The position numbers and the translations under genes were made by a program. A stretch of 64,000 nucleotides of DNA from Limosilactobacillus fermentum (GTDB lineage: Bacteria; Bacillota; Bacilli; Lactobacillales; Lactobacillaceae). The stretch covers positions 397,950 to 461,949 of the forward strand of contig NZ_CP040910.1 in assembly GCF_013394085.1 (NCBI RefSeq), read 5' to 3'. How positions within the stretch are numbered: the first letter of the stretch is position 1; each line of letters opens with the position of its first letter. The notes beneath the pieces were generated by a model, which saw nothing but the letters and a program-made list of their open reading frames with translations, did not search any database and was not told the DNA's origin. Below, piece after piece: positions 1-64,000 of this stretch.

Positions 1-2
1 TC

Positions 3-512
3 CGGGCGTACAACCGCTTCTTTGTGATTCGTGACTTTTGGGTCAAGGATTTAGCGGGCAACTACTACGCTAAGGTGAGTGGGACCTTTGTCTTCATGAA
101 CCTGGCCAAGCGTAAGATTATGACGATTCCCCAGGAGATGATTGATACCTTCCAGATGGACGAAACCAAGCGCTTACCACGCCTGGAAAAACCCAGCCTG
201 CCAGAAGACCAAGCCGGCTGGGCGAAACGGGACTACCGTGTTCGTTACTTTGACATCGATGGTAACCAACACGTCAATAACGCCCACTACTTTGAGTGGA
301 TGATGGACGTCTTGGACGGCGACTTTTTGCGCACCCACCAGGTAGTTAAGATGCAGACCGAGTTTGCCCACGAAGTTCGCTACGGGCAAACGGTTACGAG
401 CACCGGGTCGACCCCGGTTGAAAAAGAGGGGCTAATGGTGACCCATCACCAAATCACCTGCCAAGGACAAGAGAGCGCCCGGGCGACCTTTTACTGGCAA
501 CCACGGAATTAA
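3..512 (+). CDS. Acyl-ACP thioesterase, C-terminal part (cut by window edge)
   Basis: The open frame runs in from the left edge, so the start is outside the window. The family releases free fatty acids from acyl-ACP in the cytoplasm using two hotdog domains. About 169 residues remain, covering the end of the first domain and the whole second one. The segment RYFDIDGNQHVNNAHYFEW carries the conserved Asn-x-His of the second hotdog. It ends at TAA and is followed at once by a strong terminator hairpin, so it is the last gene of its unit. A generic thioesterase is the only alternative I would consider. Confidence 0.8.
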   Translation, partial: RAYNRFFVIRDFWVKDLAGNYYAKVSGTFVFMNLAKRKIMTIPQEMIDTFQMDETKRLPRLEKPSLPEDQAGWAKRDYRVRYFDIDGNQHVNNAHYFEWMMDVLDGDFLRTHQVVKMQTEFAHEVRYGQTVTSTGSTPVEKEGLMVTHHQITCQGQESARATFYWQPRN

Positions 513-515
513 ATG

Positions 516-572
516 AAACGGGATCAGACCTTACGGGAGTCGGAAACGACTTTGGGGGCTGATCCCGTTTTT
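516..572 (+). terminator. Rho-independent terminator after the thioesterase gene
   Basis: The arms AAACGGGATCAG and CTGATCCCGTTT are perfectly complementary, enclose about 31 nt and are followed by T residues. It separates the thioesterase gene from the polyphosphate operon. Confidence 0.85.
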
Positions 573-631
573 GATCAACAGAAAAGTAATAATCGTGCTA
601 TCCTAAAGGAAGAACTTAATTATGATGGGGA

Positions 632-2143
632 GTGGTGAACGTGGCAAAGCAACGGTACGGTGGGATCATGTTTTTGGAGCCCGATCAAGTGGGACTCCGG
701 ATCATTGATCGCCAGGAGAAACGACCGGTGACAACCGTCGAATCGGGGAACCTAAACGTGGGGACTAGCATGGTGGCCAACTATGCCGAAAATATGGATG
801 CGATTGTCGACAACCTGATTGGGTTTCAACGGGTCCTCAAGGAGTACCAAGTAGACGAGGTGGAATTTTACGGGGCCCTAGAGGACCTAGATGAGGTAAC
901 GGCCCGTTACGTGGCCGATCAATTAAGCGTCCGCTGCGGGCTGGAAGTTAACTGGCTTAGTGACAACCAGCTTATCGCTCGGACCTTAGTTGCAATTAAG
1001 CATCAGCACAAACGCCAAGGGATCAAAGAAGGGGCGGACACCTTTGTTCTGTTAGTGGGACTATCGACTAGTACCCTCGCTTACTTTAAAAAGGGCGTCT
1101 TTGAGACCTCTTGGAACATCGACTTAGGGAAGGCCAAAATCAGTCAACTCGCCGAGAACCTACGGCAGACCACGGCCACGCCGAGTGACATCATATTCGA
1201 CTACATTAGTAGCAAGGTCGAATACCTAGTGGGGGAACTGGGCGACGTTGAAAACGCCACGCTGATCGTCCAGGGGGTCTCGGTGTTAGCGGACGCCTAC
1301 TTGGAGCGTGGGCAATTCCTAGGGGAAGTGGCCTTGGATGACTTTGACACCAGCTACCGACGGATTACCGACTCGACCGACCAGTACGTTATCAACCACT
1401 ACCAAGTGGATGAACAAAGCGTGGGTTGGGTGTTACCAAGCTTTTTAATTATCTCCCAAACGTTGCGGCTCCTACACGCTAAGCAGCTTTACGTAACTGG
1501 GGTGACCCCCTTTGAAGGCTTAATCGCCGTCCGTGAAGGGCAGGAATCCCAAATTAGCCAGATGATTCGGACGTCGGCGGACAACATTGCCCGTCGCTAC
1601 GGGGTCAAATTGGCCCACCGCGCTTTTGTAACCAAGGTGACCTTGGAACTGTTTGACGCTCTCGCCCCGATCCACCGCTTGGACGAGCACTACCGCTTGT
1701 TAGTTGAGATCGCCAGCAAGGTTGATGACATCGGTAACTTCATCAGCCCCCAGGGGCACTACCGGCACTCCGCTTACATTTTAGAGGCCAACCCCCTGAT
1801 CGGCCTTTCGGATCAAGATAACCGGGTGATTGCGGAGGTTTCTCGCTACCACTCGTCGGAAAGCCCGGACGTTGATGAACACCACTACCGGAACATGGAT
1901 GACGAAATTCAGCTACCGGTGGCCAAGTTGGCGGCTATTTTACGGGTGGCCGATTCGCTAGACGACTCCCGCCAGCAAAAGATTAGTAAGTTAGAACTCG
2001 CTTTGGAAGGCAACCGCCTCTTGATTTATGCCCACGCTAGCGATGACTTGGTGCTAGAAAAGTGGGCCTTCCAACGTAAAAATAAGTTATTCACCGACGT
2101 TTATGGTTTGCAACCGGAGTTAATTGCAAAGGGGGACAACTAA
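632..2143 (+). CDS. Ppx/GppA-related protein with C-terminal HD-type region
   Basis: A 503-residue protein, first gene of a polyphosphate operon; its TAA is directly followed by the ppk ATG. The N-terminal half looks like a degenerate Ppx/GppA actin-fold domain (FVLLVGLSTSTLAYFKKG near residue 137). The C-terminal third, from about residue 310, resembles the HD-like domain of long exopolyphosphatases (DDIGNF, YRHSAYIL, EVSRYH). The separate ppx gene downstream of ppk supplies a complete catalytic-type domain, so this may be an accessory or regulatory Ppx. The start is uncertain: GTG at 632 or 641, with a GGGGAG ribosome site just upstream. Confidence 0.7.
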   Translation: MVNVAKQRYGGIMFLEPDQVGLRIIDRQEKRPVTTVESGNLNVGTSMVANYAENMDAIVDNLIGFQRVLKEYQVDEVEFYGALEDLDEVTARYVADQLSVRCGLEVNWLSDNQLIARTLVAIKHQHKRQGIKEGADTFVLLVGLSTSTLAYFKKGVFETSWNIDLGKAKISQLAENLRQTTATPSDIIFDYISSKVEYLVGELGDVENATLIVQGVSVLADAYLERGQFLGEVALDDFDTSYRRITDSTDQYVINHYQVDEQSVGWVLPSFLIISQTLRLLHAKQLYVTGVTPFEGLIAVREGQESQISQMIRTSADNIARRYGVKLAHRAFVTKVTLELFDALAPIHRLDEHYRLLVEIASKVDDIGNFISPQGHYRHSAYILEANPLIGLSDQDNRVIAEVSRYHSSESPDVDEHHYRNMDDEIQLPVAKLAAILRVADSLDDSRQQKISKLELALEGNRLLIYAHASDDLVLEKWAFQRKNKLFTDVYGLQPELIAKGDN

Positions 2144-4372
2144 ATGGACTACAGGGATTTTTACCAACCAGAAAATTACGTGAACCGGGAACTATCCTGG
2201 ATTGACTTTAATGGGCGGGTGTTAGAAGAAGCCGCCAGCCCAACCAACCCCCTGTTGGAACGGGCCAATTTTTTGGGGATTACCCAAAGTAACGTCGATG
2301 AATTCTTCATGGTGCGGGTGGCTTCTTTGAGTAAGTTAGCCGCCGCTGGGGTAACGACAACGGACGCCTCCGGGATGACCCCGGCAGCACAACTGACGGC
2401 GGTCAACGAAAAGGAGCACCAGATGGTGGCCCGGCGCTACCAGGTGTATAAGGACGTCTTACTTCCGGCCTTGGAAGCTAAAGACATCCACCTGGTAGCC
2501 GTTAAGGACTTGGATCAACACCAACACGACTACTTGCAGCGTTACTTTAACGATGAATTATTACCGGTCCTAACCCCGATGGCCGACGACTCATCGCGGC
2601 CCTTCCCCTTTATCTCTAATAACTCCTTAAACGTGGCCGTTAAGCTGATTCGTACGGCTCCGGCAACGACCGCTAAGGAAGTGCTCGAGGGCGATCAGGA
2701 AGTGGTGACCACCATTTCCCAGCCCCACGAAAAAAAGGAACAAGACGGTAAGTACGAAGAGGAATTCGCCACCGTCCGGGTTCCCGAGGTCTATAAGCGG
2801 TTGGTTAAGATGCCGTCATCCAACATCTTTGTCCTCTTAGACGACGTGATCAAGACCTTTATCAGCGTCCTCTTCCCGGGCTACGCCGTGCAAGCAACTG
2901 GTACTTACCGGGTCGTGCGGGACATGGACCTGGACGTGGCCGAAGAAGACACCTCCGACTTGTTGCGGGCGGTTCAGCACCAGTTGCGGGAACGCGAGCA
3001 CGGTCACGTTATTCGCCTAGAAGTGGAGCAGGGGATGGACGATTGGCTGGCGGCCCACCTGATTGATAACCTTAAGGTCGGCGAAGAAGGGGTTTACCGC
3101 ATTGCGGGCCCGATTGACTTAACCTTTTTAAAGAAGCTCTCCGGCATGGTTTCCGACCACGAAGAAGACCGCTACAGCAAGTTTACCCCGTACCTAGCCC
3201 CGGAATTGGATATGGAACACAACTTATTTGACGCCATTCGGGAAAAGGATCACCTGATGCAACACCCCTACGATGATTTCCAAGCCGTCGTTAACTTTAT
3301 TCACCAGGCGGCCACCGACCCCAAGACCCTAGCGATCAAGATGACCCTCTACCGGGTATCCGGAAATTCTCCAATCATCAAGTACTTGGGGATGGCAGCC
3401 CAGCAGGGCAAACAGGTAACGGTGCTGGTGGAAGTTAAGGCCCGGTTCGATGAACAAAACAACGTTCACTGGGCTCGTCGGCTAGAGCGGATGGGTTGCC
3501 ACGTAATTTACGGGTTAGTGGGGCTCAAGACCCACTGTAAGCTCGCCTTGGTCATTCGCCGCGATGAAGACGGAATTCGCCGCTACATGCACCTGGGAAC
3601 CGGGAATTACAATGACGTGACCGCCAACTTCTACACCGATATGGGGTTGTTTACCTGTGATTACGAACTCGGGGTCGACTTAACCAACCTCTTTAACATG
3701 CTGTCCGGTTTCGCCCGGCCACGGTACTTCCACAAGTTGCGGGTTTCACCGGGTGGGATTCGCAACTTCATTAACGAAAAGATCGATGAACAAATTGAGG
3801 TGGCCAACAAGGGACTGCCGGCCAAGATCCGGATGAAAATGAATTCCCTGTCGGATAAACAAATTATCGCCCACCTATACGCTGCTGCTGCGGCCGGGGT
3901 GAAGGTGGAGCTATTGATCCGGGGGATTACGTGCCTGAGAAACGATTTACCGTTCTTACACGGTAACATCACGGTCCACTCAATTGTCGGGCGCTTTTTG
4001 GAACACTCGCGGATTTACTACTTTGAGGCCAACGGGCACTCGGAGATCTACTTAGCCTCGGCCGACATGATGACCAGAAACCTTAACCGGCGGGTTGAAG
4101 AGCTCTTCCCGGTCACCCAAGAAGATACCAAGGCACGGGCGATCGAAATTTTTGATACAATGTGGCAAGACGACGTCAAGACCCGGGTTCTAAAGGGCGA
4201 CCGGTACACCCCGCTGCCGTTCAGCGGTCAGGTCGATTGCCAAGAGATCTTCGTTGATCAGGTTAAACAACAAGAACGAGGGCAGCGCCAAGAACAAAAG
4301 AACCGGCGCCACTTAAACAACGTCTTTGAAACCCTTAGTCGTCACGTCAATAACCTACGCCTCAAGAAGTAA
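2144..4372 (+). CDS. ppk: Polyphosphate kinase PPK1
   Basis: This 742-residue protein has normal PPK1 length. It reversibly transfers the ATP gamma-phosphate to polyphosphate. Visible hallmarks are the N-terminal YVNRELSWIDFNGRVLEEA motif, the LVGLKTHCKLAL segment whose His corresponds to the autophosphorylated residue, and HLGTGNYND. It lies between two Ppx/GppA-family genes, so synthesis and breakdown of polyphosphate are co-transcribed. The left breakpoint of the 14.1-kb duplication lies inside codons 29-31 (2228-2234); this is the only copy that keeps the native N-terminus. Confidence 0.93.
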   Translation: MDYRDFYQPENYVNRELSWIDFNGRVLEEAASPTNPLLERANFLGITQSNVDEFFMVRVASLSKLAAAGVTTTDASGMTPAAQLTAVNEKEHQMVARRYQVYKDVLLPALEAKDIHLVAVKDLDQHQHDYLQRYFNDELLPVLTPMADDSSRPFPFISNNSLNVAVKLIRTAPATTAKEVLEGDQEVVTTISQPHEKKEQDGKYEEEFATVRVPEVYKRLVKMPSSNIFVLLDDVIKTFISVLFPGYAVQATGTYRVVRDMDLDVAEEDTSDLLRAVQHQLREREHGHVIRLEVEQGMDDWLAAHLIDNLKVGEEGVYRIAGPIDLTFLKKLSGMVSDHEEDRYSKFTPYLAPELDMEHNLFDAIREKDHLMQHPYDDFQAVVNFIHQAATDPKTLAIKMTLYRVSGNSPIIKYLGMAAQQGKQVTVLVEVKARFDEQNNVHWARRLERMGCHVIYGLVGLKTHCKLALVIRRDEDGIRRYMHLGTGNYNDVTANFYTDMGLFTCDYELGVDLTNLFNMLSGFARPRYFHKLRVSPGGIRNFINEKIDEQIEVANKGLPAKIRMKMNSLSDKQIIAHLYAAAAAGVKVELLIRGITCLRNDLPFLHGNITVHSIVGRFLEHSRIYYFEANGHSEIYLASADMMTRNLNRRVEELFPVTQEDTKARAIEIFDTMWQDDVKTRVLKGDRYTPLPFSGQVDCQEIFVDQVKQQERGQRQEQKNRRHLNNVFETLSRHVNNLRLKK

Positions 4373-4385
4373 AAGGGGGAGGAAA

Positions 4386-5339
4386 ATGTCAACCAACTTA
4401 AAGGTGATTGATTTGGGATCTAACTCGGTGCGTCTGCGGATCACCAAAATTTTAGATGATGGCCAAACGGAACTACTGCGCTACGAAAAAGAGTACGTGC
4501 GCCTGTCAGAAAACATGGGTCCGGAGCGGACGCTAAAAGAGGAGCCTATGGCCAGGACCCTGAAGGCTTTAAAGGACTTTAAGGAGATTTACGACCAGTT
4601 TGACGGTGAGATCATCGCCGTGGCCACCGCCGCCGTTCGCCAAGCTACCAACCAACGGGACTTTCTGGAGCGCGTTGAACAAGAGGTGGGCCTGACGATT
4701 CAAGTGATCTCCGGCAAACGGGAGGCCTACCTTGATTACCTAGGGGTTTCCCGGACCCTACCACTGGAAAACGGGATCATCATTGATACCGGTGGGGCCT
4801 CAATGGAACTAATCTTAGTTGACCAGGGCCAGGCCGAGGAGACGGTTTCCTTGCCGATCGGTTCGGTCCTGTTGTCCCAACGTTACCACCTTGGCGACCA
4901 AGTAAGCGCCGCCAACCTGTACGACGCCGTAATCAAAGTCGATGAGGTTCTCTCTAGTCAACGCTGGTTGAGTCGGGCCCGCCACACCCGGGTGGTGGCC
5001 CTTGGGGGCTCTAACCGGGCCTTAGCTAAGATGTACCGGTGGCGCCTATCGGACGGGGAGGACGTTCCCTTGCCGGTCCACGGGTTAACCATGCAGACGG
5101 TTGACGCCTACGAAATGATGGACGACCTGCTGCGGATGGACCGGGAGCAGCGGGGCAAGGTACGGGGGGTATCGACGGCCCGGGCCGACGTGATTATCGG
5201 GGGACTGTTGCCGATCATGGCCCTCTTGCGCCAGTTAAATATGAAGCAAGTGATGTTTTCTAGCAACGGGCTACGGGAGGGGCTCTTGTTTGAATACATT
5301 GACCAAAAGTTTGGGGGTTTTCGTACCGACCAGGCTTAA
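4386..5339 (+). CDS. ppx: Exopolyphosphatase, short Ppx/GppA type (unit 1)
   Basis: Predicted to release phosphate from polyphosphate ends or hydrolyse pppGpp; the family does either. The ATG at 4386 follows a strong GGGGGAGG site. At 317 residues it holds only the actin-fold catalytic part, without the C-terminal HD region of long Ppx. Phosphate-binding loops are visible in DLGSNSVRLRI near the N-terminus and DTGGASMELILV near residue 135. It is 13 nt downstream of ppk, in the same operon. Exopolyphosphatase and guanosine pentaphosphatase activity cannot be told apart by sequence. Confidence 0.85.
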   Translation: MSTNLKVIDLGSNSVRLRITKILDDGQTELLRYEKEYVRLSENMGPERTLKEEPMARTLKALKDFKEIYDQFDGEIIAVATAAVRQATNQRDFLERVEQEVGLTIQVISGKREAYLDYLGVSRTLPLENGIIIDTGGASMELILVDQGQAEETVSLPIGSVLLSQRYHLGDQVSAANLYDAVIKVDEVLSSQRWLSRARHTRVVALGGSNRALAKMYRWRLSDGEDVPLPVHGLTMQTVDAYEMMDDLLRMDREQRGKVRGVSTARADVIIGGLLPIMALLRQLNMKQVMFSSNGLREGLLFEYIDQKFGGFRTDQA

Positions 5340-5347
5340 TTAAAGAT

Positions 5348-5361
5348 TGAAAGCGCTTTTT
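5348..5361 (+). promoter_or_regulatory. Possible cre (CcpA) site before galE (unit 1)
   Basis: TGAAAGCGCTTTTT matches 12 of 14 positions of the catabolite-responsive consensus TGWAANCGNTNWCA. It lies about 15 nt upstream of a TACAAT -10-like hexamer at 5376. CcpA control of galE is an inference. The same site is at 19453-19466 in unit 2. Confidence 0.45.
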
Positions 5362-5428
5362 ATCGACGAGTGTGGTACAATCTGGTTGTAGTAAAAGTTT
5401 TAGTAAAAATCGAAAGGATGGTAACAGC

Positions 5429-6424
5429 ATGGCAATCTTAGTCGCTGGTGGGGCGGGATACATTGGTTCCCACATGGTAAAGGACTTACTCGCAAACGGG
5501 GAGGAGGTTGTGGTTGCCGATAACCTCTCAACCGGTCACCGCAAGGCTGTGGACCCGCGGGCCAAGTTCTACATTGGTGACATTCGCGACCGGGCCTTTT
5601 TAGACCAAATTTTCATTAACGAAGACATCAAGGCGGTGGTCCACTTTGCCGCCTTCTCCATCGTGCCGGAATCAATGAGTGAACCCCTCAAGTACTTTGA
5701 TAACAATACGGGGGGCATGATCACCCTGCTCGAGGCAATGCGCGACTTTAAGGTTAAATACATTGTCTTCTCCTCAACGGCGGCCACTTACGGGGTGCCG
5801 GAACACATGCCGATTAAGGAAACCGATCCGCAAAAGCCGATCAACCCATACGGTCTGTCCAAGCTAATGATGGAACACATGATGGCCTGGGCCGATTCGG
5901 CTTACGGGGTTAAGTTTGTCGCCCTGCGTTACTTCAACGTGGCCGGGGCAGCGCCGGATGGTTCGATTGGTGAAGACCACGGCCCAGAAACCCACCTGGT
6001 TCCTATCATCATGCAAGTCGCCCAGGGCAAGCGCGCTGAACTGTCCATCTTTGGTGATGATTACAACACCCCGGATGGTACCAACGTCCGTGACTACGTT
6101 CACGTAATGGATCTGGCTGACGCCCACCTCCTAGCACTTAAGTACCTCTTTGCCGGGAATGAATCCAACGCCTTTAACCTCGGTTCTTCGACCGGCTTTT
6201 CCAACAAGCAAATGCTAGAAGCGGCCCGGGAAGTCACTGGCAAACCAATCCCGGCTAAGATGGCCCCACGCCGCCCGGGAGATCCGGATTCGTTAGTGGC
6301 CGCCTCTGACAAGGCCCGCAACGTCTTAGGTTGGAAGCCCAAGTACGATGACGTTCACGACATCATTGCCACCGCTTGGAAGTGGCACGAAAGCCACCCC
6401 CAAGGCTACAACGATCGTAACTAA
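5429..6424 (+). CDS. galE: UDP-glucose 4-epimerase (unit 1)
   Basis: Interconverts UDP-galactose and UDP-glucose in the Leloir pathway and supplies sugars for cell-surface polymers. The 331-residue protein has the usual length for the extended short-chain dehydrogenase family. The N-terminal Rossmann loop GGAGYIGSH, an SSTAATYG serine segment and the YGLSK catalytic Tyr-x3-Lys are all visible. The ATG at 5429 follows GAAAGGATG. It has its own promoter region with a possible cre site and ends before a long hairpin, so it appears monocistronic. Confidence 0.92.
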
Positions 6425-6454
6425 ATAAAGGGACCACTGCAGTCCTGAAACCAA

Positions 6455-6492
6455 AGAGGCAAGGAGAAAACCGTGTTTTCTCCTTGCCTCTT
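6455..6492 (+). terminator. Terminator-like hairpin after galE (unit 1)
   Basis: AGAGGCAAGGAGAAAAC pairs with GTTTTCTCCTTGCCTCT around a 3-nt loop. A short T-rich tract follows, without a long U run. Similar hairpins precede the left flank of the intergenic repeat elsewhere. The second copy is at 20560-20597. Confidence 0.6.
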
Positions 6493-6502
6493 GCCGTATA
6501 TT

Positions 6503-6631
6503 CGAATGTTCAACGGAAAACGTGGGAAATAGCCGCAGGCCTAGTTTCTAAGCAGGCCGAAGAACGGTGCGTGCCGCACCAAACCGTTCGTCCGATCTTA
6601 CATACGACCTGCATCGAAGGTTATTTCCCAC
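6503..6631 (+). repeat. Structured intergenic repeat, copy E1 (unit 1)
   Basis: Begins with the conserved flank CGAATGTT. GTGGGAAATAGCC (6522-6534) is nearly the inverse of GGTTATTTCCCAC (6619-6631). Inside, GCAGG can pair with CCTGC and AACGGTGC with GCACCAAACCGTT, so the whole can fold as a long branched hairpin. No coding potential is evident. Confidence 0.7.
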
Positions 6632-6644
6632 TTTCCTCCTACGC

Positions 6645-7493
6645 TTAGTCAACTTCCTGGTCGCGGGCGGATTCTTGGAGCAAACCGTCGAAGAAGCGTT
6701 GGATTGACACCTGGCCCCGCCGGACGTCTTGGTGGTGGAGGTGCTGGATCTCCACGTGGATATTTTGGTACTCAAAGAGGTTGTTGGCGTACTCGAGTAG
6801 GATATCATTTTCCGGGTAGTCGATGCACATGGTGGCCAGGTTGGTGATCCCCACCCGCAGGGCCCGCCGGATTCGTTGGTAGGCGATCTTTTTTTCGTGG
6901 TCATCAGCGTGGAAGTCGCGCTGGAAATCAATGGAAGAAAAGCTGGCCTTTTGATCGATCATCACCCGGATGATCTTACGGATATCCTCACTCCCCGTCT
7001 CGGAGGCAATCCCTAAGAAGCGCAGGACGGTGTCCACGTGATCCATTTGGCGGCGTTGGGCAGCCTGGGGTCGGTTATACGGGGCGATTGAAGAGGAGGA
7101 AATTTCGTAAATCCGGTTGACCTGGTTGAGTAAGCGGACGTGGGTGGCGACCTGGCGAATGATGTGGCGCGCTTCGGTGTGGTTGAGAGGGTGAGAAAGG
7201 TAAAAGTCACAGCCAGCCCGGTAGGCGGCCTCCTTGGCGGTGGGGGTCGGTGGCCCCACCATGATGAAGTGGGGGTGGTTGTTGACTTGTTGGAGGCGGT
7301 AGATTAGCTCAACCCCGTCCATCCCGTGAGGTGGTAGGGGAGGATCATGATGTCGACCCGTAGTTGGAGGAGTTCTCGTAGGCCCGGTTGGGATCGGCGG
7401 TTAAGCCGACCAGGGTGTTGTAAAGTCGTTTTCAATTAGGTCACGGAGAAGGGCACTAGTGGCCTGGTCGTCTTGAAGAAGGTAGAAGTTCAC
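6645..7493 (-). pseudogene. Response-regulator-like gene, frameshifted copy (unit 1)
   Basis: Same gene as 20750-21601, but with three 1-bp losses and a substitution between about 7331 and 7422. From the GTG at 7493 translation keeps the first 24 residues, then meets a stop about six codons later. The longest remaining open stretch (6645-7322) lacks the first 58 residues. The C-terminal 225 residues are identical to the intact copy. The lesions are single-base and partly in short homopolymers, so sequencing error is a realistic alternative to true decay. Confidence 0.75.
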
Positions 7494-7570
7494 GGGTTAG
7501 CTCCTTTCGCACGGTGGTTGAAGGTGATTGAAGGGGTGCGCCCCTTTTTTAACGTTAGAATAAAAGCGGT

Positions 7571-7589
7571 TACTATTTAATGAATAGTA
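7571..7589. promoter_or_regulatory. Palindromic operator candidate (unit 1)
   Basis: TACTATT-TAATG-AATAGTA has perfect 7-bp arms with a 5-nt spacer and lies in the regulator-argF divergent gap. It could bind the neighbouring regulator or an ArgR/Crp-type factor; which one is not known. An identical copy is at 21680-21698. Confidence 0.4.
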
Positions 7590-7922
7590 CTTTTTATGAC
7601 TTTTAGCAATAGATTGTACTAAATTAATTGATTTAATGGCGTAATTAAGGTGATGACAACTATACTAGGGGGAGGTTAGGGGGCGCCGCTCGTTGGACCA
7701 TTTTTGAATCAAGCTGAAGTAGTGCGAAGTTTTTGAAACCCGATTAAGTTGTTTTTTTGCTCACCAAAAGGGAATAGGGGGGGTAAAAAACGCCCGTCCG
7801 TTGAAATATAAACATCCAATATACAAAGACTTGAGTTTCCATTCACAACCACAGAGGTGGAAAAGAAAATCGTTCGGATTGGTGATGATTCCGGGCGCTT
7901 TGCGATGGTCCTTGAAAGCTCT

Positions 7923-7931
7923 TGCTATACT
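7923..7931 (+). promoter_or_regulatory. Extended -10 promoter of the arginine deiminase operon (unit 1)
   Basis: TGCTATACT is a TGn-extended -10 sequence located 45 nt before the argF ATG. No good -35 is present, which fits an activator-dependent promoter. An overlapping TGAAAGCTCTTGCT is only a weak cre match. The unit 2 equivalent is 22036-22044. Confidence 0.5.
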
Positions 7932-7976
7932 AAAAATTGTAAAGAGAACACTGATAGATTAAAGGAGGGCCCGAAA

Positions 7977-8977
7977 ATGGCTTTTAACTTACGTAACCGC
8001 AGTTTCTTAACTTTGGCTGACTTAACACTCGTGAAATGGAATACATGCTCGACCTCGCTGAGGATTTGAAGAAGGCTAAGTACGCCGGGACGGAACAACA
8101 ACACTTAAAGGGTAAGAACATCGCTTTAATCTTTGAAAAGAGCTCCACGCGGACCCGTTGCTCCTTTGAAGTGGGGGCTAAGGATCAAGGGGCGCACGTT
8201 ACCTACCTCGGCCCATCTGGTTCCCACATCGGCCACAAGGAATCCGTTAAGGACACCGCACGGGTACTCGGGGGGATGTTCGACGGGATCGAATACCGTG
8301 GTTTCTCCCAACGTAACGTTGAAATTTTGGCCGATACTCCCGGGGTACCGGTTTGGAACGGGTTAACTGACGAAGACCACCCCACTCAAGTCTTGGCTGA
8401 CTTCTTGACCGCTCACGAAGTACTGAAGAAGCCATACCAACAAATCAAGTTTGCCTTTGTTGGTGACGGCCGCGACAATGTTTCCAACGCCCTGATGTTA
8501 GGGGCGGCCGTAATGGGGATGGAATACCACGTGGTCACGCCAAAGGAACTTGAACCAGAAGCCGAAACCTTGGCAAAGGCTAACGAAATCGCCGCTAAGA
8601 CCGGGGCTAAGATTGTCGTAACTAACGACGTTAAGGCCGGGGTTAAGGGCATGGACGTAATCTACGCCGACGTATGGGTTTCCATGGGTGAATCCGACGA
8701 CATGTGGGCAAAGCGGATTGAACTGCTTAAGCCGTACCAAGTTACCAAGGAAGTCATGGAAGCAACCGAAAACCCGAAGGCGATCTTCGAACACTGCTTA
8801 CCTGCCTTCCACAACACGGAAACGGAAGTCGGCAAGGAAATCGCTGAAAAGTTTGGCCTGACGGAAATGGAAGTTACCGACGAAGTCTTTGAAAGTGAAC
8901 AATCGGTGGTCTTCCGTGAAGCCGAAAACCGGATGCACACGATCAAGGCCGTAATGGTAGCAACCTTAGGGGACTAA
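7977..8977 (+). pseudogene. argF: Ornithine carbamoyltransferase, frameshifted copy (unit 1)
   Basis: Catabolic ornithine carbamoyltransferase of the arginine deiminase pathway. From the ATG at 7977, with an AAAGGAGG ribosome site, a missing T near 8024 shifts the frame after about 15 residues and translation stops at 8069. An internal ATG at 8036 could restart a product lacking the first 20 residues, but it has no clear ribosome site. A further pair of compensating indels changes EYSG to DTPG around 8335, in a conserved region. The SSTRTR and HCLP motifs are retained. Real inactivation and base-calling error are both possible. Confidence 0.75.
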
Positions 8978-8992
8978 AGAGGAGGAACTGGC

Positions 8993-9922
8993 ATGGCAAA
9001 AGTCGTCGTTGCTTTAGGGGGGAATGCCTTGGGTAAATCCCCCGAAGAACAACTGAAGTTAGTTAAAAATACCGCTTCCTCGTTAATTGGACTGATCCAA
9101 GCCGGTAACCAGGTGGTGATCAGCCACGGGAACGGGCCGCAAGTTGGTCAAATTAACCTCGGGATGGATTTTGCCGCTCAAAACGGGAAGACCGCGGCGT
9201 TTCCGTTCCCAGAGTGTGGGGCGATGAGCCAGGGCTACATTGGTTATCACCTGCAACAAAGTTTGCAAAATGAACTCCACCAGCGGGGAATGGAAAAAGA
9301 CGTTGTGACGACGGTTACCCAAGTGGTAGTGGACCCTAGTGACCCGGCCTTTGAAAACCCAACTAAGCCAGTCGGTGACTTCTACACCAAGGAACAAGCC
9401 GCCCAGATCGAACAAGAGAAGGGCTACACCTTTGTCGAAGACGCTGGTCGTGGTTACCGTCAGGTAGTGCCATCCCCGCTACCAAAGCGGATCGTGGAGT
9501 TAAACAGCATTGAAACCTTAATTGAAAACGGGACCTTGGTCATTGCCGCTGGTGGTGGCGGGGTGCCGGTGGTCGAAGAAGGCGGCGCCCTGACCGGAGT
9601 GCCGGCCGTCATCGATAAGGACCGCTCTAGTGCCCTCTTGGCGGATAACGTTGACGCCGACCAGCTGATCATTTTAACGGCGGTTGACTACGTTTACATC
9701 AACTACAACCAGCCGGACGAACAGAAGCTGACCGAATTAAGTCAAGCACAGGCCCAGGAACTGATCGATGCCGGTCAATTCCCGGCTGGTTCAATGCTAC
9801 CAAAGATCCAAGCTTGCCTGTCCTTTGTGAAGGGCCACCCAGAACGCAAGGCGATCATCACCTCACTCGCCGGCTTAGACCAGGCCCTAGAAGGCAAGTT
9901 AGGAACGGTGATTCACGGTTAA
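8993..9922 (+). CDS. arcC: Carbamate kinase (unit 1)
   Basis: Makes ATP from carbamoyl phosphate and ADP, the energy-yielding last step of arginine deiminase catabolism. The 309-residue protein has standard length. It starts with the [16 protein letters not shown] phosphate-binding segment and contains [10 protein letters not shown] and [13 protein letters not shown], typical of the amino-acid kinase fold. A GAGGAGG site precedes the ATG. It lies 15 nt after argF in the same operon. Confidence 0.94.
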
Positions 9923-9982
9923 TCACCACCCGCTTAATAAAAGAAGCTGGAAACGAAGACTAGATAAGGAGTGCGAGAAACA

Positions 9983-11206
9983 ATGACAAGTCCAATTCAA
10001 GTGACCTCCGAAATTGGAAAGCTCAAGACGGTGATGCTTCACCGGCCGGGACGTGAAATTGAAAACATTACGCCCGACTACATGGAGCGCCTCCTCTTTG
10101 ATGACATTCCGTACTTACCAATTGCCCAAGAAGAACACGACTTTTTTGCCCAAACCTTACGGGACCAGGGGATTGAAGTGCTGTACTTTGAAAAGTTAGC
10201 CGCTGAAGCATTGGCAAGTGACGACGTCAGAAAGGAATTTTTAAACCGGATGATCGCCGAATCTGGTTACGTTGCGGGTACCACCCACGACGCCTTATAT
10301 GACTACCTCTACCAAATGACCCCGCAGGAAATGGTTGACAAGATCATCGAAGGGGTGCGGGGGACTGACATTGACATCGCCCAACCGGATCTGCAATCCG
10401 TTTCCGAAAATACGGACTGGCCGTTCTTAATGGACCCAATGCCAAACGCTTACTTCACGCGGGATCCGCAGGCCTCCATTGGTGACGGGATCTCCATTAA
10501 CAAGATGACTTTCCCGGCCCGTCAACGTGAATCCCTGATCACGGAATACATCATCAACCACCACCCACGGTTTGCGGGGCAAGTTGAGGTATGGCGCGAC
10601 CGGAACCACGAATCCCACATCGAAGGGGGCGACGAGCTCGTCTTGTCCGACCACGTCTTAGCAATTGGGGTTTCCCAACGGACGACGGCGGACGCCATCG
10701 AAGACATCGCTAGAAACCTCTTTAAGGATTCTAACTACGACACCGTGATTGCCATTTCGATCCCACATAACCACGCTATGATGCACTTGGACACGGTCTT
10801 CACGATGATCAACCACGATCAGTTTACCGTTCACCCGGCGATCCTAGATGACAAGGGTGAGGTTGACAACTGGGTCTTGCACCCGGGCAAGGATGGTGAA
10901 ATTACCATCGAGCACCATACTGACATTAAGGCGGTCCTCAAGCAGGCCTTAAACAAGCCGGAAATTGACCTGATTCCAACCGGGAATGGTGACCCAATCG
11001 TGGCCCCACGGGAACAATGGAACGACGGCTCCAACACGTTAGCGATTGCACCGGGTGAAGTGGTAACTTACAACCGTAACTACGTTTCAAACGCCCTGCT
11101 TAAAGAACACGGGATCTTAGTTCACGAGGTTCGCTCCAGTGAACTATCCCGGGGTCGGGGTGGCCCACGGTGCATGTCTTGCCCAATCGTACGTGAGGAC
11201 CTCTAA
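9983..11206 (+). CDS. arcA: Arginine deiminase (unit 1, intact)
   Basis: Hydrolyses arginine to citrulline and ammonia, the first pathway step and a main acid-resistance reaction. The 407-residue protein is full length. It shows [16 protein letters not shown], the [10 protein letters not shown] loop and the C-terminal [10 protein letters not shown] containing the catalytic cysteine (Cys397). I chose ATG 9983, which follows AAGGAG by about 11 nt, over the in-frame GTG at 9971. Codons around 10387 read DLQ where unit 2 reads NRK. Confidence 0.94.
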
Positions 11207-11240
11207 GATAACGAAAATTAGTAACGCATTGAACCAAAGA

Positions 11241-11295
11241 AGGTGGAGGTGAGTAGTGGTCAGTTCAATACCACGGGCTCACTTGCACCTTTTTT
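11241..11295 (+). terminator. Hairpin with T run between arcA and arcD (unit 1)
   Basis: AGGTG and CACCT close a long imperfect stem that also pairs GTGGT with ACCAC, followed by TTTTTT. It would lower or condition read-through from arcA into arcD. Unit 2 copy: 25356-25410. Confidence 0.65.
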
Positions 11296-11326
11296 GCGGG
11301 TTGAGGAAAAAAGGAGGAAAATCAAG

Positions 11327-12745
11327 ATGGAAAACAAAAACGGAATTGGGCGCATTGGTCTGATTGCCCTGATCGTCAGTTCCTGTATTGGGACGGGGAT
11401 CTTTGGGATCACCAATGCGGTGGCCGCCGCGGCGGCACCTGGGCCCGCTCTACTAGCATGGCTCTTCGTCGGTTTTGGCTTTTTGATGCTCGTTTTTGCG
11501 CTTAACAACCTATCGGAAAAACGGCCGAACCTGGAAGCGGGTATCTTCTCATATGCCGGCGCCGGCTTTGGGCCGATGGGGGAATTTATTTCCGGTTGGG
11601 CCTACTGGTTGTCAGCTTGGTTGGGTAACATTGCCTTTGCCACCATGCTGATGAGTGCCTTGGGGACCTTTTTCCCGGTCTTTAGCAACGGGCAGAACCT
11701 AATGTCGATCATCGTGGCCATTATCTTCTGTTGGGTTTTGACCCTCCTCGTTAACAGCGGGGTGGAAACGGCGACCTTTATTAACACGATTGGGACCTTC
11801 TTTAAGATCATTCCACTGGTATTATTCATCATTATTTCGATTATCTTCTTTAAGGCCGGTATGTTTACGACCGACTTCTGGGGCCACGTCGCTAACAACC
11901 TTTCCAAGGGGACGGAAACGGGCTCGGTATACACCCAGATGAAGGGGACCCTGCTGACACTGATCTGGGTCTTCATTGGGGTTGAAGGGGCCTCCGTCAT
12001 GGGTCACCGGGCCAAGGACCGGACCCAAGCCCAACAAGCGACGATCATCGGGTTCATCCTCTTGTTGATCATTTACGTGATGATTTCGATTATTCCTTAC
12101 GGGACCCTGACCCGGGCCCAACTGGCCGCCGCTAGTCAACCAGCCCTGGGGAACGACTTGAAGTTGATCGTTGGTTCCTGGGGGGCCACGATTATCAACG
12201 TCGGCTTAATTGTTTCGGTAATTATTTCCTGGCTTTCCTGGACGATGCTGCCAGCCGAAACGACGATGCTAGTTGCCGAAGACAAGGCAATGCCAAAGGT
12301 GTGGGGTAAACTCAACGCTAAGAAGGCCCCAACGGCCTCGCTGATGATCACCGGGGTTTTGCAAACGATCTTCCTGTTCTCCTTACTCTTCACTGAACAA
12401 GCCTACAACTTTGCTTACTCACTGGCCTCCGCCGCCATCCTCTTCTCCTACCTTTTTGTGGGGCTGTACCAAATGAAGTACAGTCAAGAACACCAAGAGT
12501 GGGGACAGTGGACGATTGGACTCTTGTTGGTTCTCTTCCAAATTGCCTGCATGTTCTTGGCCGGTTGGCAACAAGTGCTCCTGGTTTCGATTAGCTTTAT
12601 TCCGGGCTTTATCATCTACTACCAAGGGGTACGTGAAAATAACCGGACGATGAGCGGGGGCGAAAAGGGAACGATGGTTGTAGTCTTAGCCTTTAGTTTA
12701 ATTGCCATCTTCCTGATCTTTAACGGAACGATTGCCGTTGGGTAG
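11327..12745 (+). CDS. arcD: Arginine/ornithine antiporter (unit 1, intact)
   Basis: An APC-superfamily membrane exchanger expected to import arginine and export ornithine for the deiminase pathway. The protein has 472 residues with about 12 hydrophobic segments. The first helix carries SSCIGTGIFGITNAVA, a typical APC substrate-binding motif. ATG 11327 follows AAGGAGGAAA and is preferred to the upstream in-frame frame from 11243, which runs through the terminator-like hairpin. It is the last gene of the arc operon. Substrate is inferred from context. Confidence 0.9.
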   Translation: MENKNGIGRIGLIALIVSSCIGTGIFGITNAVAAAAAPGPALLAWLFVGFGFLMLVFALNNLSEKRPNLEAGIFSYAGAGFGPMGEFISGWAYWLSAWLGNIAFATMLMSALGTFFPVFSNGQNLMSIIVAIIFCWVLTLLVNSGVETATFINTIGTFFKIIPLVLFIIISIIFFKAGMFTTDFWGHVANNLSKGTETGSVYTQMKGTLLTLIWVFIGVEGASVMGHRAKDRTQAQQATIIGFILLLIIYVMISIIPYGTLTRAQLAAASQPALGNDLKLIVGSWGATIINVGLIVSVIISWLSWTMLPAETTMLVAEDKAMPKVWGKLNAKKAPTASLMITGVLQTIFLFSLLFTEQAYNFAYSLASAAILFSYLFVGLYQMKYSQEHQEWGQWTIGLLLVLFQIACMFLAGWQQVLLVSISFIPGFIIYYQGVRENNRTMSGGEKGTMVVVLAFSLIAIFLIFNGTIAVG

Positions 12746-12752
12746 AAAAGAG

Positions 12753-12808
12753 GTGGCAAACAACTTGCTCGGCCGTACTTAGGCGCTAGGTCTGCGGTTG
12801 TTAACCAC
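12753..12808 (-). repeat. Structured intergenic repeat, short inverted copy E2 (unit 1)
   Basis: Read on the minus strand it starts GTGGTTAACAACCGC and ends CAAGTTGTTTGCCAC. The central hairpin present in longer copies is missing. The unit 2 copy lies at 26836-26891. Confidence 0.55.
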
Positions 12809-12835
12809 GTTAGCGATGTAGCGTTTAGAAAACAT

Positions 12836-12874
12836 AAAAGCCACCCGTTACCGATTAGGTAGCAGGTGGCTTTT
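12836..12874. terminator. Bidirectional terminator between arcD and metE-like gene (unit 1)
   Basis: AAAAGCCACC pairs with GGTGGCTTTT. The A and T runs on both sides make it usable by both convergent genes. Copy at 26919-26957. Confidence 0.8.
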
Positions 12875-12895
12875 GTGTTCAGGGGGTGACACGCG

Positions 12896-14017
12896 TTAGC
12901 CCCAAACCGCGTCCGCAATCTCCTTAATGAGCTTAAGCTTGGCCCATTGTTGCTCTTCGGTTAAGATATTGCCTTCTTCCGTGGAGGCAAACCCGCACTG
13001 GGGACTTAAGGCTAGGTTAGCTAGTGGCACTTCTTTAGCGGCTTCGTGGATCCGGGCGATGACTTGGTCGGGGTCTTCTAGTTGACCGTCCTTAGAGGTG
13101 ATTAGCCCCAAGACGATGGTGACCTGGTCGCGCTGATTGAGGATCTTCTTGAGCGGGGCAAAGTTACCGTCGCGTTCTTCGCTGTCGTATTCCAAGAAGA
13201 AGCCGTCGTAATTGAGCTGGGCTAAGTAAGGGGCCACCGGGGCGTACCCACCGGAAAAGAGGAAGGTGGACTTGAAGTTCCCCCGGCAAATGTGGGTGGT
13301 AATTGTTAGGTCGGCCGGCTTGTCTTTTAAGGCTCCGTTAATTACGGTGACGGCGTCTTGGCACAGTTGGACGTACTTTTGGTGTTCTCCAGGTTGGTCC
13401 TTAGTTTCGTTGAGCTTACTGATTAAAAAGGCCCAGGTGGTGTCGTCAATTTGCAGGTAACGGCAGCCGAGTTCGTAAAAGCGGTGGATCGTTTGTCGAT
13501 AGGCCGTTGCCAGGTCAGTTAAGTAGTCTTGGTAGCGGTCGTAAAAGTCCGGCCAGTGGTCGGAACGGTTATCCCGGAAGAGCATCGTTGGTGACGGGAT
13601 CGTTTGCTTAGCTAAGACGTCCGGGCCGGCCTGCTGGTTGGTAAATTGGAAGTGCTTGAAGAAGGGGTGGTCAGGGTTGTAGGCCACCTTGCCGACCAGT
13701 TCGGCGTTGTCGGTACGGGTTTTGGCACCCTTAAACCGGTAGCTTTGGTGGTAGTTGTAGTGACCAACCCCGGTCAGCCCCCACAAGAAGTCCAGGTGCC
13801 ACCAGCTCCGCCGAAATTCACCATCGGTCACGGCGTGCAGGCCGACCGCCTTTTCCTTTTCAATTAAATCGGTGATACAGGCGTCTTCCACGGCGGTTAA
13901 ACCGGCTTGATCCAGTTCGCCCTGCTTGAATTGCTCCCGGGCTTCCTTGAGCTTTTGGGGACGCAAAAAGGAGCCGACGATGTCATTTTTAAAGGGCGCG
14001 GTTAAAGTTGTGGTCAT
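12896..14017 (-). CDS. MetE C-terminal-like methyltransferase, YxjG/YxjH type (unit 1)
   Basis: A 373-residue protein of the cobalamin-independent methionine synthase family, corresponding to the catalytic C-terminal half only, as in Bacillus YxjG/YxjH. It probably transfers a methyl group to homocysteine. The start NDIVGSFLRP is family-typical. Zinc-site candidates are His and Cys in TTHICRGNF and Cys in LSPQCGF. The leader carries a T-box that most likely senses tRNA-Met, supporting a role in methionine supply. The methyl donor is not known from sequence. Confidence 0.85.
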   Translation of the reverse strand: MTTTLTAPFKNDIVGSFLRPQKLKEAREQFKQGELDQAGLTAVEDACITDLIEKEKAVGLHAVTDGEFRRSWWHLDFLWGLTGVGHYNYHQSYRFKGAKTRTDNAELVGKVAYNPDHPFFKHFQFTNQQAGPDVLAKQTIPSPTMLFRDNRSDHWPDFYDRYQDYLTDLATAYRQTIHRFYELGCRYLQIDDTTWAFLISKLNETKDQPGEHQKYVQLCQDAVTVINGALKDKPADLTITTHICRGNFKSTFLFSGGYAPVAPYLAQLNYDGFFLEYDSEERDGNFAPLKKILNQRDQVTIVLGLITSKDGQLEDPDQVIARIHEAAKEVPLANLALSPQCGFASTEEGNILTEEQQWAKLKLIKEIADAVWG

Positions 14018-14063
14018 AATTAAACATCCTTTCTATCTGAACAATGGTGTGGGAACTAAAAAA

Positions 14064-14354
14064 CGTCCCTAGAAAAGACCATTGTCTTCTCTAGGGACGC
14101 ATTCAAGTTATCTTAAAAGCGTGTTACCACCCTAATTCGGTTCTCCCTCACGGCAAAACCCTCACGAGGTACGTCCAAACGGAGATACCCGGGGTGATAA
14201 CGGGCCCAACCGCCACCAGTTAATGAATTCACTGGTCGAACTTGCTCCCAGACCATCTTCACTAGTTAGCCACCCCGTGGTTCTCAGCTCCCCCACTTCT
14301 CTGGGTGGGGGCCAACTAGTTACTCATCTGTTCTCAGCAACTTATCATTTAATT
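14064..14354 (-). ncRNA. T-box riboswitch, probably methionine-specific (unit 1)
   Basis: On the minus strand the T-box core AGGGTGGTAACACG lies in 14119-14142. It is followed by a 16-bp terminator stem (14064-14099) with a run of six T. A long Stem I occupies about 14240-14340. The sequence GAAGATGGTC on its 3' side puts an ATG (+ strand 14254-14256) in the expected specifier position. Uncharged tRNA-Met would favour antitermination and expression of the metE-like gene. Specifier assignment is by eye. Confidence 0.85.
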
Positions 14355-14360
14355 TTCATC

Positions 14361-14389
14361 ATTCTAAGCCAGGGGGTGGTAAAATGCAA
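14361..14389 (-). promoter_or_regulatory. Promoter of the T-box leader (unit 1)
   Basis: On the minus strand TTGCAT and TAGAAT are spaced by 17 nt. Transcription would begin near 14354, just before the T-box Stem I. Confidence 0.7.
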
Positions 14390-14480
14390 GTACTAAATTT
14401 AATCCGGGCGCCCCTTGTTAAACCCGGTGAAGGCGCGCTAAGATTAAATGAAAATGGTTTTAATAGAAAGGGTGGGACAG

Positions 14481-15599
14481 ATGGTTGAATTAGCACCGTT
14501 TGGCGTCGAAGCTTGGTTAAATAAATGGGAAAAAAAGGCCCGCTACGATATTTCACAAAGCACAATTGCCTCCTTATCGATGGCGGACCTACGGGAGTTG
14601 GACGATGATCCCAATACCCTAGACAAATTACTCTTTGACGCTAAGCTTAATTACGGTTTGATTGAAGGTTCACCAGCCTTTAAAGAGGCGGTAGCGCAAC
14701 TGTACGAGCACGTCGACCCCGACCAGGTTCTGCAAACTAACGGGGCCACTGGTGCTAACCTAGCCGTCCTCTACGCACTGGTTGAGCCCGGAGATCAAGT
14801 GATTGCGGAGTACCCTTCTTACCAACAGTTATTTGACATTCCACGCTCGCTAGGAGCGACGGTTGATTACTGGCGCCTACGCGAAGAGGAAGGGTGGCAG
14901 CCGCGGTTGGCTGAGTTAGCTAACTTGGTCACCGAAAAAACCAAGCTCATTTGCTTAAATAACGCTAATAACCCCACTGGTACGGTACTAGACAGGGAGA
15001 CGTTAAGTCGGGTAGCTGAGATTGCCCGTGAAGTAGGGGCTTACGTTTTGGTTGACGAGGTTTACCACCCACTAATGAAAAACGGGACGGCTTGTTCGAT
15101 CGTCGACCTCTACGAACGGGGGATTGCGACCGATTCCCTGTCAAAGACCTACTCGGTACCGGGACTACGGATTGGCTGGACGGTGACGAACCGGGAAGTG
15201 GCCGACCGTTTGCGAAGCGTCCGGGACTACACCATGATTTGTGGTGGGGTGGTCAACGACCTGTTAGCCACCTACGTCTTAAACCACCGTCACCAGGTTT
15301 TGGCGCGCAACCGGGCGTTGGTGGAACAAAACTGGGCCCTGTATCAAGACTGGCTGGCCAAGGAGCCGCTGGTTTCCCTAGTGGCCCCGGCCGGGGTCTC
15401 AACCTCCTTTCCCCGCCTGTTAATTGAAGAAGACACGGTTAGTTTTTGTACCCGGTTACTGGAACAAACGGGCGTCTTGTTGGTTCCCGGGGAGGCTTTC
15501 GAAACGCCCCACCACGTTCGTTTAGGCTACTGCGCTCCCCAACCGGTTTTAAAGGAAGGGTTACGCCGGTTAAGCACCTTTTTACACGCCCAAAACTAA
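14481..15599 (+). CDS. arcT: ArcT-like PLP-dependent aminotransferase (unit 1)
   Basis: A 372-residue class I/II aminotransferase. It shows YPSYQQL, NNANNPTGT, VDEVYHPL and DSLSKTYSVPGLRIGW; the last holds the PLP lysine at about residue 222. Lactobacillus arginine deiminase clusters often contain an aminotransferase called ArcT, and the N-terminus FGVEAWLN resembles what I recall of that group. Its substrate is not established. I chose ATG 14481, preceded by AAAGGGTGGG, over the upstream ATG at 14448. It is divergent from the T-box leader. Confidence 0.75.
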   Translation: MVELAPFGVEAWLNKWEKKARYDISQSTIASLSMADLRELDDDPNTLDKLLFDAKLNYGLIEGSPAFKEAVAQLYEHVDPDQVLQTNGATGANLAVLYALVEPGDQVIAEYPSYQQLFDIPRSLGATVDYWRLREEEGWQPRLAELANLVTEKTKLICLNNANNPTGTVLDRETLSRVAEIAREVGAYVLVDEVYHPLMKNGTACSIVDLYERGIATDSLSKTYSVPGLRIGWTVTNREVADRLRSVRDYTMICGGVVNDLLATYVLNHRHQVLARNRALVEQNWALYQDWLAKEPLVSLVAPAGVSTSFPRLLIEEDTVSFCTRLLEQTGVLLVPGEAFETPHHVRLGYCAPQPVLKEGLRRLSTFLHAQN

Positions 15600-15669
15600 G
15601 GCGAATAGGATGGACAATTGCTGGTGGGGCGAGTATCGTGGGTATGTTAGAAAAAAGTAGAAGGGATCG

Positions 15670-18477
15670 ATGGAATTGAAAATTTTGGCGATTGACACCT
15701 CGAATCACCCGATGAGTATTGCCCTGGTGGAAGACGACCGCCTCATGGCCCAAACGACCCTGAACATGGTCCGCAACCACAGCGTTTACGTTTTGCCGAC
15801 CATTGAACGGTTAATGGATGATTTGGGCTGGACACCAGCGGATTTGAACCGGGTGGTGGTGGCAAACGGTCCGGGTTCGTACACCGGGATCCGGATTGCC
15901 ACCACGACGGCCAAGGTTTTGGCCACGACGCTGGGGATCGACTTGGTGGCTGAATCAAGCCTGAAGGTCTTGGCGACCAACGTTCTTCCCGATGACAAGC
16001 GCTTGATCGTCCCCTTTTTCGACGCCCGGCGTGGCAACGTCTTTGCCGGTGGGTACCAGTACCAAGCGGGAAAGTTAGTGGCGGTGATGGAAGATCAGCA
16101 CTGCGCCTTTAGCGACTTAATGGTTAGGGTGACCCAACAGCCACAGGGCGTTTTGTTAATTGGGCAAAGCACACCGAAACTGGCCGACGAGCTGGCCAAG
16201 TTGCCCACTAACGTAACTTTAGCGCCTGCCGATTTAACCCTGCCGTCAACGTACCACCTGGCCCTGCTGGGAAGAACGGCCATCCCGGTCGCCGATCCGG
16301 ATGCCCTGGTGCCAGACTACCTACGACTCACCGAAGCCGCCAGCCCAACCAACCCCCTGTTGGAACGGGCCAATTTTTTGGGGATTACCCAAAGTAACGT
16401 CGATGAATTCTTCATGGTGCGGGTGGCTTCTTTGAGTAAGTTAGCCGCCGCTGGGGTAACGACAACGGACGCCTCCGGGATGACCCCGGCAGCACAACTG
16501 ACGGCGGTCAACGAAAAGGAGCACCAGATGGTGGCCCGGCGCTACCAGGTGTATAAGGACGTCTTACTTCCGGCCTTGGAAGCTAAAGACATCCACCTGG
16601 TAGCCGTTAAGGACTTGGATCAACACCAACACGACTACTTGCAGCGTTACTTTAACGATGAATTATTACCGGTCCTAACCCCGATGGCCGACGACTCATC
16701 GCGGCCCTTCCCCTTTATCTCTAATAACTCCTTAAACGTGGCCGTTAAGCTGATTCGTACGGCTCCGGCAACGACCGCTAAGGAAGTGCTCGAGGGCGAT
16801 CAGGAAGTGGTGACCACCATTTCCCAGCCCCACGAAAAAAAGGAACAAGACGGTAAGTACGAAGAGGAATTCGCCACCGTCCGGGTTCCCGAGGTCTATA
16901 AGCGGTTGGTTAAGATGCCGTCATCCAACATCTTTGTCCTCTTAGACGACGTGATCAAGACCTTTATCAGCGTCCTCTTCCCGGGCTACGCCGTGCAAGC
17001 AACTGGTACTTACCGGGTCGTGCGGGACATGGACCTGGACGTGGCCGAAGAAGACACCTCCGACTTGTTGCGGGCGGTTCAGCACCAGTTGCGGGAACGC
17101 GAGCACGGTCACGTTATTCGCCTAGAAGTGGAGCAGGGGATGGACGATTGGCTGGCGGCCCACCTGATTGATAACCTTAAGGTCGGCGAAGAAGGGGTTT
17201 ACCGCATTGCGGGCCCGATTGACTTAACCTTTTTAAAGAAGCTCTCCGGCATGGTTTCCGACCACGAAGAAGACCGCTACAGCAAGTTTACCCCGTACCT
17301 AGCCCCGGAATTGGATATGGAACACAACTTATTTGACGCCATTCGGGAAAAGGATCACCTGATGCAACACCCCTACGATGATTTCCAAGCCGTCGTTAAC
17401 TTTATTCACCAGGCGGCCACCGACCCCAAGACCCTAGCGATCAAGATGACCCTCTACCGGGTATCCGGAAATTCTCCAATCATCAAGTACTTGGGGATGG
17501 CAGCCCAGCAGGGCAAACAGGTAACGGTGCTGGTGGAAGTTAAGGCCCGGTTCGATGAACAAAACAACGTTCACTGGGCTCGTCGGCTAGAGCGGATGGG
17601 TTGCCACGTAATTTACGGGTTAGTGGGGCTCAAGACCCACTGTAAGCTCGCCTTGGTCATTCGCCGCGATGAAGACGGAATTCGCCGCTACATGCACCTG
17701 GGAACCGGGAATTACAATGACGTGACCGCCAACTTCTACACCGATATGGGGTTGTTTACCTGTGATTACGAACTCGGGGTCGACTTAACCAACCTCTTTA
17801 ACATGCTGTCCGGTTTCGCCCGGCCACGGTACTTCCACAAGTTGCGGGTTTCACCGGGTGGGATTCGCAACTTCATTAACGAAAAGATCGATGAACAAAT
17901 TGAGGTGGCCAACAAGGGACTGCCGGCCAAGATCCGGATGAAAATGAATTCCCTGTCGGATAAACAAATTATCGCCCACCTATACGCTGCTGCTGCGGCC
18001 GGGGTGAAGGTGGAGCTATTGATCCGGGGGATTACGTGCCTGAGAAACGATTTACCGTTCTTACACGGTAACATCACGGTCCACTCAATTGTCGGGCGCT
18101 TTTTGGAACACTCGCGGATTTACTACTTTGAGGCCAACGGGCACTCGGAGATCTACTTAGCCTCGGCCGACATGATGACCAGAAACCTTAACCGGCGGGT
18201 TGAAGAGCTCTTCCCGGTCACCCAAGAAGATACCAAGGCACGGGCGATCGAAATTTTTGATACAATGTGGCAAGACGACGTCAAGACCCGGGTTCTAAAG
18301 GGCGACCGGTACACCCCGCTGCCGTTCAGCGGTCAGGTCGATTGCCAAGAGATCTTCGTTGATCAGGTTAAACAACAAGAACGAGGGCAGCGCCAAGAAC
18401 AAAAGAACCGGCGCCACTTAAACAACGTCTTTGAAACCCTTAGTCGTCACGTCAATAACCTACGCCTCAAGAAGTAA
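15670..18477 (+). CDS. TsaB-PPK in-frame fusion at the duplication junction
   Basis: One 935-codon frame. Residues 1 to about 222 equal TsaB (DTSNHPMSIALV start, NGPGSYTGIR), and the rest equals PPK from about residue 30 to its end. The switch occurs in GAAGCCG at 16333-16339. TsaB loses its last 21 residues. PPK loses its conserved NRELSW N-terminal segment but keeps the catalytic His region. The product exists only if the tandem duplication is real. Either half could fold, but activity cannot be assumed. It would be transcribed from the tsaB side and followed by ppx. Confidence 0.8.
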   Translation: MELKILAIDTSNHPMSIALVEDDRLMAQTTLNMVRNHSVYVLPTIERLMDDLGWTPADLNRVVVANGPGSYTGIRIATTTAKVLATTLGIDLVAESSLKVLATNVLPDDKRLIVPFFDARRGNVFAGGYQYQAGKLVAVMEDQHCAFSDLMVRVTQQPQGVLLIGQSTPKLADELAKLPTNVTLAPADLTLPSTYHLALLGRTAIPVADPDALVPDYLRLTEAASPTNPLLERANFLGITQSNVDEFFMVRVASLSKLAAAGVTTTDASGMTPAAQLTAVNEKEHQMVARRYQVYKDVLLPALEAKDIHLVAVKDLDQHQHDYLQRYFNDELLPVLTPMADDSSRPFPFISNNSLNVAVKLIRTAPATTAKEVLEGDQEVVTTISQPHEKKEQDGKYEEEFATVRVPEVYKRLVKMPSSNIFVLLDDVIKTFISVLFPGYAVQATGTYRVVRDMDLDVAEEDTSDLLRAVQHQLREREHGHVIRLEVEQGMDDWLAAHLIDNLKVGEEGVYRIAGPIDLTFLKKLSGMVSDHEEDRYSKFTPYLAPELDMEHNLFDAIREKDHLMQHPYDDFQAVVNFIHQAATDPKTLAIKMTLYRVSGNSPIIKYLGMAAQQGKQVTVLVEVKARFDEQNNVHWARRLERMGCHVIYGLVGLKTHCKLALVIRRDEDGIRRYMHLGTGNYNDVTANFYTDMGLFTCDYELGVDLTNLFNMLSGFARPRYFHKLRVSPGGIRNFINEKIDEQIEVANKGLPAKIRMKMNSLSDKQIIAHLYAAAAAGVKVELLIRGITCLRNDLPFLHGNITVHSIVGRFLEHSRIYYFEANGHSEIYLASADMMTRNLNRRVEELFPVTQEDTKARAIEIFDTMWQDDVKTRVLKGDRYTPLPFSGQVDCQEIFVDQVKQQERGQRQEQKNRRHLNNVFETLSRHVNNLRLKK

Positions 18478-18490
18478 AAGGGGGAGGAAA

Positions 18491-19444
18491 ATGTCAACCA
18501 ACTTAAAGGTGATTGATTTGGGATCTAACTCGGTGCGTCTGCGGATCACCAAAATTTTAGATGATGGCCAAACGGAACTACTGCGCTACGAAAAAGAGTA
18601 CGTGCGCCTGTCAGAAAACATGGGTCCGGAGCGGACGCTAAAAGAGGAGCCTATGGCCAGGACCCTGAAGGCTTTAAAGGACTTTAAGGAGATTTACGAC
18701 CAGTTTGACGGTGAGATCATCGCCGTGGCCACCGCCGCCGTTCGCCAAGCTACCAACCAACGGGACTTTCTGGAGCGCGTTGAACAAGAGGTGGGCCTGA
18801 CGATTCAAGTGATCTCCGGCAAACGGGAGGCCTACCTTGATTACCTAGGGGTTTCCCGGACCCTACCACTGGAAAACGGGATCATCATTGATACCGGTGG
18901 GGCCTCAATGGAACTAATCTTAGTTGACCAGGGCCAGGCCGAGGAGACGGTTTCCTTGCCGATCGGTTCGGTCCTGTTGTCCCAACGTTACCACCTTGGC
19001 GACCAAGTAAGCGCCGCCAACCTGTACGACGCCGTAATCAAAGTCGATGAGGTTCTCTCTAGTCAACGCTGGTTGAGTCGGGCCCGCCACACCCGGGTGG
19101 TGGCCCTTGGGGGCTCTAACCGGGCCTTAGCTAAGATGTACCGGTGGCGCCTATCGGACGGGGAGGACGTTCCCTTGCCGGTCCACGGGTTAACCATGCA
19201 GACGGTTGACGCCTACGAAATGATGGACGACCTGCTGCGGATGGACCGGGAGCAGCGGGGCAAGGTACGGGGGGTATCGACGGCCCGGGCCGACGTGATT
19301 ATCGGGGGACTGTTGCCGATCATGGCCCTCTTGCGCCAGTTAAATATGAAGCAAGTGATGTTTTCTAGCAACGGGCTACGGGAGGGGCTCTTGTTTGAAT
19401 ACATTGACCAAAAGTTTGGGGGTTTTCGTACCGACCAGGCTTAA
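18491..19444 (+). CDS. ppx: Exopolyphosphatase, short Ppx/GppA type (unit 2)
   Basis: Identical 317-residue product to the copy at 4386-5339, with the same GGGGGAGG ribosome site. Here the gene upstream is the TsaB-PPK fusion, so its transcription would depend on the tsaB promoter and not on the polyphosphate operon promoter. Confidence 0.85.
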   Translation: MSTNLKVIDLGSNSVRLRITKILDDGQTELLRYEKEYVRLSENMGPERTLKEEPMARTLKALKDFKEIYDQFDGEIIAVATAAVRQATNQRDFLERVEQEVGLTIQVISGKREAYLDYLGVSRTLPLENGIIIDTGGASMELILVDQGQAEETVSLPIGSVLLSQRYHLGDQVSAANLYDAVIKVDEVLSSQRWLSRARHTRVVALGGSNRALAKMYRWRLSDGEDVPLPVHGLTMQTVDAYEMMDDLLRMDREQRGKVRGVSTARADVIIGGLLPIMALLRQLNMKQVMFSSNGLREGLLFEYIDQKFGGFRTDQA

Positions 19445-19452
19445 TTAAAGAT

Positions 19453-19466
19453 TGAAAGCGCTTTTT
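19453..19466 (+). promoter_or_regulatory. Possible cre (CcpA) site before galE (unit 2)
   Basis: Same TGAAAGCGCTTTTT sequence as at 5348, with the same spacing to the galE promoter region. Confidence 0.45.
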
Positions 19467-19533
19467 ATCGACGAGTGTGGTACAATCTGGTTGTAGTAAA
19501 AGTTTTAGTAAAAATCGAAAGGATGGTAACAGC

Positions 19534-20529
19534 ATGGCAATCTTAGTCGCTGGTGGGGCGGGATACATTGGTTCCCACATGGTAAAGGACTTACTCGCAA
19601 ACGGGGAGGAGGTTGTGGTTGCCGATAACCTCTCAACCGGTCACCGCAAGGCTGTGGACCCGCGGGCCAAGTTCTACATTGGTGACATTCGCGACCGGGC
19701 CTTTTTAGACCAAATTTTCATTAACGAAGACATCAAGGCGGTGGTCCACTTTGCCGCCTTCTCCATCGTGCCGGAATCAATGAGTGAACCCCTCAAGTAC
19801 TTTGATAACAATACGGGGGGCATGATCACCCTGCTCGAGGCAATGCGCGACTTTAAGGTTAAATACATTGTCTTCTCCTCAACGGCGGCCACTTACGGGG
19901 TGCCGGAACACATGCCGATTAAGGAAACCGATCCGCAAAAGCCGATCAACCCATACGGTCTGTCCAAGCTAATGATGGAACACATGATGGCCTGGGCCGA
20001 TTCGGCTTACGGGGTTAAGTTTGTCGCCCTGCGTTACTTCAACGTGGCCGGGGCAGCGCCGGATGGTTCGATTGGTGAAGACCACGGCCCAGAAACCCAC
20101 CTGGTTCCTATCATCATGCAAGTCGCCCAGGGCAAGCGCGCTGAACTGTCCATCTTTGGTGATGATTACAACACCCCGGATGGTACCAACGTCCGTGACT
20201 ACGTTCACGTAATGGATCTGGCTGACGCCCACCTCCTAGCACTTAAGTACCTCTTTGCCGGGAATGAATCCAACGCCTTTAACCTCGGTTCTTCGACCGG
20301 CTTTTCCAACAAGCAAATGCTAGAAGCGGCCCGGGAAGTCACTGGCAAACCAATCCCGGCTAAGATGGCCCCACGCCGCCCGGGAGATCCGGATTCGTTA
20401 GTGGCCGCCTCTGACAAGGCCCGCAACGTCTTAGGTTGGAAGCCCAAGTACGATGACGTTCACGACATCATTGCCACCGCTTGGAAGTGGCACGAAAGCC
20501 ACCCCCAAGGCTACAACGATCGTAACTAA
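19534..20529 (+). CDS. galE: UDP-glucose 4-epimerase (unit 2)
   Basis: Identical 331-residue protein to 5429-6424, with the same promoter region and downstream hairpin. If the duplication is real, the cell carries two expressed galE copies. Confidence 0.92.
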
Positions 20530-20559
20530 ATAAAGGGACCACTGCAGTCCTGAAACCAA

Positions 20560-20597
20560 AGAGGCAAGGAGAAAACCGTGTTTTCTCCTTGCCTCTT
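20560..20597 (+). terminator. Terminator-like hairpin after galE (unit 2)
   Basis: Same 17-bp stem as at 6455-6492. Confidence 0.6.
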
Positions 20598-20607
20598 GCC
20601 GTATATT

Positions 20608-20736
20608 CGAATGTTCAACGGAAAACGTGGGAAATAGCCGCAGGCCTAGTTTCTAAGCAGGCCGAAGAACGGTGCGTGCCGCACCAAACCGTTCGTCCGA
20701 TCTTACATACGACCTGCATCGAAGGTTATTTCCCAC
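20608..20736 (+). repeat. Structured intergenic repeat, copy E1 (unit 2)
   Basis: Same element as 6503-6631, with GTGGGAAATAGCC at 20627 and GGTTATTTCCCAC ending at 20736. Confidence 0.7.
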
Positions 20737-20749
20737 TTTCCTCCTACGC

Positions 20750-21601
20750 TTAGTCAACTTCCTGGTCGCGGGCGGATTCTTGGAGCAAACCGTCGAAGAA
20801 GCGTTGGATTGACACCTGGCCCCGCCGGACGTCTTGGTGGTGGAGGTGCTGGATCTCCACGTGGATATTTTGGTACTCAAAGAGGTTGTTGGCGTACTCG
20901 AGTAGGATATCATTTTCCGGGTAGTCGATGCACATGGTGGCCAGGTTGGTGATCCCCACCCGCAGGGCCCGCCGGATTCGTTGGTAGGCGATCTTTTTTT
21001 CGTGGTCATCAGCGTGGAAGTCGCGCTGGAAATCAATGGAAGAAAAGCTGGCCTTTTGATCGATCATCACCCGGATGATCTTACGGATATCCTCACTCCC
21101 CGTCTCGGAGGCAATCCCTAAGAAGCGCAGGACGGTGTCCACGTGATCCATTTGGCGGCGTTGGGCAGCCTGGGGTCGGTTATACGGGGCGATTGAAGAG
21201 GAGGAAATTTCGTAAATCCGGTTGACCTGGTTGAGTAAGCGGACGTGGGTGGCGACCTGGCGAATGATGTGGCGCGCTTCGGTGTGGTTGAGAGGGTGAG
21301 AAAGGTAAAAGTCACAGCCAGCCCGGTAGGCGGCCTCCTTGGCGGTGGGGGTCGGTGGCCCCACCATGATGAAGTGGGGGTGGTTGTTGACTTGTTGGAG
21401 GCGGTAGATTAGCTCAACCCCGTCCATCCCGTGAGGTTGGTAGGGGAGGATCATGATGTCGACCCGTAGTTGGAGGAGTTCTTCGTAGGCCCGGTTGGGA
21501 TCGGCGGTTAAGCCGACCAGGGTGTTGTCGAAGTCGTTTTCAATTAGGTCACGGAGAAGGGCACTAGTGGCCTGGTCGTCTTGAAGAAGGTAGAAGTTCA
21601 C
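20750..21601 (-). CDS. Response-regulator-like protein with degenerate receiver and YcbB/GlnL-like C-terminus
   Basis: Intact 283-residue copy; GTG start at 21601 preceded by AAAGGAG. Residues 1-115 look like a CheY-type receiver (acidic Asp8-Asp9, PHGMDG near 55-61). The site where the phosphoacceptor Asp is expected is Pro53, in VDIMILPYQPHGMDG, and the conserved Lys is His102 in LSHPLN. Residues from about 150 resemble the YcbB/GlnL output domain. It is divergent from the arginine deiminase operon, which makes it a candidate phosphorylation-independent regulator of it. No sensor kinase gene lies beside it. Confidence 0.7.
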   Translation of the reverse strand: MNFYLLQDDQATSALLRDLIENDFDNTLVGLTADPNRAYEELLQLRVDIMILPYQPHGMDGVELIYRLQQVNNHPHFIMVGPPTPTAKEAAYRAGCDFYLSHPLNHTEARHIIRQVATHVRLLNQVNRIYEISSSSIAPYNRPQAAQRRQMDHVDTVLRFLGIASETGSEDIRKIIRVMIDQKASFSSIDFQRDFHADDHEKKIAYQRIRRALRVGITNLATMCIDYPENDILLEYANNLFEYQNIHVEIQHLHHQDVRRGQVSIQRFFDGLLQESARDQEVD

Positions 21602-21679
21602 GGGTTAGCTCCTTTCGCACGGTGGTTGAAGGTGATTGAAGGGGTGCGCCCCTTTTTTTAACGTTAGAATAAAAGCGGT

Positions 21680-21698
21680 TACTATTTAATGAATAGTA
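21680..21698. promoter_or_regulatory. Palindromic operator candidate (unit 2)
   Basis: TACTATT-TAATG-AATAGTA, identical to 7571-7589. Confidence 0.4.
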
Positions 21699-22035
21699 CT
21701 TTTTATGACTTTTAGCAATAGATTGTACTAAATTAATTGATTTAATGGCGTAATTAAGGTGATGACAACTATACTAGGGGGAGGTTAGGGGGCGCCGCTC
21801 GTTGGACCATTTTTGAATCAAGCTGAAGTAGTGCGAAGTTTTTTGAAACCCGATTAAGTTGTTTTTTTGCTCACCAAAAGGGAATAGGAGGTGGGTAAAA
21901 AACGCCCGTCCGTTGAATATAAACATCCAATATACAAAGACTTGAGTTTCCATTCACAACCACAGAGGTGGAAAAAGAAAATCGTTCGGATTTGGTGATG
22001 ATTCCGGGCGCTTTGCGATGGTCCTTGAAAGCTCT

Positions 22036-22044
22036 TGCTATACT
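22036..22044 (+). promoter_or_regulatory. Extended -10 promoter of the arginine deiminase operon (unit 2)
   Basis: TGCTATACT, 45 nt before the argF ATG; no convincing -35. Confidence 0.5.
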
Positions 22045-22089
22045 AAAAATTGTAAAGAGAACACTGATAGATTAAAGGAGGGCCCGAAA

Positions 22090-23091
22090 ATGGCTTTTAA
22101 CTTACGTAACCGCAGTTTCTTAACTTTGGCTGACTTTAACACTCGTGAAATGGAATACATGCTCGACCTCGCTGAGGATTTGAAGAAGGCTAAGTACGCC
22201 GGGACGGAACAACAACACTTAAAGGGTAAGAACATCGCTTTAATCTTTGAAAAGAGCTCCACGCGGACCCGTTGCTCCTTTGAAGTGGGGGCTAAGGATC
22301 AAGGGGCGCACGTTACCTACCTCGGCCCATCTGGTTCCCACATCGGCCACAAGGAATCCGTTAAGGACACCGCACGGGTACTCGGGGGGATGTTCGACGG
22401 GATCGAATACCGTGGTTTCTCCCAACGTAACGTTGAAATTTTGGCCGAATACTCCGGGGTACCGGTTTGGAACGGGTTAACTGACGAAGACCACCCCACT
22501 CAAGTCTTGGCTGACTTCTTGACCGCTCACGAAGTACTGAAGAAGCCATACCAACAAATCAAGTTTGCCTTTGTTGGTGACGGCCGCGACAATGTTTCCA
22601 ACGCCCTGATGTTAGGGGCGGCCGTAATGGGGATGGAATACCACGTGGTCACGCCAAAGGAACTTGAACCAGAAGCCGAAACCTTGGCAAAGGCTAACGA
22701 AATCGCCGCTAAGACCGGGGCTAAGATTGTCGTAACTAACGACGTTAAGGCCGGGGTTAAGGGCATGGACGTAATCTACGCCGACGTATGGGTTTCCATG
22801 GGTGAATCCGACGACATGTGGGCAAAGCGGATTGAACTGCTTAAGCCGTACCAAGTTACCAAGGAAGTCATGGAAGCAACCGAAAACCCGAAGGCGATCT
22901 TCGAACACTGCTTACCTGCCTTCCACAACACGGAAACGGAAGTCGGCAAGGAAATCGCTGAAAAGTTTGGCCTGACGGAAATGGAAGTTACCGACGAAGT
23001 CTTTGAAAGTGAACAATCGGTGGTCTTCCGTGAAGCCGAAAACCGGATGCACACGATCAAGGCCGTAATGGTAGCAACCTTAGGGGACTAA
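22090..23091 (+). CDS. argF: Ornithine carbamoyltransferase, catabolic (unit 2, intact)
   Basis: Splits citrulline with phosphate into ornithine and carbamoyl phosphate in the deiminase pathway; often named arcB. The intact 333-residue protein has the carbamoyl-phosphate motif SSTRTR at residues 56-61, [17 protein letters not shown] around 120-136 and HCLP at 273-276. ATG 22090 follows AAAGGAGGGCCC. It is the first gene of the operon, followed 15 nt later by arcC. This is the only undamaged argF in the window. Confidence 0.94.
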
Positions 23092-23106
23092 AGAGGAGGA
23101 ACTGGC

Positions 23107-24036
23107 ATGGCAAAAGTCGTCGTTGCTTTAGGGGGGAATGCCTTGGGTAAATCCCCCGAAGAACAACTGAAGTTAGTTAAAAATACCGCTTCCTCGTTAA
23201 TTGGACTGATCCAAGCCGGTAACCAGGTGGTGATCAGCCACGGGAACGGGCCGCAAGTTGGTCAAATTAACCTCGGGATGGATTTTGCCGCTCAAAACGG
23301 GAAGACCGCGGCGTTTCCGTTCCCAGAGTGTGGGGCGATGAGCCAGGGCTACATTGGTTATCACCTGCAACAAAGTTTGCAAAATGAACTCCACCAGCGG
23401 GGAATGGAAAAAGACGTTGTGACGACGGTTACCCAAGTGGTAGTGGACCCTAGTGACCCGGCCTTTGAAAACCCAACTAAGCCAGTCGGTGACTTCTACA
23501 CCAAGGAACAAGCCGCCCAGATCGAACAAGAGAAGGGCTACACCTTTGTCGAAGACGCTGGTCGTGGTTACCGTCAGGTAGTGCCATCCCCGCTACCAAA
23601 GCGGATCGTGGAGTTAAACAGCATTGAAACCTTAATTGAAAACGGGACCTTGGTCATTGCCGCTGGTGGTGGCGGGGTGCCGGTGGTCGAAGAAGGCGGC
23701 GCCCTGACCGGAGTGCCGGCCGTCATCGATAAGGACCGCTCTAGTGCCCTCTTGGCGGATAACGTTGACGCCGACCAGCTGATCATTTTAACGGCGGTTG
23801 ACTACGTTTACATCAACTACAACCAGCCGGACGAACAGAAGCTGACCGAATTAAGTCAAGCACAGGCCCAGGAACTGATCGATGCCGGTCAATTCCCGGC
23901 TGGTTCAATGCTACCAAAGATCCAAGCTTGCCTGTCCTTTGTGAAGGGCCACCCAGAACGCAAGGCGATCATCACCTCACTCGCCGGCTTAGACCAGGCC
24001 CTAGAAGGCAAGTTAGGAACGGTGATTCACGGTTAA
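23107..24036 (+). CDS. arcC: Carbamate kinase (unit 2)
   Basis: Identical 309-residue protein to 8993-9922, with the same GAGGAGG ribosome site and spacing. Confidence 0.94.
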
Positions 24037-24096
24037 TCACCACCCGCTTAATAAAAGAAGCTGGAAACGAAGACTAGATAAGGAGTGCGAGAAACA

Positions 24097-25321
24097 ATGA
24101 CAAGTCCAATTCAAGTGACCTCCGAAATTGGAAAGCTCAAGACGGTGATGCTTCACCGGCCGGGACGTGAAATTGAAAACATTACGCCCGACTACATGGA
24201 GCGCCTCCTCTTTGATGACATTCCGTACTTACCAATTGCCCAAGAAGAACACGACTTTTTTGCCCAAACCTTACGGGACCAGGGGATTGAAGTGCTGTAC
24301 TTTGAAAAGTTAGCCGCTGAAGCATTGGCAAGTGACGACGTCAGAAAGGAATTTTTAAACCGGATGATCGCCGAATCTGGTTACGTTGCGGGTACCACCC
24401 ACGACGCCTTATATGACTACCTCTACCAAATGACCCCGCAGGAAATGGTTGACAAGATCATCGAAGGGGTGCGGGGGACTGACATTGACATCGCCCAACC
24501 CAACCGGAAATCCGTTTCCGAAAATACGGACTGGCCGTTCTTAATGGACCCAATGCCAAACGCTTACTTCACGCGGGATCCGCAGGCCTCCATTGGTGAC
24601 GGGATCTCCATTAACAAGATGACTTTCCCGGCCCGTCAACGTGAATCCCTGATCACGGAATACATCATCAACCACCACCCACGGTTTGCGGGGCAAGTTG
24701 AGGTATGGCGCGACCGGAACCACGAATCCCACATCGAAGGGGGCGACGAGCTCGTCTTGTCCGACCACGTCTTAGCAATTGGGGTTTCCCAACGGACGAC
24801 GGCGGACGCCATCGAAGACATCGCTAGAAACCTCTTTAAGGATTCTAACTACGACACCGTGATTGCCATTTCGATCCCACATAACCACGCTATGATGCAC
24901 TTGGACACGGTCTTCACGATGATCAACCACGATCAGTTTACCGTTCACCCGGCGATCCTAGATGACAAGGGTGAGGTTGACAACTGGGTCTTGCACCCGG
25001 GCAAGGATGGTGAAATTACCATCGAGCACCATACTGACATTAAGGCGGTCCTCAAGCAGGCCTTAAACAAGCCGGAAATTGACCTGATTCCAACCGGGGA
25101 ATGGTGACCCAATCGTGGCCCCACGGGAACAATGGAACGACGGCTCCAACACGTTAGCGATTGCACCGGGTGAAGTGGTAACTTACAACCGTAACTACGT
25201 TTCAAACGCCCTGCTTAAAGAACACGGGATCTTAGTTCACGAGGTTCGCTCCAGTGAACTATCCCGGGGTCGGGGTGGCCCACGGTGCATGTCTTGCCCA
25301 ATCGTACGTGAGGACCTCTAA
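24097..25321 (+). pseudogene. arcA: Arginine deiminase, frameshifted copy (unit 2)
   Basis: One extra G near 25098 (CCGGGGAATGG against CCGGGAATGG) shifts the frame. The product ends at 25107 after about 336 residues, and the C-terminal 68-codon fragment with the catalytic-Cys segment RCMSCP is left out of frame (25115-25321). The loss of the catalytic Cys predicts an inactive enzyme. An in-frame change of DLQ to NRK lies near 24501. A homopolymer sequencing error would look the same. Confidence 0.8.
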
Positions 25322-25355
25322 GATAACGAAAATTAGTAACGCATTGAACCAAAGA

Positions 25356-25410
25356 AGGTGGAGGTGAGTAGTGGTCAGTTCAATACCACGGGCTCACTTG
25401 CACCTTTTTT
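25356..25410 (+). terminator. Hairpin with T run between arcA and arcD (unit 2)
   Basis: Same hairpin as 11241-11295. Confidence 0.65.
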
Positions 25411-25441
25411 GCGGGTTGAGGAAAAAAGGAGGAAAATCAAG

Positions 25442-26828
25442 ATGGAAAACAAAAACGGAATTGGGCGCATTGGTCTGATTGCCCTGATCGTCAGTTCCTG
25501 TATTGGGACGGGGATCTTTGGGATCACCAATGCGGTGGCCGCCGCGGCGGCACCTGGGCCCGCTCTACTAGCATGGCTCTTCGTCGGTTTTGGCTTTTTG
25601 ATGCTCGTTTTTGCGCTTAACAACCTATCGGAAAAACGGCCGAACCTGGAAGCGGGTATCTTCTCATATGCCGGCGCCGGCTTTGGGCCGATGGGGGAAT
25701 TTATTTCCGGTTGGGCCTACTGGTTGTCAGCTTGGTTGGGTAACATTGCCTTTGCCACCATGCTGATGAGTGCCTTGGGGACCTTTTTCCCGGTCTTTAG
25801 CAACGGGCAGAACCTAATGTCGATCATCGTGGCCATTATCTTCTGTTGGGTTTTGACCCTCCTCGTTAACAGCGGGGTGGAAACGGCGACCTTTATTAAC
25901 ACGATTGGGACCTTCTTTAAGATCATTCCACTGGTATTATTCATCATTATTTCGATTATCTTCTTTAAGGCCGGTATGTTTACGACCGACTTCTGGGGCC
26001 ACGTCGCTAACAACCTTTCCAAGGGGACGGAAACGGGCTCGGTATACACCCAGATGAAGGGGACCCTGCTGACACTGATCTGGGTCTTCATTGGGGTTGA
26101 AGGGGCCTCCGTCATGGGTCACCGGGCCAAGGACCGGACCCAAGCCCAACAAGCGACGATCATCGGGTTCATCCTCTTGTTGATCATTTACGTGATGATT
26201 TCGATTATTCCTTACGGGACCCTGACCCGGGCCCAACTGGCCGCCGCTAGTCAACCAGCCCTGGGGGGCCACGATTATCAACGTCGGCTTAATTGTTTCG
26301 GTAATTATTTCCTGGCTTTCCTGGACGATGCTGCCAGCCGAAACGACGATGCTAGTTGCCGAAGACAAGGCAATGCCAAAGGTGTGGGGTAAACTCAACG
26401 CTAAGAAGGCCCCAACGGCCTCGCTGATGATCACCGGGGTTTTGCAAACGATCTTCCTGTTCTCCTTACTCTTCACTGAACAAGCCTACAACTTTGCTTA
26501 CTCACTGGCCTCCGCCGCCATCCTCTTCTCCTACCTTTTTGTGGGGCTGTACCAAATGAAGTACAGTCAAGAACACCAAGAGTGGGGACAGTGGACGATT
26601 GGACTCTTGTTGGTTCTCTTCCAAATTGCCTGCATGTTCTTGGCCGGTTGGCAACAAGTGCTCCTGGTTTCGATTAGCTTTATTCCGGGCTTTATCATCT
26701 ACTACCAAGGGGTACGTGAAAATAACCGGACGATGAGCGGGGGCGAAAAGGGAACGATGGTTGTAGTCTTAGCCTTTAGTTTAATTGCCATCTTCCTGAT
26801 CTTTAACGGAACGATTGCCGTTGGGTAG
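25442..26828 (+). pseudogene. arcD: Arginine/ornithine antiporter, deletion copy (unit 2)
   Basis: Lacks 32 bp relative to unit 1, removed between two CCTGGGG direct repeats (12145-12151 and 12177-12183 in unit 1; a single CCTGGGG at 26260-26266 here). The frame shifts after about residue 278 and ends at 26392. The last 166 codons remain open at 26328-26828 in the original frame. A transporter cut mid-membrane is expected to be inactive. Confidence 0.85.
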
Positions 26829-26835
26829 AAAAGAG

Positions 26836-26891
26836 GTGGCAAACAACTTGCTCGGCCGTACTTAGGCGCTAGGTCTGCGGTTGTTAACCAC
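26836..26891 (-). repeat. Structured intergenic repeat, short inverted copy E2 (unit 2)
   Basis: Same as 12753-12808. Confidence 0.55.
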
Positions 26892-26918
26892 GTTAGCGAT
26901 GTAGCGTTTAGAAAACAT

Positions 26919-26957
26919 AAAAGCCACCCGTTACCGATTAGGTAGCAGGTGGCTTTT
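26919..26957. terminator. Bidirectional terminator between arcD and metE-like gene (unit 2)
   Basis: Same stem as 12836-12874. Confidence 0.8.
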
Positions 26958-26978
26958 GTGTTCAGGGGGTGACACGCG

Positions 26979-28100
26979 TTAGCCCCAAACCGCGTCCGCA
27001 ATCTCCTTAATGAGCTTAAGCTTGGCCCATTGTTGCTCTTCGGTTAAGATATTGCCTTCTTCCGTGGAGGCAAACCCGCACTGGGGACTTAAGGCTAGGT
27101 TAGCTAGTGGCACTTCTTTAGCGGCTTCGTGGATCCGGGCGATGACTTGGTCGGGGTCTTCTAGTTGACCGTCCTTAGAGGTGATTAGCCCCAAGACGAT
27201 GGTGACCTGGTCGCGCTGATTGAGGATCTTCTTGAGCGGGGCAAAGTTACCGTCGCGTTCTTCGCTGTCGTATTCCAAGAAGAAGCCGTCGTAATTGAGC
27301 TGGGCTAAGTAAGGGGCCACCGGGGCGTACCCACCGGAAAAGAGGAAGGTGGACTTGAAGTTCCCCCGGCAAATGTGGGTGGTAATTGTTAGGTCGGCCG
27401 GCTTGTCTTTTAAGGCTCCGTTAATTACGGTGACGGCGTCTTGGCACAGTTGGACGTACTTTTGGTGTTCTCCAGGTTGGTCCTTAGTTTCGTTGAGCTT
27501 ACTGATTAAAAAGGCCCAGGTGGTGTCGTCAATTTGCAGGTAACGGCAGCCGAGTTCGTAAAAGCGGTGGATCGTTTGTCGATAGGCCGTTGCCAGGTCA
27601 GTTAAGTAGTCTTGGTAGCGGTCGTAAAAGTCCGGCCAGTGGTCGGAACGGTTATCCCGGAAGAGCATCGTTGGTGACGGGATCGTTTGCTTAGCTAAGA
27701 CGTCCGGGCCGGCCTGCTGGTTGGTAAATTGGAAGTGCTTGAAGAAGGGGTGGTCAGGGTTGTAGGCCACCTTGCCGACCAGTTCGGCGTTGTCGGTACG
27801 GGTTTTGGCACCCTTAAACCGGTAGCTTTGGTGGTAGTTGTAGTGACCAACCCCGGTCAGCCCCCACAAGAAGTCCAGGTGCCACCAGCTCCGCCGAAAT
27901 TCACCATCGGTCACGGCGTGCAGGCCGACCGCCTTTTCCTTTTCAATTAAATCGGTGATACAGGCGTCTTCCACGGCGGTTAAACCGGCTTGATCCAGTT
28001 CGCCCTGCTTGAATTGCTCCCGGGCTTCCTTGAGCTTTTGGGGACGCAAAAAGGAGCCGACGATGTCATTTTTAAAGGGCGCGGTTAAAGTTGTGGTCAT
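26979..28100 (-). CDS. MetE C-terminal-like methyltransferase, YxjG/YxjH type (unit 2)
   Basis: Identical 373-residue protein to 12896-14017, again behind a complete T-box leader. Confidence 0.85.
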   Translation of the reverse strand: MTTTLTAPFKNDIVGSFLRPQKLKEAREQFKQGELDQAGLTAVEDACITDLIEKEKAVGLHAVTDGEFRRSWWHLDFLWGLTGVGHYNYHQSYRFKGAKTRTDNAELVGKVAYNPDHPFFKHFQFTNQQAGPDVLAKQTIPSPTMLFRDNRSDHWPDFYDRYQDYLTDLATAYRQTIHRFYELGCRYLQIDDTTWAFLISKLNETKDQPGEHQKYVQLCQDAVTVINGALKDKPADLTITTHICRGNFKSTFLFSGGYAPVAPYLAQLNYDGFFLEYDSEERDGNFAPLKKILNQRDQVTIVLGLITSKDGQLEDPDQVIARIHEAAKEVPLANLALSPQCGFASTEEGNILTEEQQWAKLKLIKEIADAVWG

Positions 28101-28146
28101 AATTAAACATCCTTTCTATCTGAACAATGGTGTGGGAACTAAAAAA

Positions 28147-28437
28147 CGTCCCTAGAAAAGACCATTGTCTTCTCTAGGGACGCATTCAAGTTATCTTAAA
28201 AGCGTGTTACCACCCTAATTCGGTTCTCCCTCACGGCAAAACCCTCACGAGGTACGTCCAAACGGAGATACCCGGGGTGATAACGGGCCCAACCGCCACC
28301 AGTTAATGAATTCACTGGTCGAACTTGCTCCCAGACCATCTTCACTAGTTAGCCACCCCGTGGTTCTCAGCTCCCCCACTTCTCTGGGTGGGGGCCAACT
28401 AGTTACTCATCTGTTCTCAGCAACTTATCATTTAATT
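28147..28437 (-). ncRNA. T-box riboswitch, probably methionine-specific (unit 2)
   Basis: Same leader as 14064-14354: T-box core at 28202-28225 and terminator stem at 28147-28182. Confidence 0.85.
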
Positions 28438-28443
28438 TTCATC

Positions 28444-28472
28444 ATTCTAAGCCAGGGGGTGGTAAAATGCAA
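28444..28472 (-). promoter_or_regulatory. Promoter of the T-box leader (unit 2)
   Basis: TTGCAT-17-TAGAAT on the minus strand, as at 14361-14389. Confidence 0.7.
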
Positions 28473-28563
28473 GTACTAAATTTAATCCGGGCGCCCCTTG
28501 TTAAACCCGGTGAAGGCGCGCTAAGATTAAATGAAAATGGTTTTAATAGAAAGGGTGGGACAG

Positions 28564-29682
28564 ATGGTTGAATTAGCACCGTTTGGCGTCGAAGCTTGGT
28601 TAAATAAATGGGAAAAAAAGGCCCGCTACGATATTTCACAAAGCACAATTGCCTCCTTATCGATGGCGGACCTACGGGAGTTGGACGATGATCCCAATAC
28701 CCTAGACAAATTACTCTTTGACGCTAAGCTTAATTACGGTTTGATTGAAGGTTCACCAGCCTTTAAAGAGGCGGTAGCGCAACTGTACGAGCACGTCGAC
28801 CCCGACCAGGTTCTGCAAACTAACGGGGCCACTGGTGCTAACCTAGCCGTCCTCTACGCACTGGTTGAGCCCGGAGATCAAGTGATTGCGGAGTACCCTT
28901 CTTACCAACAGTTATTTGACATTCCACGCTCGCTAGGAGCGACGGTTGATTACTGGCGCCTACGCGAAGAGGAAGGGTGGCAGCCGCGGTTGGCTGAGTT
29001 AGCTAACTTGGTCACCGAAAAAACCAAGCTCATTTGCTTAAATAACGCTAATAACCCCACTGGTACGGTACTAGACAGGGAGACGTTAAGTCGGGTAGCT
29101 GAGATTGCCCGTGAAGTAGGGGCTTACGTTTTGGTTGACGAGGTTTACCACCCACTAATGAAAAACGGGACGGCTTGTTCGATCGTCGACCTCTACGAAC
29201 GGGGGATTGCGACCGATTCCCTGTCAAAGACCTACTCGGTACCGGGACTACGGATTGGCTGGACGGTGACGAACCGGGAAGTGGCCGACCGTTTGCGAAG
29301 CGTCCGGGACTACACCATGATTTGTGGTGGGGTGGTCAACGACCTGTTAGCCACCTACGTCTTAAACCACCGTCACCAGGTTTTGGCGCGCAACCGGGCG
29401 TTGGTGGAACAAAACTGGGCCCTGTATCAAGACTGGCTGGCCAAGGAGCCGCTGGTTTCCCTAGTGGCCCCGGCCGGGGTCTCAACCTCCTTTCCCCGCC
29501 TGTTAATTGAAGAAGACACGGTTAGTTTTTGTACCCGGTTACTGGAACAAACGGGCGTCTTGTTGGTTCCCGGGGAGGCTTTCGAAACGCCCCACCACGT
29601 TCGTTTAGGCTACTGCGCTCCCCAACCGGTTTTAAAGGAAGGGTTACGCCGGTTAAGCACCTTTTTACACGCCCAAAACTAA
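28564..29682 (+). CDS. arcT: ArcT-like PLP-dependent aminotransferase (unit 2)
   Basis: Identical 372-residue protein to 14481-15599, followed after 70 nt by intact tsaB. Confidence 0.75.
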   Translation: MVELAPFGVEAWLNKWEKKARYDISQSTIASLSMADLRELDDDPNTLDKLLFDAKLNYGLIEGSPAFKEAVAQLYEHVDPDQVLQTNGATGANLAVLYALVEPGDQVIAEYPSYQQLFDIPRSLGATVDYWRLREEEGWQPRLAELANLVTEKTKLICLNNANNPTGTVLDRETLSRVAEIAREVGAYVLVDEVYHPLMKNGTACSIVDLYERGIATDSLSKTYSVPGLRIGWTVTNREVADRLRSVRDYTMICGGVVNDLLATYVLNHRHQVLARNRALVEQNWALYQDWLAKEPLVSLVAPAGVSTSFPRLLIEEDTVSFCTRLLEQTGVLLVPGEAFETPHHVRLGYCAPQPVLKEGLRRLSTFLHAQN

Positions 29683-29752
29683 GGCGAATAGGATGGACAA
29701 TTGCTGGTGGGGCGAGTATCGTGGGTATGTTAGAAAAAAGTAGAAGGGATCG

Positions 29753-30484
29753 ATGGAATTGAAAATTTTGGCGATTGACACCTCGAATCACCCGATGAGT
29801 ATTGCCCTGGTGGAAGACGACCGCCTCATGGCCCAAACGACCCTGAACATGGTCCGCAACCACAGCGTTTACGTTTTGCCGACCATTGAACGGTTAATGG
29901 ATGATTTGGGCTGGACACCAGCGGATTTGAACCGGGTGGTGGTGGCAAACGGTCCGGGTTCGTACACCGGGATCCGGATTGCCACCACGACGGCCAAGGT
30001 TTTGGCCACGACGCTGGGGATCGACTTGGTGGCTGAATCAAGCCTGAAGGTCTTGGCGACCAACGTTCTTCCCGATGACAAGCGCTTGATCGTCCCCTTT
30101 TTCGACGCCCGGCGTGGCAACGTCTTTGCCGGTGGGTACCAGTACCAAGCGGGAAAGTTAGTGGCGGTGATGGAAGATCAGCACTGCGCCTTTAGCGACT
30201 TAATGGTTAGGGTGACCCAACAGCCACAGGGCGTTTTGTTAATTGGGCAAAGCACACCGAAACTGGCCGACGAGCTGGCCAAGTTGCCCACTAACGTAAC
30301 TTTAGCGCCTGCCGATTTAACCCTGCCGTCAACGTACCACCTGGCCCTGCTGGGAAGAACGGCCATCCCGGTCGCCGATCCGGATGCCCTGGTGCCAGAC
30401 TACCTACGACTCACCGAAGCCGAGGCCCAGTGGCAAAAGCAACATCCCGGTCAAACGGCCCAGGAGTACGTTCATGAAGTTTAA
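29753..30484 (+). CDS. tsaB: tRNA threonylcarbamoyladenosine protein TsaB (intact copy)
   Basis: Partner of TsaD in making t6A37 on ANN-decoding tRNAs. The 243-residue protein has normal length and begins LKILAIDTSNHPMSIALV, with ANGPGSYTGIR near residue 65. It is the only copy with its native C-terminus. Its stop overlaps the rimI start by 11 nt, and rimI overlaps tsaD, so the three form a tight t6A operon. The right end of the duplication lies inside codons 222-224. Confidence 0.92.
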   Translation: MELKILAIDTSNHPMSIALVEDDRLMAQTTLNMVRNHSVYVLPTIERLMDDLGWTPADLNRVVVANGPGSYTGIRIATTTAKVLATTLGIDLVAESSLKVLATNVLPDDKRLIVPFFDARRGNVFAGGYQYQAGKLVAVMEDQHCAFSDLMVRVTQQPQGVLLIGQSTPKLADELAKLPTNVTLAPADLTLPSTYHLALLGRTAIPVADPDALVPDYLRLTEAEAQWQKQHPGQTAQEYVHEV

Positions 30485-31073
30485 CGACCTATTGCACCGG
30501 CTGATGACTAGGGAAGGGGGTAATCCCTCGCTCTGCTTTGCGACACGGCGGGTGATGATTGCGGGGGACCCGTACATTCTGCGCCAAGCAACGGTCGAAG
30601 ACGCCCCCACCTTGGTCGAAATTGAACGGGTTATCTACGGGGAAGCCCCGTGGAACGCAGCGGCCTTCGTGGGCGATATTAAACGGCCCGACCGCCTTTA
30701 CGTGGTGGTGGAAACTACGGGTAAGGTGATCGTGGCCTTGGTGGGGTTGTCACTGCACTTTCACCAACGGAATGGTCACATCACCAACATTGCCGTTTCC
30801 CCAGCTTACCAGGGACGGGGAATGGGGACCTATTTAATGAAGGCGATGATGGCCGTGGCCGTGGCTCACAAGATGACGTCGATGAGTCTAGAAGTGCGGA
30901 TTGAAAATCGAGGCGCCCAACACTTGTACCGTCGCCTGGGCTTTGAGGTGTGTCAGCAAAAACACCATTACTACCTGCCCGACGGTGGTGACGCCTACGA
31001 AATGAAAACGAAGTTAATGAGGATGGGGGAACAGCGAGCAAATGGTAAAACGAAACCTGATCTTGGCCTTTGA
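30474..31073 (+). CDS. rimI: Ribosomal-protein-alanine N-acetyltransferase RimI-like (GNAT)
   Basis: A GNAT-fold acetyltransferase of 199 residues. The acetyl-CoA loop is [14 protein letters not shown] near residue 105, followed by [20 protein letters not shown], typical of RimI. The overlap with tsaB and tsaD is the usual tsaB-rimI-tsaD arrangement. The protein has about 40 extra N-terminal residues; an alternative start is the internal Met of [13 protein letters not shown]. Substrate is inferred from context. Confidence 0.85.
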
Positions 31074-32076
31074 ATCGAGTTGTGATGAAACCAGCGTGGC
31101 GGTGATCGAAGATGGTCACCGTGTGTTATCAAACATCGTGGCGACGCAGATTGCTAGTCACCAACGCTTTGGTGGGGTGGTACCAGAAGTGGCCAGCCGC
31201 CACCACATTGAACAGATTACCAAGTGTACCAAGGAGGCCCTGGAGCAAGCCGGAGTTAGTTATCAAGACCTAACGGCGGTGGCGGTTACCTATGGCCCGG
31301 GGTTAGTCGGTTCCCTTTTGATTGGGGTGACGGCCGCTAAGACGATCGCATGGGCCCACCAACTACCGCTCGTGCCGGTCAACCACATGGCCGGTCACTT
31401 GTACGCGGCACGGTTCGTGAGTGACTTTACCTACCCGATGCTTGGGTTGTTGGTTTCCGGTGGTCACACGGAGCTGGTCTACATGAAAGAAGAGCACGAT
31501 TACCAAATCATTGGTGAAACCCGCGATGACGCCGCTGGTGAGGCCTACGATAAGGTGGGCCGGGTGATGGGGATCAATTATCCGGCCGGGAAAACCGTCG
31601 ATCAGTGGGCAGCCAAGGGGCATGACACCTTCCACTTTCCGCGGGCGATGGAAAAAGAGGATAACTTTGATTTCTCCTTTTCTGGCCTTAAATCGGCCTT
31701 TATCAACACGGTTCATAACGCCGACCAACGGGGCGAAGTTCTGGATAAATATGACCTGGCGGCGAGTTTCCAGCAGAGTGTCGTTGACGTCTTAGTCGCC
31801 AAAACCATTCGGGCGTTAGATGAATTCCCGGTTAAGCAACTGATCTTGGCCGGGGGGGTCGCCGCTAATCAGGGGCTCAGAAAGCAGCTAAGCGCCGGTC
31901 TACAAGCCAAGCATCCCGAGGTGCAATTACTTCAGGCCCCGCTCAAGTATTGTGGAGATAACGCCGCCATGATCGGGGCGGCCGGCTACGTTAACTACTT
32001 ACACGGGGATCGGGCCGATGGTTCCTTAAACGCCGTGCCAGGCTTGTCCTTTGCCCACCTGAAAGAAGAAAACTAA
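31042..32076 (+). CDS. tsaD: tRNA N6-adenosine threonylcarbamoyltransferase TsaD
   Basis: Catalytic subunit of the t6A37 transferase. The 344-residue protein begins [20 protein letters not shown] and has the metal-binding [10 protein letters not shown] and the nucleotide-binding [11 protein letters not shown] and [10 protein letters not shown]. It overlaps the end of rimI by 32 nt and is followed by a strong hairpin, so it ends the operon. Confidence 0.95.
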
Positions 32077-32084
32077 GGGCAATT

Positions 32085-32120
32085 AAGGGGCCAGGGGAAA
32101 ATCGTTTTTCCCGGCCCCTT
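32085..32120 (+). terminator. Terminator hairpin after tsaD
   Basis: AAGGGGCC..GGGGAAAA pairs with TTTTTCCC..GGCCCCTT with a 3-nt loop. Confidence 0.7.
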
Positions 32121-32130
32121 ACTGTAGCCA

Positions 32131-32160
32131 CGAATGTTAGACAGAAAACGTGGTAAATAA
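32131..32160 (+). repeat. Intergenic repeat, truncated left end (E3)
   Basis: Only the conserved flank CGAATGTTAGACAGAAAACG and GTGGTAAATAA remain; a terminator stem replaces the rest of the element. Confidence 0.55.
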
Positions 32161-32203
32161 AAGCTGGCGAGCACCGTTTCAAACGGTGCTCGCCAGCTTT
32201 TTT
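32159..32203. terminator. Bidirectional terminator between tsaD and the Ser-rich protein gene
   Basis: AAAGCTGGCGAGCACCGTTT pairs perfectly with its inverse after a 1-nt centre, and T/A runs are on both sides. A 20-bp stem this long is unusual, but its position between convergent genes fits termination. Confidence 0.85.
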
Positions 32204-32211
32204 AATAGTGC

Positions 32212-32694
32212 CTAGTTTACCTCTAGTGAGCCATCGTGGTAAACGACAACGGTTAGGGCAATGGGATTGGGGGCGCCGTTATTAATCGCTTTTTGGGAGG
32301 TTGCTTGCAGGCGGTAGGCGTAACCATCGTAGCTGACGCACTCCCAGGTCCAGTCTCCGCCGTTGGTACCTAGTTTGTGGGAGGCCACCTTGATGGCGGC
32401 CTCCTTTGAAATAACCCGGGGGCCGTGCCAACGGTGATTGCCCGTGGAAGCGACCGTTATTTGGGTGGTGGGGGAAGCCGAATTAGACGAAGAAGCGGAG
32501 GCGCTAGAAAAAGTGGCTGACGATGATTCGGCGCTCCGTTGCTTAGTGCTGGAACTTGTGCCTTTGGATTCGGAGATGGTGGTTTGGCTAGTGGTGGTCC
32601 GGTTGGTGGCCGTGGTTAAGCCGTGCCACCCAATTCCGCTGATTAGCCCAATGATCAAAAGGGTGATCAGCGAATAGGAAAGTGGTTTTTTCAT
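32212..32694 (-). CDS. Hypothetical membrane-anchored or secreted Ser/Thr-rich protein
   Basis: Function not recognised. The 160-residue protein starts at the ATG at 32694, behind GGGAGGATTAAA, which is better than the in-frame start 21 nt upstream. KKPLSYSLITLLIIGLISGI is a single N-terminal hydrophobic anchor or signal without a lipobox cysteine. A linker of about 60 residues rich in Ser and Thr follows. The C-terminal 75 residues hold ISKEAAIKVASHK and YRLQATSQ; the pattern recalls PepSY-like extracellular domains. It is transcribed alone, convergent with tsaD. Confidence 0.7.
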   Translation of the reverse strand: MKKPLSYSLITLLIIGLISGIGWHGLTTATNRTTTSQTTISESKGTSSSTKQRSAESSSATFSSASASSSNSASPTTQITVASTGNHRWHGPRVISKEAAIKVASHKLGTNGGDWTWECVSYDGYAYRLQATSQKAINNGAPNPIALTVVVYHDGSLEVN

Positions 32695-32795
32695 TTTAAT
32701 CCTCCCAAATTTCACTTTATTCTACTCTAGGCCCCGTGGGGATTCAATTAGGGAAATCGTGAACTTTTTGTGATGGCAAAAACAGTGAAGAATAC

Positions 32796-32809
32796 TTTGA
32801 TAGTCGAAA
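32796..32809. promoter_or_regulatory. FabT-type operator candidate 1
   Basis: TTTGATAGTCGAAA is a near-palindrome with TTTGA and TCGAAA arms. It is the first of four related sites around fabZ and fabT. Confidence 0.5.
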
Positions 32810-32899
32810 CAAAAATGAAAAAATTTAGCGGGTCGTTTTCTAGTAAAATGAATAAAAGTTCATGGATAACCGGTCGCGTCAAATTGGCTCTGAAACAAG

Positions 32900-32921
32900 A
32901 TAGTTTGAAGGATCAAACTAT
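32900..32921. promoter_or_regulatory. FabT-type operator 2 (perfect inverted repeat)
   Basis: ATAGTTTGA-AGGA-TCAAACTAT has perfect 9-bp arms. It matches the TTTGA..TCAAA pattern of MarR-family FabT sites known from streptococci and lactococci. Confidence 0.75.
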
Positions 32922-32964
32922 TACCTTTGTTGGGGTCGGGAGAATTAAAAATGCCGAAGATGGT

Positions 32965-32993
32965 TTGACAGTGCAAAAGACATTGAATATAAT
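32965..32993 (+). promoter_or_regulatory. Consensus sigma-70-type promoter of the fatty acid synthesis cluster
   Basis: TTGACA at 32965 and TATAAT at 32988 are both perfect hexamers, 17 nt apart. A FabT-type site starts 16 nt downstream, over the transcription start region. Confidence 0.9.
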
Positions 32994-33008
32994 TCCACTA
33001 TCGAATCT

Positions 33009-33022
33009 TTTGATACTCGAAA
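33009..33022. promoter_or_regulatory. FabT-type operator candidate 3, at the promoter start region
   Basis: TTTGATACTCGAAA resembles site 1 and lies 16-29 nt after the -10 box, a position that would block transcription when bound. Confidence 0.65.
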
Positions 33023-33049
33023 TACTTTTCGACAAGGTAGGTGACAAAA

Positions 33050-33496
33050 TTGGCACTGATGACAGCGCAAGAGGTGATGGATCTGATTCCAAACCGCTAC
33101 CCGATTTGTTACATCGACGCGGTTGACGAAATGGAACCAGGCAAGTCGATCGTCTGCACGAAAAACGTGACGATCAACGAGTCATTCTTTCGGGGTCACT
33201 TCCCGGGCAACCCGGTGATGCCAGGGGTTTTAATTATTGAAACCCTGGCCCAGGCGGCTTCGGTCTTGATCCTCAAGTCGCCCGACTTTTATAAGAAGAC
33301 GGCCTACCTGGGCCGGGTCCGCAAAGCAAAGTTTCGCGGGATGGTTCGGCCGGGGGACGTCTTAAAGCTCCACATCGACATGGAGAAGGTTCGCTCGCGC
33401 ATGGGAATTGTGAAGGCCGTTGCGACGGTTGACGACCGGCGGGTTTGCAGCGCAGAGCTGACCTTTATCGTGGCGGAGCGAGAGGAGAAACTCTAG
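33050..33496 (+). CDS. fabZ: 3-hydroxyacyl-ACP dehydratase, first FabZ paralogue
   Basis: Dehydrates 3-hydroxyacyl-ACP in chain elongation. The hotdog protein has IPNRYPICYIDAV and GHFPGNPVMPGVLIIETLAQ with the catalytic His and Glu. It is a paralogue of the gene at 38637. No FabA or FabM is seen, so one of the two could make the cis double bond, as FabN does in enterococci; that is inference. The start is uncertain: TTG 33050 (AGGTAGGTG 7 nt upstream), GTG 33041 or ATG 33059. Confidence 0.88.
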   Translation: MALMTAQEVMDLIPNRYPICYIDAVDEMEPGKSIVCTKNVTINESFFRGHFPGNPVMPGVLIIETLAQAASVLILKSPDFYKKTAYLGRVRKAKFRGMVRPGDVLKLHIDMEKVRSRMGIVKAVATVDDRRVCSAELTFIVAEREEKL

Positions 33497-33509
33497 GAGC
33501 AAATTCGTT

Positions 33510-33532
33510 TATAATGTATTTTGATATTCAAA
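33510..33532. promoter_or_regulatory. fabT -10 box with overlapping FabT-type operator 4
   Basis: TATAAT at 33510-33515 is followed by TTTGATATTCAAA at 33520-33532, a perfect 5-bp-arm palindrome, 40 nt before the fabT ATG. It suggests a second, autoregulated promoter for fabT and the genes after it. The -35 is weak. Confidence 0.6.
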
Positions 33533-33571
33533 TTATTCGAATTGCTAGAATAACGAGAGGAGAAATGCATT

Positions 33572-34012
33572 ATGGATGACGACTACCGGGAAATCAATCA
33601 GGCCTTGGTGCGGGTTTACAACGGGATCATGTGGATTGAAGAACATGAACTCAGGAAATCCTCCTTCTCGGACTTGACCATCAAGGAGATGCACGCCAAT
33701 GATGCGATCTCGATGTATAACCACCAGACGGCCTCGCAGGTGGCCAAAAAACTCCACCTGTCGCCGGGTACCATGACCGCCACCACTGACCGCCTGGTTC
33801 GCAAGGGGTACGTGCAACGGTTTCGAGACGAGCATGATCGCCGGGTAATCCGCTTGGGCTTAACTAAACGGGGGCGGGTTTTGTACCGCTCCCACCGGGC
33901 CTTTCACAACATGATGGTGAAGAGTTTTTTGAAGGGGACCGATGAGGAACAAAAACGGGTGATCCGCCGTTCCTTGATGAACCTCGAGGCCTTTTTAGAT
34001 GAAAAATCCTGA
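33572..34012 (+). CDS. fabT: MarR-family fatty acid synthesis repressor FabT
   Basis: A 146-residue winged-helix MarR protein: HQTASQVAKKLHLSPGTMTA is the recognition helix region and RKGYVQRFRDEHDRRVIRLG the wing. Between the first fabZ and fabH, as in streptococci, it is expected to repress the cluster when bound to acyl-ACP. ATG 33572 follows GAGAGGAG. TTTGA..TCAAA inverted repeats precede both fabZ and fabT itself. Confidence 0.9.
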   Translation: MDDDYREINQALVRVYNGIMWIEEHELRKSSFSDLTIKEMHANDAISMYNHQTASQVAKKLHLSPGTMTATTDRLVRKGYVQRFRDEHDRRVIRLGLTKRGRVLYRSHRAFHNMMVKSFLKGTDEEQKRVIRRSLMNLEAFLDEKS

Positions 34013-34035
34013 TTCTAGAAGAAAGGAAAATAGCC

Positions 34036-34995
34036 ATGCGGATACTTGAAACCGCAAGTTACGTTCCCGCCCGGGTGGTCACTAACGATGAGTTGAGCCA
34101 GTTGATGGACACCAGCGACGAATGGATTACCACCCGTACGGGGATTAAGCAGCGTCACATCAGCCAAGGAGAGACCACCTCTGACTTGGCGGTTAACGTA
34201 GCTAATCAGCTTTTAGCAAAGGCGGGGCTAGCCGCGGAACAAGTGGCCCTGATCGTGGTGGCCACCATGTCACCCGACAGTTACACCCCGTCAACGGCGG
34301 CAATTGTCCAGGGACAAATTGGGGCAACCAAGGCGGTGGCCTTTGACCTGTCAGCGGCGTGTTCGGGCTTTGTTTACGCCCTCCACACGGTTGAGCGGTT
34401 ATTAAACCCTGGTCAGCGGGCCCTAGTGATCGGTAGCGAGGTCTTATCCAAGCTGATTGATTGGCAAGACCGAACCACGGCGGTTCTGTTTGGCGACGGG
34501 GCCGGCGGGGTGCTGGTGGAACAAGAAACTACCGGGCCCTCCCACGTGTTGGGCGAGCACCTAGCCACCTTTGGCGACCAAGCCGACCAACTGAGTGCCG
34601 GGCAAACGACGCCATTAACGTCCTTCCCGGGACCGGTAACGAAGGTCGCTCCCTTTACGATGAACGGGCGGGCCGTTTACCGGTTTGCCACTCATGAGGT
34701 GCCCACTTCAATTCGGTTAGCAGCCCAACAGGCCGGGGTAACCATTGAAGATATTGACGCCTTCTTGTTGCACCAAGCCAACGCCCGGATTATCGATCAA
34801 GTGGCGAAGCGTTTGCAACTGGATCGCCAACGGTTTCCCGTTAACATCAACGAATACGGGAACACGTCGGCGGCCAGCGAGCCAATTTTATTTGCCGAAG
34901 AAGTTCAAAAAGGTCACCTACGTCGGGGCGACCTGGTGGCCCTAAGCGGTTTCGGCGGTGGACTGACCGTTGGAACCCTAATCTTAAGATACTAA
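34036..34995 (+). CDS. fabH: Beta-ketoacyl-ACP synthase III
   Basis: Initiates type II fatty acid synthesis by condensing acetyl-CoA with malonyl-ACP. The 319-residue protein has Cys109 in DLSAACSGFVYA, the His of LLHQANARI and the Asn of NINEYGNTSAAS, giving the Cys-His-Asn triad. An AGAAAGGAAA site precedes ATG 34036. It is 23 nt after fabT. Confidence 0.95.
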   Translation: MRILETASYVPARVVTNDELSQLMDTSDEWITTRTGIKQRHISQGETTSDLAVNVANQLLAKAGLAAEQVALIVVATMSPDSYTPSTAAIVQGQIGATKAVAFDLSAACSGFVYALHTVERLLNPGQRALVIGSEVLSKLIDWQDRTTAVLFGDGAGGVLVEQETTGPSHVLGEHLATFGDQADQLSAGQTTPLTSFPGPVTKVAPFTMNGRAVYRFATHEVPTSIRLAAQQAGVTIEDIDAFLLHQANARIIDQVAKRLQLDRQRFPVNINEYGNTSAASEPILFAEEVQKGHLRRGDLVALSGFGGGLTVGTLILRY

Positions 34996-35023
34996 ATTAA
35001 AATTAAAGTGAGGAAAATTTACC

Positions 35024-35272
35024 ATGACTAAGGAAGAAGTATTTGAAACTGTTAAGAACGTTGTTGTTGAAGAATTGGACGTTGACGAAGACCAAGTAAC
35101 CTTGGACGCTAAGATCAAGGACGACCTGGAAGCCGACAGCCTGGACGTGTTTGAAATCATGAACGAACTGGAAGACAAGTTCGACATCCAATTAGACGTT
35201 GAAGAAGGGATCGAAACGATCGGCGACGTGGTTGACTTTGTTAAGAAGCAACTGGACGAAAAGGACGCCTAA
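35024..35272 (+). CDS. acpP: Acyl carrier protein
   Basis: An acidic 82-residue protein. Ser39 of EADSLDVFE is the 4'-phosphopantetheine site. It carries the growing acyl chain among the enzymes encoded around it. A TGAGGAAA site precedes ATG 35024. Its stop shares one base with the fabD start (TAATG), so the two are translationally coupled. Confidence 0.95.
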   Translation: MTKEEVFETVKNVVVEELDVDEDQVTLDAKIKDDLEADSLDVFEIMNELEDKFDIQLDVEEGIETIGDVVDFVKKQLDEKDA

Positions 35273-36219
35273 TGCAAATCGGGGTTCTTTTTAGCGGGCA
35301 GGGCGCCCAGAAACCTGGGATGGGGGTCGACTTTTTGGGCGACCCCCTCTTTTGTCAATTGGTAGAAGAAGCGAGTCAAGCCACCGGTCTCGATATCGCC
35401 ACCCTGATGAAGGGTGAGGGGGGCGAACTTGATTACACCAAGTACGTTCAACCAGCCCTGGTGACGGTTTCTTATGGGATTTACCGGATGTTGGAACGCG
35501 ACCTGCAGTTACCGATTGCCGGGATGGTCGGATTGTCACTGGGTGAATACGCCGCTTTGATGGCGGCTGGGGCGCTAGACTTTACACCGGGAATGGCCTT
35601 GTTAGCCGACCGGGCCCGCTACATGCAAGAAGATGCCGACCAAGTCCCGTCCACCCTTGCGGCGATTGTTGAGCCCAAGTTGGACATGGTCAGCCAAGCG
35701 GTTGAAGCTGCACAAGCGGCTGGGCAAGGAGTTTACTTTGCTAACTACAACTCCCCGGACCAGGTGGTTTTAGGGGGGGCTAAGGAAGCCTTGGAACAAG
35801 TGGTTGAAGAAATCACGGCTAAGGAAGCGGCGAAAAAAGCCGTTGTCTTAAAGGTCTCCGGGGCCTTTCACACCCCGTTCTTTAACGGTGCGCGCCAGAA
35901 GATGACGGAGCGCTTAAAGACCGTCGCCTTCCACACGCCAACGGTGCCGGTGATTTCTAACACCACCGTGACCCCGTTTGAAAAGGAGGGACTGGCTGAC
36001 GTCTTGGCCCGGCAACTGGCAGTGCCAACTCACTTTGGTGACGACTTAGCCTACCTGATTAACCACCAAGGGGTTGATACGACCTTGGAAATTGGGCCGG
36101 GCAAGACCCTCACCCGCTTTGCTAAGCAAGTTGATCGCAAGCTGACCCGCTACCGGATCAGTAGCCTGGCCGATTACCAGGCCTTTGTTAAGGAGGTTTC
36201 TGATGGAACTCAAGGATAA
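35272..36219 (+). CDS. fabD: Malonyl-CoA:ACP transacylase
   Basis: Loads malonate onto ACP. The 315-residue protein has the FSGQGAQKPGM start, the nucleophile Ser89 in GLSLGEYAA and the catalytic His200 in SGAFHTPF. Overlaps with acpP (1 nt) and fabG (17 nt) imply coupled translation. Confidence 0.95.
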   Translation: MQIGVLFSGQGAQKPGMGVDFLGDPLFCQLVEEASQATGLDIATLMKGEGGELDYTKYVQPALVTVSYGIYRMLERDLQLPIAGMVGLSLGEYAALMAAGALDFTPGMALLADRARYMQEDADQVPSTLAAIVEPKLDMVSQAVEAAQAAGQGVYFANYNSPDQVVLGGAKEALEQVVEEITAKEAAKKAVVLKVSGAFHTPFFNGARQKMTERLKTVAFHTPTVPVISNTTVTPFEKEGLADVLARQLAVPTHFGDDLAYLINHQGVDTTLEIGPGKTLTRFAKQVDRKLTRYRISSLADYQAFVKEVSDGTQG

Positions 36220-36934
36220 GGTTGTCTTTATTACCGGTTCAACCCGGGGAATTGGGGCGGCAACCGCCCTGGCCTTTGCTAAGCAGGGGAGCCGCTTGGT
36301 GTTAAACGGGCGCCACGACCTCGATGATGATATGAAGCAAAAGCTAGAAGAAGCTGGCGCCGATTACAAGTTCTTGATTGGTGACGTAGCTGATGAAGAA
36401 TCGGTGGCTCAATTAGCCAAGGAGGCTTGGGATGCCTACGGGCACATCGACGTCTTGGTTAATAACGCCGGGATCACCCGCGACCGTCTGATTGGCGGAA
36501 TGAAGGTAGCAGACTTTGACCAGGTGATCGCCGTTAACTTGCGGGGACCGTTTTTACTGATTAAGGCCTTGATCAAGAAGTTTAACAAGCAACGCTCTGG
36601 TGCCATTATCAACCTGGCTAGCGTAGTTGGATTACACGGTAATGCCGGGCAGGCCAACTACTCGGCAAGTAAGGCCGGCATCGTTGGCTTAACCAAGACG
36701 GTGGCTCGTGAAGGGGCCATGCGGGGAATTCGTTGCAACGCCATTGCACCCGGGATGATTGCTAGCGACATGACGGCCGCCCTTTCCGAACGGGTTCAAG
36801 AGGGCATCGTGGAACAAATTCCGCTTAAGCGACTAGGAACGGTCGATGAAGTGGCACAATGCGCAATCTTCTTGGCGCAAAATGATTACGTTACCGGCCA
36901 AGTATTGGTCGTTGACGGTGGGATGACGATTTAG
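36203..36934 (+). CDS. fabG: 3-oxoacyl-ACP reductase
   Basis: NADPH-dependent reduction of 3-oxoacyl-ACP. The 243-residue short-chain dehydrogenase has TGSTRGIGAA, NNAG, and the Ser140, Tyr153, Lys157 triad (YSASK). I chose ATG 36203, directly after AAGGAGGTTTCTG, over an upstream in-frame start inside fabD. Confidence 0.94.
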   Translation: MELKDKVVFITGSTRGIGAATALAFAKQGSRLVLNGRHDLDDDMKQKLEEAGADYKFLIGDVADEESVAQLAKEAWDAYGHIDVLVNNAGITRDRLIGGMKVADFDQVIAVNLRGPFLLIKALIKKFNKQRSGAIINLASVVGLHGNAGQANYSASKAGIVGLTKTVAREGAMRGIRCNAIAPGMIASDMTAALSERVQEGIVEQIPLKRLGTVDEVAQCAIFLAQNDYVTGQVLVVDGGMTI

Positions 36935-36946
36935 GAGGAACACAAG

Positions 36947-38185
36947 ATGACACGCGTAGTAATCACGGGAATGGGCGCCATTGCCCCGAACGGAAACGGC
37001 TTAACCGCCTTCGTAGAAAACAGTCTGGCCGGCCAGGTCGGGATCAAGAAGATCACTAAGTTTGATGCCGAAGAGACCGGGATTGCGGTTGCAGGTCAAA
37101 TTGATGATTTCGATCCCGCTGAAGTAGTCGGCAAGAAAAACGCCCGGCGGATGGACCTCTACTCCCAATACGCCATTCAAACGGCCCAAGAAGCCGTTGA
37201 CATGGCCGGAATCAACGAAGATAACACCGCCCCAGAGGACATGGGGGTGATCTTTGGGTCTGGGATCGGGGGCTTAACCACGATCCAAGAACAAATCATT
37301 AAGATGCACGATAAAGGACCAAAGCGGGTTTCGCCAATGTTTGTTCCGATGGCTATTTCCAACATGGCGGCCGGTAACATTGCGATTCGCTTCAACGCCC
37401 AAAACATGTGCTCGGCGGTGGTAACGGCATGTGCTTCCGGGACGAACGCGATTGGTGATGCATACCGTCAAGTCAAGGAAGGTCGAGCCCAGGTAATGAT
37501 CACTGGGGGGAGTGAAGCCTCCGTTAACGAAATCGGGATTGCCGGGTTTGCGGCCCTGACTGCTTTGTCAACGACCGAAGATCCACTGAAGGCCTCCAAG
37601 CCGTTTGATGTTGATCGCAACGGGTTTGTGCTGGGTGAAGGGGGCGCCGCCATGGTGCTCGAAAGCCTCGAACACGCCAAGGCTCGTGGGGCAAAGATCC
37701 TCGGTGAAATTGTTGGTTACGGGGCGACGGGGGATGCCTACCACATCACCTCACCGGATCCTACGGGGAAGGGCGCCGCGCGGGCTATGCAACAGGCGAT
37801 TGACGAAGCCGGAATTACGCCAGCCGAAGTCGCATACGTTAACGCTCACGGGACGGCTACCCACGCCAACGACTCTGGTGAAGCGCACGCCATTCAAACG
37901 GTCTTTGGCGAAGGTTCCGAAGTTAAGGTTTCTTCGACCAAGGGGATGACCGGACACCTCTTAGGGGCTGCCGGGGCAATCGAAGCCGTTTTGACGGTCG
38001 CTGCCTTAGAACAAGGAAAGTTACCAGCTAACGTTGGTTGCGATAACCAAGATCCTGATTGCCCAGTCACCTTGGTAACCGCAGAAAACCAAGCAGCACC
38101 ACAAGCACGCTTTGCCATCAGTAATTCCTTTGGCTTTGGGGGTCACAACGCTGTGCTGACCTTCAAGAAGTGGGAGGATGATTAA
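36947..38185 (+). CDS. fabF: Beta-ketoacyl-ACP synthase II
   Basis: Elongating condensing enzyme of 412 residues. Cys162 in TACASGTNAIG, a His in VNAHGTATHANDSGE and a His in TGHLLGAAGA form the Cys-His-His site. TAGGAGGAAC precedes the ATG. No fabB-like gene is present in the window, so this is the only elongating synthase seen. Confidence 0.95.
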   Translation: MTRVVITGMGAIAPNGNGLTAFVENSLAGQVGIKKITKFDAEETGIAVAGQIDDFDPAEVVGKKNARRMDLYSQYAIQTAQEAVDMAGINEDNTAPEDMGVIFGSGIGGLTTIQEQIIKMHDKGPKRVSPMFVPMAISNMAAGNIAIRFNAQNMCSAVVTACASGTNAIGDAYRQVKEGRAQVMITGGSEASVNEIGIAGFAALTALSTTEDPLKASKPFDVDRNGFVLGEGGAAMVLESLEHAKARGAKILGEIVGYGATGDAYHITSPDPTGKGAARAMQQAIDEAGITPAEVAYVNAHGTATHANDSGEAHAIQTVFGEGSEVKVSSTKGMTGHLLGAAGAIEAVLTVAALEQGKLPANVGCDNQDPDCPVTLVTAENQAAPQARFAISNSFGFGGHNAVLTFKKWEDD

Positions 38186-38187
38186 GG

Positions 38188-38634
38188 ATGGAACTCAAGG
38201 ATTTAGAGAAGCTGATGAAGGTGTTTGAAGAATCCGACAGTCGCGAGTTTAAGCTTGACGACGGGGACTTCCACCTTTACCTGAGTAAAAATAAGCACCA
38301 CGCCCCCGTTGAGGCCCCGGTTCAAGCAGCCCCGGCCCCAGCTGCGGCGCCGGCGGAACCACAAGCCCCAGCTCCCGTCGCAAAGGAGGCACCGGGGGTT
38401 AGTGTGAAGGCCCCGTTGGTGGGGACCGTCTACTTACAACCGAAACCGGGGGCCCCGGCCTTTGTTAAGGTTGGCGACCGGGTTGAAGAAGGCGACGTGG
38501 TTTGCGTAATCGAAGCAATGAAGATGATGACCGAAATCAAGAGTGATCACGCGGGGATCGTGAGTGCGATCAACGTTAAAGACGGGGAGTTAGTTGAAGT
38601 AGAACAACCCCTGATCACCCTCAAGGAGGACTAA
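38188..38634 (+). CDS. accB: Biotin carboxyl carrier protein of acetyl-CoA carboxylase
   Basis: A 148-residue carrier. An Ala/Pro-rich hinge at about residues 40-70 leads to the biotinyl domain with Lys112 in EAMKMMTEI, the biotinylation site. It is a substrate of the BirA ligase encoded at 43508. Spacing to fabF is 2 nt. Confidence 0.95.
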   Translation: MELKDLEKLMKVFEESDSREFKLDDGDFHLYLSKNKHHAPVEAPVQAAPAPAAAPAEPQAPAPVAKEAPGVSVKAPLVGTVYLQPKPGAPAFVKVGDRVEEGDVVCVIEAMKMMTEIKSDHAGIVSAINVKDGELVEVEQPLITLKED

Positions 38635-38636
38635 CG

Positions 38637-39071
38637 ATGAGTAAGGTAATGCTTGATAGTACGGCAATTCAAAAGATTATCCCGCACCGCTACCCAATGC
38701 TTTTGATCGACCGGGTCGAAGAATTGGTGCCGGGGGAAATGGCGGTTGCCAAGCGCAACGTCACGATCAACGAAGCGGTCTTTAATGGCCACTTCCCAAA
38801 CAACCCGGTGTTACCGGGAGCCTTAATCGTGGAATCACTGGCCCAAACTGGGGCGGTGGCCCTCTTATCCCAAGAGGATTTCAAGGGCAAGACGGCCTAC
38901 TTCGGCGGGATCGAATCCGCTGAATTTCGGAAGGTGGTACGCCCCGGCGATACTATGAGGTTAGAGGTCCACTTGGAAAAGGTCCGCGGCCACATTGGCC
39001 TGGGCAAGGGAGTGGCAACCGTCGATGGCAAGCGAGCTTGCACGGCGGAACTGACCTTCTTCATTGACTAA
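38637..39071 (+). CDS. fabZ: 3-hydroxyacyl-ACP dehydratase, second FabZ paralogue
   Basis: A 144-residue hotdog dehydratase with IPHRYPMLLIDRVEEL and GHFPNNPVLPGALIVESLAQ. The IPHRYPMLLIDRV form and the position between accB and accC are typical of canonical FabZ, so this is the more likely main dehydratase. ATG 38637 is 2 nt after accB. Confidence 0.93.
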   Translation: MSKVMLDSTAIQKIIPHRYPMLLIDRVEELVPGEMAVAKRNVTINEAVFNGHFPNNPVLPGALIVESLAQTGAVALLSQEDFKGKTAYFGGIESAEFRKVVRPGDTMRLEVHLEKVRGHIGLGKGVATVDGKRACTAELTFFID

Positions 39072-39091
39072 ATAGATAGGGGAAGAGAAGA

Positions 39092-40489
39092 ATGTTTGCG
39101 AAGGTTTTAGTAGCTAACCGGGGGGAAATTGCGGTCCGCATTATCCGTTCCTTGAGGGAACAGGGAATCAAAGCGGTGGCGATTTATTCGACCGCTGACC
39201 GCGACAGCCTTCACGTTCAGCTTGCTGATGAAGCGGTGTGTGTGGGGGGGCCCCGCCCGCAAGACTCCTACCTCAATATGAAAAACATCCTGGCCGCCGC
39301 CATTGGAACCGGGGCCCAGGCGATTCACCCCGGCTTTGGTTTCCTGTCCGAAAACGCCACCTTTGCCCAAATGTGTGATGCCGTCGGGATTACCTTTATC
39401 GGTCCCAAGGCCGCCACAATTGATTTGATGGGGAATAAAGAGCACGCCAGAGAGCAAATGCAAAAGGCGGGTGTGCCGGTGATTCCGGGGTCGGATGGGT
39501 ACGTTCAAGATGCCCAGACTGCCCTAGCGGTGGCCAACAAGATTGGTTACCCGATTTTGCTGAAGGCCGCTGCCGGTGGTGGTGGCAAGGGGATCCGAAA
39601 GATCGAACAGGCCAGCGACTTGGAGAAGGCCTTTAGTGAGGCCCAGGCTGAGGCACGGGTATCCTTTAACGACGACCGGATGTACCTGGAAAAGATCATG
39701 GAAAACGTTAAGCACATTGAGGTACAGGTATTCCGTGATCGCTTTGGTAATGCCGTTTACTTCCCGGAACGTGACTGTTCCCTGCAGCGTAATAAGCAAA
39801 AGGTGATCGAAGAAAGCCCGTGCTCGTTAATTTCAGAAGATAAGCGGCGTGAGTTAGGTGAGATCGCCGTGCGGGCCGTCAACGGAATTGATTACCTCAA
39901 CACTGGGACCCTGGAATTTTTGATGGACCAGGACCAGAACTTCTACTTCATGGAAATGAACACCCGGATCCAAGTTGAGCACACGGTTACGGAAATGGTG
40001 ACGGGAATAGACCTAGTCAAGGCGCAACTAGTGGTGGCGGCTGGGGAAGCCCTACCGTTTGCCCAAGCTGACATCAAGGCCCAAGGGGTCGCCATCGAAT
40101 GCCGGATCAATGCTGAGGATCCAAAGCGGGGCTTTTTCCCGTCAACCGGGAAGGTCACTTACTTATACCTACCAGTTGGTAACCTCGGGATGCGAATCGA
40201 CACCGCCTTGTACCCGGGGGTAACCGTCAGCCCATATTATGACTCGATGGTGGCGAAGGTAATTGCCCATGGTAACGACCGTCAGGAGGCCATTTCGCGC
40301 CTGAGGCGGTTGTTAAATGAAATGGTAATTACCGGGATCACGACCAACCAGAATTTCCACCTGGCGATTCTAAACGATCCGGTCTTTAATGAAGCCACCT
40401 TTACGACTAACTACTTAGAACAAGAATTTTTGCCACGCTGGAAGGGGGAATTGGCAAGTGAAACTCTACAAGGCGAAAAACACCCTTAG
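39092..40489 (+). CDS. accC: Biotin carboxylase subunit of acetyl-CoA carboxylase
   Basis: ATP-dependent carboxylation of biotin on AccB. The 465-residue ATP-grasp protein has VLVANRGEIAVRIIRSL, the glycine-rich loop AAAGGGGKGIRK, FMEMNTRIQVEHTVTEM and INAEDP. AGGGGAAGAG precedes the ATG. The gene overlaps accD by 32 nt. Confidence 0.95.
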   Translation: MFAKVLVANRGEIAVRIIRSLREQGIKAVAIYSTADRDSLHVQLADEAVCVGGPRPQDSYLNMKNILAAAIGTGAQAIHPGFGFLSENATFAQMCDAVGITFIGPKAATIDLMGNKEHAREQMQKAGVPVIPGSDGYVQDAQTALAVANKIGYPILLKAAAGGGGKGIRKIEQASDLEKAFSEAQAEARVSFNDDRMYLEKIMENVKHIEVQVFRDRFGNAVYFPERDCSLQRNKQKVIEESPCSLISEDKRRELGEIAVRAVNGIDYLNTGTLEFLMDQDQNFYFMEMNTRIQVEHTVTEMVTGIDLVKAQLVVAAGEALPFAQADIKAQGVAIECRINAEDPKRGFFPSTGKVTYLYLPVGNLGMRIDTALYPGVTVSPYYDSMVAKVIAHGNDRQEAISRLRRLLNEMVITGITTNQNFHLAILNDPVFNEATFTTNYLEQEFLPRWKGELASETLQGEKHP

Positions 40490-41306
40490 TGAGCGCCACG
40501 TTCAAGCTGACCGAACGGCCGACGCCAAGGTCCCCGATGACCTGTGGCGGACCTGTCCAAAGTGCCAGCGGACCTTATTTGCCGCCCAGATGGATGAGTA
40601 CGCTACGTGCCCGGGCTGCGGGTACGGGTTTCGGATTAGTGCTAACCAGCGGCTGAGTTGGCTGGTGGATTCCGCGGTGCCAATGGACACGGCTTTACAA
40701 ACTCAAGACCCCTTAAATTTCCCGGGTTATGAGGGGAAATTGAAAAAGGCCCAGGAAAAGTCCGGCCTCAATGATTCGGTTTGGACTGGCCGTGCCCGGA
40801 TTGGTGACGTTGACTTTAACTTAGGGATCATGGACCCGACCTTTATTATGGGTTCCTTGGGGACGATTACCGGCGAAAAGATTACCCGCCTGTTTGAAGA
40901 CGCCACGAAAAACCAGCGTCCGGTCGTCCTCTTCACCGCCTCCGGAGGGGCCCGAATGCAAGAGGGGATTATGTCCTTGATGCAGATGGCCAAGGTTTCA
41001 ACGGCGATTGCTGAACACGATGCCGCCGGCTTGCTGTACATTGTGGTCTTAACCGACCCAACCACGGGTGGGGTGACGGCCAGTTTTGCCATGGAGGGGG
41101 ACATAATTTTGGCTGAACCGCGGGCCTTAGTTGGCTTTGCCGGCCGCCGGGTGATCGAACAAACCACGCACACGGAAATCCCGGCCGACTTACAGGATGC
41201 CGAAAACGTCTTAAAGCACGGTTTCATCGATCACATCGTTACCCGCCAGGATGAAAAGACGACCTTAGCCTGGTTAATGAAGTACGGGGGGAAGCAAAAT
41301 GACTAA
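40458..41306 (+). CDS. accD: Acetyl-CoA carboxylase carboxyltransferase beta subunit
   Basis: Transfers CO2 from biotin to acetyl-CoA together with AccA. The 282-residue protein has a four-cysteine zinc ribbon (CPKC near residue 33 and CPGC near residue 52) and the oxyanion-forming FTASGGARMQEG. Overlaps with accC and accA (8 nt) imply coupling. The start could be the GTG at 40458 or slightly downstream. Confidence 0.93.
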   Translation: MKLYKAKNTLSERHVQADRTADAKVPDDLWRTCPKCQRTLFAAQMDEYATCPGCGYGFRISANQRLSWLVDSAVPMDTALQTQDPLNFPGYEGKLKKAQEKSGLNDSVWTGRARIGDVDFNLGIMDPTFIMGSLGTITGEKITRLFEDATKNQRPVVLFTASGGARMQEGIMSLMQMAKVSTAIAEHDAAGLLYIVVLTDPTTGGVTASFAMEGDIILAEPRALVGFAGRRVIEQTTHTEIPADLQDAENVLKHGFIDHIVTRQDEKTTLAWLMKYGGKQND

Positions 41307-42072
41307 GGAAAACGCTTATGCCATTGTTCAAGCCGCCCGTAGCGCCGGGAAGGTGACGGGGCTAGAGATCATCAACCAACTCTTTGATAACTTCTTTGAG
41401 CTGCACGGGGACCGCAACGGGACCGATGACCCGGCGATCATTGGGGGGCTAGCCACCTATCACGGCCGCCCAGTTACGGTGATCACCACCGACCGTGGGA
41501 AGACGGTTGGTCAACGGGTTGCCAAGCACTTTGGGAGCCCGGCACCTGGTGGCTACCGGAAGGCCCTGCGCTTAATTGAAAACGCCGCTAAGTTCCACCG
41601 GCCGGTGATTGCCTTGGTCAACACGGCGGGAGCCTACCCGGGCCAATCCGCCGAAGAACAGGGGCAAGGATCGGCAATTGCCCAAAACCTGCTCAAGATT
41701 AGTCAGGCTAAGACCCCACTGATCACCCTGATCTACGGGGAAGGGGGCAGTGGGGGCGCCTTAGCCCTGGCCTGTGGCGATGAGATCTGGATGCTAGAAA
41801 AGAGCACCTACTCCGTCCTTTCGCCGGAGGGTTTTGCTTCGATCCTGTGGAAGGATAGTAGTCGGGCACCGGAAGCGGCCGCCGTCATGAAGATGACCCC
41901 CCAGGCACTCCTTGAACAAGGGGTGATTGAAGGGATCATCGAAGAAACAACTGATCACCAAGCAACCATTCAAAACATTGATGTTGTCTTAGAAAAACAA
42001 CTTGCAACGCTGGCCCAGCTGACGCCCGAGGAACTCCTCAAGCGGCGCCGGGCACGATACAGAAAGTTTTAG
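41299..42072 (+). CDS. accA: Acetyl-CoA carboxylase carboxyltransferase alpha subunit
   Basis: A 257-residue alpha subunit with LHGDRNGTDDPAIIGG, NTAGAYPG and GEGGSGGALA, forming the second half of the crotonase-type active site. It lacks the N-terminal extension of proteobacterial AccA, as is normal in Firmicutes. ATG 41299 lies behind ACGGGGGG. Confidence 0.94.
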   Translation: MTKENAYAIVQAARSAGKVTGLEIINQLFDNFFELHGDRNGTDDPAIIGGLATYHGRPVTVITTDRGKTVGQRVAKHFGSPAPGGYRKALRLIENAAKFHRPVIALVNTAGAYPGQSAEEQGQGSAIAQNLLKISQAKTPLITLIYGEGGSGGALALACGDEIWMLEKSTYSVLSPEGFASILWKDSSRAPEAAAVMKMTPQALLEQGVIEGIIEETTDHQATIQNIDVVLEKQLATLAQLTPEELLKRRRARYRKF

Positions 42073-42089
42073 GGGGATTAAACAGACTC

Positions 42090-42854
42090 ATGGAAGGATT
42101 ATTAGCGAACAAGACGATTGTGGTGATGGGGGTTGCCAACCGTCGTTCGATTGCTTGGGGTTGTGTCCAGGAAATGGAAAAGCAAGGGGCTACGGTAATT
42201 TACACCTACAACCGGGAACGGACCTTAAAGCGCCTGACTAAGCTAGTGGGCGAAGAAAAGGCCGACCGGATGATTCAATGTGACGTGGCCAGTGATGAAA
42301 GCATTCAACGGGCCTTTCAACAGATTGGTGAACAATTCGGCCAACTGGACGGGGTGGTTCATTCCGTTGCCTTTGCCAACCCGGCTGAACTAGGTGGGGA
42401 AATGACCGACGTTTCACGCGAGGGTTACGCCCTGGCCCAAGACGTTTCGGCCTACTCCTTAATCGCCGTTTGCCGGGCCGCAGCCCCGTTGCTAAAGAAC
42501 CCAGCTAGCGTGGTCACGATGTCGTACTTTGGGGCCGAACGGGCGATCCCTAACTATAACGTGATGGGGGTAGCCAAGGCGGCTCTAGAGGCCAACGTCC
42601 GCTATTTAGCGCGTGACATGGGTAAAAATGGGGTGCGGGTCAACGCCATTTCGGCTGGCGCCCTGAAGACCTTAGCGGTGACGGGGATTCAAGGACATGG
42701 TGAATTATTGGCCATGTCGAAGGCCCGGACCGTCGATGGCAAGGATGTTACGATCGAAGAGGTGGGCGGCACCGCCACCTTCTTAATGAGCGATCTGTCC
42801 ACCGGGGTGACCGGTGACGTAATTTACGTTGACAAAGGTGTCCACTTAATTTAA
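42090..42854 (+). CDS. fabI: Enoyl-ACP reductase (NADH), FabI type
   Basis: Last reductive step of elongation. The 254-residue protein has the FabI-type GVANRRSIAWG in place of a classic Gly-rich loop. Tyr146, Tyr156 and Lys163 lie in SYFGAERAIPNYNVMGVAKA. It ends the cluster before a terminator. No FabK is seen, so this is the predicted enoyl reductase and a triclosan-type target. Confidence 0.94.
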   Translation: MEGLLANKTIVVMGVANRRSIAWGCVQEMEKQGATVIYTYNRERTLKRLTKLVGEEKADRMIQCDVASDESIQRAFQQIGEQFGQLDGVVHSVAFANPAELGGEMTDVSREGYALAQDVSAYSLIAVCRAAAPLLKNPASVVTMSYFGAERAIPNYNVMGVAKAALEANVRYLARDMGKNGVRVNAISAGALKTLAVTGIQGHGELLAMSKARTVDGKDVTIEEVGGTATFLMSDLSTGVTGDVIYVDKGVHLI

Positions 42855-42877
42855 TATTTATTCGCAATTATTCAATT

Positions 42878-42899
42878 AGTCCCTTGCGGGGGACTTTTT
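42878..42899 (+). terminator. Terminator of the fatty acid synthesis cluster
   Basis: AGTCCC-TTGCGG-GGGACT followed by TTTTT. Confidence 0.8.
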
Positions 42900-42909
42900 C
42901 ATGGCATGA

Positions 42910-42941
42910 TTGTAACCCTCTTGGATTTTTTAGGGTTACAA
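42910..42941. promoter_or_regulatory. BirA operator before bioY-birA
   Basis: TTGTAACCCT and AGGGTTACAA are perfect 10-bp arms separated by 12 nt, matching the known group II BirA site form with TGTAAC and GTTACA half-sites. It lies 21 nt before the bioY ATG. Confidence 0.88.
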
Positions 42942-42962
42942 AAGAGAAAGGATGAAAAATCA

Positions 42963-43508
42963 ATGACGCAAAGTCGTACACGTATAACTGAATTAACCCG
43001 GGCCGGGATGGTCCTAGCCGTAATTATTGTTTTAGCCTTCTTCCCGGGGATCCCAGTGGGTATTTTGCCGGCCCCAATTGTGTTGCAAAACGCCGGGATC
43101 ATGCTGGCGGGTGAATTATTGGGGGCCAAGAAGGGGACCTTGGTCATGGTTTGTTTCTTTATCCTGGTGGCCGTTGGGATGCCATTTTTAACCGGTGGTG
43201 CCGGCGGGGTCGCCGTCTTCTTCAGTGCCTCAGCGGGTTACTTTGTTGGCTGGCTCTTGGCCCCGGCGATCATCGCATCGATCATGAACCTCAAGGCCAA
43301 CCCATCTTGGTTATGGGAGTTCTTCGCCGTTTTAATCGGTGGGGTACTCTTCATCAACTTAGCGGGTTCAATTGGGTTAGTCTTCATTACCCACATTAGC
43401 TTCAAGGCTGCCCTGATTGGGAGCGTCGTCTACATGCCGGGGGACTTGTTGAAGGCCATCTTGTGCGTAACGATTAGCCAACAGCTCCACCGGGTGGGGT
43501 GGCGTTAA
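42963..43508 (+). CDS. bioY: Biotin transporter BioY
   Basis: S-component of a biotin ECF transporter: 181 residues with about six hydrophobic helices and the family-typical GIPVGILPAPIVLQNAGIML and FLTGGAGG. No energy-coupling genes are here, so a shared ECF module elsewhere is expected. Biotin feeds the AccB-AccC pair upstream. I chose ATG 42963, after GAAAGGATG, because the upstream open frame runs through the BirA operator. Confidence 0.9.
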   Translation: MTQSRTRITELTRAGMVLAVIIVLAFFPGIPVGILPAPIVLQNAGIMLAGELLGAKKGTLVMVCFFILVAVGMPFLTGGAGGVAVFFSASAGYFVGWLLAPAIIASIMNLKANPSWLWEFFAVLIGGVLFINLAGSIGLVFITHISFKAALIGSVVYMPGDLLKAILCVTISQQLHRVGWR

Positions 43509-44470
43509 TGGCGACCAAAGAACGGCTATTAGCCCACTTACTTTCAGCGCCAAACCAGTGGTTTTCCGGTCAGAGCCTAGCCGACCAATTAGGCGTTAGC
43601 CGGGAGTCGGTTTGGAAGGCAATTCGTTCCCTCCAACAGGCCGGCTACCAAATTGATTCGGACCGCAAACGGGGTTATTGTTACCGGGGGACTGCTAAAA
43701 TGTTGGCACCCGTAATTGAACTGGGCCTAGGCACCACGAAGGTAAAACTAGTGGTGGAAGAGGAACTCGAATCAACCCAAACCACGGCCCGGCAACTACT
43801 AGCAACGGGAGATTCGACCGCCCCCCTCGTTGTGATTGCTGACCACCAAATCGGGGCCTACGGGAGGCGGGGCCGGGCCTTTTATGCCCCGAAAGCCACG
43901 GGCCTTTATATGACGATTGGGGTTCCAAACGTTACCTTTCCTGGGCAACCAGGCTTGTTAACGACCGGAGTGGCCGTAACGGTGGCAACCGTCTTAAAAC
44001 GGTTTTTCCCCGCCCAAAGACTGAGTTACAAGTGGGTCAATGACCTGTACTTGGGACACCAAAAGGTAGTGGGGATTTTAACGGAAATGCAAACCGACCT
44101 GGAAGCCACTAGCCAGACCTCTTTGGTAATTGGGATTGGCATTAACTTGACCACTAAGGAATTTCCGGCTGACTTAAAAGAAAAGGTAACCGGAATTGAC
44201 CCGGCGGCCACGGTTGATCGTAACCGTCTAGCTGCGGAGTTGATCGAAGCAGTCCTAAGCGACCTCCCCGACTATTCCCAAGGGATCTTTTTACCGGAGT
44301 ACCGGGCACACTCCCTGATTTTGGGGCGGTCGGTAAGCCTTCAAATTGGGCAAACGACCTTTAGCGGAATCGCCCAAAACATTGATGACCAAGGCCAACT
44401 AGTGGTTAGGGCGCCTAATGGTCAGCTAAGAACCTTCTCTTCCGGGGAGGTTACTAAGGTCAACTTCTAA
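43508..44470 (+). CDS. birA: Biotin-protein ligase / biotin operon repressor
   Basis: A 320-residue bifunctional BirA. The N-terminal winged helix (SLADQLGVSRESVWKAIRSL) marks it as a regulator too; the central domain has GAYGRRGRAFYAP for biotinyl-AMP and KWVNDLYL. The ATG overlaps the bioY stop (TAATG). It should biotinylate AccB and bind the inverted repeat at 42910, an autoregulatory loop. Confidence 0.93.
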   Translation: MATKERLLAHLLSAPNQWFSGQSLADQLGVSRESVWKAIRSLQQAGYQIDSDRKRGYCYRGTAKMLAPVIELGLGTTKVKLVVEEELESTQTTARQLLATGDSTAPLVVIADHQIGAYGRRGRAFYAPKATGLYMTIGVPNVTFPGQPGLLTTGVAVTVATVLKRFFPAQRLSYKWVNDLYLGHQKVVGILTEMQTDLEATSQTSLVIGIGINLTTKEFPADLKEKVTGIDPAATVDRNRLAAELIEAVLSDLPDYSQGIFLPEYRAHSLILGRSVSLQIGQTTFSGIAQNIDDQGQLVVRAPNGQLRTFSSGEVTKVNF

Positions 44471-44540
44471 GGAGGATTGCCTTGCAGGCCACACTTAGAC
44501 GCGAGACCAAGGATAACCAATTAACAGCCGAAAATTAAAA

Positions 44541-44577
44541 ACGAGGTTAAGAGTAGTTTGTTAGCTCTTAGCCTCGT
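44541..44577. terminator. Bidirectional terminator between birA and the ABC-F gene
   Basis: ACGAGGTTAAGAG pairs with CTCTTAGCCTCGT (one G-T pair), with A/T runs on both sides. Confidence 0.85.
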
Positions 44578-44583
44578 TTTAAT

Positions 44584-46527
44584 TTAGTTATCAAATTCTT
44601 CTAGCCGTTCGGCGGCCGCGGTCCATTGTTCTTCGACGTCTTCTAGTTGCTTTGTCAGGGCGTCGAGCTCTTTTTGCAGGTCGGTCAGTTTGCCGATGTC
44701 GGTCGCCACGTCCGGGTCGGCCATCTGGGTTTCAACTTGCTCTTGTTGTTCGCCCAACTGGTTCATCTGTTCTTCAAGGTCAGCAACGGTCCGTTGCAAC
44801 TTACGGCGGGCCTTTTGGGCTTCTTTGCTTTGTTGGTAGGACTGTTGGGCAGCGGAACCAGCCTTGGGGGCCCTTTTTTGGTCCGGGGTGGTTGAATCGT
44901 CGGCGCTGGCTTGTTCTTGTTCGGTGACCGCCCGTAGGTAATCATCGTAATCCCCCTGGTAGCGGGTAATGCCGTCTTTTTGCATTGCTAAAACATCGGT
45001 AGCTACCTGGTTGATGAAGTAGCGGTCGTGGGAAATGAAGAGGACGGTACCGTCGAAATCGTTAATCGCCCCTTCTAAGACCTCGCGACTGTCAATGTCC
45101 AAGTGGTTAGTCGGTTCGTCAAGGATCAAGAAGTTAATCGGTTCAAAGGAGAGCTTAGTCAGCTCCAAACGGGCCTTTTGTCCCCCTGACAGGTCGCTGA
45201 CGTGTTTGTAGACGTCGTCACCAACGAATAAAAAGGAGCCCAAAAGGTTGCGGATCTGGGTTTCATCAATTTCGGGGTGGTCGTCCCAGACCTCGTCTAA
45301 GACCGTCTTTTCCGGGTGAAGCTGCTGTTGTTCCTGGTCGTAGTAACCAATGTCTAGGTTAGCGCCGAACTTAATCGTCCCCGCGATCGCCGGCATCTTT
45401 TTTAGCAGTGTCTTTAACAGGGTTGACTTACCGATCCCGTTGGGGCCAATGATCCCGATGCGTTGGCCCTTGCGTTCGTTAAAGGTGAGGGGACCAGCTA
45501 AAACGGTGTCTTGGTAGCCAATTTTGAGGCCTTCGACGTCTAGGACCTCGTTGCCACTCTCCTTTTGGGAGCTAAAGGAGAAGTGGATGGACTTGTCATC
45601 GGTTTGGGGGCGTTCCATGCGTTCCATTTTTTCTAATTGGCGGCGCCGAGCTTGGGCGCGCTTGGTGGTGGAGGCCCGCACTAGGTTCTTATTAACGAAG
45701 TCCTCAAGCTTGGCAATCTCTTTTTGTTGTTGTTCGTAATGCTTCATTTCCGTTGCCAAGCGGGCGGTCTTGTTTTTAACGAAGGCCGAGTAGTTTCCCG
45801 TGTAGTGGTGGAGGGTTTGGTTATCGAGGTCGTACACTTCGTTGACCACCCGGTCTAAGAAGTAACGGTCGTGGGAGACAATTAAAAGGGCGCCCGAGTA
45901 GCCCTTTAAGTAGTCTTCTAACCAGGTTAACACCCCCATGTCCAAGTGGTTGGTCGGTTCGTCTAAGATCAGTAGCTGGGGGGCTTGTAAAAGGATCTTG
46001 GCTAGAGCCAGCTTGGTTTTTTGTCCCCCGGATAAGGAGTTGACGGGGCGTTGGTAGCTTTCTTCTTCAAAGCCAAAACCGGTCAAAACGCCGCGCATCC
46101 GGGAGTCAATCTCAAAGCCCCCCGCCTCTTGGAACTGCTCTTGCAGGCGGTCGTAATCCCTTAAGATTTCTTGGTAGCGGTCGGTGGTTGAATCAACCGT
46201 TGCCAACTGCCCTTCTAAGTGGTGAATTTCAGCTTCCATTTTGTGGAGGGGACCAAAGACGGTGTCTAATTCCGCCCAGATCGAGTTCTGGCTGTCAAGG
46301 CCCTGATCCTGGGCTAGGTAGCCAATGGAAAGTCCCTTGGCCTTGGTGATGGTTCCCTCGTCGGGCTGGGTGATCCCGGCAATCATCTTTAAGAGGGTCG
46401 TCTTCCCAGCTCCGTTACGGCCAACGAGGGCGACGCGGGCATGATCAACGACCTGGAGGTTAATATTGTGAAATAAGACGTCGGCGCCAAACCGGCGGAG
46501 GACATCGTTAGTTTGAAGTAACAACAT
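44584..46527 (-). CDS. ABC-F family ATPase (ribosome-associated type)
   Basis: A 647-residue protein with two ABC domains and no membrane segment. Walker A motifs are GRNGAGKTTL and GPNGIGKSTL; signatures are LSGGQKTKLALAK and LSGGQKARLELTK; Walker B is LLILDEPTNHLD and FLILDEPTNHLD. A linker rich in Lys/Arg joins them, and a C-terminal coiled coil (about 560-647) follows. The architecture matches YdiF/YfmR/Uup-type translation factors rather than a transporter. ATG 46527 follows AAAGGATCACC. The exact subfamily is unresolved. Confidence 0.88.
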   Translation of the reverse strand: MLLLQTNDVLRRFGADVLFHNINLQVVDHARVALVGRNGAGKTTLLKMIAGITQPDEGTITKAKGLSIGYLAQDQGLDSQNSIWAELDTVFGPLHKMEAEIHHLEGQLATVDSTTDRYQEILRDYDRLQEQFQEAGGFEIDSRMRGVLTGFGFEEESYQRPVNSLSGGQKTKLALAKILLQAPQLLILDEPTNHLDMGVLTWLEDYLKGYSGALLIVSHDRYFLDRVVNEVYDLDNQTLHHYTGNYSAFVKNKTARLATEMKHYEQQQKEIAKLEDFVNKNLVRASTTKRAQARRRQLEKMERMERPQTDDKSIHFSFSSQKESGNEVLDVEGLKIGYQDTVLAGPLTFNERKGQRIGIIGPNGIGKSTLLKTLLKKMPAIAGTIKFGANLDIGYYDQEQQQLHPEKTVLDEVWDDHPEIDETQIRNLLGSFLFVGDDVYKHVSDLSGGQKARLELTKLSFEPINFLILDEPTNHLDIDSREVLEGAINDFDGTVLFISHDRYFINQVATDVLAMQKDGITRYQGDYDDYLRAVTEQEQASADDSTTPDQKRAPKAGSAAQQSYQQSKEAQKARRKLQRTVADLEEQMNQLGEQQEQVETQMADPDVATDIGKLTDLQKELDALTKQLEDVEEQWTAAAERLEEFDN

Positions 46528-46620
46528 GAGTGGTGATCCTTTTCCTATTTTAGCTACTTCAAAGTGTAGCATAGTTTATCTTAAAACCGAAAAAATAACC
46601 AAAAAGTAATGAATGTTAGT

Positions 46621-46672
46621 TCACAAACAAACTAGAGGTTGTTAGAATGAGTAAGGAATAATATTTCACAAT
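46621..46672 (+). promoter_or_regulatory. rex promoter with possible Rex half-sites
   Basis: TTCACA (46621) and the TG-extended TAGAAT (46644) are 17 nt apart. TTCACAA half-sites at 46621-46627 and 46666-46672 match one arm of the Rex consensus TTGTGA-N6-TCACAA, but neither has a good partner arm. Autoregulation is only a suggestion. Confidence 0.4.
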
Positions 46673-46693
46673 CAAAGAAATGGAGGAATTATT

Positions 46694-47344
46694 ATGCCAA
46701 ATCGTAAAATTCCCCGTGCCACGGCTAAGCGCTTACCCGTTTATTACCGGTACCTAAACGTTTTATTGAACGCTAATAAGCACCGGGTGTCGTCGACGGA
46801 ACTTTCCGAAGCAGTTCAGGTGGACTCTGCCACGATCCGGCGGGACTTTTCCTACTTCGGTGAGCTCGGAAAGCGGGGGTACGGCTACGACGTCGAAAAG
46901 TTGTTGAACTTTTTCAAGGGGATCTTGAAGCAAGACAAGTTAACCAGCGTCGCCCTAGTGGGGGTCGGTTCCCTAGGGTCGGCCCTGATGAACTACAACT
47001 TCCACCAGAGCACCAACCTGCGGATTTCAGCGGCCTTTGACCCTAAGGAATCCCTGGCGAACACGGTCAAGAGCGGGATTCCGGTTTACCCGGTCGAAGA
47101 CATGAAAAAGCAGATTAAGGAGCAACAAATCGACGCCGTTATTTTGACGGTGCCGGGTTCGGAATCGCAAGCGGTCACCGACCAACTGGTTGAAGCCGGG
47201 GTTCACGGGATCCTGAACTTTACGCCAGTCCGCCTGTCCGTGCCAAAGGACGTGCAGGTTCAAAACATCGATTTAACCAATGAGTTGCAAACACTGATCT
47301 ACTTCATTGAAAGCAACAAGGTTACGACCGACGACGAAGATTAA
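46694..47344 (+). CDS. rex: Redox-sensing transcriptional repressor Rex
   Basis: Senses the NADH/NAD+ ratio and represses fermentation and redox genes. The 216-residue protein has an N-terminal winged helix ([20 protein letters not shown] near residues 42-61) and the Rossmann loop [10 protein letters not shown] near residue 93. ATG 46694 follows TGGAGG. Placement next to groESL is common in lactobacilli. Confidence 0.94.
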
Positions 47345-47354
47345 TCCGAAGAGA

Positions 47355-47459
47355 GTGGAAAATAACTTCCGCTGCGGGTCGGATGTAAGAGCGCATCGTT
47401 CTTCGGCCTGCTTAGGCACTAGACCTGCGGTGATTGGCCACTTTTTCTGTCTAACATTC
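47355..47459 (-). repeat. Structured intergenic repeat, inverted copy E4
   Basis: On the minus strand it reads CGAATGTTAGACAGAAAAAG, then GTGGCCAATCACC, GCAGGTCTAGTGCCTAAGCA, and ends GTTATTTTCCAC. It is the same element as at 6503 and 52113 in opposite orientation. Confidence 0.7.
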
Positions 47460-47473
47460 GGATATACAGCAAG

Positions 47474-47501
47474 GAGGCTGGGAATTCCCAGCCTCTTTTT
47501 T
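47474..47501 (+). terminator. Terminator after rex
   Basis: GAGGCTGGGAATTCCCAGCC is part of a perfect 11-bp stem without loop bases, followed by TTTTTT. Confidence 0.8.
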
Positions 47502-47530
47502 GTTTGGTCAAAATTAGTCAAAGTTTTTGG

Positions 47531-47558
47531 TTGCATTCCGGGGGAAAGGTGTTATATT
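47531..47558 (+). promoter_or_regulatory. groESL promoter
   Basis: TTGCAT and TATATT are 16 nt apart, immediately upstream of CIRCE. Confidence 0.65.
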
Positions 47559-47569
47559 AGAATATGTAA

Positions 47570-47596
47570 TTAGCACTTGAGGGGGTTGAGTGCTAG
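47570..47596. promoter_or_regulatory. CIRCE operator (HrcA site)
   Basis: TTAGCACTT-N9-GAGTGCTAG matches the consensus TTAGCACTC-N9-GAGTGCTAA with one change per arm. Two further right-arm-like half-sites follow: GAGTGCTCG at 47599 and GTGCTAAC at 47613. Confidence 0.9.
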
Positions 47597-47656
47597 CAGA
47601 GTGCTCGTCCCCGTGCTAACCACTAATCATTGACTTGAAATAATGGAGGGATAACC

Positions 47657-47938
47657 ATGTTAAAACCATTAGGAGATCGTGTCATTTTAAAGGCGCAAGA
47701 AGAAGAACAAACCGTTGGGGGGATTGTTTTAGCCTCCAACGCTAAGAACAAGCCAACCACTGGGGTGGTAGTGGCCGTTGGACAAGGTCGCACGCTGGAT
47801 AATGGCCAAGTGGTGGCGGTCGCCGTTAAGGAAGGCGACAAGGTCTTGTTTGACAAGTACGCCGGCAACGAAGTGGAATACGATGGTGAAACCTACCTGG
47901 TTGTCCACGAAAAGGATTTAGTTGCGGTTGTTGACTAA
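47657..47938 (+). CDS. groS: Co-chaperonin GroES
   Basis: A 93-residue lid of the GroEL chamber with [15 protein letters not shown], a mobile loop ([18 protein letters not shown]) and [14 protein letters not shown] 47657 follows GGAGGG. It is heat-inducible through CIRCE/HrcA, and groEL follows 25 nt later. Confidence 0.97.
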
Positions 47939-47950
47939 GAAATTCAATGA

Positions 47951-49594
<1,644 letters not shown>

Positions 49595-49615
49595 TTTGAA
49601 AATTAATTTTTGGGA

Positions 49616-49658
49616 GGTGAGTGACCGGAGCTGTGGCTTCGGGCACCCACCTTTTTTG
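49616..49658 (+). terminator. Terminator after groL
   Basis: AGGTGAGTGACCGGAGC pairs with GCTTCGGGCACCCACCT (bulged), followed by TTTTTT. Confidence 0.8.
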
Positions 49659-49733
49659 CGTAGAAACGGTGGTATTCGGTTCACCCGGGGTGTAGAATAG
49701 CTGTTGACTTATTTTTAAGAGGAGACAAATTTT

Positions 49734-51572
49734 ATGTGGCGCTATCTTAAACGTGTCTTGATCGGGAAACCATTAAAGACGCTTGACGAGGGCCAGTCGC
49801 ACTTGACGAAGTTTAAGGCTTTGGCCATGCTTTCGTCCGACGCCCTTTCGTCAGTGGCCTACGGTACCGAACAGATTACCACGGTTTTAGTAACCCTTTC
49901 GACGGCCGCCATCTGGTATTCCTTACCGATTGCCGGCATTGTTTTAGTTCTGTTGTTAGCAATTACCTTGTCTTACCGGCAAATCATCCACGCTTATCCG
50001 AGCGGTGGGGGCGCCTACGTTGTCGCCACCAAAAACTGGGGGAGCAACGGGGGCCTAATCGCCGGGGGCTCGCTGCTAGTCGACTACATGTTGACGGTGG
50101 CGGTATCAACGACGTCGGGGACGGAAGCGATCACGTCTGCAATTCCTTTCCTATATAATTATTCGGTCCATATTTCAGTGGTGATTGTCTTGATCATCAT
50201 GTTCATGAACCTACGGGGGATGAGTGAGAGTGCTAACTTCCTGACCATTCCGGTCTATTTTTTCATAATCATGATGACGGTGATGATCGTCTGGGGTGGC
50301 TATAACATTGCTACCGGTCACGTGGCTTACCACGCCACGGCCAATTACGGGACGCCGGTAGCCGGGATGTCTGCCATCCTGTTCATCCGGGCTTTTTCGG
50401 CCGGGTCATCTTCTTTGACCGGTGTCGAGGCGATCTCCAATGCCGTACCGAACTTTAACCCTCCTAAGAAGAAAAACGCCGCCAACACCTTGGCAATGAT
50501 GAGCCTGATCTTAGCGGCCTTCTTCGGTGGGGTGACCTTCCTGTCCTTTTACCTGGGAATTGTACCGAACCCGCACCACACCGTCTTGTCCCAGATTGGG
50601 GCGGCCGTTTTTGGTGGCGAGGGCCTAGGTTACTACCTCTTGCAACTGTCGACGGCGATGATCTTAGCCGTGGCGGCTAACACTGGGTTCTCGGCCTTTC
50701 CAATTTTGGCCTTCAACATGGCCAAGGATAAGTACCTCCCGCACGCCTTTATGGACCGTGGGGACCGGCTAGGCTATTCCAACGGGATTATTTCCCTGGC
50801 GGTCGGGGCGATCGTGTTGATCATCCTTTTCCACGGGAAGACCAACCTATTGATCCCGCTCTACGCCGTCGGGGTGTTCGTACCGTTTACCCTCTCGCAG
50901 TCCGGGATGATTATCCACTGGTTCCGCTTAAAGGAAGGGAATTGGCTGGTTAAGTCAACCATTAACCTGGTGGGGGCGTTAATCTCACTAGCCCTCGTGA
51001 TCTTCTTGTTCTGGCAACACTTCTCCAACGTGTGGCCGTACCTGATCATCATGCCGGCCCTCTTGTACCTGTTCCACGTCATTCACACCCACTACATCAA
51101 GGTGGGGATGCAACTGCGGGTAGCGGAAAAGGCTAAGGTTCAGTTGCATGATTACGACGGGGCCACCGTGATTGTTTTAGTCGGGAACGTGACACGGGTC
51201 ACCATGGGCGCCATTAATTACGCCCGTTCAATTGGGGATTACGTCATCGCCATGCACGTGTCCTTTGATGAAAACCCGGGTAAGGAACATAAGACGGCCA
51301 ACGAATTTAAGGCCGAGTTCCCGGACGTGCGTTTCGTTGATATTCACTCGTCCTACCGCTCGATTGCCACGCCAACGTTACGGTTCGTAGACGTGATCGC
51401 CAAGCGGGCGGCCGATAAGAATTATTCGACTACTGTATTGGTTCCGCAGTTCGTTCCAAAGCACCCGTGGCAAATGGCTTTGCACAACCAAACGAGCCTA
51501 CGCTTGCGGACCCTACTGAATTCGCGGGAAAACATCATTGTTTCAACTTACAACTATCACTTGCATGAATAA
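49734..51572 (+). CDS. kimA: KimA-like potassium transporter (APC superfamily)
   Basis: A 612-residue membrane protein very like Bacillus KimA (YdaO): LIGKPLKTL, LTKFKALAMLSSDALSSVAY and YPSGGGAYVVA at the N-terminus, about 12 helices to near residue 455, then a soluble C-terminal domain. Predicted high-affinity potassium uptake, possibly c-di-AMP-controlled at protein level. No ydaO-type riboswitch is seen in the 139 bp upstream. ATG 49734 lies after AGAGGAGACAAA. Annotation as a generic amino-acid permease is the alternative. Confidence 0.8.
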   Translation: MWRYLKRVLIGKPLKTLDEGQSHLTKFKALAMLSSDALSSVAYGTEQITTVLVTLSTAAIWYSLPIAGIVLVLLLAITLSYRQIIHAYPSGGGAYVVATKNWGSNGGLIAGGSLLVDYMLTVAVSTTSGTEAITSAIPFLYNYSVHISVVIVLIIMFMNLRGMSESANFLTIPVYFFIIMMTVMIVWGGYNIATGHVAYHATANYGTPVAGMSAILFIRAFSAGSSSLTGVEAISNAVPNFNPPKKKNAANTLAMMSLILAAFFGGVTFLSFYLGIVPNPHHTVLSQIGAAVFGGEGLGYYLLQLSTAMILAVAANTGFSAFPILAFNMAKDKYLPHAFMDRGDRLGYSNGIISLAVGAIVLIILFHGKTNLLIPLYAVGVFVPFTLSQSGMIIHWFRLKEGNWLVKSTINLVGALISLALVIFLFWQHFSNVWPYLIIMPALLYLFHVIHTHYIKVGMQLRVAEKAKVQLHDYDGATVIVLVGNVTRVTMGAINYARSIGDYVIAMHVSFDENPGKEHKTANEFKAEFPDVRFVDIHSSYRSIATPTLRFVDVIAKRAADKNYSTTVLVPQFVPKHPWQMALHNQTSLRLRTLLNSRENIIVSTYNYHLHE

Positions 51573-51576
51573 TTGA

Positions 51577-51616
51577 TGGGGGAGGGGAGAATTAGAGTTC
51601 TTCCGGCCCCTTTTTG
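51577..51616 (+). terminator. Terminator-like hairpin after kimA
   Basis: GGGG..GAA pairs with TTC..CCCC in an imperfect stem with a T run. Confidence 0.5.
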
Positions 51617-51640
51617 ATTTTTGAATTTTACACAGATAAC

Positions 51641-51749
51641 GTGGGAAATAACCGTCGGCCTAGTGGCTAAGTATGGGTGAAGAACACCGCGTTCCGCGCT
51701 AACCTCCCCCTAGCTTAACCTAACGACCTGCCAACCAGTTGTTTCCCAT
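51641..51749 (+). repeat. Structured intergenic repeat, copy E5
   Basis: GTGGGAAATAACC (51641) and AGTTGTTTCCCAT (51737) are terminal inverted repeats with GGCCTAGTGGCTAAG and GACCTGCC inside. The left CGAATGTT flank is not conserved here. Confidence 0.6.
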
Positions 51750-51790
51750 TCCCCCTTAACGGGAATATTTCCCGGGAAATGGATGCACTT

Positions 51791-52045
51791 ATGAAACGAA
51801 AAATTATAACCGTGGTTACGGGACTGGTGGGGATTATCTTAATGATGTCCTTTACGATTCAACAAGAGCACTTTCACTCGGGAATTTACGGGGTGCTCGG
51901 GAGTATTCTATTGGTGGGTGCTTACGTTAGTGCCCACTACGAAGCCTGGCGGGAACATGACCGTCGGGTGCGCCACGTTACCATCACCTTAGCGGTGCTC
52001 TGCGTTCTCTTGGTAGCACTGAACTTGGTGGAGCAGTTTATATAA
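51791..52045 (+). CDS. Small two- or three-helix membrane protein, unknown function
   Basis: About 84 residues: MKRKIITVVTGLVGIILMMS is a first hydrophobic helix, a second spans GVLGSILLVGAYVSAHY, then a charged EAWREHDRRVRH loop and a third helix near the C-terminus. No function recognised. The start may be 51779 instead; neither has a strong ribosome site. It stands alone between two repeat copies. Confidence 0.55.
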   Translation: MKRKIITVVTGLVGIILMMSFTIQQEHFHSGIYGVLGSILLVGAYVSAHYEAWREHDRRVRHVTITLAVLCVLLVALNLVEQFI

Positions 52046-52058
52046 AAAAGTGGCAGTA

Positions 52059-52107
52059 CAACAAGAGGCCAGGAGAAACACTGTTTTCTCCTAGCCTCTC
52101 TTGTTGT
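52059..52107 (+). terminator. Long terminator-like hairpin
   Basis: ACAACAAGAGGC..AGGAGAA pairs with TTCTCCT..GCCTCT.TTGTTGT with few bulges. It immediately precedes the left flank of a repeat copy. Confidence 0.6.
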
Positions 52108-52112
52108 ATTCT

Positions 52113-52242
52113 CGAATGTTAGACAGAAAACGTGGTAAATAACCGCCGGCCTAGTGTTTAAGCAGGCTGAAGAACGGTACATTTTGCACCACCTATTCGG
52201 CTAGGATTAGTCAGAAGACCTGCCGAGAGGGTTGTTTCCTAC
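52113..52242 (+). repeat. Structured intergenic repeat, copy E6
   Basis: Left flank CGAATGTTAGACAGAAAACG, then GTGGTAAATAACC (52132), GGCCTAGTGTTTAAGCAGGC, and GGTTGTTTCCTAC (52230-52242). Its last base is part of the stop codon of the convergent YigZ gene. Confidence 0.7.
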
Positions 52243-52880
52243 TAATTATTTAAGGGGACCTCGTGAAAACGTTGGTCCTCCTTTTTAATTTGGAGTTGGT
52301 GGTTGAAGCGGTCGGTGAGGGTTTGGATCTGTTCGTCGACTTCTTCTAGGTTGATGAAGACCCGGATGGTGACGTCAACGCCATATTCCTCCCCAGCCAG
52401 GGCCAACCCCGCTTGTTCTAAGTAGTAGTGGACCTGATCGTTGAGGCGGTAGGGAACAGTGATGGCGACCACCTGCTGGGTGATTCGCTCAACCAAGCCG
52501 GCCTGGGCAATTGCCTCGGTGGTGACGTTGGAATAGGCACGGATTAACCCGCCGGCGCCCAACTTAATTCCACCGAAGTAGCGGGTGACCACGGCACAGA
52601 CGTCGTGGACGTGGGCGAGCTGGAGGGCCTCTAAGATGGGGACACCGGCCGTGCCACTGGGTTCACCGTTATCACTTTCCCGCTGGATCTGATCGTTATC
52701 GCCGAGCAGGTAGGCGTAGCAGTTATGGTTAGCCTTGCGGTTTTCCTTGCTGATGTGGGTGATGAAGTCTTGGGCTTCTTGTTCACTGTGTACCCGGGCT
52801 AGGCTACAGATGAAGCGGGATTTTTTGATGACTAATTCGAATTCCGTATTTTGGTGGATGGTCAAATATTGTGCTGCCAA
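52242..52880 (-). CDS. YigZ/YvyE (IMPACT) family protein
   Basis: A 212-residue member of the UPF0029/IMPACT family: N-terminal domain with KKSRFICSL, NCYAYLLGDN, SDNGEPSGTAGVP and FGGIKLGAGGLIRAY, plus a C-terminal ferredoxin-like DUF1949 region. The start is TTG at 52880, set by an AAGGAGG 8 nt upstream; no ATG lies at the right place. The cellular role is not firmly known (translation-related in eukaryotic homologues). It is divergent from comFA, the common arrangement. Confidence 0.88.
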   Translation of the reverse strand: MAAQYLTIHQNTEFELVIKKSRFICSLARVHSEQEAQDFITHISKENRKANHNCYAYLLGDNDQIQRESDNGEPSGTAGVPILEALQLAHVHDVCAVVTRYFGGIKLGAGGLIRAYSNVTTEAIAQAGLVERITQQVVAITVPYRLNDQVHYYLEQAGLALAGEEYGVDVTIRVFINLEEVDEQIQTLTDRFNHQLQIKKEDQRFHEVPLNN

Positions 52881-52943
52881 AAAAGGGCCTCCTTACGTTA
52901 CTAAAAGCACTTTCCCCGTATTTAATGGTAAGGGGGAAAAACC

Positions 52944-54260
52944 ATGCAAAAAGAAGAATTATACGGGCGCCGGGTTTTAATTAACCAAGCCTTGCCCGCT
53001 CCGTTTGGGTTAACGGGGGAAAAGACGATGGATGAACGGGGACGCTGGGTTACCTGCCGCCGGTGTAACGCCCGCTTAATTAAGGAAAGGGTTCGCTTAC
53101 CAAGTGGGGCCTATTACTGTCCAGTGTGCCTGAATTTGGGGCGGGTGACAAGTCATGATCGATTTTATCACTTAGCCGAACCAAATCAATTTACCCCGCC
53201 CACTAACCCGTGCACCTGGCAGGGGCAACTGAGCCCGCTGCAAGAGCGGGTAGCGAGTGAGGTGGCGGCCGGGATGGCGGCCCACCAGCACCGGCTATTA
53301 TGGGCGGTCACGGGTGCCGGGAAGACCGAGATGATCTTTCCGGCACTAACCGGCGCACTAAAACGGGGTGAACGGGTGGCGGTGGCCTCGCCGCGCGTCG
53401 ACGTATGCTTGGAGCTCTACCCGCGCCTGCAAGCGGCCTTTGCGGGGGTACCAATTGCCCTGTTGCACGGCAAGAATCCGGCACCCTACCAGTACCGACA
53501 GTTGACCATCTGTACCACCCACCAGTTATTACGCTTCTACCACGCCTTTGACAACCTGGTGATCGACGAGGTAGATGCCTTTCCCTTTGCTGGGGATCCG
53601 GCCCTGTTATTTGCCGCCCACCAAGCGATCAAAGAGGGCGGGGGACTCCTTTTTCTCACCGCCACCCCGAGCAAGGAATTGCTCCAGCAGGTTCACCAAA
53701 AGAAGTTGGCGGTTTCTTACTTGCCCCAACGTTTCCACGGCCACCCGCTACCCCAGATTCAAACCGTGCTGGTTGGCAAGTGGCGGGCGAAGCTAACAAA
53801 GGGAAAACTACCCAACGCCGTTTCGGCCTGGTTAAAACAGCGGGTTACTAAGGGACAGGAGTTTTTGTTGTTCCTGCCCCACGTCGCCGACCTCGCTCCG
53901 GTGGCCCGGGCGCTCAAAGAAAACTTGGGGGCGGTTAAGTTTATGACGGTGCACGCTAGCGATCCGCAGCGCCTTCAGAAGGTTCAGGCGATGCGGGAGC
54001 GCCAGTTGTCTTTTTTGGTGACCACCACCATTTTAGAGCGTGGGGTTACCTTTCCGGGAATTGACGTCGGCGTCTTGGGGGCGGACGAGGAGGTTTTTTC
54101 CACGGCGGCGTTAGTCCAAATTGCTGGTCGAGTGGGGCGTTCTAAGGAGCGACCGGGCGGCGCCGTGACCTTTTGGGTTCAGGAAAATAGCCGGCGCATT
54201 GAGGAGGCCAAGCAACAAATTAAATCGATGAACCGGCGGGCACGGGGGGTGAGCAAATGA
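52944..54260 (+). CDS. comFA: Late competence helicase-like protein ComFA
   Basis: An ATPase that helps bring transforming single-stranded DNA into the cytoplasm. The 438-residue protein has an N-terminal four-cysteine zinc site (CRRC at about 33, CPVC at about 53), Walker A AVTGAGKTEMIF, a DEVD box in VIDEVDAFPF, LLFLTATPS and a C-terminal helicase end (QIAGRVGRS). ATG 52944 has a GGTAAGGGGG site. It overlaps comFC by 4 nt. Confidence 0.92.
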   Translation: MQKEELYGRRVLINQALPAPFGLTGEKTMDERGRWVTCRRCNARLIKERVRLPSGAYYCPVCLNLGRVTSHDRFYHLAEPNQFTPPTNPCTWQGQLSPLQERVASEVAAGMAAHQHRLLWAVTGAGKTEMIFPALTGALKRGERVAVASPRVDVCLELYPRLQAAFAGVPIALLHGKNPAPYQYRQLTICTTHQLLRFYHAFDNLVIDEVDAFPFAGDPALLFAAHQAIKEGGGLLFLTATPSKELLQQVHQKKLAVSYLPQRFHGHPLPQIQTVLVGKWRAKLTKGKLPNAVSAWLKQRVTKGQEFLLFLPHVADLAPVARALKENLGAVKFMTVHASDPQRLQKVQAMRERQLSFLVTTTILERGVTFPGIDVGVLGADEEVFSTAALVQIAGRVGRSKERPGGAVTFWVQENSRRIEEAKQQIKSMNRRARGVSK

Positions 54261-54931
54261 ACTGCCTATTGTGTGACGCCCCGATTAAGTGGCGCCCCCC
54301 GGTCAAAGATATTCTCAGTTTTAAGCGGTTAGTGCCGCCGCAACTATGTGGCACTTGTTCCCAGCGTTTCACCGCCCGGGAGGCAGGACGGGGGTGTCCG
54401 TATTGTCAGCGCCCGGGGTTTACGACGACTTGTCCGGAATGTGAGCAGTGGCAAGTGCGGGCCGGTTTCATTTTAACGGTCCGCGCTTGCTTTGGTTATA
54501 ACGAGGCGATGAAGGAATTCATGCACGCCTATAAGTTCGTCGGGGATTACCGTTTGCGCCAAGCCTTTAGTGCCCCGTTGACCAAGTTAGTACAAGAACA
54601 GGGGGCGCAAATGGTGGTTCCGCTTCCCTTACACCAAAAGACCCAGCTTCTGCGTGGCTTTAACCAGGTCGAAGGGTTACTGGAGTGCCCCTTTGAAAGG
54701 TTGTTGGTGACTAAGGACCAGGAAAAACAAGAACCCCAGTCGGCCAAAACGCGGGAGCAACGCCTACAGACGCCCCAACCGTTTGACTTAACGGATCGAA
54801 AACGGGTACGGGGGAAGACAGTGGTTTTAGTCGATGATGTCTTCACGACCGGGCGCACTATGTACCATGCGGCCCAGCTAATGCGCGCGGCTGGATGCAA
54901 GACAATTTGCGGGGTAACGTTAGCTAATTAG
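54257..54931 (+). CDS. comFC: Competence protein ComFC, phosphoribosyltransferase-like
   Basis: A 224-residue partner of ComFA. The N-terminal zinc cysteines are CLLC, CGTC, CPYC and CPEC within the first 63 residues; the C-terminal PRTase loop VVLVDDVFTTGRT lies near residue 195. The ATG overlaps the comFA stop (ATGA), showing translational coupling. Both genes look intact, so the DNA-uptake step is potentially functional. Confidence 0.92.
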   Translation: MNCLLCDAPIKWRPPVKDILSFKRLVPPQLCGTCSQRFTAREAGRGCPYCQRPGFTTTCPECEQWQVRAGFILTVRACFGYNEAMKEFMHAYKFVGDYRLRQAFSAPLTKLVQEQGAQMVVPLPLHQKTQLLRGFNQVEGLLECPFERLLVTKDQEKQEPQSAKTREQRLQTPQPFDLTDRKRVRGKTVVLVDDVFTTGRTMYHAAQLMRAAGCKTICGVTLAN

Positions 54932-54961
54932 GAGATAGTGGAAGCGATTTCCGGATCTTGT

Positions 54962-54990
54962 TTGTTAAATGAGGTTGGATCCCTTATAAT
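54962..54990 (+). promoter_or_regulatory. hpf promoter
   Basis: TTGTTA and TATAAT are 17 nt apart. Transcription would start about 70 nt before the hpf ATG. Confidence 0.75.
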
Positions 54991-55066
54991 GAAGATAGGA
55001 TATGAGAAGAGTGGTCCTTCTGATATCAGAACAAGCCAGTGCTTGTACTGAAAGGAGAGAAGTGCA

Positions 55067-55612
55067 ATGTTAAAATTCAATATTCGTGGTGAAAACGTTG
55101 AAGTTACTGATGCCATCCGTGATTACGTAGTTAAGCGGATCTCCAAGTTAGAGCGGTTCCTTGAACCCAACGTGGAAGCCAACGCCCACGTTAACCTGAA
55201 GGTGTACTCTAACCGTACTTACAAGGTGGAAGTAACGATTCCGTTGCCTTACCTAACGCTGCGGGCGGAAGAAACCTCTAACGACATGTACGGAAGTGTC
55301 GATCTGGTGACTGATAAGCTAGAACGTCAAATCCGTAAGTACAAGACGAAGGTTAACCGGAAGTCACGGGAGAAGGGTTACAAGAACCTGGAATTCGTTG
55401 ACACCCCGAGTGAAGAAGTAGAGGCAAGCGACAGCCTGAAGATTGTTCGGACGAAGCAGATCCCCTTGAAGCCAATGGACTCTGAAGAAGCCGTTCTTCA
55501 GATGGATATGTTGGGCCACGACTTCTTCGTTTACCAAGATGCCGAAACCAATGGTACGAGCATTGTTTACCGGCGTAATGACGGGCGCTACGGTTTAATC
55601 GAAGTTAACTAG
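55067..55612 (+). CDS. hpf: Ribosome hibernation promoting factor, long form
   Basis: A 181-residue protein. The N-terminal S30AE domain (about 1-105) occupies the ribosome decoding region; the C-terminal domain (IPLKPMDSEEAVLQMDMLGH, then NDGRYGLIEVN) mediates 100S dimer formation. AAGGAGAGAAG precedes ATG 55067. It is flanked by its own promoter and terminator, so it is monocistronic. Confidence 0.95.
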   Translation: MLKFNIRGENVEVTDAIRDYVVKRISKLERFLEPNVEANAHVNLKVYSNRTYKVEVTIPLPYLTLRAEETSNDMYGSVDLVTDKLERQIRKYKTKVNRKSREKGYKNLEFVDTPSEEVEASDSLKIVRTKQIPLKPMDSEEAVLQMDMLGHDFFVYQDAETNGTSIVYRRNDGRYGLIEVN

Positions 55613-55614
55613 GC

Positions 55615-55650
55615 AAAAAGGTGTTAGCACTTGTGCTAGCGCCTTTTTTA
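55615..55650 (+). terminator. Terminator after hpf
   Basis: AGGTGTTAGCAC and GTGCTAGCGCCT form the stem, with a T run. Confidence 0.85.
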
Positions 55651-55782
55651 GTTGGCGTGATTAGTTTTCATTGCCGGGGCAAACATGGTAAAATTGAAAG
55701 CTGATAAGGTTATTTCGATAAAAAAAGGGGTCGGCGAAGGCCTAAACACCCCAAATCTGTGAACAAAGGAAAGGGACGCTTC

Positions 55783-58152
55783 ATGGCGAACATACTCAGA
55801 AAGTGGATTGAAAGTGACCGGCGGGAACTACGCCGGATTAACCGGTTGGCCAACCGGGTGGATAGTTACCAAGACCAAATGGCCAAATTAACCGACGACG
55901 AATTAAAGGCGAAAACACCCGAGTTTCGGCAACGGATTCAAGATGGTGAGGACCTCGATCACCTCTTGCCGGAAGCCTTTGCGGTCGCCCGGGAAGGCGC
56001 CAAGCGGGTGTTGGGACTCTTCCCGTTCCACGTTCAGGTGATGGGGGGGATTGTTCTTCACGAGGGGAACATCGCCGAAATGAAGACCGGGGAAGGGAAA
56101 ACCCTGACCGCCACGATGCCCGTCTACTTAAACGCCCTGAGTGGTAAGGGGGTTCACGTTATCACGGTTAACGAGTACCTATCCGAACGGGACGCCGAAG
56201 AAATGGGGCAACTCTACCGGTGGCTGGGTTGTTCCGTGGGGGTCAACGGGGCCCAAAAGTCACCGGATGAAAAGCGGGCCGCCTACGCTTGCGACATCAT
56301 GTACTCGACCAACAGTGAAATCGGGTTCGATTACCTGCGTGACAACATGGCCGTTTACAAGGAGGACCAAGTTCAGCGGGGGTTGAACTTCGCAATTGTC
56401 GACGAAGTGGATTCAATCTTGATTGATGAAGCCAGAACGCCCTTAATCATTTCGGGACCGGGAACGGGAACGTCAAAGCTTTACCAACAGGCCGACCGCT
56501 TCGTGAAGACCCTCAAGAACGAAGACGACTACAAGGTCGACCTGGAATCAAAGACCGTTTCGTTGACCGACGAGGGGATCAAAAAGGCCGAGAAGTACTT
56601 TAACTTAAAGAACCTCTACGACCCGGAAAACACCGCCTTGACCCACCACTTGGACCAATCCTTGCGGGCTAATTACATCATGCTCTTGGACAAGGACTAC
56701 GTGGTTAACGATGGGGAAGTCCTGATCGTGGACTCCTTTACCGGGCGGGTAATGGAAGGCCGGCGCTTCTCCGATGGCCTCCACCAGGCGATTGAAGCCA
56801 AGGAAGGCGTCGAAATTCAAGAAGAAAACAAGACGATGGCCAACATCACCTACCAGAACCTCTTCCGGATGTACTCTAAGCTAGCCGGGATGACCGGGAC
56901 GGCGCGGACCGAAATGGAAGAATTCCGGGAAATCTACAACATGGAAACGATCACGATTCCAACCAACCGGCCAGTGGCCCGGGTGGACGAGCCGGACCTC
57001 TTGTACCCAACTTTAGAGAGCAAGTTCCGGGCGGTCGTAAAGCGGATCCAAGCTCTCCACGAAAAGGGCCAACCAGTCCTGGTCGGGACGGTGGCCGTTG
57101 AAACCTCCGAATACCTTTCCCACCTGTTGGACCAACAAAAGATTCCCCACGTGGTCTTGAACGCCAAAAACCACGCCCGGGAAGCCGAAATCGTCAAGAA
57201 CGCCGGTCAAGTTGGGGCCGTCACGATTGCCACCAACATGGCCGGGCGGGGGACCGATATTAAACTGGGCCCGGGGGTTAAAGAACTCGGCGGCCTAGCG
57301 GTGATCGGGACCGAACGGCACGAATCACGGCGGATCGATAACCAGTTACGGGGACGGTCCGGGCGTCAGGGGGACCCGGGGCTGTCACAGTTCTACCTTT
57401 CCCTAGAAGACGACTTAATGAAGCGTTTCGGGGGCGACAGAATTAAGAACTTCTTGCAACGGTTACAAACTGACGACGATGACGAAGACGTGGTCATCAA
57501 GTCCCGTTTCCTGACCCACCAGGTTGAATCGGCCCAAAAGCGGGTGGAAGGGAACAACTACGATTCCCGTAAGAACGTTTTGCAATACGACGACGTGATG
57601 CGCGAACAGCGGGAAATCATCTACCGCGAGCGACAACAAGTGATCACCGAAACCGACTCGCTCAAGTGGGTCCTGATGCCGATGGTCAAGCGGACGATTC
57701 AGCGGGCGATTGATGCCCACACCCTGGGGGATAAAAAGGACTGGAAGCTCCAAGAAATCGTTGACTTTGCGGTGGAAGTCTTGGTTAAGCCGGACCAAAT
57801 CACGGTTGGAATGCTTGAGGGCAAGTCTAAGGATGAAATGGTCGACCTGATGATGGACTTTGCCGAACAGGTTTACGAAGAAAAGAAGCACCAGCTCTAC
57901 GATGACTCCCAGATGCTGGAATTTGAAAAGGTCGTAATTTTGCGGGTAGTTGACGCCCACTGGACCGACCACATCGACGCCATGGACCAATTCCGGCAGT
58001 CGGTTGGGCTGCGAGGTTATGGCCAGCAAAACCCGTTGGTCGAATACCAAACGACGGGGTACCGGATGTTTGAACAAATGGTGGCAGACATTGAATATGA
58101 AACCACCCGTCTGTTCATGAAGTCAGAAATTCGGCAAAACGTAACGCGTTAA
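55783..58152 (+). CDS. secA: Preprotein translocase ATPase SecA
   Basis: Drives protein export through SecYEG. The 789-residue protein has Walker A MKTGEGKT (residues 100-107), [28 protein letters not shown] and [10 protein letters not shown]. It ends at [10 protein letters not shown] without the usual C-terminal cysteine-rich zinc motif, a shortening known in some Gram-positives. I chose ATG 55783, after AAAGGAAAGGG, over an in-frame start 24 nt upstream. prfB follows, the common order. Confidence 0.96.
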
Positions 58153-58157
58153 CAATT

Positions 58158-58196
58158 AGGCGGTGGCAGTCCGAAACGGTACCGCGACCGCCTTTT
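58158..58196 (+). terminator. Hairpin between secA and prfB
   Basis: AGGCGGT pairs with ACCGCCT, followed by four T. With prfB starting only 16 nt later it may be leaky. Confidence 0.55.
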
Positions 58197-58211
58197 GAAT
58201 TGAGGTAAAAA

Positions 58212-59328
58212 ATGGAACTAAGTGAAGCCACAAAACAGATAGAAGCAATGCAGGCTGAGGTTGCACGCTTCGGGAGGTCTCTTTGACCTCGATGCTTTAA
58301 ACGAATCGATTGCCCAGGGTGAAAACGAAATGACGGCGCCGGATTTTTGGGATGATAACCAACGGGCGCAAGAAAAGGTGGCGGCGTTAAACGAGTTAAA
58401 AAAGCGTCGGGACAACTTCTTAACCTTACAAGACCAAGTCGAAGAGCTCGCCTTGACGGCGGAAATGCTCCAAGCCGAACCAGACCCGGAGCTAAAAGCC
58501 GAGCTAGACGACAACTTCCCTGGTGTCCAAGAACACCTCCGGGCTTATCGCCTGGAGCAGTTACTTGACGGGCCCTACGACCAAAGCGACGCCATTTTAG
58601 AAATCCACCCCGGTGCCGGGGGAACCGAAGCCCAGGATTGGGGCGAAATGCTGTTACGGATGTACATGCGGTGGGCCAACCAGCACGGCTTTGCGGTGGA
58701 AACGGCCAATTACGAAGCGGGTGAAGAGGCCGGGATTAAGAGTGTGACCCTGTTAATTAAGGGCCACAATGCGTATGGCTACCTGCACCCCGAAAAGGGG
58801 GTTCACCGACTGGTCCGAATCTCACCGTTTGATTCGGCCGCCCGGCGCCACACCTCCTTTGCTTCGGTTGACGTGATGCCGATCCTGGATGAATCGATTG
58901 AAGTTGAAATTGACCCGTCCGACTTGCGGGTCGACACCTTCCGCGCTTCCGGGGCCGGTGGGCAACACATTAACAAAACGGAATCGGCGGTCCGGATTAC
59001 CCACTTGCCGACCGGGATCGTAACGTCCTCGCAAGCGGAACGGTCGCAGTTGCAAAACCGGATCACCGCCATGAACATGCTGAAATCGAAGCTTTATGAA
59101 CTAGAGGAAGAAAAGAAGGCCAAGGAACGGGCCCAAATTGAAGGGGAACAAAGGGAAATCGGCTGGGGGTCACAGATTCGTTCCTACGTCTTCCACCCCT
59201 ATACGTTGGTCAAAGACGCCCGGACCGGTTACGAAACCCACGATGTGATCGGGGTGATGGACGGGGACCTCGATCCCTTCATTAACGCCTACCTTCAGTG
59301 GAACCTCGCCCAGAAGAATCCCCGGTAG
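58212..59328 (+). CDS. prfB: Peptide chain release factor 2 with programmed +1 frameshift
   Basis: Recognises UAA and UGA. The first frame runs from ATG 58212 for 24 codons to an in-frame TGA at 58284-58286, preceded by the Shine-Dalgarno-like GGGAGG and the slippery CTT. Slipping by one base continues with GAC CTC GAT and gives a 372-residue protein, with the GAGGQHINK peptidyl-hydrolysis loop near residue 251. The TGA lets RF2 level control its own synthesis. This is normal regulation, not a broken gene. Confidence 0.96.
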
Positions 59329-59389
59329 CATGGATTGCGCCCGGGGCTAAAAGCAAGTAAGATAATCGCAAAAGAAGGGAAGGATGCTT

Positions 59390-59713
59390 ATGCAACGACC
59401 ACGGCATCAAAAGCTGACCCGCTCCCGAACCAATCGCGTCTTGGCGGGGGTGTTTGGAGGCTTTGCCACGTACTTTGGAATTTCCGCTACCTGGCTTCGA
59501 ATTGCCTACCTAGTGTTGACCGCTCTGTCCGGCTTGGTTCCCGGCACCATGATCTACGTGATGACGGCGATTATCATGCCCCCGGCGCCAAGTAGCAACG
59601 GGGCCTTAGATAACTTCTTTTGGGGTAACCGCGGGACTGAAGCAACCAAGAAAAGCCGGCGCGAACTCCAGGATGTAGAGGAAGAAGACGTCAAAAGGGG
59701 AGCTGATAAATAG
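59390..59713 (+). CDS. PspC-domain membrane protein
   Basis: A 107-residue protein with an N-terminal basic stretch (QRPRHQKLTRSRTNRVLAGV), the PspC pattern FGGFATYFGISATWLRIAY and a second helix ending in IIMPPAP. It is probably linked to envelope stress, as for other PspC proteins. ATG 59390 is favoured over 59384 by spacing to AAGGGAAGG. It overlaps the next gene by 1 nt. Confidence 0.85.
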   Translation: MQRPRHQKLTRSRTNRVLAGVFGGFATYFGISATWLRIAYLVLTALSGLVPGTMIYVMTAIIMPPAPSSNGALDNFFWGNRGTEATKKSRRELQDVEEEDVKRGADK

Positions 59714-60066
59714 TGGGCTTTTTAAAAAACATCATTATCGATGCCATCCTATTTGTGGCCCTAGCTGGTCTGTTTGCTAACACCGGCTGGTTTTACGTCA
59801 CGAGCGTTTGGACGGCTCTAGTAGCGGCCATCGTGTTGGCAATCTTAAACGCCCTGATTAAACCGATTCTAGTATTCCTATCGTTACCAATTACCATTTT
59901 GACCCTCGGTTTGTTTTCGATCGTCATCAATGGCTTGATGCTACAGTTGACGGCGAGTTTTGTCGGCCCGGGGATTCATTTCTCTTCGTTTTGGGCAGCG
60001 ATGTTGATCGCCCTGATTATGTCAATTTGCAACACCATTATTAGCAATCACTTCGCTAATCAATAA
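59713..60066 (+). CDS. Phage-holin-like four-helix membrane protein (YvlD type)
   Basis: A 117-residue protein, nearly all hydrophobic, with about four helices and LNALIKPILVFLSLPITILT typical of the PF04020 group. The start is GTG 59713, overlapping the PspC stop, behind AAAAGGGGAG. The pspC-yvlD pairing suggests a shared membrane-stress role. There are no phage genes around, so it is not a lysis holin. Confidence 0.82.
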   Translation: MGFLKNIIIDAILFVALAGLFANTGWFYVTSVWTALVAAIVLAILNALIKPILVFLSLPITILTLGLFSIVINGLMLQLTASFVGPGIHFSSFWAAMLIALIMSICNTIISNHFANQ

Positions 60067-60080
60067 GGAGGAGAAACAAC

Positions 60081-61043
60081 ATGCCTAATGTTGATTCAGT
60101 TACCGTCGCCGACTTGGCCCAAAACGTGCGCCTAACGGTTTTACAGGGGGAAGATTACCTGAACCGCCAGATTACCACGAGTGACATTTGTCGCCCGTCC
60201 TTAGAGTTTGCCGGTTACTTTAAGCACTACCCGGCCATGCGAATTCAGCTGCTCGGAATCACCGAAACTTCCTTTGCTAAGGAAGTGCCGGCGGACAAGC
60301 GACGCGAGTACATTGAAAGAATGTGCACCTCGCAAACGCCGTGCTTTGTGGTCTCCACCGACCTGCCGGTGATGGACGAACTCAAAACGGCCGCCGAAAA
60401 GGCCCACATCCCAATCCTGGGGACCCCGCTAACGTCCTCGCGAATTTTGGGGAACATGACTTCCTATTTGGTCGGTCGACTGGCCCCACGTGAATCCTTA
60501 CACGGGGTCTTGGTCGACATTAGCGGGGTGGGGGTGTTAATCACCGGTGACTCCGGAGTCGGCAAGTCCGAAACGGCATTGGAATTAGTGCGTCGGGGCC
60601 ACCGGCTGGTCGCCGATGACCGGGTTGAAGTATACGCCCGCGATGAACAGACCCTGGTTGGGGCGGCGCCGGCGATCCTCCAGCACCTGATGGAAATTCG
60701 GGGGATTGGGATCATCGACGTTATGACCTTGTACGGATCGGGGGCCGTCTTGCCGCAGGACACGATCGACTTCATTGTCCACCTAGAAATCTGGACGCCC
60801 GATTCCCAGTTTGACCGCTTAGGCGATCAGGGCGATACTCAGTTCATCCAAGACGTGGCCATTCCGAAGGTGTCAGTACCGGTGAAGACCGGGCGCAACC
60901 TCGCCATCATTATCGAATCGGCGGCAATGAACTTCCGTGCCCAGACGATGGGGTACGATGCCACTAAGACCTTTGACGAAAACCTTAACCGCCTGATCCA
61001 GCAAAACTCAGAACGTGACCGAAAGGAAGCGGAGAATGACTAA
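60081..61043 (+). CDS. hprK: HPr kinase/phosphorylase
   Basis: Phosphorylates HPr on Ser46 and removes it again, the central switch of carbon catabolite repression with CcpA. The 320-residue protein has Walker A GDSGVGKS (residues 156-163), the following ADDRVEVYA and the C-terminal signature MEIRGIGIIDV. AAGGAGGAG precedes the ATG. The first gene of hprK-lgt-gpsA, it overlaps lgt by 8 nt. Confidence 0.96.
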   Translation: MPNVDSVTVADLAQNVRLTVLQGEDYLNRQITTSDICRPSLEFAGYFKHYPAMRIQLLGITETSFAKEVPADKRREYIERMCTSQTPCFVVSTDLPVMDELKTAAEKAHIPILGTPLTSSRILGNMTSYLVGRLAPRESLHGVLVDISGVGVLITGDSGVGKSETALELVRRGHRLVADDRVEVYARDEQTLVGAAPAILQHLMEIRGIGIIDVMTLYGSGAVLPQDTIDFIVHLEIWTPDSQFDRLGDQGDTQFIQDVAIPKVSVPVKTGRNLAIIIESAAMNFRAQTMGYDATKTFDENLNRLIQQNSERDRKEAEND

Positions 61044-61881
61044 GATTGTGCTGAGGGCCCTAAATCCAATTGCCCTCCAGTTTGGCCCTTTTACCGTCCA
61101 CTGGTACGGGGTGATAATTGCCAGCGGGGTGGTGTTGGCCCTGTGGCTATCAATTAGGGAGGGGGCCCGCCTGGGGTTAAACGAAGACGTCTTTTATGAC
61201 TACTTATTGTGCGCCCTGCCGGTTGCCATTATTTGTGCCCGGACCTATTACGTGACCTTTGAGTGGCAGTATTATTCCGCCCACCCGAGTGAGATTATCG
61301 CTATTTGGGACGGGGGAATTGCCATCTACGGGGCCATCATCGGGGGCTTTTTGACGATGGCGATCTTTTGCCATTACCGTCACGTTAACATGTGGACCCT
61401 ATTAGACGTGGTTGCCCCGACCGTAATCATGGCCCAGGGGATTGGGCGGTGGGGTAACTTCATGAACCAAGAGGCCTTCGGGGTGATTACCACGCGGGCT
61501 GCCTTGGTCGCCCAACACCTTCCCAACTGGATCATCCAACAAATGTACATTGGTGGCCACTACCGGGTCCCCACCTTTTTATACGAGTCGTTGGGTGACC
61601 TAGTGGGCTTCGCCTTGTTAATGTTACTTCGCCACCGCCACCACCTTTTTAAACGGGGGGAGGTCTTCTTAGCCTACGTATCCTGGTACGCGTGCGTCCG
61701 GATGGTGGTTGAGGGGATGCGGACCGATAGTTTGATGCTCGGGGGCCTCCGGGTTTCCCAGTGGCTATCGGTAATTTTCTTAGTTGTAGCTGTTTGCACC
61801 TTTATCTACCGTCGGCGCCACCAAGCCGACTTGCCTTGGTACACGAGTTTATTCGTACCAGAAGGGAGTCAGAAATCATGA
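61036..61881 (+). CDS. lgt: Prolipoprotein diacylglyceryl transferase
   Basis: Attaches diacylglycerol to the lipobox cysteine of lipoproteins. The 281-residue membrane enzyme has VHWYGVIIASG, the signature GIGRWGNFMNQEAFG near residue 135 and a C-terminal HPTFLYE-like segment (VPTFLYESL). ATG 61036 lies inside the end of hprK; the gpsA ATG overlaps its stop. Confidence 0.95.
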   Translation: MTKIVLRALNPIALQFGPFTVHWYGVIIASGVVLALWLSIREGARLGLNEDVFYDYLLCALPVAIICARTYYVTFEWQYYSAHPSEIIAIWDGGIAIYGAIIGGFLTMAIFCHYRHVNMWTLLDVVAPTVIMAQGIGRWGNFMNQEAFGVITTRAALVAQHLPNWIIQQMYIGGHYRVPTFLYESLGDLVGFALLMLLRHRHHLFKRGEVFLAYVSWYACVRMVVEGMRTDSLMLGGLRVSQWLSVIFLVVAVCTFIYRRRHQADLPWYTSLFVPEGSQKS

Positions 61882-62891
61882 AAAAAGTAGCCGTCCTCGG
61901 GGCCGGATCCTGGGGGAGCGTTTTGGCCAACCTCCTCGTCGAAAATGGGCACCAAGTAATGCTGTGGTCCCGCAACCAAGCCCAAGTTGACCAGTTAAAC
62001 CAAGAACACAAGAACCCACACTACATGAAGGATTTTACCTACAACGAAGGGTTAGTAGCCACTAGCGACATGCAAGCGGCCGTGAGTGGGGCAGCGGTCA
62101 TCTTGATGGTGATCCCCACCAAGGGGGTTCGTCAGGTTGCCGGTCAATTGGCTGAACTACTAAACGGCGTCACGCCGGCACCATTGTTAGTTCACGCCAC
62201 TAAGGGCTTAGAACAAAATACCTACAAGCGGGTTTCGGAAATGCTAGCCGAAGAAATCCCGGCGGCTTCTCGCCGCGGGATCGTGGTCTTGTCCGGGCCG
62301 AGTCACGCCGAAGACGTTGCCATCAAGGACGTGACGGCGGTTACCGCAGCCTGTGGTGACTTAGCGTGCGCAAAAGAGATCCAAGAACTCTTTTCAAACC
62401 ACTACTTCCGGGTTTACACTAATGACGACGTAATTGGCGCCGAGTTCGGGGCCGCCTTAAAGAACATCATCGCCCTGGGATCCGGGGCCTTAAGCGGGTT
62501 AGGTTACCACGATAACGCCCGGGCCGCTTTGATTACCCGGGGCTTAGCGGAAATCCGTCGGCTCGGGGTGGCCTTTGGCGCTGACCCGATGACCTTTATT
62601 GGCCTCTCTGGGGTTGGGGACCTAGTGGTGACCGCCACTTCCAAGAACTCGCGGAACTGGCGGGCCGGCTACCAACTCGGTCAGGGCCAGAAACTCGCCG
62701 ACGTGGTGGAAAACATGGGGATGGTCATCGAAGGGGTAGCGACTACCAAAGCTGCTTACGAGTTGGCCCAAAAGCGTCACGTTCAGATGCCAATTACCGC
62801 CGCTTTGTACCGGGTCCTCTATGAAGACGAAGACATTAAGTCCGCCATTGACGGCTTGATGGAACGGGAAGTTACTTCGGAAAAAGAATAA
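61878..62891 (+). CDS. gpsA: Glycerol-3-phosphate dehydrogenase (NAD(P)+)
   Basis: Makes sn-glycerol 3-phosphate for phospholipids. The 337-residue protein has the Rossmann loop LGAGSWGSVLANLL, VLSGPSHAEDV and EFGAALKNIIALGSG with the catalytic Lys. ATG 61878 overlaps the lgt stop by 4 nt and has AGAAGGGAG upstream. Confidence 0.95.
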   Translation: MKKVAVLGAGSWGSVLANLLVENGHQVMLWSRNQAQVDQLNQEHKNPHYMKDFTYNEGLVATSDMQAAVSGAAVILMVIPTKGVRQVAGQLAELLNGVTPAPLLVHATKGLEQNTYKRVSEMLAEEIPAASRRGIVVLSGPSHAEDVAIKDVTAVTAACGDLACAKEIQELFSNHYFRVYTNDDVIGAEFGAALKNIIALGSGALSGLGYHDNARAALITRGLAEIRRLGVAFGADPMTFIGLSGVGDLVVTATSKNSRNWRAGYQLGQGQKLADVVENMGMVIEGVATTKAAYELAQKRHVQMPITAALYRVLYEDEDIKSAIDGLMEREVTSEKE

Positions 62892-62953
62892 ATTTGTGGT
62901 AAAATGAGAGCGGCTCCATATTGAGAATTTAACATGGAAGGATTTAAGTTAGT

Positions 62954-63865
62954 ATGAAACAAGTAAGAAAAGCAATTATTCCGGCAGCCGGCTTAGGGAC
63001 GCGCTTTTTGCCAGCCACCAAGGCCTTAGCAAAGGAAATGTTACCAATCGTCGACAAGCCAACCATTCAATTCATCGTTGAAGAAGCCCGTAAGTCCGGG
63101 ATTGAAGACATCGTGGTGGTTGATGGGAAGAACAAGCGCTCCATCGAAGACCACTTCGACTCTAACCCAGAACTGGAAGATAACCTGCGCGATAAGCACA
63201 AGGATGAGATGCTCAAGCTGGTTCAAGAAACCACTGACATTAACATCTACTTCATCCGCCAATCCCACCCACGTGGTTTGGGGGACGCCGTGTTGACCGC
63301 CCGTGACTTCATTGGCGACGAACCGTTCGTGGTAATGCTTGGTGACGACTTGAACAACATTAACGGCGATGCCGAACCGTTGACCAAGGAATTAATCAAC
63401 TCTTACGAAGAAACCGGTGCATCAACCTTAGCAGTTATGCGGGTGCCGCACGAAGACACCGCCAAGTACGGGGTCATCAACCCAAGCAAGGAAGTAATGC
63501 CGGGTCTTTACAACGTTACCTCCTTCGTGGAAAAGCCGGAACCAAAGGATGCGCCAAGTGACTTGGCCATCATCGGCCGCTACGTCTTCACGCCAGAAAT
63601 TTTTGATGTACTGGCCAAGACCAAGCCGGGTAAGGGTAACGAAATTCAACTGACTGATGCCATCAACACCTTAAACAAGACGCAACGGGTCTTTGCACAC
63701 GAATACAAGGGTCACCGTTACGACGTCGGCAACAAGTTTGGCTGGATTGAAACTAACATTGAATACGGCCTCAAGCACCCGGAAACCAAGGATGAACTCC
63801 GTGAGTACATCAAGGATTTGGGCGTTAAGTTCGCCGCTGAAGACAAGAAGAAGCCAGCAAAATAA
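62954..63865 (+). CDS. galU: UTP-glucose-1-phosphate uridylyltransferase
   Basis: Makes UDP-glucose for exopolysaccharide, glycolipid and teichoic acid synthesis; with GalE it connects to UDP-galactose. The 303-residue protein starts [20 protein letters not shown] and has [10 protein letters not shown] and VEKP. A TGGAAGGA site and a TGG-TAAAAT extended -10 (62897-62905) lie upstream, so it may be transcribed separately from gpsA. Confidence 0.95.
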
Positions 63866-63872
63866 ACGATCA

Positions 63873-63913
63873 TGAGGAAGTGGAGCCAAGTTTGGTTCGC
63901 ACTTCCTTTTTTG
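63873..63913 (+). terminator. Terminator after galU
   Basis: GAGGAAGTG..GAGCC pairs with GGTTC..CACTTCC, then TTTTTT. Confidence 0.8.
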
Positions 63914-63920
63914 GTGCACC

Positions 63921-64000
63921 AATTTCAACCACAGGCCTAGTGACTAAGTACGGGCAAAGAACAGTGCGTGGGTACTAACTGAGGCCCTAGCTTAGCCCAC
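63921..64000 (+). repeat. Structured intergenic repeat, partial copy E7 at window edge
   Basis: AATTTCAACCACAGGCCTAG followed by TGACTAAG and AAGAACAGTGCGTG matches the left and central parts of the element. It continues beyond the window. Confidence 0.55.

Follow-up and report, generated by a model that had tools for sequence, protein, structure and literature searches.

Does the tandem duplication written into the genome of Limosilactobacillus fermentum DSM 20052 exist in the bacterium or only in the record, and why do its two copies differ? The record, CP040910 (1,887,974 bp according to Table 1 of PMC7191730), is the genome of the type strain, and the species is of interest for food and as a probiotic. 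The window analyzed here is a stretch of 64,000 nucleotides (C1:397950-461949) within a single contig of 1,887,974 bp. As the first-pass annotation had claimed, it contains two head-to-tail copies of a block that reaches from the interior of ppk to the interior of tsaB (Table 1; positions are those of the window unless prefixed with C1). Over their initial 5,105 bp the two copies are identical, with no difference in the copy-versus-copy comparison. Chance cannot explain the repetition of the block, and identity on the scale of kilobases needs no statistics. When the contig was searched, the ppk query and a query covering 6900-8600 were each found twice, and the tsaB-to-ppk junction (C1:414,282) was found once.

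Table 1. Positions within the window of the two copies, their boundary motif, the stretches in which they differ and selected reading frames.
Feature	Position	Strand	Remarks
Copy 1 of tandem block	2228..16332	+	14,105 bp, ppk interior to tsaB interior
Copy 2 of tandem block	16333..30415	+	14,083 bp
GAAGCCG, left end, in ppk	2228..2234	+	
GAAGCCG, tsaB-to-ppk junction	16333..16339	+	
GAAGCCG, right end, in tsaB	30416..30422	+	
ppk (polyphosphate kinase), intact	2144..4372	+	family named via the fusion frame
tsaB, intact	29753..30484	+	family named via the fusion frame
TsaB-Ppk fusion reading frame	15670..18477	+	935 aa; in-frame, created by the junction
arcA of copy 1, intact	9971..11206	+	
arcB of copy 2, intact	22018..23091	+	
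Copy 1 stretch with 11 of the 14 differences	7331..8335	+	breaks the YcbB-type response-regulator gene and arcB
Copy 2 stretch with the other 3 differences, including the 32-bp loss	24501..26259	+	breaks arcA and arcD

The copies differ from each other at 14 places, all of them of indel type; the copy alignment contains no isolated substitution. Nine are single-base indels that stand alone; a further single-base indel and a two-base indel each have an adjacent mismatch; two are compensating pairs, one of 1 base and the other, as read, of 5 bases; and the last is a loss of 32 bp in copy 2, which is flanked by CCTGGGG repeats. Eleven of the differences are packed into 1,005 bp, a density that none of 200,000 uniform placements matched (maximum 9). 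The differences nearest to the join are 4.2 kb to its left (12145-12176) and 5.1 kb to its right (21437). All 14 had been overlooked in the first-pass annotation.

As the record is written, arcB and the YcbB-type response-regulator gene are broken in copy 1, arcA and arcD are broken in copy 2, and each of these genes has an intact version in the opposite copy. The arginine deiminase cluster, which had been described as doubled, is thus doubled in its layout but does not amount to two intact sets, since arcB, arcA and arcD are each broken once. Two complete sets of arc genes, such as an adaptive amplification would provide, are not present in the record as written, an argument that becomes void if the differences are errors.

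Are the differences errors? It is very likely that all 14 are uncorrected sequencing or consensus errors in a repeat. If instead they were true frameshifts, a real duplication would have decayed reciprocally and its arc pathway would now be split between the copies. The record as written does have arcB broken in copy 1 only and arcA and arcD in copy 2 only, and the 32-bp loss between CCTGGGG repeats resembles real slippage. However, reciprocal decay is a very improbable account of 14 indel-type events without one isolated substitution, of their extreme clustering, of changes that fall in runs of only two or three bases, and of compensating pairs within 5-13 bases of each other; a comparable cluster, moreover, lies inside one of the 23S rRNA genes of the same record. 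It is just as hard to credit an error-prone duplication, in which the clustered frameshifts would stem from the same event and the two arrays would between them supply a single complete arginine deiminase pathway.

If the differences are errors, which copy is wrong at which place? A relative, G016, has the block once and in collinear gene order, without the methionine-synthase gene, and its ppk shares 80% DNA identity with that of the window. The length found in G016 decides between the copies at 13 of the 14 places (7544 being counted as undecided), favoring copy 2 at 10 of the 11 places on the left and copy 1 at all three on the right. Position 7544 falls in an intergenic T run where the length in G016 agrees with copy 1; taken at face value, this would put the error in copy 2, at 21653 and 5.3 kb away from the join. 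Among the 11 left places, the six from 7544 to 7878 carry less weight, because they are intergenic and were aligned at about 75% identity. The errors assigned by G016 are found up to 8335 in copy 1 and from 24501 onward in copy 2, and the sequence between them (8336-24500), which includes the junction, is free of them. On the left, 8.0 kb separate the join from the nearest assigned error (8335), and on the right 8.2 kb (24501).

Uncorrected errors in a repeat should leave the single-copy flanks unaffected. As a control, 51 reading frames of G016 were compared with the window, 46 of which had a listed match (10 in the block and 36 outside it); the remaining five had no match among those listed, which were limited to more than 50% identity. 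A match divided between two frames is a coarse sign of a broken gene, and it catches two of the four in the block, arcA and arcD; it passes over the response regulator and arcB of copy 1, each of which was matched in a single piece. A finer control tallied, in DNA alignments, the indels whose length is not a multiple of three. This count flags all four broken genes of the block, together with the two genes cut by the junction (the end of tsaB and the start of ppk), and 2 of the 36 frames outside. In one of these two, all three indels precede the matched part, and 35 of the 36 outside frames therefore have no frame-breaking indel in the matched part. The other is a short frame at 63% identity with a 1-base indel near 51784, the meaning of which is doubtful. 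As far as tested, no frame breaks occur outside the doubled sequence apart from this one doubtful case, and the indel-type differences show the restriction to multi-copy sequence that is expected of residual errors, 1 of 36 single-copy frames being in doubt.

The 23S rRNA genes, of which the contig has five, provide a second control. Among four of them, the only differences are substitutions, at 5 columns. Private to the fifth (C1:223905-226828) are 13 indel columns and 6 mismatch columns, all within alignment columns 1873-2480, as well as 2 substitutions earlier in the alignment. Evolution is a strained explanation for a cluster like this in a single copy of a conserved gene, and its presence shows that another repeat of the same record also contains an uncorrected stretch. 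The two cases are not exact parallels, since mismatches are commoner in the 23S cluster than in the block.

How could such stretches have escaped correction? CP040910 is a Unicycler hybrid assembly that combined PacBio with Illumina reads, and contigs were joined by hand, according to PMC7191730, which also mentions minor assembly gaps. In the accessible text of PMC8812927, long-read errors are described as persisting in repeats after short-read polishing. By the mechanism proposed there, short reads would align to the copy that is already correct, and the other copy would stay uncorrected. The errors in that study resemble those in the block in being indels confined to repeats, with one copy right and the other wrong at each place. 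They differ in their origin, having come from the polishing of long-read-only assemblies, as opposed to the Unicycler hybrid assembly and hand joining used here. Another close known system is Unicycler itself, the bridges of which are filled with long-read consensus (PMC5481147, in the part available). Long-read errors in repeats, bridges of long-read consensus or a patch made by hand would all fit the error stretches.

How did tsaB come to be joined to ppk? The first-pass annotation had noted that all three boundaries of the array share the motif GAAGCCG (at 2228, 16333 and 30416), that the bases flanking it on either side differ, and that no long repeat is present to drive the duplication, and all of these points are borne out. 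The longest same-strand match listed between the 600-bp ends of the block is 8 bp, and the longest inverted one listed is 10 bp. In random draws, at least seven shared bases were found at pairs of sites 13-15 kb apart with a frequency of 6.0e-4. The motif itself occurs 22 times in the window, compared to a shuffle mean of 10.06; this excess, a point against the reading of the junction as real, arises in part because the block, being doubled, is counted twice.

The favored explanation, with a probability of roughly 65% as judged from the sequence, is a recent head-to-tail duplication of 14.1 kb in the sequenced DSM 20052 culture, with the small differences being uncorrected errors. The tsaB-to-ppk junction considered by itself is probably physically real in that culture, and very recent. 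Presumably, the 7-bp direct repeat would have joined tsaB to ppk through slipped or template-switching replication, or through RecA-independent joining: either a strand would have restarted one unit back, or two sister strands would have joined, at the match between ppk and tsaB, yielding the tandem pair. No gene would have been lost in the process, because each end gene survives whole at the outer edge of the array. If the copies retain no true difference once the errors are set aside, the duplication would be very recent. The arrangement is that expected of a short-homology duplication: the copies stand head to tail, a short direct homology marks the junction and both ends, the ends lack a long repeat, and relatives have a single copy, both of the block in G016 and of ppk across the genus. 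The genus search covered 50 genomes, in which the window's own was the sole representative of its species. Among the places listed, none of the 49 other genomes contained a full second ppk; each had 1 to 3 matching pieces.

A false duplication would account for part of the same evidence. The cell would then have one block, and the second copy would derive from leftover contigs joined by hand, from a chimeric molecule or from a mis-primed PCR product of primer walking. A primer or strand end that matched seven bases could itself produce a 7-bp junction, the single copy in G016 is what one would expect, and the error-rich stretches, lying in both copies 4-6 kb from the outer edges, look like a clean patch at both ends. 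Furthermore, hand joining belongs to the finishing of this record, and a false join is for this reason a live option. The section of PMC7191730 on the hand joining does not place it at the tandem locus, and a word search of the paper returned no occurrence of "duplicat" or "tandem". Neither was a report of the DSM 20052 duplication found in the literature searched by title and abstract opening. Against a false duplication, a blind join would share seven or more bases only at the frequency of 6.0e-4, the join is about 8 kb away from the nearest assigned errors and more than 4.1 kb from any inter-copy difference, and the ends of the record are elsewhere and do not overlap. It is on account of the improbable homology, the distance of the assigned errors and the position of the record's ends that the junction is better read as real, leaving a false duplication as unlikely but deserving of serious consideration. 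Of the two possibilities raised in the first-pass annotation, an amplification or an assembly error, each thus appears to be right in part: the small differences are very probably errors, and the junction is better explained by a real duplication.

An untrimmed overlap between the ends of a circular contig was also considered. The start of the record lies 59.8 kb ahead of dnaA, and the junction is located elsewhere; the first and last 12 kb of the record have a single match in common, of 43 bp at 88% and inverted, and hence no end overlap. Together with the 7-bp homology and its low chance frequency, this rules the candidate out, with the qualification that an earlier rotation of the record may still have shifted its ends.

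The junction might also be real without being chromosomal in most cells, if it came from an excised circle of 14.1 kb or from a minority of cells and entered the chromosomal sequence during finishing. The sequence from 8336 to 24500, free of assigned errors, is longer than one unit and in unit coordinates would overlap itself by about 2 kb, as a linearized circle would. However, a tandem array in a minority of cells accounts for the same data as a circle, and this reading as a whole is very doubtful. The junction 30-mer had no match in viral contigs, and the junction region had none in plasmid records, two collections from which near records may be missing.

The duplication favored here is an event of a known and ordinary kind. 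It resembles the spontaneous tandem duplications of PMC3411829, in the text available, in its head-to-tail joining at a short direct homology. The confirmed cases there were deduced to have homologies of 11 bp or more, and their junctions were taken from reads, in contrast to the 7 bp and the finished sequence alone in the present case. In the same text, candidate duplications with homologies of 7 and 9 bp failed confirmation by probe and a cut-off of 11 bp or more was deduced, which counts against a real junction here, although the background in that study consisted of single chimeric reads.

The locus is of value mainly as a warning about a reference genome. A real duplication would mean that the sequenced stock has additional doses of genes for polyphosphate, galactose and the arginine pathway as well as the TsaB-Ppk fusion frame, and that it may be unstable. 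A tandem repeat, once formed, can be lost by RecA-dependent recombination. In E. coli, such a repeat can also expand by RecA-dependent recombination, as described in the available part of PMC2656507. If the duplication is false, on the other hand, about 14 kb and several calls of broken genes are wrong in the reference genome. In both cases, gene counts and pseudogene claims should not draw on the arc genes of CP040910 before the reads have been checked.

Family searches named the TsaB-Ppk fusion, Ppx/GppA, GalE, the YcbB-type response regulator, ArcB, ArcC and ArcA, and also detected a relative of vitamin-B12-independent methionine synthase and an aminotransferase of the PRK07324 model. The labels arcD and arcT are taken from position and from the earlier annotation. 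The antiporter scores below the cut-off for arginine-ornithine antiporters and above that for basic amino acid/polyamine antiporters.

In the relative G041, tsaB directly follows galE (10193-12074 of locus L119), and arc genes were not found between the two within the stretches examined (L119 and L120). Within the genus, the galE/tsaB site is thus one at which the arginine deiminase cluster is variably inserted. For the methionine-synthase-like gene of the tandem block, no counterpart was found across the collinear stretch of another relative, G016, and it was therefore either gained in the genome studied here or lost in G016.

Coordinates of features in the genome studied (contig C1 or the window within it)
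Feature	Coordinates	Position
Methionine-synthase-like gene	window 12896-14017	between arcD and the aminotransferase gene
Short frame	window 51749-52042	single-copy flank
Arginine deiminase family match	C1:1528048-1528428	away from the block
23S rRNA gene	C1:223905-226828	
dnaA	C1:59,768-61,054	

In a Limosilactobacillus caccae locus (L034), two matches to ornithine carbamoyltransferase are separated by about 9 kb (3-773, which is partial, being cut by the locus end, and 9878-10939); they have 84% and 87% identity to ArcB of the window. The further arginine deiminase family match in the genome itself is weak.

The short frame has 63% identity to G016 and differs from it by a 1-base indel near 51784, which could be a real change, alignment noise or an error. 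Within about 610 alignment columns, the tabulated 23S rRNA gene, one of five in the genome, shows 13 indel columns and 6 mismatch columns that the other copies do not share; these are likely to be sequence errors. Another rRNA locus, L136, contains 102 N, which may reflect either masking or gaps in the record. The record starts elsewhere than at dnaA (C1:1-12000 examined).
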